Source: Acidobacteriota bacterium
GTDB lineage: Bacteria > Acidobacteriota > Terriglobia > Terriglobales > Acidobacteriaceae
Assembly (NCBI GenBank): GCA_003225055.1
Contig: QIAU01000189.1
Span: 1-42,037 of the forward strand
Direction of reading: 5' to 3'
Length of the DNA stretch: 42,037 bases
Shown here: piece by piece, positions 1-42,037 of the stretch
How the letters are laid out: every line of letters starts with the position of its first letter
Position numbering within the stretch: position 1 is the stretch's first letter
Translations under genes and position numbers: made by a program
The notes under the pieces: model-generated
Told to the model about the DNA's origin: nothing
The model's database searches: none
Seen by the model: the letters and a program-made list of their open reading frames with translations, nothing else

Positions 1-250
1 CAGCCCATGCCAGGGTGTTGGCGGGAAACTGGACAACGCTGTTTGCGGGCACGATCATGGTTTTGCCATTTATCGTCAGAGTGCCCCCGCCACTTGCGTT
101 CAAAGTAGCCGCCTGGATGTAGCCCGCCTCTCCAAACCCGGCAGGCACATTGGTGTTGAGCACCGTCAATTGAGCATTAGCGCCCGTTGCCCAGAGCAAC
201 CCTACGGCAAGAATCAAAACCGTGGTTAGCTTCGATGTCTGCTCCATCAT
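1..250 (-). CDS. secreted protein of unknown function, N-terminal part only (runs off the left edge)
   Basis: An open frame on the minus strand starts at ATG 250 and stays open to the window edge (83 codons visible). A second ATG follows immediately. A purine-rich Shine-Dalgarno (GGAGAG) lies about 8 nt upstream of the start. The first 21 residues form a classical Sec signal peptide: a short polar start with Lys, a hydrophobic core (VLILAVGLLWA) and an Ala-x-Ala type site ending in NAQ. The mature part begins LTVLNTNVP and is rich in Gly, Thr, Asn and Ala, as in extracellular beta-sandwich or surface proteins. It starts 74 bp downstream of the cytochrome gene stop, on the same strand, so co-transcription is possible. 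I do not recognise the family. Confidence 0.6.
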   Translation of the reverse strand, partial: MMEQTSKLTTVLILAVGLLWATGANAQLTVLNTNVPAGFGEAGYIQAATLNASGGGTLTINGKTMIVPANSVVQFPANTLAWA

Positions 251-324
251 ATATTTTCTCTCCTTGGTGCTCTCTGAGGCCGCCTATGGACTCTACTTCT
301 CCTCGTGCTATCCACTCCTACCTA

Positions 325-3162
325 CTAGGGTTGCTGGGGATCCAGATTCAAGAACGTAGGCAGTTCGGTTGTTCGTCCTTCTGTGCCCACGGCTGGGATC
401 TCCATCATCGAATCCTGCTCGGGATGGGCTGTCGGGGACCCATTGGGAACAAATAACTGGGGATGATCAAATGGTCCTTGTTCGAAAGCCACCCGTTTGT
501 CCGTGAGGCCATTGGCAAGGAAGTCGACCAGAGCCTCCACGTTTGCCGCAGCGAAGGGATCGAACTCAGGGAACATCAAGAGTGGGATGCCCTCGACATC
601 CACAGTTTTATCGTGCAAGTTGGTGTTAGGGAAATTGCCACCGCGGGCGTAGAACTCGACGACTTGTCGCAGAGTAGCAGAGTCTCCCACATGGAAGTAC
701 GGACCGCTGTACTTGATATTTCGCAAATTCGGTGCCTTGAAGGCGCCGTTGGTTACCCGACGGGGTAACATCGGGACGTCCGGGATGAACCTGGCAACAT
801 CTGGCGGCAAGCACCCCGTTGGCGTATTACAGCTGAGGTCCTCGCGGAGAGCTGTCAGTTCCACCAACGACACTGGGAAAGGCTTGCCGGTCAAGGGATT
901 GGTGAATGGAGAGTTGGCGATTCGGCCCTTGTCTTCGTTGAATTTTGGGCAGCTGGCCGCATCTACTCCTAGCACGCAACTACGTCGAACGCCAATGTTA
1001 TACATGCCATGGTCGTAGTTGGCCTGATCAGCCGGCACACCGGGGAGGTTATCGCCCATGAACATGAATTCAATCGCTTCTCCCATGGCTAAAGAAGGCA
1101 CACCTTGATCATCAGGTTGGTAATCGAGGATCGTGTGCCCGGTGGTCACGGGAGGAACGTGGCAATCGGCGCAATGAGTTTGTTGAGCAGGATCCGGAGG
1201 GGTACTGGCGTCTGTGAAAAGATCAAGGCCCAGCAACTGCCGGTCCGTGAGCGCCGTGGGATCAGGAAATATTGGTGTGCAGCCGCCCACCGGGCAAGGC
1301 GAGCCATCGGCTTGTCTTACCGGATTAACCGCACCATTGTAGCGATCAAAAGGAGTGTCATCGGAGATGAGGGTTGCCTCATAGGCTTGCACCGCTAGTC
1401 CGAAGAACATGGCGAAGTTCAGCTGCATCTGTGTGTATCCGGTGGCCAAAACCGCACTCCCTTGGCATGCGCCGCTCGGCGCCCCACCAGATCCGTCGGT
1501 TTCGCTACCAGATCCGCCCGTTCCCCCGCCAGTTCCTCCCTGTTCATCATCGTCTACATGTCTGACCCTCCGCACGGCCGCGCCCTTAATGACTTTGACC
1601 TCCGGCATAACTTGAGAGCTGGAGTGGGAATCGTCGTCCCCAAGGTTCGAGGTCGGTTGCTGCAGGGTCGCCGTTAGAGGTGCGGCGACAGGTGCAAGGG
1701 CGTCAGGGTGGTTCCACCATTGGTCCTGGAAGGCGGCTTGAATCATCTCGCAATAACTACGCGTTCTCAGGCCTCTCGAGCCACCCAGCTGGCCAGTGGC
1801 ATTCAATGTCGCCCGGGATAGCGAACCCAGCGCGCTATCGTGAGGGTGTACGAATTGTCTCCCGAGCGGCCGCAGATTCGTCATCTTCTTCCCGATATCG
1901 GGCATGGTGCGAGCGGCGAAAGACATTGCGATATTGCTGGTCGGCGGACCCACCGCCACCGAAGCCAAGCTCGAGTTGGTGATACGGAGAAACACCGGCG
2001 TCAGCTGCCCGTTGACGTTCTTTTGCACCTTGCTGTTCTGGTCGCGGAAGCCCCAGTTGTTTACCCCGTTAAAGATGAAGCTGGCTCTGCCCTCCCACAA
2101 ATTGTCAAAGTTGAAAACAGCATTGACCATCGTTGGGGAGTTTCTCGGCATGGCTCGCCTTACCCTTCCATTTAAGTTGAGCGTGCCGGGAGTTGCCAGG
2201 TTGAAGATATCAGCGTTGGGAGTGCCGCTATCGACAGCACTTCCCGGATTGACTGCTACGAACTTGGTGAACCGCACTCCTTGCGACGCCAGAACGTCAT
2301 TGGTATCTCTAGAGACGTTGCTCATCTCTTCGAAGAGAGTTACGCCGGGCCCGCGTGGAGTCAGTTCCGTGGGGGTGAACCAGTCGTTGAGCGGAAAATC
2401 ATTAGCGATCACCCGATAGTTCGGACCGAATGTCGGGTGTCCCGGCCTGTTGAAGTTTGCGTCGGGAGGCTCGATAAGAGTTCCAAAGTTGGGATCGTTG
2501 GCCGTGAAGGGAACCGTGGAGTTGCCGAAGATATTGTCACCACCCAATTTGGATCCGTTGGGCGCCACGTTCGCTTTGAAATTTGCGTCACTCAGGTTAG
2601 CGGAAATCTGGTTTCTGTCGCGGGTGTCCGCTCCGGCATTGAAATGGCACGTGGCGCAGGACTCCACCCCGTCGCTTCCAACCTGCATGTCCCAGAACAA
2701 GGCTTTTCCCAATCTGATCAGTGCGGCTTGGTCCTTAACGATTTCGGTACTCAAAGGCTGAAAAGTCAAAGGGGTGTCGGGCCCTGGAATCGGCCCTTGC
2801 GTAGCCGGATCCCACACCACAGCCATGGGCTCGGCCACCGGCACCTCTCGCAAGGAGGACACTTGCTCCACGTTGGGAAAGGAGGCGACTGGAACCCCAG
2901 CGGATGGGGTCGCAGCTGCAGCTGCAGTTGCAGCGGCAGCGGCTTTTGCGGCCGCGGCTGCCGGATTGAAGAACCGGTTGCGCTTGTGCAACCTGCTGCG
3001 TTTCTGCTCCTGGGTCTCGGTGGGCGAGGCTGCCTTGCCGACGCTGGCGACTACAGCGACCATGACTAGGGTCAAGCAAGTCGTGCACACCACGGCCTTG
3101 GCTAGCGTGGATCTGCGGCCGATCTCAAAGAGCTTTCCTACTTTATCCGACGACGTCTCCAT
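325..3162 (-). CDS. long di-heme cytochrome c peroxidase / MauG-like protein
   Basis: A 945-residue exported haem protein of the bacterial CcpA/MauG superfamily, whose members reduce peroxide or oxidise substrates in the periplasm with two c-type haems. I chose ATG 3162 because GGGGAGG lies about 8 nt upstream; an in-frame start at 3231 would add 23 residues with no better signal. A hydrophobic export segment spans about residues 20-44, followed by an Ala-rich stretch. Exactly two CxxCH haem sites are visible, C169-C172-H173 (CATCH) and C664-C667-H668 (CADCH). The family's C-terminal features follow the second site: a KAPNLRNIKYSGPYFH segment and a GGNFPN segment. Typical CcpA proteins are about 350 residues, so this one is nearly three times as long. 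The haem sites are almost 500 residues apart, with a Gly/Ser-rich linker in between. Family assignment is firm; the substrate is unknown. Confidence 0.82.
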   Translation of the reverse strand: METSSDKVGKLFEIGRRSTLAKAVVCTTCLTLVMVAVVASVGKAASPTETQEQKRSRLHKRNRFFNPAAAAAKAAAAATAAAAATPSAGVPVASFPNVEQVSSLREVPVAEPMAVVWDPATQGPIPGPDTPLTFQPLSTEIVKDQAALIRLGKALFWDMQVGSDGVESCATCHFNAGADTRDRNQISANLSDANFKANVAPNGSKLGGDNIFGNSTVPFTANDPNFGTLIEPPDANFNRPGHPTFGPNYRVIANDFPLNDWFTPTELTPRGPGVTLFEEMSNVSRDTNDVLASQGVRFTKFVAVNPGSAVDSGTPNADIFNLATPGTLNLNGRVRRAMPRNSPTMVNAVFNFDNLWEGRASFIFNGVNNWGFRDQNSKVQKNVNGQLTPVFLRITNSSLASVAVGPPTSNIAMSFAARTMPDIGKKMTNLRPLGRQFVHPHDSALGSLSRATLNATGQLGGSRGLRTRSYCEMIQAAFQDQWWNHPDALAPVAAPLTATLQQPTSNLGDDDSHSSSQVMPEVKVIKGAAVRRVRHVDDDEQGGTGGGTGGSGSETDGSGGAPSGACQGSAVLATGYTQMQLNFAMFFGLAVQAYEATLISDDTPFDRYNGAVNPVRQADGSPCPVGGCTPIFPDPTALTDRQLLGLDLFTDASTPPDPAQQTHCADCHVPPVTTGHTILDYQPDDQGVPSLAMGEAIEFMFMGDNLPGVPADQANYDHGMYNIGVRRSCVLGVDAASCPKFNEDKGRIANSPFTNPLTGKPFPVSLVELTALREDLSCNTPTGCLPPDVARFIPDVPMLPRRVTNGAFKAPNLRNIKYSGPYFHVGDSATLRQVVEFYARGGNFPNTNLHDKTVDVEGIPLLMFPEFDPFAAANVEALVDFLANGLTDKRVAFEQGPFDHPQLFVPNGSPTAHPEQDSMMEIPAVGTEGRTTELPTFLNLDPQQP

Positions 3163-3452
3163 AACAAATCCTCCCCTTTCAATCCTGTTCCAGAGTCTTG
3201 CCAGAAACCAACGCCCCACGGGTTTGTTCATCGTGAATCTCCTCGAGAACGGTTGCGAGGCAGTGCGGGCGAGAAAATTTGACGCGCCTTAAACCCCACG
3301 CTGCGACCCTGGGTGGAACAACTGTCGTCGGTCCCTTAGTCCGTGGCCAGTTGCACGGTTGCCTAGACTCCACGTGCCAAGAACGTTGATCCGGAACTGT
3401 CAGAGCAAATTCACTAACTTGGCCGCGATCACCGTTAGCGTTGGCGCCAGAA

Positions 3453-3494
3453 CCTATCCACTCGGATAGGAGTGAATATCTTTTCGGATAGGAG
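3453..3494. promoter_or_regulatory. inverted repeat plus direct repeat, operator-like
   Basis: CCTATCC (3453-3459) and GGATAGG (3464-3470) form a perfect 7-bp inverted repeat around ACTC. The right half extends to TCGGATAGGAG (3462-3472), and this 11-mer recurs exactly at 3484-3494, so the copies are 22 bp apart, about two helical turns. This spacing suits a dimeric regulator upstream of the cytochrome gene. No regulator is identified and the call is inference. Confidence 0.35.
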
Positions 3495-3933
3495 CCACGA
3501 ATCGAGAATCGACTTCGGAATGTGAACGGGAGAGAGGGGACGGGAAGCGTGTTCCACTCGGTGAGCGCTGTCTTCGGCCTCGGTGCCTGCACGTTCCTAC
3601 CTCGCGACGCGGCGGATATTGCGGCTTTGCCCCCCAAGCAGGCCTCTCCTCAACAGAAGCCAGCTGCGACCACTTCACGGGCACACACCACTTCCCGCGG
3701 CTGCAAGCGCGAGTCGAGAACCGACACGCTTCCGACCGACTACATTAACCTGGTTTTCTTAGGGCCGACGAAGCGACAAATGGTACACCGACGCGAACTC
3801 ACTACACGTGTGCCCGGACACTTACTCCCGTGTCCTTCCACCCGAGTAAACTCTCTTTGATTCCTTGTGGTCTTGGGCCTTGTCGTCTCAGGGGGGGGGA
3901 AGTAGCGCAGAACCTAGTGAGATGACCGCGCCC

Positions 3934-3961
3934 ATTATCCGCGGTCCGCACAACTTGTCAA
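3934..3961 (-). promoter_or_regulatory. possible sigma70-type promoter reading towards the cytochrome gene
   Basis: On the minus strand a perfect -35 box TTGACA (3961-3956) is followed after 16 bp by GATAAT (3939-3934), five of six matches to TATAAT. Transcription would start near 3927. It would leave a leader of more than 700 nt before the cytochrome start at 3162, which weakens the case unless a small RNA or a closer start exists. Confidence 0.35.
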
Positions 3962-4200
3962 GTGAAAAATAAGAGAAATCACCCGCAAACGGTGAATGTC
4001 ACGGAAAATGTCAGCGTCCAAGATAGACTTGCACTGGCTTGGAAAGGCCGAATTTGGCGAGTCCGACTAGTGTCTTGAACCATTTCGACAAGATGCCGGC
4101 GCGATAGGTAGTCCTGTTAGGCTCTCACGGTTTCTCGTCCGTACACCGATGCTTCGAAACACAACCCACCTTGTTTCGCAAAAGCAATCTGCGAGGTTGG

Positions 4201-4689
4201 CTAACTCCTCGTTGACGTCGCCGGGCTCTCTTCGAGGTTGCTTTTGTGTCGTTCGAGCTCAGCAACTTTGTCGAGGCGACGCAGATGGCGCTCGCCGTTG
4301 CTAAACTTGGCCGCCAGGAACGTCTCAATCAGATCCCACGCCACCGATGGCCCGACCGTCCTTCCGCCCATGCAGATCATGTTCATGTGATCGTCTTCGA
4401 CGCCCTGGCGCGCCGAAAAGTGGTCGTGAATCAGTCCAGCGCGCACGCCGAGAACTTTGTTGGCGCAGACCGATGCCCCCACACCGCTGCCGCAGATGGC
4501 CACGCCGCGTTCGATTTTTCCAGCCGCTACGGCATGGGCGAGCGGTATGACGAAATCAGGATAATCGTCATCCGGATTCAGACTGTGCGCTCCAAAGTCA
4601 ACCATCTCGTGTCCCGCGGCGCGGAGATGGGTCACGAACTCCTGCTTTAGAGCAAATCCGCCATGGTCGGTAGCGATTCCTACGCGCAT
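4201..4689 (-). CDS. rpiB: ribose-5-phosphate isomerase B
   Basis: A 162-residue enzyme of the RpiB/LacAB family that interconverts ribulose 5-phosphate and ribose 5-phosphate in the cytoplasm. The start MRVGIATDHGGFALK is typical of the family. The active-site Cys loop is present as ICGSGVGASVCANK; most relatives read CGTGIG, so the Thr-to-Ser and Ile-to-Val changes are mild. The phosphate-binding end is seen as DDHMNMICMGGR. AGGAGG lies 4 nt before the ATG at 4689. The last 25 or so residues are a charged extension. It is the last gene of the pentose phosphate cluster, 60 bp after the lactonase gene, and completes the non-oxidative branch together with transketolase and transaldolase. Confidence 0.92.
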   Translation of the reverse strand: MRVGIATDHGGFALKQEFVTHLRAAGHEMVDFGAHSLNPDDDYPDFVIPLAHAVAAGKIERGVAICGSGVGASVCANKVLGVRAGLIHDHFSARQGVEDDHMNMICMGGRTVGPSVAWDLIETFLAAKFSNGERHLRRLDKVAELERHKSNLEESPATSTRS

Positions 4690-4749
4690 AGTACCTCCTG
4701 AGCCGGATAGAATCTGTGGCGCTTCCCATGGTCCGCTGTGCGACGCTGA

Positions 4750-5466
4750 TCACGCCACCTCGGTTTGCACATCTCGGTTGCGATCTTCGGCCGCGGCGCG
4801 GTCCGCGAATACTGCTGCGTTATCCGGCTTGACACGACCTGCGGGGATCGAGGTATCACAGTTCAGCAAACGTGGCAGCATTTCCCTTTTGTCGTTTCCT
4901 GTGACCACCCATAGGATCCGCCGGGCTCGGTTGAGCGTGGGATAAGTCAGCGTCATCCGGCGCCGGCCCTGATAGACGCCGGTTACACCGACGTCCTTGT
5001 CGTTCACGTCCAGAATTGGATCTCCCGGCACGAGGGAAGCCGTGTGGCCGTCGGGACCCAGGCCCAGATGAACCAGGTCGACCACCGGCGGCGAGCCGGC
5101 AATTTCCTGGAGCGAGGCGGCATACTGTGCCGCCCCTCTTTCCAGATCGTTCGATTCAACGAGCATGGCGTGAATCTGCTCGGGACGGAGGGGAGCATGT
5201 CGCAGCAGGGTCTCCTCTAAGTGGGTGAGATTCCGATCGGGATGACCGGCCGGCGCCACGCGTTCGTCCACCTGGACAATGTCCAGGCGATCCCAAGGGA
5301 CGTCCTCATCCGCCAGCGCACGAAGCATGAGCCATGGCGTGCGTCCGCCGCTGAGGGCCAGGGTGTAACGACCGCGCGCGGCGGCTACCGAGCGAATATC
5401 ATGGGCTATGAGCTTCGCTGCCGCCCGTGCAGTTGAGTCTGCATCGGCAAACACTTCAAGCTGCAT
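4750..5466 (-). CDS. pgl: 6-phosphogluconolactonase
   Basis: A 238-residue protein of the DevB/Pgl family, which hydrolyses 6-phosphogluconolactone to 6-phosphogluconate. Family features in order are LALSGGRTPWLMLRAL (sugar-phosphate loop, shared with NagB-like folds), VQVDERVAP with the conserved Asp-Glu-Arg, HLGLGPDGHTASLVPG with the catalytic-region GxGxDGHxASL pattern, and RRMTLTYPTLNRA. The ATG at 5466 is preferred over in-frame TTG/GTG codons at 5478 and 5475 because GGTGA lies 5 nt before it, but this start is not certain. It begins 28 bp after the stop of gnd, so the two are surely co-transcribed and carry out consecutive steps. Confidence 0.9.
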   Translation of the reverse strand: MQLEVFADADSTARAAAKLIAHDIRSVAAARGRYTLALSGGRTPWLMLRALADEDVPWDRLDIVQVDERVAPAGHPDRNLTHLEETLLRHAPLRPEQIHAMLVESNDLERGAAQYAASLQEIAGSPPVVDLVHLGLGPDGHTASLVPGDPILDVNDKDVGVTGVYQGRRRMTLTYPTLNRARRILWVVTGNDKREMLPRLLNCDTSIPAGRVKPDNAAVFADRAAAEDRNRDVQTEVA

Positions 5467-5494
5467 CAAGGTCACCAATCACCGGCCCACCGGT

Positions 5495-6526
5495 TCAAGC
5501 GGCCTGGGACTTGTTGGCTTGCTTCTCGCGGTGTCCGCCGAACTGATAGCGCATCGCAGAGAGAAGCTTATTTGCGAAATCGGACTCGCCGCGTGAGCTG
5601 AACCGCTCATACAGGGCGGCCGTGAGCACCGGCGTCGGCACGGCCTCGTCCACACCAGCCTTGATCGTCCAGCGCCCTTCCCCGGAATCCGACACTCGCC
5701 CCGCAAACTGCGAAAGATTCGGATCTTCCAGCAGAGCGATTGCGGTCAAATCCAGCAACCACGAGGCGATCACGCTCCCACGCCGCCACACTTCGGCGAT
5801 GTCGCGCAGATTGAATTCGTACTGGTAATGCTCGGGGTCACGTAGCGGTGTGGTCTCGGCGTCGGCCACATGTTCTTGCCTGCCGACATTCGCCGAACGC
5901 AGGATGCCCATGCCTTCGGCGTAGGCCGCCATAATTCCGTACTCGATTCCGTTGTGAACCATTTTCACAAAGTGCCCGGCACCATTCGTTCCGCAATGGA
6001 GATAGCCGCGCTCGGCGCTACCGTCGAATCGTTCGCGTCCGGGCGTTCGTGATATGTCGCCCATACCTGGGGCAAGCGTCGCAAAAATGGGGTCGAGATG
6101 CTTGACCACCTCCGCCTCGCCTCCAATCATCATGCAATAGCCGCGCTCGAGACCCCACACACCGCCGCTCGTGCCGACGTCCACGTAGTGAATTTCTCTC
6201 TGCGCAAGTTCCTTGGCCCGGCGGATGTCATCGACGTAGTACGAGTTGCCCCCGTCGATGAGAATATCTCCGCTATCGAGGTATGGCAGCAGCTCGGAAA
6301 TCGTATGATCGACGACCGCCGCCGGCACCATCAGCCAGATTGCGCGTGGCTGCTCCAGCTTCTTCACGAAATCGCGGAGCGACGCGGCGCCTACGGCCTT
6401 CTCATTGACTAAGTCATCCACCGCTTTCGGTGACATATCGAAGACGACGCATGGATGGCCACCTTTGAGAAGCCGGCGAACCATGTTTGCTCCCATCCTG
6501 CCGAGGCCGATCATTCCGAGCTGCAT
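5495..6526 (-). CDS. gnd: 6-phosphogluconate dehydrogenase, decarboxylating (short form)
   Basis: A 343-residue enzyme that oxidatively decarboxylates 6-phosphogluconate to ribulose 5-phosphate. The N-terminal Rossmann motif GLGRMGANM is followed by VFDMSPKAV where the cofactor ribose binds. The Asp ending the second strand (FD) with no following Arg/Lys cluster hints at NAD preference, as in other short-form (YqeC/GndA) enzymes; this is inference. Substrate motifs are [23 protein letters not shown] with the GG pair, [13 protein letters not shown] with the catalytic Lys, and DSGEGRW near the C-terminus. The length fits the roughly 300-340-residue short class, not the 470-residue class. AAGGAG lies 6 nt upstream of ATG 6526. 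Confidence 0.92.
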
Positions 6527-6593
6527 ACATAACTCCTTGGCGAACGAATTTTTGCAGAAAGCACGTCTTTGCGGTGCATAGAAGCCCTAACTC

Positions 6594-6626
6594 AAAAAAA
6601 AGACCAAGAACATATGCCCTTGTTCC
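6594..6626 (-). terminator. possible weak intrinsic terminator after the channel gene
   Basis: Read on the minus strand, GGAACA (6626-6621) can pair with TGTTCT (6612-6607), including one G-U pair, around an 8-nt loop. TGGTC and then eight consecutive T (6601-6594) follow. The stem is short and AU-rich, so termination may be partial. It could separate gnd-pgl-rpiB from the upstream genes. Confidence 0.4.
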
Positions 6627-6662
6627 GAGCCCGTCAATCGCGCTCCCATGCCGATGGCGTTC

Positions 6663-7712
6663 TTAGCTCGCCGACGCGGCTGAAGTTCCGCTCGCCTCCT
6701 GACGGGCGCGCTGCACATCCTTCACATCCCCCATAACGATGATCGCCGTCCCAGGCCGTACGACCAGACTGTCGGGCGGGTTCACCCACAGCTTCGGAGT
6801 ATCCGCAGATTTAGCCGCCAACACCAGCAAGTTATAACCGCTTTGCAGGTTCAGCCGAGCCAGGGGAAGACCCGCCCAGGGCGGCCCCGCAATATCAATT
6901 TGATCCACACGCAAGGTCTGAGACTGCTCTCGCAACATCAGATCCAGAAAACCTACGACGTGCGGTCGAATGACCTCGCTGGCCAGCCGAAGCCCCCCGA
7001 TCCGGCTGGGCGAGACCGTGGACTGGGCACCGGCTCTCAGCATGCGATCGGAAAACTTTTCATCGGCGGAACGCGCCACGATGCGTATCTGCGGAAACCT
7101 CTGACGGATTACGACAGTGATCACCAAGTTGTCTTTATCGTGCGGCAGCGCGGCGATAATTCCCTTGGCGCGTTCCACCCCGGCTTTCTCCAACTGCTCT
7201 TCCTCCGTCGCGTCCCCGATTACGTAAAGCAAATCGCTAAAGGTTTCCGGGTGGAGTTCCTGGGCTCGCTTGATGTTTTCCTCAACCAGTTCAATGACAA
7301 CATGGGGGGTTCCTGTCTTGTGGAGTTCATGAACCACATGGCGCCCCGTATCTCCCAAGCCGCACACAATGTAGTGGTCTCGGGTTTGATTGATGCGCTT
7401 CTGCATGGCCCGTCTCCAAAAGGGCTTGGTCTTCTCCACTTCCACCAGGAACGCTGCGATGACGGAGAAAACGTAAACCGTAATCGCGACGCCGATCAGT
7501 ACGACTCCGATATTAAAAACCCGGAGGGCGGGATTATGGCTGGTATCAACCACCTCAGCATAACCGACCCCGGCCAGGGTAATGACTGCCATGTACAGCG
7601 CCTGCAGAAAGCCGACCGAGTCGCCGCCCAAGACCCGGTAACCGGCCATGCTGAAAACAATGACCGACAGCAGCAACCCGCCCGCGAGAAGTAGCCTCTT
7701 GCGCAGAGCCAT
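6663..7712 (-). CDS. two-TM potassium-channel-like protein with RCK/TrkA domains
   Basis: A 349-residue inner-membrane channel subunit resembling MthK/Kch-type ligand-gated K+ channels. Segments in order are TM1 (about residues 6-24), a pore loop, TM2 (about 65-90), an RCK N-terminal Rossmann domain from about 113 with the nucleotide motif VCGLGDTGRHVV, and an RCK-C region near 260-340. The pore reads TLAGVGYAEV (residues 45-54) instead of the usual TxxTVGYGD, so the first filter Thr is Gly, the second Gly of GYG is Ala, and Asp is Glu. Gating ligand and ion selectivity are therefore open. ATG 7712 is chosen; an in-frame GTG at 7751 is possible, and neither start has a strong ribosome-binding site. 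It sits inside the pentose phosphate cluster, 91 bp after the glucosidase gene. Confidence 0.82.
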   Translation of the reverse strand: MALRKRLLLAGGLLLSVIVFSMAGYRVLGGDSVGFLQALYMAVITLAGVGYAEVVDTSHNPALRVFNIGVVLIGVAITVYVFSVIAAFLVEVEKTKPFWRRAMQKRINQTRDHYIVCGLGDTGRHVVHELHKTGTPHVVIELVEENIKRAQELHPETFSDLLYVIGDATEEEQLEKAGVERAKGIIAALPHDKDNLVITVVIRQRFPQIRIVARSADEKFSDRMLRAGAQSTVSPSRIGGLRLASEVIRPHVVGFLDLMLREQSQTLRVDQIDIAGPPWAGLPLARLNLQSGYNLLVLAAKSADTPKLWVNPPDSLVVRPGTAIIVMGDVKDVQRARQEASGTSAASAS

Positions 7713-7803
7713 GACTTGGAGTTTCTCATCGCATGACGAAAATTGGCGCACTCACCAGCCAGCCGCCGACAACGGCTCGAGCACGGCACTCACGGGCTGT
7801 ACA

Positions 7804-10527
7804 TCACCTGCGCCACTCGTCGATCAGGTTCGCGATGAGCCCGGTCCATCCGGTTTGGTGGCTTGCCCCCAATCCCGCACCTGTCTCTCCATGGTAGTAC
7901 TCGTTGAAGAGCAGGTAATCGCGCCAGTGCGGGTCCGTCTGAAATCTCTTCTGTTGTCCGAAGCAGGCGCGCCGCCCGGAATCATCCCGCGCAAGAATTC
8001 GAATCATACGTTCGGCAATTTCCTCGGCCATGAATCGTGGTGTAACTGGATCGCCTCCGTCGGAGGGCTGCACGCGAAAGTCGGGTCCGAGCGCTTCGCT
8101 GAACCGCAGCAGGGAATGGATCAGAAGATACGAAGTGGGGAACCACACCGGCCCTCGCCAGTTGGAGTTTCCGCCTTTCAGTTGCGCCTCGGACTCGCCC
8201 GGTTCATAGCCCAGCCGATGGTCTGCAAACTGGAAAGGATGCGCCTGATGGTACTTGGACAGGCTTCGAATGCCATGCTCGGAGAGAAATTCCGTGGGAT
8301 CCCAAAGCCGGCTGGCGATCTTGTGAAACTGGTTAGGGTCGGCAATCGAAAGCACGTAGCGCGTGCAGGAATCGCAGCTAACCGAATAACAAGCGTGCCC
8401 AACCAGGTCGGCACGGTTTCGGATGAACCACTCGACATTCGCGAGAAAGTCGGGATGCGATTCCAGGTCGCGCTTTTCCAGAACTTCAATAGCAAAAAGC
8501 GGAATTAGCCCAACCAGAGAACGCAGCCGGAGTTTGTGGAATTCTCCATTGGGATAGCGGAGGACATCATAGAAGAAGCCGTCATCCTCGTCCCACAGTT
8601 GATAATTGCGGCCGCCCATTTTTTTCATGGCGGCGCCGATATAAATGAAGTGCTCGAAGAATTTGGTGGCCAGGACTTCGTAAACGCGGTTGTGCGCACT
8701 CAGTTCGAGAGCAATTCGCATCAGGTAGAGACAAAAGAAGCCCATCCAGCCCGTGCCGTCGGATTGCTCAAGCACAGCGCCCCCGGGAAGCTTTTGTCCG
8801 CGATCGATCACAGTGATGTTGTCGAGACCGAGGAATCCGCCTTCGAAAACGTTGTTGCCCTGGCTATCTACGCGGTTTACCCACCAGGCAAAGTTCATCA
8901 GCAATTTGTGCAGACACTTTTCCAGGAAGCCAGTATCGGATTTCCCCAGGTCTCGTTTTTCAATCTGGTAAATGCGCCAGCAGGCCCAAGCCTGCACCGG
9001 CGGATTCATATCTGAGAATTCCCACTCATAAGCAGGAATCTGGCCATTAGGGTGTTGGAACTGCTCGAAGAGGAGTACCCACAAGTTTTCCTTGGCGAAC
9101 TCCGGATCGACCAGGGCCATGGTGACAGACTGAAATGCCAAGTCCCAGGAAGCAAACCACGGGAACTCCCATTTATCGGGCATGCTGAGAATCCGCATGG
9201 AGTTCAGATGGCGCCAATGGATATTGCGGGCACGCTTGCGCGCCTCAGGCGGCGGCCACTCGGGATTGTCGCCCTCCAGCCAGCGCTCAACGTCGAATAA
9301 ATAAATCTGCTTGCTCCAAAGCATTCCGGCGAGGGCCTGCCGCTGCACTAGCTTTTCATCGGGACTCGCGTTAGGGGGATGAACCGTGTCGTAAAACTCG
9401 TCGGCCTCTTTCTTGCGGAGTTCGACGATCTCATCTACGTCGTGCAGCGGATCGGACAGCAGACGGGAACTCAGGCGCAAAGTAAGGACCGCCGAATCGC
9501 CGGGTTCGAGGTTATAGCGGTAGTGGACGCAGGACTTGGTTCCGCCGTCGTACTTCACGCACTGCTCCCCAGATACGATGTAGCGATGGAAGGCATCCTT
9601 GACCTGCGGCTTGCGATTGGCGGCCCAGGAGCCAAATACGCGCGGCGCGTTCGTTTCGTTGTCGGTGAAGAGCACCTCGCCACCGAGAGGAGCGTAGAGG
9701 TAATATTTGCCCAAGGAGTAGGGCGATTGCAGGTTCGGGATCGGCGGCGCAGTCGATTCATCGGCCAGTAGTCGAATGTGTTCTTTGCCAGGCGCGCACA
9801 CGATGCTGGGCTCGGAACCGGGCGGATTCGTCCACGCCCAGGTATTGCGGAACCAAAGATGAGGCAGCAGGTGAACAGGCGCTGGATCCGGGCCGCGGTT
9901 GAAGGCTTTGATGCGAATGCAAATGTCTTCCGGATCGGCTTTCGCATACTCGATGAAAATATCGAAGTAGCGATCCTGATCGAACACGCCGGTTTCGAGA
10001 AGCTCAAATTCCGGACCCCGGCGGTTCGCGTTTTCCGCCACCAGCCGGCTATAGGGGAACTCCTCCTGCGGATACTTGTAAAGCATGCGCATGTAGCTGT
10101 GGGTGGGAGTGTTGTCGAGATAAAACCAGTACTCCTTGACATCTTCGCCGTGGTTCCCCTCGGGCGAGGACAGTCCGAACATGCGCTCTTTCAGGATGGG
10201 ATCGCGGCCATTCCAGAAAGCAAAAGCCAACACCAGCAACTGGTAACGATCGGAAATGCCGGCGATGCCGTCCTCGCCCCAGCGATAGGCTTTACTGCGG
10301 GCCATGTCGTGGGTGAGAAAATCCCATGCCGTGCCCCAGGGGCTGTAATCTTCCCGCACTCCGCCCCAGGAGCGCTCACTGACGTACGGTCCCCATTTGC
10401 GCCAGGGCGCCACCGGGCCTTCGTACGGTTCACTCAGGCGGGATTTTTCTTTTGATAGGATGACGCGCTTGGTGGACAGGTCTTCGACTGACGGTTCGGC
10501 TGCCACCGCTTCTCTCACTTTCGTCAT
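7804..10527 (-). CDS. GH63-like / MGH1-type glucosidase
   Basis: A protein of about 907 residues with the (alpha/alpha)6 barrel architecture of GH63 and mannosylglycerate-hydrolase-like (MGH1) glucosidases. These release glucose from alpha-linked sugars, in bacteria often compatible solutes or storage oligosaccharides. Visible landmarks are [19 protein letters not shown] at the N-terminus, [17 protein letters not shown] and ANLWVLL-like helices in the middle, [17 protein letters not shown], and [19 protein letters not shown] near the end, the region holding the catalytic acid in GH63. No signal peptide is seen, so it is probably cytoplasmic. ATG 10527 has AGGGA 6 nt upstream; ATG 10551 lacks one. 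It lies between the HAD and channel genes, 38 bp after the HAD stop. The natural substrate cannot be read from the sequence; its glucose could feed the adjacent polyphosphate glucokinase. Confidence 0.8.
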
Positions 10528-10565
10528 TAATCGTCCCTGACTCGAAGCCATTGTTGTGTACCCGT

Positions 10566-11267
10566 TCAGGCAAGTGCTGCCCGACCGTCCGTGCCATCCG
10601 CTGCTTCTCGCAGAGCGTGCAGATCGTAATCCACGAGTTCGCCAATACGGTTGAGAGTGATATCCGCCGGCGGATAAGTGGCAAGAATCTTTGCGTCGAC
10701 AGCGTAGTGTCCCTGCCGCGGGAACACCGTGGTGACCCGGTTGCCCCAGAGTTTCTTCACGGCAGTCAGGATTCGCAATTTGTCATCAACCAGAACATAG
10801 CTGTCAGCCGGATAGCGCTCCGCGACATCGTCCAGTTCGAATTCCTTGTGGATGTAGATCAGCACATCGCCGTTGACGGCATCAAAGAGCCCCGAGCGCC
10901 TGATCTTCAGTGGCTGGAAGACCACGTCGCCGTCGGACAGGATCACGGGACGGCCGTATTGTTTCACGTAATCCAGAACATCGAGAGAATTAGGGAAGAG
11001 CCGGTTGGCAAAATGATATTCGATGAGGAAGTCGGAAACCGTCAGCAGATGCGGGTCGCGAGGATACTCGCTGCGATAGCGTTGCAGCGCACCAAGATAG
11101 TCGGCGTATCCCAGTTCCGCGCGCAGCTCTTCGAAGAACGCCCAATAGCGCTGCTGCCGTTCGTGACCCACTTCCGTTTCGAGATGACGCTTGAGGTCGG
11201 CGGCGACACGATCGTTGTCCAGCAGCGTATTGTCTACGTCAAAGAGAAAAACCACACTCTGGTGCAT
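10566..11267 (-). CDS. HAD-superfamily hydrolase
   Basis: A 233-residue phosphatase-like protein. HAD motif I is FDVDNTLLD with nucleophile D10 and acid/base D12. Motif II is seen in VILSDGD, and motif IV in [11 protein letters not shown]. The alpha-helical cap between motifs I and II (about residues 18-95) is of the C1 type. AGAGGA lies 7 nt upstream of ATG 11267. The gene starts 36 bp after the glucose-6-phosphate dehydrogenase stop and ends just ahead of the glucosidase, so it is part of the sugar-phosphate operon. A sugar-phosphate phosphatase or phosphoglucomutase-like role is plausible from context, but the sequence does not decide it. Confidence 0.78.
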
Positions 11268-11303
11268 AATTCATTCCTCTGCCGGCAAGAGTTCGCCCTC
11301 CGA

Positions 11304-12881
11304 CTACGCAGCAGCTTGAGCGGCCGCCATGGGCCGCCACTCTCGACCATTGCGGGCCAGCAATTCATCGGCTTCCTTAGGACCCCATGTGCCCACCGCA
11401 TAGTTGGGGAAGTCGCGTGGCTCAAGCGCCTGCCACACATCGAGCACGGGCGTAATGACACTCCATCCGGCTTCGACCATGTCCGCCCTTTGGAATAGCG
11501 TCGCATCCCCGATCATGCAGTCGTACAGCAATCGTTCGTAGCCGGTGCTGGGCGCCGACCCGAAGTAGTCCGCGTAGTTGAAACACATGTCGACGGCGCC
11601 TTGCTGCATGATCGGGCCAGGCACCTTCGCGCCAAACCGCAGCGAGATGCTCTCCTCCGGTTGAATGGTGATGACCAGGCGGTTGCTGCGCAGGGTGTCC
11701 ACGGGCGTGTTGCGGAACAGATGGAAGGGGGCGCGCTTGAATTGAATGGCAATCTCGGTGACTCTTCGGGCGAGATGCTTGCCCGTCCGCAGATAAAACG
11801 GGATGTCGGCCCACCGCCAGTTGTCAATGAGAAGCTTCATGGCAACAAATGTTTCCGTGCTCGAACTCGCGTTTACGTTGATTTCATCACGATAGGCTGG
11901 TACTTGCTTGCCATCCATGGTGCCGGCGGCGTACTGGCCGCGCACAGTCTTGGTTAACACGTCCTCGGGAGTGAATGGCTGGATCGCGTGCAGCACCTTG
12001 GCCTGCTCGTCGCGTACGGCGTTGGCGTCGAAGGAAATCGGAGGCTCCATCCCGGTGAGAGAAACCAGCTGAAACAAGTGGTTGGGAACCATGTCGCGCA
12101 AGGCGCCCGATGTGTCGTAGTAACCACCCCGCTGCTCTACGCCGACGGTTTCGGACGCTGTGATCTGCACGTGGTCGATGTAGCGCCGGTTCCAGATGGG
12201 CTCGAAAATTCCATTGCCGAAGCGGAACATCATCAGGTTCTGTACGGTTTCTTTTCCGAGATAATGATCGATGCGGTAAATCTGGCGTTCATCGAGCACC
12301 TGTTTGATCTCGGCATTCAAGGCACGCGCAGACTCGAGATCGTGGCCGAAGGGTTTCTCGATAACGACGCGCCGCCACTGCCCGTTTTTTTCCTGGGCCA
12401 GACCCGCCGCGCCCAGTTGCTTGACGATCTCCCCGAAAAACCGTGGCGCCACCGCCAGGTAATAGAAGTGATTGCTGGGAATGTTGTCTTGCTGCGCTAT
12501 GTCGCTCAAGGCGGCTTTCAGATTCCCATAGGTAGCCGCCTCCCCGAATTCTCCGCGGACGTAGTAGGTATGGCCGATCAATCGAGTGGCGATCGACGGA
12601 TTGACCGGGCGCAGCGCGAATTTTTTCATATCCGCAGCAAACCGCTCGCGAAGAGAATCGGTCGTCAGCTCGGTGTAGGAGACAACCACCAGCGCGAACT
12701 GCTGCGGCAGGAAACCTTGCTCCGCCAGGTTGCACAACGCGGGGACGAGCTTGCGCTTGGTGAGGTCTCCCGCTCCTCCAAAGATCACCAGGATGCAGGG
12801 ATCCGCTTTCCGGTGAGAGGAAAGAGTTTTTGCGGCCATATTTCTCAAATTCGATTCAGGAAGCAGCTCTAGCTCCGGCAT
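11304..12881 (-). CDS. zwf: glucose-6-phosphate 1-dehydrogenase
   Basis: A 525-residue enzyme for the first oxidative step, glucose 6-phosphate to 6-phosphogluconolactone with NAD(P)+. The dinucleotide motif is [12 protein letters not shown] (residues 34-45). The substrate and catalytic signature RIDHYLGKE includes D205, H206 and K210. The C-terminal half carries FNYADYFG and [16 protein letters not shown], usual for the family. The frame is open further upstream to 13139, but that part overlaps the glucokinase gene out of frame and has shadow composition. ATG 12881 has GGAGGA about 8 nt upstream and gives [10 protein letters not shown], so I start there. It overlaps the last 26 bases of ppgK, which suggests coupled translation of the enzymes making and using glucose 6-phosphate. 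Confidence 0.94.
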
Positions 12882-13584
12882 ACGCCTCTTCCTCCCATAT
12901 TCGAAAACCCCCAAGAAATGCATTTTCGTTGCCCCCGGCTCGGGTGCCGGTAGGCAATTTCTTAAGCTTCTTAACGTTGCCACCGCCCAGCACGACTTCT
13001 TCGGCCTGCAAAGCTTCCCGAAGCTGCTCCACGACTTTGGCCACATGCTGTTGCCACTTCTTTTTGCCCAGGCGGTCGAGGCCCCGGATGCCCAGGTAAT
13101 CCTCAAAGGTTCGCCCGTGCTTGTACGGCAGGTGAGCAAGTTCCATGGGCTCGATGATGCCGTCTACGATCATGGCCGAGCCCAGGCCGGTTCCCAGGCC
13201 CAAGAAAAGCATCCGGCCCTTCTTATAACTTCCCAAGGCCTGCATGCTGGCGTCATTGATGATTCTTACCGGGCAACCAAAAGCTTTCTCAAAGTCAAAA
13301 TGCACCCAGCCCGGAGCGAGATTGTGCGGATCGCGCAATGGCCGGCCGTGCACAACCGGTCCGGGATATCCGATCGAGACCGCGTTGTAATCCCAATCCC
13401 TTGCGGCCTTCTTCACCTCGCCAACCATGGTTGCGGCGTCCATGTCGGGTCCAGAAGGAAACTTGCGCGGTTCCTTCTGGCCGCTAGCCAGCAACTTGAT
13501 ATTGGTCCCCCCGACATCAATGACCAGGATCTTGCGTCCGTTGCCTTTAAACGGTTTCCGATCATGGTGGCTGCGAATAATCAA
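12856..13584 (-). CDS. ppgK: polyphosphate glucokinase (ROK family)
   Basis: A 242-residue sugar kinase. The phosphate-1 loop is [12 protein letters not shown] (residues 21-32), the sugar-binding region is IGYPGPV and [10 protein letters not shown], and the second phosphate loop is [15 protein letters not shown]. The ROK zinc cluster (CxCGxxGC) is absent, and [18 protein letters not shown] follows, as in polyphosphate-dependent glucokinases, so polyphosphate is the likely phosphoryl donor; ATP use cannot be excluded. The start is a TTG at 13584 with AGGAG 6 nt upstream. The next in-frame Met is too far in (residue 48) and would remove the phosphate loop. It lies 37 bp after tal-pgi and overlaps zwf. 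Confidence 0.88.
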
Positions 13585-13621
13585 CGTCTTCTCCTCTGTG
13601 GCTCAGTGGGAAAGCCCATAG

Positions 13622-16519
13622 TTACGCGAGCACCTCGGCGAGGGCGGAATGGAGTTTTTTCAGCCCGGTGGTGACGTCACTGCCCAGGTGAGCCCGTAAG
13701 GCCCGCCGCTTCCGCTCTGCCAAAACCTGGAAGTCGCCGCGCGCTTGTGCTGCTTTGACCACGCCGAACGTGTATTTCTGTCCAGGAACAGGCAGGTCAA
13801 CAGCGTCCTCACAAGTGACCTGCAGGAACACGCCCGAATTCGGACCACCCTTATAGGCCTGCCCGGTCGAGTGCAGGAAGCGCGGACCGAAACCGAGACA
13901 GGTCGCAACGTGCCTACGGTCGCGGACTTTGTGTCTGATTTCCTCGAGCGACCGCTCATGTTGGGGGAACATCGGCAAGTAAGCGAGGAGAGCGAAGTAG
14001 TCCCCTGGCTGGAGGCGATTCAGGTGGGCACCCAGATAACCCACCAACGATTGGTCAGCCCCTGCGGCTTGCGCCAGGGCTGCCGCATTCTTCTCATCCG
14101 TGAACAGAGTGATGTTGCCCTCTTCTAAGATGGGCTTCTCGGCAGGTAGAGAGCCGGCACGCTCGTATTCTGTGGTCAGACTCCGCGTGGCAATTTTGCT
14201 GGCCTCAACATCCGGCTGGTTAAATGCGTTGATACCGATGATGGATCCGGCCACAGCCGTGGCAATCTCCCAGCGGAAGAATTCCTGGCCGAGATCGTAG
14301 ATGTCGGCCACAGCGATGCGCACGACGGGGTGGCCGGCGTGTTCGAGTGCAGTGATCTTGTCGTCCTGAGAGCGATCGGGAGCTGATTCTAAACGCAGGT
14401 ACGCGAAAACTCGGTCTTCACCGTAAACTGCAGGCGACGCCAATTCCTCCCCGTCTACAGGAATGATTCCGTGTCCTTCCTTACCGGTGGACTCGGCGAT
14501 CAACTGCTCCAGCCAGGCACCCAGATCGGAAATTCCTGGCGAGGTCACGATGGTTAACTTCTCGCGCCCACTGGTGGCCAGCGTACCGAGAAGGATGCCA
14601 AGGATCACCCCAGGATTATCGTCGAGCGGCACGCAAGACTTGCAGGCGTGCACCATCTCTTCGGTGCGGTCGAGAAACCTTTCGACGTCCAAGCCCATGA
14701 CCGCAGCAGGGACCATGCCGAAGTTGGAAAGCGCTGAGTATCTCCCTCCGATACTTGGCAGGCCATGGAAGATGCGCCGGAAATTATCGCCTTGGGCCAC
14801 GTGCTCCATCTTCGAGCCCGGATCAGTAATCGCGATGAAGCGCGATCCGGCCTTCCCGGCGCCAACCACCTGCTTCACGCGCTCAAAGAAATATTGTTTG
14901 AAGATGTTCGGTTCCAGCGTGCTCCCCGATTTGCTGGACACCAGAAACAGCGTGTTGGCCAGATCAATCTTCTGCTCCGTGGCTTTGATCTGCGCCGGAT
15001 CGGTGGAATCCAGAACGTGCAGTTCCGGGAACCCGGAAATTTTGCCGAAGGTCATCTTCAGAACTTCCGGACACAAACTGGAACCACCCATACCCAGCAG
15101 CAACACATGAGAAAAGCCTGCCTTGTGCACGTCCTCAGCGATCTCGGCGAGCTTATGCCGGTGCGCCAGTTGATCATCCGCAATCGTTAGCCAGCCGAGC
15201 CAGTTGGCTTCGTCCGAATCGGTCCACAGCGACGCGTCACGGTCCCACAACCGGCGCACTCTGCCTTCAGCACGCCAGTCATTCACATGCCCTCTGACCA
15301 CACTGGCGGTGTCGGCAGGCAGCTGGTAAGTTTGCCGGCTGACCTTGGGAGCCACACCACCTTGGGTGGATTTCTCGACCGCAGTCAGGAGCTTGTCAAA
15401 CGCATCGGAAAACAGCAGAAGTCCTTCATCCAGCAGTTTCCTGGTGACGTCGTTCATCGAAATCCCCACCTTTTCGAGGGTGTCCATGTAATCCTGCGCG
15501 GCTTCGAGATCTTCGGTGAGGCTGGGCCGCGGCTTGCCATGGTCGCGGAAGGCACTGACGGTGGCCGGCGGCATCGTGTTGACGGTATCCGGACCGATCA
15601 ATTCTTCAACATAGATCACATCGCTGTAATTCGGATTCTTGGTGCCGGTACTGGCCCACAGCACGCGCTGAGTCTGGGCGCCGCGCTTGGCAAGATCCTG
15701 CCAGCGATCCTGCTGAAAAATGCTGAGATAGCGTTGATAAGTCAGCTTCGCATTAGCAATGGCGATCTTTCCCAAGATGCTGCGCAGCAGGGCCTGTTCC
15801 GCCGGATCTCGAACAGCACTGAGCCTGGCGGTGGCGAGTGCGTCCACGGCGGAATCGATACGGCTGATGAAAAAGCTGGCGACGCTGGCAACTTTGCCGA
15901 CATCGAGAGCGCGCCGGGTAAACTCTTCGAGGCCGTCGATGTAAGCCTGCGCAACCTGCTCGTACAAGGCTTGCGAGAACAGCAGCGTGACGTTGACGTT
16001 GATGCCTTCGCTGATGAGCTGCCGGAAAGCGGGAATCCCCTCCGGCGTTGCCGGGACTTTGATCATCACGTTTTCGCGGCCCACGGCCTCCCATAGGCGC
16101 CTCGCTTCTCCGAGCGTTCCCTCGGTGTCGCGTGCGAGATAAGGCGAAACCTCCAGGCTCACGTACCCATCGCGGCGCTTGGTCGCCTGGTAAACGGGAC
16201 GCAAAAGATCAGCCGTGTCCTGGATGTCGCGAATGGCCAGCCTCTCATAGCGGCCTTTCGCGTCGAGCTCGCTCTGGCTGGCCAGCGATTCGAGCAAGTC
16301 GGTGTAATCCGAGCTGCCGGCAATCGCCTTCTCGAAGATGGCGGGGTTGGAAGTGACTCCCTTGAGGCCGTCATTGTCGACGAGGTGCTCGAGTTCCCGG
16401 CTGGTCAAGAGACTGCGCCGGATGTAGTCCAACCAAACCGACTGCCCGTAAGTTTCTAATTCGCGTAAGGGATTGGACTGCTTGGCGGGTTTTGCTTCAA
16501 CGACGACTGCTGGCTGCAT
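13622..16519 (-). CDS. tal-pgi: bifunctional transaldolase / glucose-6-phosphate isomerase
   Basis: A 965-residue fusion. Residues about 15-370 form a TalB-like transaldolase: GLKGVTSNPAIFEKAI at the phosphate-binding start and the Schiff-base Lys (about residue 154) in ENVMIKVPATPEG. Residues about 395-965 form glucose-6-phosphate isomerase with two SIS-type subdomains: LLLGMGGSSLCPEVLK, VSSKSGSTLEPN and, later, GGRYSALSNFGMVP. The C-terminal segment VVKAAQARGDFQVLAERKR is typical of the isomerase part of such fusions. GGAG lies 7 nt before ATG 16519. The fusion links the non-oxidative branch to glycolysis in one polypeptide. Such fusions are known in several bacterial groups, so the architecture is uncommon but not new. 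Confidence 0.93.
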   Translation of the reverse strand: MQPAVVVEAKPAKQSNPLRELETYGQSVWLDYIRRSLLTSRELEHLVDNDGLKGVTSNPAIFEKAIAGSSDYTDLLESLASQSELDAKGRYERLAIRDIQDTADLLRPVYQATKRRDGYVSLEVSPYLARDTEGTLGEARRLWEAVGRENVMIKVPATPEGIPAFRQLISEGINVNVTLLFSQALYEQVAQAYIDGLEEFTRRALDVGKVASVASFFISRIDSAVDALATARLSAVRDPAEQALLRSILGKIAIANAKLTYQRYLSIFQQDRWQDLAKRGAQTQRVLWASTGTKNPNYSDVIYVEELIGPDTVNTMPPATVSAFRDHGKPRPSLTEDLEAAQDYMDTLEKVGISMNDVTRKLLDEGLLLFSDAFDKLLTAVEKSTQGGVAPKVSRQTYQLPADTASVVRGHVNDWRAEGRVRRLWDRDASLWTDSDEANWLGWLTIADDQLAHRHKLAEIAEDVHKAGFSHVLLLGMGGSSLCPEVLKMTFGKISGFPELHVLDSTDPAQIKATEQKIDLANTLFLVSSKSGSTLEPNIFKQYFFERVKQVVGAGKAGSRFIAITDPGSKMEHVAQGDNFRRIFHGLPSIGGRYSALSNFGMVPAAVMGLDVERFLDRTEEMVHACKSCVPLDDNPGVILGILLGTLATSGREKLTIVTSPGISDLGAWLEQLIAESTGKEGHGIIPVDGEELASPAVYGEDRVFAYLRLESAPDRSQDDKITALEHAGHPVVRIAVADIYDLGQEFFRWEIATAVAGSIIGINAFNQPDVEASKIATRSLTTEYERAGSLPAEKPILEEGNITLFTDEKNAAALAQAAGADQSLVGYLGAHLNRLQPGDYFALLAYLPMFPQHERSLEEIRHKVRDRRHVATCLGFGPRFLHSTGQAYKGGPNSGVFLQVTCEDAVDLPVPGQKYTFGVVKAAQARGDFQVLAERKRRALRAHLGSDVTTGLKKLHSALAEVLA

Positions 16520-16626
16520 AGCGTTACTCCGATTCAGGGGCGTTGAGTATCTCAGACTATGGGGGCGGTGCCAGTTCAGCTCTGCCGTCTCATTCGTGCC
16601 TTCGCCGGCGGCAGATATTTTTGTAT

Positions 16627-16642
16627 TTCTCGGGCCCGAGAA
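16627..16642. repeat. perfect 16-bp palindrome between tkt and tal-pgi
   Basis: TTCTCGGGCCCGAGAA reads the same on both strands. It lies in the 183-bp gap after the transketolase stop. In RNA it could fold as a 6-bp stem with a GGCC loop, but no T run follows in either direction. It is therefore better read as a protein-binding site or processing hairpin than as a terminator. Confidence 0.45.
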
Positions 16643-16702
16643 CTAAATTCCAGCGTGCACCTAACCAGATGGTGGTCCAACGCGAAGGCCAATGCACGCG
16701 GC

Positions 16703-18790
16703 CTAACGCTTCCGCGATAACAGCTCTCGCGCAGCCACCAACAAATTGTCCGGCGTGAAACCAAACTTCTTCTGCAATTCCTTCAGGGGCGCAGAAGAGC
16801 CAAAGGTCTTCATACCGATGGCTCGCCCGCCTGACCCATGATAGAGCGCCCATCCCAGGGTCGAAGCCTGCTCCACCGAAATGCGAGCCGTCACGTCTGG
16901 AGGAATCACGGCATCGCGATAGATCTGCGGCTGTTCTTCGAACAGTTCCCACGACGGCATGCTTACCACTCTGGCCGCCACACCTTCGGCGGTTAACTTT
17001 TCGTAGGCTTCGATGGCCAGGCCAACTTCGCTGCCGGTGGCAAGGAACAGGATGTCCGGCTTTCCTCCCGGCGCATCAGCAAGAATGTAGCCGCCCTTGG
17101 CAACTCCAGACGCGGCAGCATAGCGGTTACGATCGAGCGTGGGCAGGGCCTGGCGAGACAGGACCAACACGGCCGGCTTGTGACGCAGCTGCATGATGAC
17201 CCGCCATGCTTCGACCACCTCGCTCGGATCTCCGGGTCGTAACGTGATCAGGTTCGGTATCGCACGCAGAGAAATCAGCTGTTCGATGGGCTGGTGAGTG
17301 GGCCCGTCTTCGCCCACGCCAATCGAGTCGTGTGTAAAGATGTAGATGACGGGTATTTCCATGAGAGCCGCCAGCCGGATGGCGGGACGCAAGTAGTCGC
17401 TGAATATCAGGAAGCCGGATCCAAACGGGCGCATTTTCGATAGCGCCATGCCGTTGAGAATCGAGCCCATGGCGTGCTCGCGAATGCCGAAATGCAGGTT
17501 TCGTCCACCATAGTTGGTGGCCGTAAAGTCGCCGGCGCCCTCGAAGGTGAGACGAGTCTTGGTGGAAGGCGCCAGATCGGCCGATCCGCCGACCATCCAT
17601 GGCACATTGCGGGCGATCGCATTCAGGACCTTGGCAGATGCGTCCCGCCCGGCAACACCTTTCGGGTCGGCCGGGAACTCGGGAAGATCGCGATCCCAAC
17701 CGTTGGGAAGCTCGCGCCGCTGCATCTTGCCAACCTGGGAAGCCAGCTCCGGATTCTGGTCTGCGTAATGGCGGAATGTTTCCTGCCACTGCTCATGCAG
17801 CTCTTTTCCACGCTTTCCGATTCCCGCCCGGAAATGCTCCTTCACGCCATCGGGTACGTAAAACTTGGCCTCTTCCGGCCAGCCATAGTTCCGCTTGGTC
17901 AGGCGAATTTCCTCTTCTCCGAGTGGTTCGCCGTGCGCAGCGCTGGTGTCCTGCTTGTTGGGAGCGCCATACGCGATGTGGCTGTCGACAATGATGAGAG
18001 TCGGCCGGTCGTTGGTATGGAGGAAAGTCTGGAAGGCGCGGGCCAGCATTTCCTGATCATTCGCATCCCCTACGCGCGTGACATTCCACCCATATCCGAT
18101 AAAACGGGTAGCCACGTCCTCACTGAATGCCCAGTCCGTGTGACCTTCGATGGTGATCCGGTTGTTGTCGTAGATCCAGCAAAGATTCGAGAGTTTGAGA
18201 TGGCCGGCCAGCGATGCGGCCTCGCCGCTGACGCCTTCCATCATGCAACCGTCACCGCAAAGGGCATACACGTTGTAGTTGAAAATTTCGTGGCCGGGCC
18301 GGTTGAAATGGTTTGCCAGCCAACGTTCCGCCAGCGCCATGCCGACGCTGGTGGCAACCCCTTGACCCAGCGGACCGGTCGTCGTTTCAATACCGGAGGT
18401 CCAGCGATATTCGGGATGCCCGGGACACTTACTCTCTAATTGCCGGAACTGCCTGATGTCATCGAGCTTGACGCACGGCTCACCGAGGCGCTCGTAGTCG
18501 GCGTCCACTGCCTTGACACCACACAGGTGCAACATGGAATAGAGCAGCATCGATGCGTGCCCGATGGAGAGAACAAAGCGATCGCGATTAGGCCAAATGG
18601 GGTCTTCGGGATCGAAGCGCAGAAATTGCTGCCAGAGGCGGTAAACCACCGGAGCCATGCCCATCGGAGTGCCGGGGTGACCGGAGTTCGCCTGTTGCAC
18701 CGCATCCATCGCCAGAGTGCGGATGGTGCTGATGCACAGATCATCCATGTGCCTGCCAGGATGGGTAATCGGGATCGCGCTCGCTGCCAT
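16703..18790 (-). CDS. tkt: transketolase
   Basis: A 695-residue thiamine-diphosphate enzyme transferring two-carbon units between sugar phosphates. The cofactor motif runs from CGDGCMMEGVSGEAASL to WIYDNNRITIEG. The pyrimidine domain has HFGIREHAMGSILNGMAL with the essential Glu, and THDSIGVGEDGPTHQPIEQL follows, a segment specific to transketolases. The length matches the bacterial/plant class. GAGGAG lies 6 nt upstream of ATG 18790. It follows the DUF2934 gene by 50 bp and precedes tal-pgi by 183 bp. Confidence 0.95.
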   Translation of the reverse strand: MAASAIPITHPGRHMDDLCISTIRTLAMDAVQQANSGHPGTPMGMAPVVYRLWQQFLRFDPEDPIWPNRDRFVLSIGHASMLLYSMLHLCGVKAVDADYERLGEPCVKLDDIRQFRQLESKCPGHPEYRWTSGIETTTGPLGQGVATSVGMALAERWLANHFNRPGHEIFNYNVYALCGDGCMMEGVSGEAASLAGHLKLSNLCWIYDNNRITIEGHTDWAFSEDVATRFIGYGWNVTRVGDANDQEMLARAFQTFLHTNDRPTLIIVDSHIAYGAPNKQDTSAAHGEPLGEEEIRLTKRNYGWPEEAKFYVPDGVKEHFRAGIGKRGKELHEQWQETFRHYADQNPELASQVGKMQRRELPNGWDRDLPEFPADPKGVAGRDASAKVLNAIARNVPWMVGGSADLAPSTKTRLTFEGAGDFTATNYGGRNLHFGIREHAMGSILNGMALSKMRPFGSGFLIFSDYLRPAIRLAALMEIPVIYIFTHDSIGVGEDGPTHQPIEQLISLRAIPNLITLRPGDPSEVVEAWRVIMQLRHKPAVLVLSRQALPTLDRNRYAAASGVAKGGYILADAPGGKPDILFLATGSEVGLAIEAYEKLTAEGVAARVVSMPSWELFEEQPQIYRDAVIPPDVTARISVEQASTLGWALYHGSGGRAIGMKTFGSSAPLKELQKKFGFTPDNLLVAARELLSRKR

Positions 18791-18840
18791 AAAACTCTCC
18801 TCGGGACCTTGGCGTCAGGACCGCGCTCTTGGTGAGACTG

Positions 18841-19035
18841 CTACGCGGCTGTTGTCTTCGCCTTGCGCTGTAACACCTCGGTTTCTGCTTGCAGCCAATC
18901 TTCCAAATCGTAACCTTCGCTTCTTCCGCGTTGCTCGAACAACTCATAGGCTCGCAAACGGATCTGCTCGAGCAGTTCCGGTGTGGACCCGGGCTGAGTG
19001 GTTGAGGAAGCGGGTGCTGCGAGTCTAGCTTTCAT
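18841..19035 (-). CDS. DUF2934 family small protein
   Basis: A 64-residue protein with the DUF2934 signature EQIRLRAYELFEQRG followed by DLEDWLQAE, a short helical domain common in acidobacteria and some proteobacteria and of unknown function. Its N-terminus is a low-complexity Ala/Ser/Thr/Pro stretch. The frame is open to 19128, but ATG 19035 has AAGGAGG 11 nt upstream and the extra residues look random, so I start here. It is 50 bp upstream of transketolase and probably in the same transcript. Confidence 0.75.
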   Translation of the reverse strand: MKARLAAPASSTTQPGSTPELLEQIRLRAYELFEQRGRSEGYDLEDWLQAETEVLQRKAKTTAA

Positions 19036-19081
19036 CTTGGTGTAGACCTCCTTGTGTGCAAATTCAAAGCTGGAGAAAAAC

Positions 19082-19360
19082 TTAATTCTGGGTCTCGAAA
19101 ATGGACCTGCTTGCCTGCACCCTGACATCGTCTGTCAGGGCGTGGCCCAAATTGTGAAGGAAGAACTCGTTGCGCTCACCAAGTGGGGAACAAGTTCTGG
19201 CGCTCTGTAGCACATGGCTGGCGCCTTGACCGTGCGAAAGCGCTTCCGATGACGCGACAGCCACTCCTAACAGCGGGAAAACCATCGCGAGGAAGGGGCC
19301 TCGCAATCTTTTTCTGTTCCACCGAGCCAGAGCCCTGGAGAACGGAAGCCCGCTCTTCAT
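19082..19360 (-). CDS. possible small exported protein, unknown
   Basis: A 92-codon frame starting at ATG 19360 with GGGGAG 5 nt upstream. Residues 1-20 are basic, residues about 21-37 are hydrophobic (PFLAMVFPLLGVAVA), and an SEALS segment follows that could be a signal-peptidase site. The rest has no recognisable family. It lies between the putative promoter at 19532-19560 and the DUF2934 gene. The ribosome-binding site and signal-like start argue for a gene; the unremarkable composition of the second half argues against one. Confidence 0.33.
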   Translation of the reverse strand: MKSGLPFSRALARWNRKRLRGPFLAMVFPLLGVAVASSEALSHGQGASHVLQSARTCSPLGERNEFFLHNLGHALTDDVRVQASRSIFETQN

Positions 19361-19531
19361 CCTAACTCCCCGAGGGTCTCATCGACACATTCCAGTCAGC
19401 CCGGTTCCATCGCTCACCAACGTGGAGCCTATCCCTCCAACCAGCAGACGCAAAAAAACTGGCGTAGCTCCCATGCTCGACAGAAATTTCGGTTGGACCA
19501 CCGACGCATTCAACCCCCATTTCGTGCGAGG

Positions 19532-19560
19532 AGTATGCACACGGGTTGAAAGACTGTCAA
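19532..19560 (-). promoter_or_regulatory. sigma70-type promoter for the sugar-phosphate cluster
   Basis: On the minus strand a perfect TTGACA (19560-19555) is followed by a 17-bp spacer and CATACT (19537-19532), with transcription expected near 19525. It is the best promoter match seen upstream of the DUF2934-tkt-tal-pgi-ppgK-zwf series. The other plus-strand and minus-strand frames in 19361-19659 look like chance. Confidence 0.5.
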
Positions 19561-19659
19561 GACTAAAATCGCCTTTACTGTATGAAACATCGAGCCCGCA
19601 CCTAGTTAGAGAGACTAACAGGCTTCATGGCGGTCACCAAACCGGACTAACTGGTAGCG

Positions 19660-20382
19660 CTACTGAGGAGTCTTTTCGATCGGAAACTGCAGGTGCTCGC
19701 CCCGGACGACGCGCATAGAGCGCGGTTCGTATCCGAGATAGTTAAGCCCGGACAGGAACTCGGCAACGTCGACGTTTTTCCCCGGCTCGAGGAAACGCGC
19801 ATAAGCTATAACTGTTTTCTTCTCATGGTTTACGCTGACGCTGTCGAGCCACTTAAACTGCCCGCCTAAGCCCTTGCTCTTCAGGAAGGCAACACGCTCG
19901 TGAACCGCTCGATCGCACATACCGCAGCATAGGTGATCCAGTCCGGCTTCGAGACGAAAATGCTCAACGCCACCCAACTCCATGCGGCCCGCAACAAAGC
20001 CTTTGTCGCGAAGAGCCCGATCAATGGCAACCAGGTCGAGTTTGTCGAGGTCGGTGATCGGAAGCTCGACGGTGTTTCCATAATCGGGCAGCGCTGTACT
20101 CTGCATGTTTGCCTGCTCCTGGGTGAGCAGCTGACGGGGAGCGGTTGCGTTGGCGAGATCCACTCCTGGAACGCCAGCCAAGGCTTGCCGGACGTCGGCC
20201 AGACACCCGGTACAACACAGGTGATTCATCCACAGGGCCAGCCGCGCGCCTTTTCCGGAGGCTTTCATCTCCTGCGACTCGTGGTGCCATAGTTGCGGAT
20301 TCTTGTAGTAGTCCAGAGCGTACAGACCCGCGCAGGTCACGATGATCAGAAGAATGGCCTGTTTTGCGCTGGCGAATTTCAT
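19660..20382 (-). CDS. membrane-anchored protein with two HMA-like HLCCxxC modules
   Basis: A 240-residue protein. Residues 8-23 form a single N-terminal membrane anchor or uncleaved signal (ILLIIVTCAGLYAL), so the rest is probably periplasmic. Two copies of a module follow. Module 1 has MNHLCCTGC (C56, C57, C60), module 2 LDHLCCGMC (C152, C153, C156). Each is placed like the metal-binding loop between the first strand and helix of heavy-metal-associated (HMA) domains, and module 2 ends LNYLGYEP like the last HMA strand. Classical HMA domains have CxxC; the CCxxC with a preceding His is unusual. AGGAG lies 7 nt upstream of ATG 20382, only 15 bp after the DoxX-like gene. Metal (Cu, Hg, Zn) or thiol-redox handling is inferred, not shown. 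Confidence 0.7.
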   Translation of the reverse strand: MKFASAKQAILLIIVTCAGLYALDYYKNPQLWHHESQEMKASGKGARLALWMNHLCCTGCLADVRQALAGVPGVDLANATAPRQLLTQEQANMQSTALPDYGNTVELPITDLDKLDLVAIDRALRDKGFVAGRMELGGVEHFRLEAGLDHLCCGMCDRAVHERVAFLKSKGLGGQFKWLDSVSVNHEKKTVIAYARFLEPGKNVDVAEFLSGLNYLGYEPRSMRVVRGEHLQFPIEKTPQ

Positions 20383-20397
20383 GAGAGTACTCCTGAC

Positions 20398-21615
20398 TCA
20401 GAGATGCGATCGATCGATAAACGTGAACGCATAAAGCAAGACATAGACGGTTAGCACGGAGATGACCAGGGAAGCGGTGACGACGGTTGCAAGTCTCAGC
20501 AAGGTTCTCCCCTCGCGGGCGAGTCGTTGCTGAATTCTCTCGACAAAGGCGAACTCGCTGTGCACTTTGCTCGAAAAAACTACTGCCATCGTCGCGGCGA
20601 TCGGATAAATGTGCGGAATCTCATCCCAGCCGAAGTTAACCAACATCAGCTTGGTAAAGACCCAAAGCATCAGCGATCCCCATACTCTGGTGAAAACCCC
20701 GACCATCAACATGAAGCCACTCAGAACTTCGGCAAGAGCGAAGGCGATGATCCAGTTCTCGCGACGATACAGAGGGTTAGTCCCCACGGAAAAAAAACTG
20801 ATCATCGGATCATCCATGACCGAGGGATAGTTGTCGGCCACCCCGGCGGTGAGGTGGTAGTTGTAGATCTTGAGCCAGCCCAGCGCGAAGAACCCGAATC
20901 CCAGAACCAGCCGCACCCACTTCACCTGTTTTTCGCTCATTTCAGTAATGGCTACCTTGTGGGACTGCCAAGGCGCACTCAGATACAACACGGCGACGGT
21001 TACAACCGGTATCGCGTCGGCAGCCACCATCCAGCCCCAGCGCCACAAGTAAATCCAAGTGCCGATTACCAGGGCCCCCGCCAGAGGAAGTGCCGTCTGG
21101 GTGAGCATCAGGATCGCGAGGAACACCTGAATGTACTTGAAGTAAATTGCGGAGGTCGGCTCCAGCGGATAACTGGGCATCACCATCGAATCGTTGGTCG
21201 CCGAATACATCAGAACCAGCGCCGGACTGCGCAGGAAGAAGACAACCGCCCACTCTCCCACGGTGTGGAACCACCGCAGGTTCATAGGCTTATCCGTGAG
21301 ATAGTTCGCCACGTGGTGGAGAAATCTCTGGGCGGGGCCGCGCAGAAATGACAGCACCCGGTGTTCGACAAAGACATCCAGGTTCTGCCGGAAAAAGAAA
21401 ATGGCCAGAAAGATAAATAATAAAACGCAGCTGGTTGTCGCGATGCGAAACATGTCTGGCTGGATACCGAGGAATGCCCCAGGGATCCGGCCGAAGTACC
21501 GCTCGTGCATCGGGTACTTGAGGTCGTGCCGGATGAAGCGCTCGTGGGCGTAAACGATGGAAATGGGAAGCAGCAAGAATGCCGCTGCGGAGAGAACGAC
21601 TAGCCTCGGCCGCAT
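20398..21615 (-). CDS. DoxX-like polytopic membrane protein
   Basis: A 405-residue integral membrane protein with a signal-like first helix ending VYAHERF and about eight further hydrophobic segments. The C-terminal half resembles the four-helix DoxX fold: LGFGFFALGWLKIYNYH, then AFALAEVLSGFMLMVGVFTRV and a final helix near IYPIAATMAVVF. DoxX relatives include a subunit of archaeal terminal quinol oxidase and oxidoreductase-associated membrane proteins. The N-terminal half carries His-rich loops (HERFIRHDLKYPMHERYF). GGAGG lies 5 nt upstream of ATG 21615. It is the first gene of an operon with the twin-HMA protein, so a joint role in metal or electron transfer is plausible. Family assignment is moderate and the function unknown. 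Confidence 0.65.
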   Translation of the reverse strand: MRPRLVVLSAAAFLLLPISIVYAHERFIRHDLKYPMHERYFGRIPGAFLGIQPDMFRIATTSCVLLFIFLAIFFFRQNLDVFVEHRVLSFLRGPAQRFLHHVANYLTDKPMNLRWFHTVGEWAVVFFLRSPALVLMYSATNDSMVMPSYPLEPTSAIYFKYIQVFLAILMLTQTALPLAGALVIGTWIYLWRWGWMVAADAIPVVTVAVLYLSAPWQSHKVAITEMSEKQVKWVRLVLGFGFFALGWLKIYNYHLTAGVADNYPSVMDDPMISFFSVGTNPLYRRENWIIAFALAEVLSGFMLMVGVFTRVWGSLMLWVFTKLMLVNFGWDEIPHIYPIAATMAVVFSSKVHSEFAFVERIQQRLAREGRTLLRLATVVTASLVISVLTVYVLLYAFTFIDRSHL

Positions 21616-21919
21616 CTAGTCCTCCACGGGTGCTCGATTTCTAATGAAGTTCAGCGTCTCGGGACCTCTGTGATCGGGGCGCGAATTTGGGTCCCGCCAC
21701 GATATATACGTTTCCCGCCACTTGCAACACTGTTCTACGCGCGGCGAAGGTGGCCGCCTCGTTGCAGGGATCGCGTTAAAACCGCACCATGCATCCAACT
21801 CGACATTATCCGTCCCCAGTCAACCGGGTTGCCCTCTCCCGATTCATGCGACAATTACCGAGGCCGTGAGCATCCGCTTCCCATGGCAGCAACGGTAGGC
21901 TCGGCCGCATTTTGAGGCG
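21616..21919. other. divergent intergenic region between the DoxX-like and adenylate cyclase genes
   Basis: About 300 bp with no convincing gene. On the minus strand an AT-rich TATATA element (near 21700) lies about 85 bp before the DoxX-like gene, but no well-spaced -35 box accompanies it. A single TGTGA half-site is present near 21668, without the partner half expected of a CRP site. Confidence 0.4.
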
Positions 21920-23197
21920 ATGCGACAAAATACATTAGTCACGAAAATTCTGGAACTTTCGCGCCAAGACCCTGCGGTTCTCCAACAGCTGGAGAGGTTC
22001 CGCCGCGCGGTCACAGTGATGTTCACTGATATCAAGGGATCCACCGAGTATTTCGAAAATTTCGGCGACATAGCCGGGCTGGCCATGGTGCACGAATGTA
22101 GCGACCTGCTGCGGACGGTGATCGAACAACAGGGCGGCCGGGTGATCAAAACTATTGGTGACGGGGTGATGGCGCTATTCGATGGCTGTGACGAGTCGGT
22201 TCAGTCGGCGGTCGCGATCCAACGGCGCTTGAAGGAGAGGAACGCGCTGCGAAAAAAAGAAGAGGAAATGCTGGTGCGCATCGGTTTGCACTACGGCTTG
22301 GGAATCGTCAAATCCGATGATGTCTTTGGGGATGTGGTGAACACGGCCTCGCGAGTTGAAAGCGTGGCTCAACCCGAACAGATCATTATTTCCGACTCTC
22401 TAAAACAGCAGCTTTCGCCATCAGCATTCAAAGTCGCGCTCCTTGGCCGTTTCCGCCTGAAAGGGAAAAGTGAGGACCGTGACCTCTACCAGGTGGTGTG
22501 GGGCGAGACAGAATCAGTCCCCCTGAAGTCGCCATACACGATGATCAGCCAGGCTGGCATCGGTTCCGCAAAGCTTCAGCAGCTTAATCGGGATGGCGCG
22601 GTGGTTTCTGAAAACCCGATTGGAAAAGATGGGCTCACGGTCGGCGGCGCGGAAGCTGAGGCCAAGTCCGATGAGAAGTCCCAAAGGGCCGAGGCGCGGT
22701 TCTCACTCGAAGACGGGCAAGCTATCGTGGAGGATATCGGCAACAAGGGCCGCATCTTCATCCGGCTGATTGCGACGTATACCCTAGAAGAAGCCGACAT
22801 AATCGCCATGGGCACGCGCCTTTTCAGGTTTATTTGTAAGCCAGATCTGGTGGAGGCGGCCACCACACTCGGGAAAACGCTGTCAGATGTCGGCAAACTG
22901 GTTAAGGAATGGCCCGCGGAGTTCGTCGGGATCAACCCGGATGGATCCGACCGGCACGAAACTTACCCGCTCCAACACGAAGAGATCACGTTTGGCCGCA
23001 CCAACGGCACGTTTACCTTCAACCAGGATCCTGTCATGAGCCGTTCGCACGCCCGCGTTTACCGTCGCGGGGAGAACTTTTTCCTCGAAGATCTTGGCAG
23101 CCGCAACGGAACCTTGGTCAGGGTGCGCGGCAAAGCTCCCCTTCCCTTCGGCGCATCCGTTCTCGTGGCCGGGCAAGTATTCCGGGTTATGCAGTAA
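21920..23197 (+). CDS. class III adenylate cyclase with FHA domains
   Basis: A 425-residue soluble signalling protein. Residues about 28-200 form a class III nucleotide cyclase: metal ligands D37 (FTDIKGST) and D81 (IGDG), adenine-specifying K77 and D134 (DDVFGD), and N141 and R145 (NTASR) at the transition state. The Lys/Asp pair predicts ATP, not GTP, as substrate. Residues about 212-315 look like a degenerate FHA fold without the SxxH motif. Residues about 345-425 form a typical FHA domain with FGRTNGT, SRSHARVY and DLGSRNGTLV, expected to bind phosphothreonine. GAGG sits only 2 nt before ATG 21920, so the start is uncertain. It lies upstream of a Ser/Thr kinase on the same strand, so phosphorylation-dependent docking of cyclase and kinase is plausible. 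Confidence 0.88.
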   Translation: MRQNTLVTKILELSRQDPAVLQQLERFRRAVTVMFTDIKGSTEYFENFGDIAGLAMVHECSDLLRTVIEQQGGRVIKTIGDGVMALFDGCDESVQSAVAIQRRLKERNALRKKEEEMLVRIGLHYGLGIVKSDDVFGDVVNTASRVESVAQPEQIIISDSLKQQLSPSAFKVALLGRFRLKGKSEDRDLYQVVWGETESVPLKSPYTMISQAGIGSAKLQQLNRDGAVVSENPIGKDGLTVGGAEAEAKSDEKSQRAEARFSLEDGQAIVEDIGNKGRIFIRLIATYTLEEADIIAMGTRLFRFICKPDLVEAATTLGKTLSDVGKLVKEWPAEFVGINPDGSDRHETYPLQHEEITFGRTNGTFTFNQDPVMSRSHARVYRRGENFFLEDLGSRNGTLVRVRGKAPLPFGASVLVAGQVFRVMQ

Positions 23198-23507
23198 GTC
23201 CCTCCACACCAGCCCCCACCCTATCTGTAGAACATTGAGTTCAAGCTCTCAAGCTCGTCAAGCTGCTTTTCGTCAAGCTTTCCTCAAGCTTTAGGCAGAG
23301 TGGTTTGGGAGGCGATTCTATGCTAATGTGCGGCCTGCAGGCGTAGGTGTGCCTGGCGCGAGGATGACCCGGGTGCGGCGCTCCCGCGATGATCTTGGCG
23401 ACGACCAAAGGTGCACCCGCTCTCCCCTGGAGCCGATCATCCAGCAACGTGCAACAGACTGCGTGCGTGGAGATGTGCTCTACTGCCTTTTTCTCTGAGC
23501 GACTGAA
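23198..23507. other. intergenic region upstream of kinase 1
   Basis: About 310 bp without a convincing gene. It contains the five-copy TCAAGCT array at 23241-23290 and further on a TATGCTAAT element near 23320 that could serve as a -10 box, but no good -35 box was seen. The last 100 bp before the kinase start lack an obvious strong ribosome-binding site. Confidence 0.4.
23241..23290 (+). repeat. five TCAAGCT direct repeats upstream of kinase 1
   Basis: Exact TCAAGCT occurs at 23241, 23249, 23258, 23273 and 23284, five copies in 50 bp with start-to-start steps of 8, 9, 15 and 11. The array ends 217 bp before the kinase start. It could bind a regulator in several copies or be slippage-derived sequence. 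Confidence 0.55.
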
Positions 23508-26500
23508 ATGCCAAAGAGCGGGCCCAAAAGGCTGGGTAAGTATGAGGTCCTCGAAGTTGTCGGCCGGGGTGGCATGGGTGTGGTCTACAAGGCGGTCGAC
23601 CCGGAAATAGGCCGGCTGGTGGGGATCAAGATGATGACCGGCAAGGTCATCAGCGATCCCGGGCACCTCAAGCGCTTTTACCGGGAAGCTCAATCGGCCG
23701 GCAAGCTCCGGCACCCGAACATCGTCACTATTTATGACCTCGGAGTCCAGGAAGCAACTCCCTACCTAGTGATGGAGTTCCTCGAGGGGGAGAGCCTGGA
23801 TGCGCTAATCCGCTGCGGTCGAGCAATTTCTTTGGAAGAAAAGCTGAACATAGTCATCCAGGCGTGCAACGCCCTGGCTTATGCACACGAGCAAGAAATC
23901 GTTCACCGCGATATCAAACCTGGGAATGTGATGCTATTGAAAGATGGCACGGTGAAACTGGTTGACTTCGGAATCGCTCGGATTGGTAGAGAACATGTCA
24001 CCCGCACCGGTCAGCTGCTGGGGAGCATACAGTACATGTCCCCGGAACAGATTCAGGATTCCCCGGTGGATTCGAGAACAGATATTTTTTCTACCGGCGT
24101 CATGTTGTACCAGTTGCTGACGTATCAACTTCCGTTCGAAGGAAAAGACGCGGGCGAGACACTGCTGAAGATCATTCACGATCCTCCCCCACCCCTAGGC
24201 AGGTTCCTGCCCGCATACCCACCGGAACTAGACGACATTATGCAACGGGTGCTGGCAAAGAATCCCGACGAGCGCTATCAGACCGCGACCGATCTTGCCT
24301 TCGATCTCTCCCATGTGCAGGAGCGTCTCAAACGCGAAAGGGTCTCCGAATATCTGGAGGCCGTGGAGTTCAGTGTCGCCGAAGGGCAGTGGGTCAAGGC
24401 GAAAGAGCAGTTGGTACAGTTGCTGAAAATTGATCGACAGAATGCGCGCGCCGGCGATCTTTTGCGCGAAGTACAACAGCAGATCCAGAAACAGCAGCGC
24501 TCCGAGCGCATCCGAGACTTGCAGTCCCAGGCTGAGCAGGCCATCGCCCGCGACCGATTGGACGAGGCTCTACGCTACCTTGATTCGGCCATCGGCCTGG
24601 ATGAGACCAATGCCCAGCTGCGTGAACTGCGTGATTCCGTCAGGGAGAAGAAGAAGCGTACCGACCAAATGTCGGAATTGCTGGCACGGGCAAAATCTGC
24701 CTTTGATACCGAGGATCTCGAAGATGCTTTGGCCACCGTAAAGCAAGCGCTTGCCGTCGATTCTGAGAGCCGAGATGCCCGGGAGCTACACGCGGTCATT
24801 GCCAAAGAATTAGCCGAGCGAACGAAGCTGAAGCAGATCCAAACTCTACTCGACGAAGCCCGGAAGCAAATATCCTCGCGCCAATTTACGGCTGCGCTCG
24901 ATTTTCTTCGCAAAGCAGAGGCGCTCGATCCCAATGCACCCGGTGTAAGTGATTTCATGGCCCTGGCCTCCACGGGACAGCAACAAGAAAGGCGCCGCAA
25001 GGAACTTGAAGAAGTCGGCGCCGAGATTGAAGAAGCTCTGAACGCCAACAACTATCGGTTGGCCTGTGCCAAAGCTGCGGACGCACTGGAGAAATTCCCC
25101 AACGAGCGCGGCCTACTTAAATTGAAGGCGATAGCCGACAAGGAGCGCGAAGCTACCGAGAAACGGATGTATGTGGAGGGTCAGATCTCGCTGGCAAGGC
25201 GGCTATTGGAAGAAAAAAAACCTGCGGAAGCCCTGCTTCCGCTCGAGCAGGCTTTAGCCAGGTATCCGACCGAATTTGTTCTGCAGTCGATGCATTCCTT
25301 GATCACGGAAACAGTCGAGCGCGAGCAGGCAGAGCAGTTCAAGGCCCAAATTATCCAGCAGGCTAAAGACGCGATTCGTCGCAAGGCCTACAGTGAAGCG
25401 ATCGAGATCCTCGAAGCTGCGCACCGGCAGACCTCCGCCAGCGAGTTTGACGACTTGCTCCAGTTCGCTCAGGAGGAAGCGGCGAGTTTTGCCGCGAGAA
25501 ACAAGATTGATGCGGCTGCTAAAGAAGCTCATCGTCTCATGTCAGCCGACGAATACGAACCGGCGATTGAACTTCTCGAAACGGTACTCAAGGAAGTTGA
25601 CGACGAGGAATTGCGCATGGTCCTGGCCGATGCACGCCGCCACCTTGAAGAGTTCAACGCGGGCCTTCAAGAGGTACTCGCTACTGCTAGGCGCTTAGTG
25701 CACACGGAACGACACGGCGAGGCAGCGAAGTTTCTGGAAGCGCAGGCGCTGCGCTACAACCAGTCCCCCGAGATCTTTCGGCTCCTGGAACAGGTAAACC
25801 AGGAACGGCGGCGGGTCCAGGCGTTTTCAACGGTCAAAGAACAGGCGCGTGAGGCGCTGGCTAACTCTGACTTCGATGTCGCCCTCGCTCTGCTGGAGAA
25901 ACACCGCGCCGAATTTGGGGATGGCCTGGACGCGCAACTCTTGCAGCGAGAAATTGACGTCAAACAAGCCGATGCCGCGCGGGCCGCGGTAGGGCAAGCG
26001 TTGCAAGATTGCCGCATCCTGCTGATTGTCCGCTGTTATCAGTCCGCACTGGATATTCTCGACCGAGTTTCCCGGGTGGCGGCCTTGGTGCCGGACATGA
26101 AACAGGCGTATGACTTCGCCCGAGCCAATGCCATGGCGGCAGTCGAGCGCGAGCACCTCAGCAATGAGCGATATGAGTTGGTGAAGCAGAGGGTGGCCGA
26201 GGCCGCCGATCAAGCTACGCTCAGCAACTCGCAGTGGGTCACCGCGCCCTCTTTGACGCCGGTTCCGAGCCCGGGGCAGGAAACCGAGCTCGCCAATGTC
26301 GCAGCGCTGGAGAGTGTTTTGGGTGAAGTGACGCTTATAGCCGAGCATTATCCCGGGGATCGGAAGATTCAATCGGTTGTAGGCGACGTAAGGCATAGGC
26401 TCACAATGCAAATCGCAGCCTTGCGGCAAGTCGATGGTGCTTGTGGAGTCGAAGGAGCAAACCATCAGACGACGGTCGAGGGCGTCGTCCATGAACCTCC

Positions 26501-28907
26501 CTCTCCAGCCGACACGGCAACCTTGCCCGCACAGGCGCTAACGGATGGGGAGGCGCGGCGGGCGTGGCCGAGGACCGAGAAGCTCCCGGCGCTGGCGGCT
26601 GCTTCTGGGCTCGAGCCCCCAATGCTTGCGACATCAGTCGCTGCGGTCAATCCAGCCGCGCCGGCCGAGTCCGAAGTGCCCCTTCCGGGAATTCCTCCGG
26701 AACGGCTGAAGCTTCGGAAAGAAGCGCAGAAGTGTCTCGCCGATGCCCAACAGGCATTTGCGAAAAGTCAATGGGAGGAGGGATCGGAACTTCTCAAGCG
26801 TGCCGATCAGATCGCGAACCACGATGACGGGATCCGCGAGCAGGCGATCGGCATAATCCTGGCCACTTCCGAATCTGCTCTCCAGACGCGCTGGGAATCA
26901 GTTGAGCCGCTTCTTGGGCTCGCGGCCGAGCTCTATCCGGAATCCCCGCTGCTGCCCGTTCTGAAAGGCAAGATTGAGAATCGCAAGCGTGAGCAGATCA
27001 CCGAGCAGTGTGTGAGGGACGCTGAGGCCGCCCAATCCTCAGGCGACCTCGAGGCTGGGTTAGCCGAACTTGAACGTGGCCTGACAGCCTATCCCAAGGC
27101 TCCGCGCCTGCTGCGGCTAAAGCAGGATATTGAGTCCCGAGTTCAGGAAGAACAACGTCACAGGAAGCACGAAGAGGATGGCGAATCTGCGGGGCAGCGT
27201 GCACCCGGCCAAACCCGACAGAACCAGCAGCAAGCCGAGACCAAAGCAGTCGAGCAGCACGATCAGGCAGAGGCAACCGGCACGCCCGTACCCGCTCAGA
27301 GTAACCCCTTCGGGAAAGAAACAAGATTTTTCCCTATAGAAGAACCCGCTCCCGCCACTCCGGACTTTTTAAAGGTCCAGCCGCCGATCGCTCCTGCTCG
27401 AGACACGGGAATCCAGCCGCGCGCTTCTGTCGCGCCCTCTCCGCTCTCGAACCCGGTGGCGCTTTTGGCCGGGGTCCTGTTGTTGTTCATTCTCGGTTAT
27501 TTCGCATGGAAAATCACCCGAACCGTCACCCCGTCCACGGTTTCGGTTCAGATCGACACGAGCCCGGAAGGAGCGTCGGTCGCGGAGTGGCGTACAGGCC
27601 AGAAATGTATTACTCCACATTGTGCTTTCCAGCTGGCACCAGGACAGTACACGGTCGAAGCCAAGTCAAAGGGATATGAGACAGTAACTCGAATCGTGTC
27701 GGTGAATGCGCGCGGATCCAACGTCATCTTGATCCAGATGCCCTCGCGTGCGACGGAGGTTACCAACAAGCCGTCAGAATCGGAGCAGCCGGCGCGTCTG
27801 ACTATCCGGGGTGCTCCGGCTGGCGCGCGCGTCTACCAGGATGGCGCGCGGATAGGACGAATCAGTCGTCAGGGAACTTTCTGGGCCGACATACCGGCCG
27901 GCGATCACCAGATCCGGGTATTAGCCAGTCACCGAGAGGCGCCTGTCGTCTTTCGCCATTTTCCAGCCGGCGGCACGGTGGAACTGCATAGGGCTGATGT
28001 TCAGTTCCCACCGATTGCGGCGAATACTCCCCCCGTGCACACCGCCGAGGAACTTGACTGGCAGAAGGTCAGGTTTGCAACCGGCCCCGCGGATGTGGAA
28101 GGCTTTCTCGAACGCTACCCAAGCGGCGCTTTTCGCTTTGAGGCGGCCGAGAAGCTGGAGGATCTGTACTGGGCAAAGGCAAGCGAGCGCCCCAGCATCA
28201 CGAGTCTTCGTGACTACCTGCACAGGTATCCCGGCGGCCGCTACTCGGACTCAGCCCAACGCGAGATCGCGAAGATCGACTTTGAAGGGATACAAAACTC
28301 GACCGACCCGGTCGCCCTGGAAGCTTTTCTGAAAACCTATCCGTCGGGCAGCTATCATGACCAAGTCAGGAGGCGATTCGACGATCTGAGCTGGGAACGC
28401 ACCGGCCGGGGCAGGGATCTCAAGAGCGTGCTCGCGTACCTGGAGGGATTCCCGAATGGCAGCCATGTCGAAGAGGCTCAGAGAGCTAGAGCCCGGCTTA
28501 CCCACGTTGTGGAACGCGACTCGGAGCCCACTCTCCGTCCCCCAGCTGCTGTGTTACCGCCGATCGATGAGCGCAAGGCTGTTCTCGGCGTGCTGGAGCT
28601 CTATCGAAAAGCTTACGAAGACAGGAATCTTCAGGACTTGAAAAAGATTTGGCCTGGCATGACGCGCCAACAGCTCCGAAGTCTGAGTGACTTCTTCCGG
28701 ACTGCAACCTCCGTGAACCTTACCTACAGCATTTTCGGCGAGCCGGAAGTCAGCGGCGACGAAGCAATCGTGAAATTGACGCAGTCGTTAACCTACGTCG
28801 TGGGCGGCAAGTCGGAGCGGCCCAAGTCCGCAACGATGATCGTGAGATTGAAAAAGCCAGGTTTGGCGCAACCAGGCACGACCTGGCAGATTGAGTCGAT
28901 CCGCTAA
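23508..28907 (+). CDS. giant membrane Ser/Thr kinase with TPR-like, PEGA, 37-residue repeat and NTF2-like domains (kinase 1)
   Basis: A 1799-residue transmembrane receptor-like kinase. Residues about 12-280 form a complete Hanks-type kinase: GRGGMG loop (19-24), K41, H133-R134-D135, D153-F-G and a SPEQ motif. The invariant Lys motif reads VGIK instead of VAIK. Residues about 285-1050 are helical TPR-like and coiled-coil repeats (pattern A-L near G-x-x-EEAL). A Pro/Ala-rich linker leads to one TM helix at about 1317-1336. Outside the membrane come two PEGA-like domains (about 1345-1417 with CITPHC, and about 1430-1495), four copies of a 37-residue repeat (YP/FPxG at 1537, 1574, 1611 and 1648) and a C-terminal NTF2/SnoaL-like domain (about 1685-1799). 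It is paralogous to kinase 2 over its whole length. The signal sensed is unknown. Confidence 0.9.
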   Translation: MPKSGPKRLGKYEVLEVVGRGGMGVVYKAVDPEIGRLVGIKMMTGKVISDPGHLKRFYREAQSAGKLRHPNIVTIYDLGVQEATPYLVMEFLEGESLDALIRCGRAISLEEKLNIVIQACNALAYAHEQEIVHRDIKPGNVMLLKDGTVKLVDFGIARIGREHVTRTGQLLGSIQYMSPEQIQDSPVDSRTDIFSTGVMLYQLLTYQLPFEGKDAGETLLKIIHDPPPPLGRFLPAYPPELDDIMQRVLAKNPDERYQTATDLAFDLSHVQERLKRERVSEYLEAVEFSVAEGQWVKAKEQLVQLLKIDRQNARAGDLLREVQQQIQKQQRSERIRDLQSQAEQAIARDRLDEALRYLDSAIGLDETNAQLRELRDSVREKKKRTDQMSELLARAKSAFDTEDLEDALATVKQALAVDSESRDARELHAVIAKELAERTKLKQIQTLLDEARKQISSRQFTAALDFLRKAEALDPNAPGVSDFMALASTGQQQERRRKELEEVGAEIEEALNANNYRLACAKAADALEKFPNERGLLKLKAIADKEREATEKRMYVEGQISLARRLLEEKKPAEALLPLEQALARYPTEFVLQSMHSLITETVEREQAEQFKAQIIQQAKDAIRRKAYSEAIEILEAAHRQTSASEFDDLLQFAQEEAASFAARNKIDAAAKEAHRLMSADEYEPAIELLETVLKEVDDEELRMVLADARRHLEEFNAGLQEVLATARRLVHTERHGEAAKFLEAQALRYNQSPEIFRLLEQVNQERRRVQAFSTVKEQAREALANSDFDVALALLEKHRAEFGDGLDAQLLQREIDVKQADAARAAVGQALQDCRILLIVRCYQSALDILDRVSRVAALVPDMKQAYDFARANAMAAVEREHLSNERYELVKQRVAEAADQATLSNSQWVTAPSLTPVPSPGQETELANVAALESVLGEVTLIAEHYPGDRKIQSVVGDVRHRLTMQIAALRQVDGACGVEGANHQTTVEGVVHEPPSPADTATLPAQALTDGEARRAWPRTEKLPALAAASGLEPPMLATSVAAVNPAAPAESEVPLPGIPPERLKLRKEAQKCLADAQQAFAKSQWEEGSELLKRADQIANHDDGIREQAIGIILATSESALQTRWESVEPLLGLAAELYPESPLLPVLKGKIENRKREQITEQCVRDAEAAQSSGDLEAGLAELERGLTAYPKAPRLLRLKQDIESRVQEEQRHRKHEEDGESAGQRAPGQTRQNQQQAETKAVEQHDQAEATGTPVPAQSNPFGKETRFFPIEEPAPATPDFLKVQPPIAPARDTGIQPRASVAPSPLSNPVALLAGVLLLFILGYFAWKITRTVTPSTVSVQIDTSPEGASVAEWRTGQKCITPHCAFQLAPGQYTVEAKSKGYETVTRIVSVNARGSNVILIQMPSRATEVTNKPSESEQPARLTIRGAPAGARVYQDGARIGRISRQGTFWADIPAGDHQIRVLASHREAPVVFRHFPAGGTVELHRADVQFPPIAANTPPVHTAEELDWQKVRFATGPADVEGFLERYPSGAFRFEAAEKLEDLYWAKASERPSITSLRDYLHRYPGGRYSDSAQREIAKIDFEGIQNSTDPVALEAFLKTYPSGSYHDQVRRRFDDLSWERTGRGRDLKSVLAYLEGFPNGSHVEEAQRARARLTHVVERDSEPTLRPPAAVLPPIDERKAVLGVLELYRKAYEDRNLQDLKKIWPGMTRQQLRSLSDFFRTATSVNLTYSIFGEPEVSGDEAIVKLTQSLTYVVGGKSERPKSATMIVRLKKPGLAQPGTTWQIESIR

Positions 28908-28959
28908 AGGCCCACAATGCCCGGAGAGAGACAGGGTGGCGCGGTCTTTTGGGTATGGA

Positions 28960-30684
28960 TTATTTGCCCTGCCGCGCAGCACGATCAGCCCAGGTATTCT
29001 GATCTAGTGTCTGGTCGGGTTGCAAGATAGTCAGACCCGGGTCAGCTCCGGCGGCGCCGGCCTGAGCCTGGCGACCTTCAGACGCCACCGTGAGGCGCTG
29101 CTCAATTAGCGTCTCGAACATGCGCCGGAGCGGTGGATGATAGGCAAACAGAGCATGAAAGGTCTGCTGATCCACGCTGAGCAGGTTCACTTTCGTGACA
29201 GTTCGCGCCGTGGCCATACGCGGATGGTCATTCACCAGAGCCATCTCGCCGAAGCATTCACCCGGTCCGACGCGGCCTACCAGCTGGACATGTTGCCCCG
29301 GACCTTCCTTCACCATTTCCACTTCACCGTCCACGACGATGTAGAGCCGATCGCCACGGTCGCCTTGGCGGAAGACGATCTCGCGTGGCTCGAAATGCTC
29401 TCGACACAAGCTCGCTCCCTTCTCGAGCTTAAGTTGGACGATATCGGGCGGCAGCACCAGGTCGAGGAACCAGTCGGTTGACACCCGAAGCTTGCGGTCG
29501 AATCCCGGCAGTTTCATCAGGTAGATCCCACGCCACAGCAGCCACGCGATAAAGCCGGAGAGCTTGAACCCGAATACCTCGGCGACGGCCGAGCGGCGTC
29601 CGAGAGCCGCGAGTTTTCCCAGGGCTTCGAAGGCAAACGGCTGCTTTGGTTCTCCGCGCAGCGATGCCACCAGGTTCTTGGCCACGCGCGCGGCTTGCCG
29701 GGTCGCGTGTTGGGCTGTTGGCGGGCAGGGCTGCCAAGTGTTGTGATCCACGACCCAAGCACAATCGCCTAACGCCCACACGCCCGGATAATCGATCACC
29801 TCCAGATGCTTGTTGACGACGATCCGTCCGCATTCTTTCTTGCAAGGCAGCTTGGCAACCAGCGGATTTGGCGCCGACGGCACGGTGCTCACCAGTGTCT
29901 TAGTAGGAATCCGCGCCCCGCCTTCCAGCAAGGCCGATTCCCCTGTGGCTCCAGCCAACCGCGTATTCAGGCGTATTTCAACTCCCCGGCGCTCGAGCAG
30001 CTTCTGCGCGAACTCGGCGAGACTTTTTTGGAGTTCGGGCAGAATTAGTGGACCGGCGTGCAACAGGATCACGTGGATCTCGGCTGGATTGATACGCCGG
30101 AAGCTGCGCGCACCCTCGCGGACGAAGTCGTTCATCTCGGCCACCGCTTCGACGCCGGAAAATCCGCCGCCCGCGACAACAAAGGTCAGCAGTCGACGCC
30201 GGAGTTCAGGGTCCGACTCCATATCGGCTTCCTCGAGCGCATGGATCAGGTGATTACGCAACACCAACGCATCGCCGAGATACTTGAACGGTAGAGCATG
30301 CTCGCCGAGCCCCGGCTGGCCAGCGAAGCTGGTAATGTTTCCGACCGCGATGATGAGATGATCGTATTCCAGCTGAGAGGGTCGTGGCCGAAAACCAGCG
30401 CTGGTCGTCACCGTCTTGTTCTTGAGATCGATGGATTCGACTTCCCGGGTATAGAGATTGGTTCTCGGGCAGAGCCGCCGGATAGGCGCGATCGTGTCCA
30501 GAATCCCGATGCTCCCTGAAATGACTTCCGGGAGCATGGGCTGGAAGACCAAGTAATTCTCTTTGCTGATGAGCCCCACTTCTACGCCAGGATCATTCTT
30601 CAGGAGCTTCTCGAGCGTGATGGCGGTATAGACGCCGCCAAAGCCTCCGCCGATGATGAGAACCTTCGTTTTCTTCTGCTGCAT
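28960..30684 (-). CDS. ndh: type II NADH dehydrogenase fused to a cyclic-nucleotide-binding domain
   Basis: A 574-residue two-part protein. Residues about 5-410 form a single-subunit NADH:quinone oxidoreductase: FAD motif IIGGGFGG at the start, NADH motif VVAGGGFSGVEAVAE, and the second FAD motif GVWALGDCAW, followed by amphipathic membrane-binding segments (FIAWLLWRGIYLMKLPG). Residues about 420-535 form a cNMP-binding domain with the phosphate-binding cassette FGEMALVNDHPRMATA, including E480 and R489, which contact cyclic-nucleotide phosphate in known proteins. AGGAG lies 7 nt before ATG 30684; an upstream in-frame start at 30705 lacks this. It follows the FHA-cNMP regulator gene by 86 bp on the same strand, in a locus that also encodes an adenylate cyclase. 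Allosteric control of respiration by cAMP is inferred. Confidence 0.88.
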   Translation of the reverse strand: MQQKKTKVLIIGGGFGGVYTAITLEKLLKNDPGVEVGLISKENYLVFQPMLPEVISGSIGILDTIAPIRRLCPRTNLYTREVESIDLKNKTVTTSAGFRPRPSQLEYDHLIIAVGNITSFAGQPGLGEHALPFKYLGDALVLRNHLIHALEEADMESDPELRRRLLTFVVAGGGFSGVEAVAEMNDFVREGARSFRRINPAEIHVILLHAGPLILPELQKSLAEFAQKLLERRGVEIRLNTRLAGATGESALLEGGARIPTKTLVSTVPSAPNPLVAKLPCKKECGRIVVNKHLEVIDYPGVWALGDCAWVVDHNTWQPCPPTAQHATRQAARVAKNLVASLRGEPKQPFAFEALGKLAALGRRSAVAEVFGFKLSGFIAWLLWRGIYLMKLPGFDRKLRVSTDWFLDLVLPPDIVQLKLEKGASLCREHFEPREIVFRQGDRGDRLYIVVDGEVEMVKEGPGQHVQLVGRVGPGECFGEMALVNDHPRMATARTVTKVNLLSVDQQTFHALFAYHPPLRRMFETLIEQRLTVASEGRQAQAGAAGADPGLTILQPDQTLDQNTWADRAARQGK

Positions 30685-30770
30685 CTGACCACTCCTGAGA
30701 GCCAACTTGGCCGAGCTCTAAAGACTGCAGCCAATGGGGAATTAAATTTTCGGCGCGGCTAACCAGATGC

Positions 30771-31835
30771 TCAGGACCACTCCGAGCCGTACTCCAAGGC
30801 TCGAGTCAAGGCCTTCGCGCTGGGAATGATGAGCTGTTTGTTCTTGCCGAGTTCGATCAGTCCTTCCTCCTGATAGCGATGTAACAGCCGGCTGACCACG
30901 TCGTGACTGGAGCCGACCATAGCCACCAGATCCGGGATGCCAAAGGTTCCGCTGATCAGACACGAACCGTCGGGCGCCATCTGGCCGTATTTTTCTGCCA
31001 ATTGATTGAGCGCTGCCAGCAGCCGGTAGGGAACCTCACGCGACGAAAGTTCGAGCATATCTGTGCTGGTCTTGCGGATGCGTTCGCAGAGAGCCTCCAG
31101 AACTTTCCACAGGACCTCGGAACGGGTGGCAACAAAATTGCGGAAATCCTTGCGCGAGATCGTAGCCAACTGGCTTGGCTCGCAGGTGGTTACAGTCGCG
31201 GAACGCGGATGTCCGTCGAGCATCGCGAATTCTCCGAAGATCTCCCCCGGTCCCAGAATATCCAGGATTTTCTCGCGACCATCCTCGGCGGCTTGTGTCA
31301 CTTTTACGGAGCCTCGGATCAGCATGTATAGAGAGTCGGATGGATCGCCTTGAAAAAAAATAGCAGCGTCGGGGCCGTACTTTTTTGCCACGACGATCTT
31401 GGTCAGTTCCTCAACGTCGGTCGGGGTTAGCTTCGAGAAGATCGAGACTCGAGCGGTTGCGCTCAGTTCCTGGAGAAGCTCGAGTTGTTCCGAGCTGGTC
31501 GGATTGAAAACGAGATAGGGGCCACCCTTGGCGCCGAACTCGACACGGTCGTTGTAATTCAGTTTCCGGCGGTCGACCTTTTCGCCGTTCACGAACGTAC
31601 CCAGGCTGCTGCCCGCGTCCAGGAGCACAAAGTCCACGCCTTCGGCCTGGATAACAGCATGGTCGCGCGAGACCCGTGCGTCCGTTACGACCAGGTCTTT
31701 ATCGGGCTTGCGCCCGATGGTGAACGGAACGTGATTGAGCGAAATGGTCCGCTGCTCCGAGCCGTTTACAAAGACCAGCTCCGGAAAAGGACCTGGGGTT
31801 GCAGATACGGTGGTAGAGGCAGTTGAAACCGACAT
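30771..31835 (-). CDS. CRP/FNR-family regulator with N-terminal FHA domain
   Basis: A 354-residue transcription factor with three domains. FHA (about residues 18-105) has FTIGRKPDKDL, VSRDHAVI and SSLGTFVNG, all phosphothreonine-contact motifs. The cNMP-binding domain (about 130-245) has the cassette FGEFAMLDGHPRSATV with E202 and R211. The C-terminal winged helix-turn-helix (about 265-350) has VPYRLLAALNQLAEKYG and HDVVSRLLHRYQEEGLIEL, typical of CRP. ATG 31835 has AAGGAGG 5 nt upstream. The frame is open to 32141, but that part translates the upstream 13-bp repeats and is rejected. It is divergent from kinase 2 and lies upstream of the NADH dehydrogenase-cNMP gene. It could integrate kinase phosphorylation (FHA) and cAMP. 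Confidence 0.9.
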   Translation of the reverse strand: MSVSTASTTVSATPGPFPELVFVNGSEQRTISLNHVPFTIGRKPDKDLVVTDARVSRDHAVIQAEGVDFVLLDAGSSLGTFVNGEKVDRRKLNYNDRVEFGAKGGPYLVFNPTSSEQLELLQELSATARVSIFSKLTPTDVEELTKIVVAKKYGPDAAIFFQGDPSDSLYMLIRGSVKVTQAAEDGREKILDILGPGEIFGEFAMLDGHPRSATVTTCEPSQLATISRKDFRNFVATRSEVLWKVLEALCERIRKTSTDMLELSSREVPYRLLAALNQLAEKYGQMAPDGSCLISGTFGIPDLVAMVGSSHDVVSRLLHRYQEEGLIELGKNKQLIIPSAKALTRALEYGSEWS

Positions 31836-32234
31836 CGCGGCCTCCTTAGAGATTGGCCGAGAAGGATAGCACCATTGTCTAAACTTACCAAGCTGCCTTG
31901 CTGCCTTGCTGGACTGCCTTGCTGGACCACTTGCCTTGCTGGACACTGCCTTGCTGGACTGCGCCGGACTGCTTCTGGACTGCTTGGCTGGACTCCCATG
32001 TTCTTTACACCTCCCGGCAACGGTATCTAGTTGCTCGCGAGCGGTGTTCGTAGCACAATAGGCCAGATTATGCCAAGGCGGATAACTCCCCAGGCGTCTT
32101 GGGCATTCTGACGAGATGAGCGCGCCCGTTCTTTTGGACAAGCTTCGCGAGTTCCTTGGGTTTTCTCAGCGCGTCTAGGAGAACGCCACTCGTCTTTGTC
32201 TTAGTGGCTTCGTGGCTTCGGATCCCGGCCCGTT
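31836..32234. other. divergent intergenic region between the FHA-CRP regulator and kinase 2
   Basis: About 400 bp without a gene. It contains the 100-bp repeat array (31895-31994). A weak -35/-10 pair may exist on the minus strand (TTGGCA near 32073), but the -10 is poor. No TGTGA-N6-TCACA CRP-type site was found. The kinase 2 start lacks a clear ribosome-binding site. Confidence 0.45.
31895..31994. repeat. degenerate tandem array of the 13-mer GCCTTGCTGGACT
   Basis: Eight head-to-tail units, some truncated or with small insertions: GCCTTGCT, then two copies at 31903 and 31948 that match the 13-mer exactly, copies at 31916 and 31933 extended by a few bases, and shorter variants (GCGCCGGACT, GCTTCTGGACT, GCTTGGCTGGACT). 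The array lies 60 bp upstream of the regulator start and 240 bp upstream of kinase 2. Unlike CRISPR there are no unique spacers. It may be a multi-site operator or a slippage product. Confidence 0.75.
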
Positions 32235-35200
32235 ATGGCCTCGAAAATACCGGCGAAGATTGGCAAGTACAACGTGACTGGCATCCTCGGTCGCGGCGGC
32301 ATGGGTGTTGTTTACAAGGCTACCGATCCCTTCCTCGACCGTCTCGTCGCGATCAAGATGATGACAAGCGGCTACGCTGATAACCCCGATCTGCTCAAAC
32401 GTTTCTTTCGCGAAGCCCAGTCCACCGGTAGCCTGCAACATCCCAATATTGTCACAGTCTATGAGCTGGGAGATCACGCTGGAAACCCGTACTTGGTCAT
32501 GGAGTTTCTGGAAGGAGAAAGCCTCGATTCGATTATCTCGTCCCATAAGTTGCTAACTCTGTTGGAAAAAATCAGTTTCGTCATCGAGGTTTGCCAAGGC
32601 TTGGGCTATGCACACCAACGCGGCATCGTGCATCGCGATATCAAGCCGGGCAACATCATGGTTTCCAAGGATGGCAACGTTAAGATCGTCGACTTTGGCA
32701 TCGCCCATTTAGGAGACAAGAACGTAACCCGCACCGGGCAGATCATGGGAAGTATCAGCTACATGGCGCCGGAGCAGCTAAATGGTAACCCAGTCGATCC
32801 TCGCACGGATATCTTCGCCACCGGGGTTGTCCTATATCAGCTGATCACTTATACCGCTCCTTTTGACGGCGACAACACCGCCTCAACCCTTTTGAAGATC
32901 CTGCATGAGCCCCCGCCACCCCTCAAAAATTTTCTGTCTGTCTACCCGCCGGCGCTGGACGCGATCCTACTCAAAGCCCTGGCCAAGAATCGCGAAGAGC
33001 GCTACTTCTCCGCCGATGATTTTGCGCTTGACCTCGTGCAATTACAGGGACAACTGAAACACGAACTCGTCAGCAAGCAACTCGAGGAAGCCGCCCTGCT
33101 TATTGAAAAAGCGGATCTCTATAAGGCCAGGGATCAACTGCTTCAGGTATTGAAGATCGATCGTCAGAGTACACAGGCCAATCTTCTTCTGCGCGAAGTA
33201 CAGCAGCGGATTCAAAGAGAGGAGATCAGCGAGCAAGTGCGGCAGGTCCGTGCCCAAGCGGAAGAGGCCTTTGCTCAGGAGCAATTCGAAGTTGCACTCG
33301 GGCACGTGGAACGTGCTTTGGCTTTAGATCGCGGCAATGCCGGACTACAGCAACTGCGTGAAGCGATTGATGCAGCCCGGTCGCGAGCCCGCAAATTGCA
33401 GGAAATCGTGAAGCGGGTCGAGTCTGCCCATCAAGAAGGAGATTTGGACTATGCCAAGCAGGCGGTCGAAGAGGCATTGAACTTGGCTCCCGACCATGCT
33501 CACGTCCGCGCGCTTCACCGCACCATCCAACGCGAATGGGAGGAGCATTCGCGCCAGCGGCAAGTAGAGAACTTCCTGGATCAAGCCCGGCGCGAGATCT
33601 CCCGCCGAAACTTCACTTCGGCGCTCCAGATCCTGGATCAAGCCGTGTCCCTGGACCCCGACGCTCCGCAGATTAAGGTGTTGATCGAATCGGCCGCGGC
33701 GGGCCGGGAACTAGAACGGCGCCGCCGCGAACTGGAGGCTGCAAGCCGACAAATCGAGGAAGCGCTGAACCGTGACGATTACCTCGTCGCCTGCCGCACA
33801 GCGGAGCAGGCTCTGGAACGTTTTCCGCAGGAACGCACCCTGCTCAAGCTAAAAAGCCTGGCCGAGAAGCAGCGCCAGGTTGCAGAACGCAAGCAGTTTG
33901 TCGATGAGCAACTCGCTAATGCCCACGCCTTGCTGGAGCAAGGCCGCAGCGAAGAACTGCTCGGAGTTCTCGAGGCTGCGTTGGCGAAAACAGGTCTCGA
34001 GCCGCGACTGGAATCCCTGCTCCTGATCGTGCGCGAGAATGTGCAGCGCGAACGCACCGAGCGCCGCAAAGCAGAGTATCTCCGAAGAGCCAAGGAGGCC
34101 CTCCGAGAGAAGGCCTACGATCAAGCCATGGAGGTCCTGCAGGCCGCTCGCACAGAGCTGAACGACGCCTCAGAAATCCTGGACCTGTTGCAGTTCGCCA
34201 AAGAAGAAGCCATCACCGAGAAACGTCGGCAGACGCTGGAAGCAGCCGCCCGCGAGGCGAATGACTTCATTGCCCGGCAGGAATACGAACCAGCCATCGA
34301 GCTGCTGGAAACCACGCTCGAAGAGGTGCCGGATGAGGAGTTGCGTATCATTCTCGCCGAAGCCCGCCGGACCTCGATTGAATACCACAAAAAGTTAGAG
34401 ACCACGATCAGCACGGCAGAAAAACTTTTAAAAGCTCGCAAGGCAGGCGATGCTCTCCGGCTTTTGGACTCGCACACCCCTCTTTTCGGGCGCAGTCCCG
34501 CTTTTCAGAAGCTGTTCGAAACCGTACGCGTCGAGGCGGAGCGTCTGCGCAAAATCGATGAGGTCATCGGGCGTGCCGCGCAGGCACTCGAGAAACAGGA
34601 CTACGCTGCTGCCAGGAGTTTGCTCGAGGAAGGCCGCCGACTCCATGGTACGACTCCAGCACTCGAACAGCATTTCGAGGAAGTTGCCAAAAAACAATCC
34701 TTAGCCGCCGGACAGGTCATCAAGAAGAACCTCGGCGACGCTCAAATCCTGGTGATGGCCAGTCAGTATCAGGCGGCACTGGACAAGCTGGTATCGGCTT
34801 CTGATCTGTTGGCTTTGGTTTCACCGGCGCTGAAGTCTGAATATGAGGCCCTGCAACAACACGCTTCCGGGGGCCTTGCGCGCCAGCGAATTGCTCAGAT
34901 TGAGCGCTACCTTAATGCGGGAGAGTTCAACCAGGCGGATGAATTACTGCGACAGAGTTTGGTGCAGTTTCCCGCAGATCGCGATTTGCTGGCTCTGGAA
35001 AATGTGCTGCGCGATGAGACCAAGCAGAGATTAGAAGCCCAACAAACGATGGCGGCAGCCCAGGAGTTACTCAATAAGGGCAAATGGGAAGCTGGCGCAC
35101 AGCTGCTGAAGCAGGCATTCTCCAATGCACAACGCACGCCGGCCGTTCGGGACCAGGTGCTCACCCAGTTCGTGCGCGCCGCGGAAGCCGCTCTGGAGAC

Positions 35201-38200
35201 TGACTGGCACGTTTCCGATGCCCTCCTGCGGCAATTGGCGGAACTACAGCCGGACTACACGCAGCCGCCGAGTTTGCAAAACAAGATCAGCCGGTGCAAG
35301 CGCCAGGAATCAGTGAAACAGTGCCTGGAACAAACCAAACGATTCCAGTCCGCAACTGATCTCCAGGGAGCCCTTCGGGAAGTTGTGCGCGGGATTGCCG
35401 AACATCGCGACGAACCTACGTTACTCGAGCTGCGCAAGGAGATCCAGGAGCAGATTTACCGAGAGGAGGAAAGGATCCGGGACGAACGCGCCCGGCAAGA
35501 GAAGGGAGCTTTCTTGCAAAGTGTCGCAGAGCGCGCCCAGCGCGAGCCGGGGCTCGACAAGCGCATTCGGATTCTGGAAGAAGCGCTCCGAAAACACCCG
35601 AAGGACCTGCAGCTCCAGCCGCTTTTGATGGAAGCTCGTGAATTGTTGGACCGGGTCACGGCGATCGTCAAGGAAGCCAGCGCTCTGGAAAAAGCGCAGA
35701 AATACACAGAAGCCGTCCAACAATGGGACGTTCTTCGTAGCCTCCATGCTCCGTATCCTGATTTGGACAGTAATATTGCGCGCCTTACGAAGCTCAACGA
35801 GCAGGCGCGAGCCGCCGCGCAGGCTGCATGGGCTCAGAGGGTCCAGACGGCTCTGGACTCTGCCGACTATGACAGCACTGCCGATCTGCTTACCCAGGCG
35901 AAGCTGGAATTCCCCGAAAGCCGCGAACTGTCAGAGCTGAATGAGAAGCTTCAGGACGCCCTGAAGCTCCGAGCCAAGGCGCAAAAGATCATTGCCGACG
36001 GCCACGCCGCCTTGAGCAAGCGGCAGTGGCGAAAGGCTGCCGACTGCCTAACACGGGCCTGTGACGTTGCCGGCGCGGACCCGGTGGTCCGGGAAGAGGT
36101 GCTGGGTGAACTGCTGGAGGGTTGTCAAGCGGCAATCGACGTGGATTGGCAGGCCGCCGAGATGCTTCTGGCTCAGGCTGCTGGACAGCAGCCTGCCTCT
36201 CCCCTCCTCGCGCCGCTGCGGAACCGGATCCATAACCAAAAGCGTGAGCAGGACGTTGAGCGACACCTCACAACGGCTGTGCGCTCTCAATCGGGTGGTG
36301 ATCTCGAAGGCGCGGTCCGCGAACTGGACCGAGGCCTCTCTCAGTATCCGGACGAACCCCGGCTCGCCCAGGTTAAGAAGGATGTTGAGAGCCGGCTGCG
36401 GCAGCTGGTGGAAGAGCGGCAAGGGAAACGCGAGGCTCAAGAGGAACGCGCCCGCCAGTCGGCATTGGAGCGTCAGCGGCAGATCGAGCTGAAGCGGGAG
36501 CAGGAGCTCGAACGAGAAAAGGCAAGAGCAGCGGACGAGGAGCGGAAACTTGAGCGTGGCCGCCAACGCGAAACAAAGCGCGAACAAGAACGCGCACGGC
36601 AAGAAGAGCAGCGAAAGCTGGAGGAAGCGGCCGAAAAGAAACGCCGCTTGGAGGCAGAAAAGCAAGCCGACGAAGCGTGCCCGGAAGCCGGAGGACTCCG
36701 GGCTGCGCAAGAGCCGCGCCCCCGCCCGGAAGAGTTGAGACGAAGCAGTTTTCCGGGAACAAGCGCGCCAGAAGGCCGGCTCCCCTCAGATGCTCCGGCT
36801 GCCGCTGCTTCTTCTCCCCCAAGGATTTCAGCTTCGGTAGGGGTTGAGACCGACCCCGCACTGACGCGAGATCAGATCTCTGCAAGCTTAAGTAGTGCAC
36901 CGACGGATTCGGCAATCGTTACGACGCCGTTGCCGGAAGAGACAAGACCCCTGCAAGCGGTCCAGGAATATGTGTCCAAGAATGCTAGGACGCTGGTCAT
37001 CGGTTTTAGCTTGCTGGTTGTCGCTCTGCTCGTTGTGAGGCTAGTTAGACCGCAGATAGTACCGGTCCAGATTACGACCATTCCCCCAGGCGCAACCATT
37101 CGGATTAGGAAGACAAATCAGGAATGTACTACGCCGAATTGCAAACTGAAGTTAAAGGGCGGGAACTATGAAATTGAAGCTCGACTTACGGGTTACGAAC
37201 CAAAGATACAAACAATTATCGTGGACGCCAAAGGTCCTAACTCGACGACGATCGCACTCTCAGCTCCTCTACCCCCGACCCCGACACCTATTCCCTCAAA
37301 GCCTGCCCAGATTGTGATTCGGGGCTGGAGCCGGGATGCGGAAGTGTTGCTGGACGGCAATTCAGCCGGCACGGTGGGAACGAGCGGGACTTTTTCTACG
37401 ACCATAGCGGCCGGCAAGCACGAAATCAAAGTAGTGGACAAGACAGGAAAATCGGGTACAATGCGCAGATACTTCGCGTCCGGCGAAAGCGCGGCTCTGG
37501 CGACAAAGGATTTCGTAGTCGTTAACCCACCCCCTCCCCCGCCTCCGCCGCTCAGTCCCGAGGAAAAAGATTGGCTCCAGGTCAAAGACTCTGGAAGCAT
37601 TGAAGACTTAGCGAAGTTCCGGGCTCGCTATCCTGACGGCGCTCATCATGGCGAAGTGGAAGCCAGGCTCGACAACTTGTACTGGAACCGGGCGAAGCAG
37701 GCAAACAGTACCGAGGAATATACGCGGTACCTGAACGAGAATCCCCAGGGGACCCATCGTGAAGAAGCAAAGGCTGGCCTCGACAATCTCGCTTGGAGCA
37801 ATGCCGAGCACAGCAACACCATTCAAGCGTTTCAAGATTACTTGCGGCAGTATCGCGAAGGAACGCACGCTGGAGCAGCAAGGGAAATGATTGCGGAACT
37901 GCGGTTCCAAAAAGCACTGAACTCGGAAGATGAGGCGTTGTCGGACGCCTTTCTCAGAGATTATCCGTCGGGTGATCGTCATGTCCAGATCTACAGACAC
38001 CTGGATGACGTGGTTTGGCAGAAAACCAATCAGAATGATGCAGTTGGTCTGCGATCGTATTCCGCAAGATTCCCCGATGGCAGACATCTGAGCGAGGCAC
38101 GCGCCGACATAAACAAACTCACCTCGACTCCGCCATCAAAGCCATCGAAGCCAGTCGTTGACGAGAAAGCTGCTGTGCTCGAGGTGATCGAGCAATACAA

Positions 38201-38501
38201 CCGGGCATACAACGATAGGAATATCGAAGAGCTCAGAAATATCTGGCCCAGCATGGACAGGAAACGGATCGTCAACCAGCGTGATTTCTTTAAGACGGCG
38301 ACGAGCGTGAAGTCAACTTACAGTATTGACGAGGAGGTGCAGATAACTGGTGATGAGGCAACCGTGAAATTCACGCAAGTTGTGGATTATGTAGCGCAAG
38401 GCAGGCACGCAAAACTGCCCCCCGGGACGAGGGTAGTGAGGCTGCGACGGGTCCCGGGTACACCAGGAGGCTGGTACATAGATTCAATGTCAGGGAACTG
38501 A
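32235..38501 (+). CDS. giant membrane Ser/Thr kinase with TPR-like, PEGA, 37-residue repeat and NTF2-like domains (kinase 2)
   Basis: A 2088-residue paralogue of kinase 1. The Hanks kinase (about residues 12-280) has GRGGMG (19-24), VAIK with K41, HRDIKPGN, VDFGIA and MAPEQ. A very long helical region (about 285-1475) of TPR-like units ends in a highly charged Glu/Arg/Lys coiled coil (about 1385-1475). A Pro/Ser-rich linker precedes one TM helix at about 1587-1606. The outer part has two PEGA-like domains (the first with CTTPNC, C1631 and C1636), a poly-Pro stretch, five copies of the 37-residue repeat (anchors at 1799, 1836, 1873, 1910 and 1946) and an NTF2-like end. The outer-membrane barrel gene follows after 23 bp. 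It differs from kinase 1 mainly by a longer helical region and one extra repeat. Confidence 0.9.
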   Translation: MASKIPAKIGKYNVTGILGRGGMGVVYKATDPFLDRLVAIKMMTSGYADNPDLLKRFFREAQSTGSLQHPNIVTVYELGDHAGNPYLVMEFLEGESLDSIISSHKLLTLLEKISFVIEVCQGLGYAHQRGIVHRDIKPGNIMVSKDGNVKIVDFGIAHLGDKNVTRTGQIMGSISYMAPEQLNGNPVDPRTDIFATGVVLYQLITYTAPFDGDNTASTLLKILHEPPPPLKNFLSVYPPALDAILLKALAKNREERYFSADDFALDLVQLQGQLKHELVSKQLEEAALLIEKADLYKARDQLLQVLKIDRQSTQANLLLREVQQRIQREEISEQVRQVRAQAEEAFAQEQFEVALGHVERALALDRGNAGLQQLREAIDAARSRARKLQEIVKRVESAHQEGDLDYAKQAVEEALNLAPDHAHVRALHRTIQREWEEHSRQRQVENFLDQARREISRRNFTSALQILDQAVSLDPDAPQIKVLIESAAAGRELERRRRELEAASRQIEEALNRDDYLVACRTAEQALERFPQERTLLKLKSLAEKQRQVAERKQFVDEQLANAHALLEQGRSEELLGVLEAALAKTGLEPRLESLLLIVRENVQRERTERRKAEYLRRAKEALREKAYDQAMEVLQAARTELNDASEILDLLQFAKEEAITEKRRQTLEAAAREANDFIARQEYEPAIELLETTLEEVPDEELRIILAEARRTSIEYHKKLETTISTAEKLLKARKAGDALRLLDSHTPLFGRSPAFQKLFETVRVEAERLRKIDEVIGRAAQALEKQDYAAARSLLEEGRRLHGTTPALEQHFEEVAKKQSLAAGQVIKKNLGDAQILVMASQYQAALDKLVSASDLLALVSPALKSEYEALQQHASGGLARQRIAQIERYLNAGEFNQADELLRQSLVQFPADRDLLALENVLRDETKQRLEAQQTMAAAQELLNKGKWEAGAQLLKQAFSNAQRTPAVRDQVLTQFVRAAEAALETDWHVSDALLRQLAELQPDYTQPPSLQNKISRCKRQESVKQCLEQTKRFQSATDLQGALREVVRGIAEHRDEPTLLELRKEIQEQIYREEERIRDERARQEKGAFLQSVAERAQREPGLDKRIRILEEALRKHPKDLQLQPLLMEARELLDRVTAIVKEASALEKAQKYTEAVQQWDVLRSLHAPYPDLDSNIARLTKLNEQARAAAQAAWAQRVQTALDSADYDSTADLLTQAKLEFPESRELSELNEKLQDALKLRAKAQKIIADGHAALSKRQWRKAADCLTRACDVAGADPVVREEVLGELLEGCQAAIDVDWQAAEMLLAQAAGQQPASPLLAPLRNRIHNQKREQDVERHLTTAVRSQSGGDLEGAVRELDRGLSQYPDEPRLAQVKKDVESRLRQLVEERQGKREAQEERARQSALERQRQIELKREQELEREKARAADEERKLERGRQRETKREQERARQEEQRKLEEAAEKKRRLEAEKQADEACPEAGGLRAAQEPRPRPEELRRSSFPGTSAPEGRLPSDAPAAAASSPPRISASVGVETDPALTRDQISASLSSAPTDSAIVTTPLPEETRPLQAVQEYVSKNARTLVIGFSLLVVALLVVRLVRPQIVPVQITTIPPGATIRIRKTNQECTTPNCKLKLKGGNYEIEARLTGYEPKIQTIIVDAKGPNSTTIALSAPLPPTPTPIPSKPAQIVIRGWSRDAEVLLDGNSAGTVGTSGTFSTTIAAGKHEIKVVDKTGKSGTMRRYFASGESAALATKDFVVVNPPPPPPPPLSPEEKDWLQVKDSGSIEDLAKFRARYPDGAHHGEVEARLDNLYWNRAKQANSTEEYTRYLNENPQGTHREEAKAGLDNLAWSNAEHSNTIQAFQDYLRQYREGTHAGAAREMIAELRFQKALNSEDEALSDAFLRDYPSGDRHVQIYRHLDDVVWQKTNQNDAVGLRSYSARFPDGRHLSEARADINKLTSTPPSKPSKPVVDEKAAVLEVIEQYNRAYNDRNIEELRNIWPSMDRKRIVNQRDFFKTATSVKSTYSIDEEVQITGDEATVKFTQVVDYVAQGRHAKLPPGTRVVRLRRVPGTPGGWYIDSMSGN

Positions 38502-38524
38502 AGGTCCGCCTAGGAGAGACGTCC

Positions 38525-39994
38525 ATGTCAAAAGCCGCCACTTTTGTCCTAATGATCTTTGTCTTTCTCGTGAATTCTGTTAGTTCGCAGGCTCAGGGCG
38601 TTTGCGCTACCCCGAGCAGCAAACTGATTTGCGTCCTCCCCCAGTTATTTAATCAGGGAGGAGGGGTGAACCTCCCCAACGCCGCCCATAGGGCACACTT
38701 TGACAACGATTTCGAAAGTAATGCCTCGGCTTTGACCGCATCTGTCGGCAGTCAGTTGACGTCTCTAAGGTTGGCTTCGCCCGCATCCGGTGTCATTTTC
38801 ACCTTCGACAAAACCCTGGGTGTAATGAAGCGTTCAACCGAAAGTTATGGTCCTATCTTGGGCGAACGCGCTGAGACGCTCGGAATTCATCGCATGTTCT
38901 TCGCTGCCACCTACCAGTTCTTCCCGTTTAGCACCTTGGACGGAATCGATCTCAAGCATCTCCCCGCAGTATACAGACACGGCGATACCGTCAATCCGGA
39001 CGGAACAGCCCGTAATTCCGCCGTCGACCCTCCTTCTCCCGGCATCCCAGGTGTCGAACTGGAGTACATCAACACCACCAACCGCATTGATCTAAAAGTC
39101 CACCAAATCACATTCTTTGCGAATTACGGTCTCACCAGTCGTGTCGACTTGTCGGTTGCTGTGCCAGTCCTCAATGTCCGCATGGGAGTTACTTCGAACG
39201 CGACTATCGTCCGCACAGCAACAATCTCGCAGCCGATTTCGTCGCAGTTCTATCAACAGGACCCGAACAGCCTCGTGGGCCGACTCTATGCCGGTACCGG
39301 TCCGGCCAAGAACTGTGCGGCGACTCTTTCATGTTCCGGATACTTCCACTACTTCGATCCCAGCAACCCCGCCACCAGTCTGAATGCGACCCTTTCCTCA
39401 TTCAGAACCGCGACGGGACTCGGTGATGTCATTTTGCGCGTTAAGGATACCCTGCTGAAAGGCGAGCGGGCTGCCGTCGCACTCGGCGTGGATGTCCGGG
39501 TGCCCAGCGGGGACGAAAAAAACTTTCTGGGTGCTGGTGCCGCCGGCATTAAGAATTTCATCGCGGCTTCCTACCGTGCACGGGTTTCGCCACACGTAAA
39601 CGTTGGCTACGAATTCAACGGCAGCTCGATTCTGGCTGGCAACTCGATCACAGGGCAAAAAGCTCGTCTTCCCGACCAGTTTTTTTACTCGGGCGGAGTG
39701 GATGCTGGTGTCACCAAGCGGCTGACATGTGCGCTGGATCTTCTGGGCGAGCGCCTTTATGGCGCCCCCCACGTAGTAAAAGGTCCGTTCGTCGACGTTC
39801 TTGGGGTTTCGCATCCGGACATTCCCCAAACTACTCTAACGCACCGCTCCTTCAACATGAACGACCTTGCCGTCGGCGCCAAGGTCCACCCAGGTGGCAA
39901 CTTCCTGCTGACGGGCAATGTGCAGTTCAAATTGGACAACGGCGGTTTGCGCGCAAAGATAGTACCGCTCGGCGGTATCTCGTACACCTTTTAG
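38525..39994 (+). CDS. outer-membrane beta-barrel protein
   Basis: A 489-residue exported protein with a signal peptide (FVLMIFVFLVNSVSSQAQ, cleavage near residue 24). The rest alternates hydrophobic and polar residues, as in amphipathic strands separated by Gly/Asn-rich turns, and ends in GGISYTF. The terminal Phe is the usual barrel-assembly signal. It resembles the transporter-like barrels grouped with the phenol-degradation MetA proteins, but that assignment is tentative. AGGAGA lies 7 nt before ATG 38525. It starts 23 bp after the stop of kinase 2, so the two are very likely co-transcribed, which suggests a link between the kinase's periplasmic half and the outer membrane. Confidence 0.75.
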   Translation: MSKAATFVLMIFVFLVNSVSSQAQGVCATPSSKLICVLPQLFNQGGGVNLPNAAHRAHFDNDFESNASALTASVGSQLTSLRLASPASGVIFTFDKTLGVMKRSTESYGPILGERAETLGIHRMFFAATYQFFPFSTLDGIDLKHLPAVYRHGDTVNPDGTARNSAVDPPSPGIPGVELEYINTTNRIDLKVHQITFFANYGLTSRVDLSVAVPVLNVRMGVTSNATIVRTATISQPISSQFYQQDPNSLVGRLYAGTGPAKNCAATLSCSGYFHYFDPSNPATSLNATLSSFRTATGLGDVILRVKDTLLKGERAAVALGVDVRVPSGDEKNFLGAGAAGIKNFIAASYRARVSPHVNVGYEFNGSSILAGNSITGQKARLPDQFFYSGGVDAGVTKRLTCALDLLGERLYGAPHVVKGPFVDVLGVSHPDIPQTTLTHRSFNMNDLAVGAKVHPGGNFLLTGNVQFKLDNGGLRAKIVPLGGISYTF

Positions 39995-40050
39995 CCAGTA
40001 CAGAAGAAAGGCAGTCACCTCGGATGAATCGAGAAAACCGGACTCCGCTT

Positions 40051-40080
40051 GTACGATACGTCCGGGCGATTGTATCGTAC
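40051..40080. repeat. perfect 9-bp inverted repeat
   Basis: GTACGATAC (40051-40059) and GTATCGTAC (40072-40080) pair perfectly around a 12-nt loop. It lies between two convergent genes, 57 bp after the barrel stop and 7 bp before the end of the small minus-strand gene. No T run follows on either strand, so it may act as a Rho-assisted or bidirectional terminator, an operator or a recombination remnant. Confidence 0.55.
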
Positions 40081-40086
40081 GACTTC

Positions 40087-40335
40087 TCATTCCGTCTGAT
40101 TCTCCTGATTCTTGCGCTGTAAGGCAAAAGAGACCATTGACAGGGCTTCCTCTATCGCATCGTCTATTGTGTACAGGGGCTGAATCGGCCCATCCGGCCA
40201 TCGCCATTCTTCGTGAGCCCCCTGATCCGTGACGCCTGCTGCCTGTTTTGCGTCATCCAGCGTGTGATGTAGCGTCCAGCCTTCCCCTGTATTGACGCGC
40301 CACGCAACCGGTTTGGCCATTTTGATCATTGCCAT
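40087..40335 (-). CDS. small phage-like protein of unknown function
   Basis: An 82-residue protein. The segment KPVAWRV followed by a short loop and, later, IQPLYT resembles the PVAW...PLYT pattern of small phage and prophage proteins of unknown function; this is a resemblance from memory, not a search. The C-terminus is helical and acidic (TIDDAIEEALSMVSFAL). No strong ribosome-binding site is seen before ATG 40335; ATG 40320 is an alternative. No other phage gene is nearby. Confidence 0.5.
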   Translation of the reverse strand: MAMIKMAKPVAWRVNTGEGWTLHHTLDDAKQAAGVTDQGAHEEWRWPDGPIQPLYTIDDAIEEALSMVSFALQRKNQENQTE

Positions 40336-40566
40336 TAGCCTATGGCGCGAAAGCCGTAAGCACCCTCTCTACTGCCACCTGCAGCCTGGAGCACCTACTC
40401 ACTCGCGCGAGTTCTCATGCCCTCAACAGAATCTGGCGAAATGCGTTCTGGACCCGGCTATTTTGCATTCGGGAGGCTATTCTGTCCGGGTGCTTTTACA
40501 GGGGGGAGTGTTGTCGGAATCGAACAAAAAACCGGATAGCCGTCCGACTTCATCGACGCTCTTCAG

Positions 40567-41439
40567 CTATGCGATCGCCTCCGAAGCCCGGTGATCACCG
40601 AAGGAGTTAATCGCTCTGGCTTCATCTTCTTCAATACAGAAAACTGAGGAAAGCCTCGTCATCTCGAACAGCTCGTGGACCCTCCTGCTCAGGTTCACCA
40701 GCTTCAGTTCGCCGCCTTGACTGCGAACCGTCTTACATGTTCCCACCAGCTCTCCTACGCCTGAGCTGTCGACGTATTGAACCTCGCCTAGATTCAACAG
40801 GATTTTTTTGCTTCCTTTCTCCAGCAGGTCACGAACAATTTCGCGGAGCGCAACATTCCCTTCACCGAGGGTAATCCTTCCGCTGATATCCAGAACCGTA
40901 ACGTCGCCGACTTGTCGGACGGCGGTTTTCATTTTCATGACCGTGCGCCGCTCCGTGCCTAACCCCAAGTGATCGAGTATGCCGCATGCGACCACTGCAA
41001 TCTGCTGCGAATCTGTGCGGACGACAACCAGAGACCGCCCCTCCTTCAACACCTCGCGGAAAAACGCCGCGTCTTCTGCGCATTTCTCGTCGGGTGTCGG
41101 TTGAGCAACAGGAGTCTCTTCCGAAATGATCTTGCTCACTCGAGCTCCAGTACCGGCGCCAACGAGTCCGAGCAGTGCTGCGGCACCGACGCCGAGTGCA
41201 AATACTGCACCGATCCCGGGAACGAAGAGCGTAGCAACCGTGACGCCAGCTGACCAGCCAAGAGCCCCTCCGGCAAAACTCCCCACGTATTTGGCAAATT
41301 CTTCCCCGTCGCGATTGGCCTCATTCTCGGCACGAGTCAGAAAAACGATAGAGTCTTTCGGAACGTTCTGCTTCAACAACTCGTTTACCGCTTCTGCCGC
41401 GCGATCGCGTGAAGCAAAAACTCCAATTGCAGTCTCCAA
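40567..41439 (-). CDS. stress-protein-like domain fused to a STAS (anti-anti-sigma) domain
   Basis: A 290-residue fusion. Residues about 1-45 (IGVFASRDRAAEAVNELL) resemble the start of the YflT/GSP17M stress-protein family. Residues about 50-105 are Gly/Ala-rich and hydrophobic, like a glycine-zipper membrane hairpin. After a linker containing a second part of the stress fold (SLVVVRTDSQQ), residues about 175-275 form a STAS domain like SpoIIAA/RsbV with VDSSGVGELV, in which S225 matches the phosphorylatable Ser. The start is probably TTG 41439, with GGGGAGG 6 nt upstream; TTG 41454 is weaker. It may link general stress signalling to a partner-switching system, but no anti-sigma kinase gene is visible nearby. 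Confidence 0.78.
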   Translation of the reverse strand: METAIGVFASRDRAAEAVNELLKQNVPKDSIVFLTRAENEANRDGEEFAKYVGSFAGGALGWSAGVTVATLFVPGIGAVFALGVGAAALLGLVGAGTGARVSKIISEETPVAQPTPDEKCAEDAAFFREVLKEGRSLVVVRTDSQQIAVVACGILDHLGLGTERRTVMKMKTAVRQVGDVTVLDISGRITLGEGNVALREIVRDLLEKGSKKILLNLGEVQYVDSSGVGELVGTCKTVRSQGGELKLVNLSRRVHELFEMTRLSSVFCIEEDEARAINSFGDHRASEAIA

Positions 41440-41559
41440 AGTGACCCTCCCCAAGCGGTGACCCTCTCAAGACCGACCGGAAGCGGGCAAACCGCGCCCC
41501 CCTCCTGCGCAAGGTGGCAACTGCACCCGTCGAAGGCATTCACCGTTTTCGACCGACAA

Positions 41560-41588
41560 AATCTGTGCTTCCCGTTGCAATTTGTCAA
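41560..41588 (-). promoter_or_regulatory. possible promoter of the STAS fusion gene
   Basis: On the minus strand a perfect TTGACA (41588-41583) is followed after 17 bp by CAGATT (41565-41560), three of six matches to TATAAT. The leader to TTG 41439 would be about 115 nt. The weak -10 suggests dependence on an activator or another sigma factor. Confidence 0.35.
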
Positions 41589-41679
41589 GAAAATACTGCT
41601 TGGCGTCTTAACATTGGAGCAGCCGAACGCCTGCTCAGGCGGTCATTTTCTGCCGATAGTCGCCAGAATTTGGGATAAT

Positions 41680-41820
41680 GGCAGGAAAGTCCAGAGAGGA
41701 AATCCCTAAGATACAACATGCTAAGTGCGGTCGCTGGCGGCACAGTTGCGCGGCAGACAAGTAGGCCCCTTCCGCATCGTTTTCTGCCCATCTTAGGAGT
41801 TGTCTGGACAAAACCCGCTA
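41680..41820 (+). ncRNA. candidate structured non-coding RNA
   Basis: Nested complementary segments suggest a long rod: GTCCAGA (41689-41695) with TCTGGAC (41803-41809), then CCTAAGAT (41705-41712) with ATCTTAGG (41790-41797), then TGCGG (41726-41730) with CCGCA (41772-41776). An extended -10 element, TGGGATAAT (41671-41679), lies just upstream, so an RNA of about 135 nt starting near 41686 is possible. The rod-like closing stems recall 6S RNA, but it is short for that family and no T-run terminator is seen. The pairings were found by eye, so chance is not excluded. Confidence 0.33.
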
Positions 41821-41862
41821 CCTCCAGCGTGCCCTGCCAGCCGGCTCACTAGGTCTCGCACG

Positions 41863-41925
41863 ATGCGAATCTAAGGAGCAACGCTGGTTCAGGAATGCGA
41901 ATCTAAATAGCAACGCTGGTTTAGG
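41863..41925. repeat. two-copy 32-bp tandem repeat
   Basis: Copies start at 41863 and 41895. Both read ATGCGAATCTAA, then two differing bases, then AGCAACGCTGGTT, one more difference, and AGG. Each contains ACGCTGG, which can pair with CCAGCGT at 41824-41830, so the repeats could form alternative hairpins. Confidence 0.6.
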
Positions 41926-42014
41926 TAAGCTCCTCTTGGTTGGTGGCGGTGTTCGCGCCATCACACTCCGAACAGAGATTGCAGCCAAACTAAAAAGGAT
42001 GTGAAGGCAGGCCC

Positions 42015-42037
42015 ATGATCAGGGGGATTGTCAGGAA
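42015..42037 (+). CDS. possible start of a gene cut by the window edge
   Basis: ATG at 42015 begins an open frame of seven codons to the edge (MIRGIVR). AAGG lies about 7 nt upstream. Too little is visible for any call beyond a possible start. Confidence 0.2.

Follow-up and report, generated by a model that had tools for sequence, protein, structure and literature searches.

Do a nucleotide cyclase, two giant Ser/Thr kinases (STKs), a respiratory dehydrogenase and a transcription factor, encoded side by side in an uncultured Acidobacteriota bacterium, act as one circuit? The window (the whole stretch of DNA analysed, 42,037 nt of contig QIAU01000189.1) holds at 21920-38501 a class III cyclase with FHA, two giant STKs, a type II NAD(P)H:quinone oxidoreductase (NDH-2) with a cNMP domain and a CRP-type factor with FHA, cNMP and HTH domains, all recognized by Pfam. 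An earlier note on this DNA had placed the same genes and domains at these coordinates, and the Pfam matches bear it out. The limits that it gave to the locus were too narrow, as the conserved block extends through DoxX, HMA and pentose-phosphate genes. The features are listed below.

4201-4689, minus strand: ribose-5-phosphate isomerase B (LacAB_rpiB; Pfam)
4750-5478, minus strand: 6-phosphogluconolactonase-like protein (Glucosamine_iso; Pfam)
5495-6526, minus strand: short 6-phosphogluconate dehydrogenase, Gnd (Pfam)
7804-10551, minus strand: MGH1-like glycoside hydrolase (Pfam), of a kind found near several H-type NDH-2 genes
11304-13139, minus strand: glucose-6-phosphate dehydrogenase, Zwf (Pfam)
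13622-16519, minus strand: transaldolase-phosphoglucose isomerase fusion (Pfam), in the conserved block
16703-18790, minus strand: transketolase (Pfam)
19660-20382, minus strand: HMA-like Cys-rich protein, 240 aa (weak HMA match, below cut-off)
20398-21615, minus strand: DoxX-like membrane protein, 405 aa (Pfam)
21920-23197, plus strand: class III adenylate cyclase (Pfam, residues, profile comparison); catalytic domain 22007-22474, degenerate FHA about 22565-22834, canonical FHA 22943-23128
23508-28907, plus strand: giant STK, kinase 1, 1799 aa (Pkinase E 2e-53); kinase domain 23541-24281, TPR-like region, hydrophobic segment 27438-27518, PEGA 27540-27713
28960-30705, minus strand: NDH-2 with C-terminal cNMP domain at 29143-29400 (Pfam, PDB alignment, model, Foldseek); phosphate-binding cassette E487 and R496, His216 at 30058-30060
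30771-31838, minus strand: CRP-type factor (Pfam); FHA 31533-31721, cNMP 31125-31385, HTH 30801-30935; the listed ORF extends to 32141
32235-38501, plus strand: giant STK, kinase 2, 2088 aa (Pkinase E 6e-52); kinase domain 32268-33002, TPR-like region, hydrophobic segment 36978-37073, PEGA 37065-37232

The cyclase matches Guanylate_cyc (E 3e-24) and, at residues 357-401, FHA (E 1.6e-11). The two metal Asp, the Lys/Asp adenine pair, the Asn and the Arg of class III adenylate cyclases are all present: D37, K77, D81, D134, N141 and R145, which we take to be the catalytic and adenine residues, are identical in 10/10 aligned homologues and point to ATP as the likely substrate. The earlier note had assigned more than one FHA domain to this protein. 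The C-terminal one is called by Pfam and has its GR, SxxH and NG residues (R375 is replaced by Gly in 2/10 homologues), whereas the other, at residues ~216-305, is only a degenerate FHA-like region, detected by hhalign against the protein's own C-terminal FHA (98.8%) and against other FHA domains (94.8%). This cyclase is the sole PF00211 match in its genome, and its counterpart is the sole one in G460, a genome of another genus of the same family; the same search found a match in 5/14 control genomes.

Both kinases have the catalytic Lys, HRD and DFG of Hanks-type enzymes, and kinase 1 has RD-kinase motifs. Hydropathy and Pfam assigned to each a single hydrophobic segment with PEGA adjoining; Pfam found no PEGA in the kinase 1 of G460. 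Kinase 1 also lies directly 3' of the cyclase in G460 and in three further relatives (G002, G026 and G019), and a kinase adjoins the FHA-cyclase in 5/8 other full-length cyclase loci. The link between STKs and FHA proteins in the window is one of gene adjacency.

The dehydrogenase matches Pyr_redox_2 (1e-40), NDH2_C (5e-8) and cNMP (9.4e-25), has the NDH-2 fold by model and Foldseek, and carries the AQ quinone-site motif PPTAQHATRQ, with Q332 located by alignment; it is a putative NAD(P)H:quinone oxidoreductase. Canonical NDH-2 enzymes (Caldalkalibacillus thermarum 4nwz, mycobacterial 9mqy and yeast Ndi1), which were its top Foldseek matches, share with it the fold, FAD/NAD motifs, AQ motif and C-terminal membrane-binding region. 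The window enzyme differs from them in its added cNMP domain and in a His for the Glu/Asp at the coenzyme-selecting position. Among the PDB chains matched by alignment or Foldseek, none was an NDH-2 carrying a cNMP domain, and the openly licensed PMC literature yielded no paper on one.

The CRP-type factor matches FHA (1.6e-16), cNMP (8.3e-27) and HTH_Crp_2 (1.2e-5; 25.6 bits, slightly below the 27-bit cut-off). Its true start is probably the ATG near 31835, because similarity to the G460 protein begins there. Escherichia coli CRP consists of a cNMP domain with a Glu/Arg cassette and an HTH whose recognition helix reads SRETVGR. The window factor likewise combines a Glu/Arg cassette cNMP domain with a Crp HTH, the latter under the cut-off; it differs in its N-terminal FHA, in the helix SHDVVSR and in showing no excess of TGTGA sites. 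In this FHA, GR and SRxH are present; where the NGT motif normally has Asn, the window protein has Leu and that of G460 has Ser. The phosphate-binding Glu and Arg are kept in the cNMP domains of both NDH-2 and CRP, in the window as well as in G460. Matches to TGTGA-N6-TCACA numbered 12 in the window, compared with 12.9 expected, and E. coli-type CRP sites were rejected as a sign of self-regulation; no clear palindrome emerged when the two intergenic regions between divergent genes were aligned with those of G460.

Conservation of the neighbors together in related genomes, which the earlier note had proposed as a check, was found in one other genus. G460 has an identical nine-gene order (TalPgi-Tkt-HMA-DoxX / cyc-kin1 / NDH2-cNMP<-CRP-FHA / kin2), including a syntenic kinase 2, with 63-87% protein identity; dN between the two loci is 0.10-0.33, and dS ranges from 1.15 to saturated. 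Strong E-values, together with low dN versus near-saturated dS between two genera, place the locus far beyond chance. Among 300 family genomes, a full-length homologue of the CRP-type factor was found solely in G460. In G001, which belongs to the same genus as the window, neither a full-length FHA-cyclase nor a fused NDH-2 was detected at the thresholds used.

NDH2-cNMP fusions occur in many phyla (Pfam), some of them adjoining cyclases of other architectures. In a Chloroflexi operon (L175), STK-FHA, cNMP-FHA and NDH2-cNMP-FHA proteins are encoded consecutively, and an STK lies directly 3' of NDH2-cNMP in G320 and G398. A cyclase gene was present within 11 kb in 7/29 fused versus 1/96 unfused NDH-2 loci, a naive count uncorrected for the tree; 22/29 fused loci lack a nearby cyclase. 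A tree-corrected association test had only 3-4 independent pairs, too few to inform. For this count, fusion was judged by BLAST (33/138), a criterion slightly different from the aligned residues used below; L172, on the same contig as the locus of G054, was dropped, and loci flanked by less than 8 kb were excluded. A stretch of the L177 cyclase that looks FHA-like by eye received no Pfam call and 26.9% by hhalign (control stretch 0.2%), and was not counted.

We propose, with a probability of about 0.5, that cAMP gates the entry of sugar electrons while the kinases tune the cyclase and the CRP-type factor through FHA, forming a control module for pentose-phosphate respiration. The cluster order conserved in a second genus suggests such a circuit, setting sugar-electron entry into respiration. 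The pentose-phosphate enzymes on the left would produce NADH and/or NADPH, whose electrons NDH-2 would hand to quinone. cAMP from the adjoining cyclase would bind the cNMP domain of NDH-2 and switch the enzyme on or off, and the same cAMP would bind the CRP-type factor and adjust transcription, with this cluster as the probable target. Both membrane kinases may sense something extracellular and place phosphates on Thr, to be read by the FHA domains of cyclase and CRP, so that kinase state would set cAMP output and transcription. In this scheme we infer cAMP binding, the gating and its sign, the kinase and promoter targets and the coenzyme. What is observed are the domains with their signature residues intact, a sole class III cyclase, the second-genus order, the recurrent links between NDH2-cNMP and cyclases, and those between this NDH-2 subfamily and sugar genes.

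By gene comparison, the block joins two modules, A (FHA-cyclase and kinase) and B (NDH2-cNMP, CRP, DoxX, HMA and sugar genes), and these may simply be independent neighbors: NDH2-cNMP and CRP would answer to cAMP for sugar respiration, the cyclase-kinase pair would belong to a separate pathway for the envelope or for stress, and cAMP would be just a signal common to the cell. Module A indeed stands alone in G002, G026 and G019, whose examined flanks gave no sugar, NDH2 or CRP match, and module B is found partly or wholly without A. Its parts occur without adjoining kinases or FHA-cyclase in G130, where transketolase adjoins NDH2-cNMP, and in G172 and G393, where DoxX follows CRP; the DoxX-like gene was found in 3/396 phylum genomes (G000, G172 and G393), and the HMA-like gene adjoins it in G172, G393 and G460. 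G393 has CRP-DoxX-HMA and no NDH2-cNMP at E<=1e-75. Since the modules separate elsewhere, the evidence for their co-occurrence comes from two genomes within a single family. We nevertheless consider independence unlikely: the order is kept in two genera despite near-saturated synonymous sites, each genome has one class III cyclase, analogous joins exist in other phyla, and the FHA-CRP fusion is confined to the two genomes that have A and B joined, with kinases flanking (the CRPs of G172 and G393 lack FHA). The one-circuit reading of the earlier note is partly supported: it gains from the order in G460, the sole PF00211 match and the independent pairing of NDH2-cNMP with cyclases, STKs or FHA in distant phyla, and loses from the separation of its modules. 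It is still less probable that the NDH-2 cNMP domain is non-gating, serving in docking or dimerization or binding another ligand such as cGMP. Among the best 80 of 460 NDH-2 loci, 24 were fused by aligned residues; Glu or Arg is lost in 5/24 of these NDH2-cNMP proteins, and extra domains occur at the same end (CBS in L107, FHA in L175). On the other hand, both residues are intact in the window, G460 and 19/24, cyclases recur beside the fusion, and the six cyclase residues argue for ATP.

The coenzyme bears on another alternative, in which NDH-2 is an NADPH:quinone oxidoreductase like Staphylococcus aureus NDH-2B, draining pentose-phosphate NADPH into respiration under cAMP. This is a sharper version of the best explanation, not its opposite, and we regard it as possible, if not favored. 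In the PDB alignment, His216 falls opposite C. thermarum E198, a site at which NADH-specific enzymes carry Glu or Asp; E198 is held to exclude NADPH (PMC5220320). The published coenzyme switch is from Glu to Gln, not His. Most of this subfamily has H or Q there, although E is kept in 3/24 fused proteins (best 80 of 460 loci). Control NDH-2 loci had a sugar gene in 0/20 cases, and the aligned ones carry E or D. Sugar genes (GH, GDE or pentose-phosphate) lay within 11 kb of 26/85 non-acidic versus 0/38 acidic NDH-2 loci, a naive count with query proteins from the window, so that distant sugar genes may be missed in both groups alike; in a separate comparison, 6/8 unfused sugar-linked loci come from one genus, and L025 counts as fused there and not by BLAST in the two association counts. 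An NDH-2 that uses NADPH is exemplified by S. aureus NDH-2B (PMC11302666, in an excerpt that does not mention a cNMP domain, which the window enzyme carries). His216 would permit NADPH, yet the Gnd and Zwf of the cluster look NAD+-type: Gnd has Asp30 (Asn in the Gnd of G460) and an NAD(+)-dependent nearest named PDB structure, and Zwf has no Arg at the NADP-type position, unlike the enzymes aligned with it. Because both point to NAD+, an NADPH-specific NDH-2 is kept only as a rival.

Somewhat short of an even chance, we would tentatively extend the cAMP-gating reading to NDH2-cNMP proteins as widespread second-messenger-gated respiratory dehydrogenases, the equivalent in bacteria of the plant NADPH dehydrogenases that Ca2+ regulates; here they would be wired to STK/FHA and pentose-phosphate genes, with one genome-unique cyclase setting sugar-electron entry at the enzyme and transcription level and possibly draining NADPH. 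The plant mitochondrial external NADPH dehydrogenase NDB1 is reportedly regulated by Ca2+. This control acts through an EF-hand, and NDB1 resembles the proposed enzyme in second-messenger control and differs in using Ca2+ instead of cNMP and in belonging to a eukaryotic organelle. Bacterial cAMP is known chiefly as a transcription signal; if our reading is true, it acts directly on electron entry, via a dehydrogenase adjoining the only class III cyclase found in its genome. To our knowledge, what these bacteria use their large membrane kinases for is mostly unknown, and the circuit would give such kinases a concrete, testable target and supply a reason for FHA fusions to cyclases, CRPs and NDH-2s. 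In the openly licensed PMC literature, we found no paper on CRP/FHA/cNMP in Acidobacteria and recognized none as describing this cluster system. PknG and the FHA protein OdhI are said to control 2-oxoglutarate dehydrogenase in Actinobacteria; that pair likewise couples a TPR-bearing STK to an FHA protein in the control of central metabolism, without cAMP, NDH-2 or CRP. As to the kinases of the window, kinase 2 is 46% identical to kinase 1 across the first 889 aa.

All five genes assigned by the earlier note to a cAMP, FHA and Ser/Thr-kinase locus (FHA-cyclase, kinase 1, NDH2-cNMP, CRP-FHA and kinase 2) were found as described, except that only one of the FHA domains claimed for the cyclase is canonical, the second being degenerate in profile comparison. 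NDH2-cNMP is a type II NAD(P)H:quinone oxidoreductase (NDH-2) fused to a C-terminal cNMP domain. The HTH of the CRP-type factor scores slightly below the Pfam cut-off, and its true start is probably near 31835 rather than 32141, because similarity to its homolog in G460, a genome from another genus of the same family, starts there. The kinases look like a duplication, since they share 46% identity across their first 889 residues and have common C-terminal parts. The FHA of the CRP resembles that of FHA-GAF-SpoIIE proteins found family-wide, a plausible donor. The genes flanking the core are as follows.

20398-21615, minus strand: DoxX-like protein
19660-20382, minus strand: HMA-like protein
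18841-19128, minus strand: ORF of 95 aa lying upstream of transketolase, perhaps a small gene; DNA 18840-18999 is 74% conserved in G460
after HMA-like, leftward, minus strand: transketolase (Tkt), transaldolase-PGI fusion (TalPgi), Zwf, HAD hydrolase, MGH1-like glycoside hydrolase (GH)
further left, minus strand: K+ channel with TrkA domains (6663-7751, within the pentose-phosphate cluster), Gnd, 6-phosphogluconolactonase-like protein, RpiB, MauG-like protein
38525-39994, plus strand: 489-aa protein directly after kinase 2, with signal-like N-terminus and no Pfam match

The neighbours are conserved together in G460, which keeps the gene order and orientation at 63-87% identity. On its contig of 21.7 kb, TalPgi, Tkt, HMA and DoxX are succeeded by cyclase and kinase 1, which lie on the opposite strand, then by NDH2-cNMP and CRP-FHA, and finally by kinase 2. 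Gnd (68%) and Zwf (55%, truncated by the contig end) are also present, but the position of Gnd, flanked by Zwf and TalPgi, differs from that in the window. Transketolase (L162:5335-7441) matches in two frames, possibly an assembly frameshift. Kinase 1 stops shortly past its hydrophobic segment, and no Pfam match to PEGA was found in it. Full-length FHA-CRP was detected in no other genome among 61 relatives and in one of 300 family genomes, namely G460 (80% identity); a second genome of that genus (69% complete) gave none. Per-domain dN between the two loci is 0.10-0.33, whereas dS ranges from 1.15 to saturated; thus, the gene order has outlasted most silent sites. In a PF00211 search, both genomes have exactly one cyclase of this family, that of the locus; 5 of 14 control genomes gave a match, so the search works.

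The locus combines two modules, FHA-cyclase with kinase and NDH2-cNMP with CRP, DoxX, HMA and sugar genes, parts of which also occur separately. Full-length FHA-cyclases were detected in 7 of 60 other genomes (8 loci). In three (G002, G026, G019) the very next gene, of the same orientation, encodes a window-type kinase, succeeded by a secreted-looking, weakly TPR-like protein absent there in the window. A different kinase lies directly upstream in G004 and in the second copy of G024; none adjoins the first G024 copy or that of G025, and the G016 contig stops just upstream of its cyclase locus. The retrieved flanks contain no match to NDH2, CRP, DoxX or pentose-phosphate genes, the sole exception to this lack of shared neighbours being a K+-channel homolog (60%) adjoining the G025 cyclase (L063). 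On the other side, an NDH-2 match extending into the cNMP domain was found in 14 of 396 phylum genomes, the window's included. G172 has consecutive genes for GH, glycogen debranching enzyme, NDH2-cNMP, a CRP that lacks FHA (42%), DoxX (55%) and, without Pfam match, an HMA-like protein (28%). The edge of a G393 contig carries CRP-DoxX-HMA, and no NDH2-cNMP was detected in G393 at E<=1e-75. The 405-aa DoxX was detected in 3 of 396 genomes (the window's, G172 and G393), the same three having the CRP part. In G130, of the same family, NDH2-cNMP adjoins Tkt, RpiB, TalPgi, Gnd, Zwf, GH and another cNMP protein, and an FHA-cyclase is on a separate contig. From these separate occurrences we infer that the link of NDH2-cNMP to sugar genes predates that to kinases.

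Scanning 84,980 species genomes gave 460 loci, of which the best 80 were examined; 24 of these are fused by aligned residues, and 19 of the 24 keep both Glu and Arg of the phosphate-binding cassette. Among the best 80, fused proteins occur, by organism label, in Ignavibacteriae, Planctomycetes, Verrucomicrobia, Chlamydiae, Chloroflexi, Rokubacteria, Cyanobacteria-related Melainabacteria, Nitrospira and Proteobacteria. In a naive count, a cyclase lies within 11 kb of 7 of 29 fused versus 1 of 96 unfused NDH-2 loci, the seven including the window and G460. Nearby cyclases include a HAMP-cyclase ORF stopping 18 bases ahead of NDH2-cNMP (L176), a HAMP-cyclase (L168), a CHASE2-cyclase (L170), a cyclase with an intervening multihaem cytochrome (L177), and NDH2-cNMP, DoxX and cyclase in G274. 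An ankyrin-kinase directly follows NDH2-cNMP in G320 and G398, and a Herpetosiphonaceae locus (L175) consecutively encodes a kinase-FHA, a cNMP-FHA protein and NDH2-cNMP-FHA. NDH2-cNMP thus recurs across phyla with the same signalling parts, differently arranged.

The domains and gene neighbourhood are directly observed. We give a probability of about 0.5 to a circuit in which cAMP would gate sugar-electron entry through NDH2-cNMP and CRP, and the kinases would tune cyclase and CRP through FHA. The separate occurrences are what would be expected if the two modules merely lay side by side, which the order kept in G460 and the recurrence across phyla make rather unlikely. That the cNMP domain does not gate the NDH-2 through cAMP seems improbable given the retained cassette residues. 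The best PDB matches of an AlphaFold2 model (nine sequences, mean pLDDT 75.9, low confidence in linkers 362-381 and 426-430) are NDH-2s; the model shows no route by which the cNMP domain would act on the enzyme.

In a more specific and tentative version of the circuit, overlapping with it, the enzyme would use NADPH. Its residue 216 is His, aligned to E198 of C. thermarum NDH-2, to which a passage of PMC5220320 attributes poor NADPH use; the same source places Glu or Asp there in most NDH-2s and cites a Glu-to-Gln change moving A. tumefaciens NDH-2 towards NADPH. S. aureus NDH-2B is, in a passage of PMC11302666, a proven NADPH:quinone oxidoreductase. In the alignment, the window-close subfamily has His whether fused or unfused, except Gln in L104 and L025 and Ala in divergent L109; ordinary NDH-2s of relatives have Glu, or Asp in one. 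Of 37 window-type loci, 12 have sugar genes nearby, versus 0 of 20 ordinary controls; in a larger set the figures are 26 of 85 non-acidic versus 0 of 38 acidic (Glu/Asp) loci, naive counts in that 6 of 8 unfused positives of the 37-locus set are from one genus and a tree-corrected test was uninformative. On the other hand, Gnd has Asp30, and its closest structure with a stated coenzyme (8ihe) is NAD(+)-dependent. Zwf, like its counterparts in G460 and G130, lacks Arg at an NADP-type position where aligned enzymes carry it; the Zwf of G019 does have it.

Other arrangements were noted around NDH2-cNMP. A Chloroflexi NDH-2 carries both cNMP and FHA domains (L175:9947-12088). The NDH2-cNMP at L107:9097-11130 has an additional CBS domain, and the gene downstream of it encodes an ankyrin-repeat Ser/Thr kinase. 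The organism label of the L172 record, Bordetella parapertussis, looks wrong, its NDH2-cNMP contig being equal in length to one (C55) in G054, a genome of the same class but otherwise unrelated. Caspase (Peptidase_C14)-TPR proteins adjoin NDH2-cNMP at L170 and L021.
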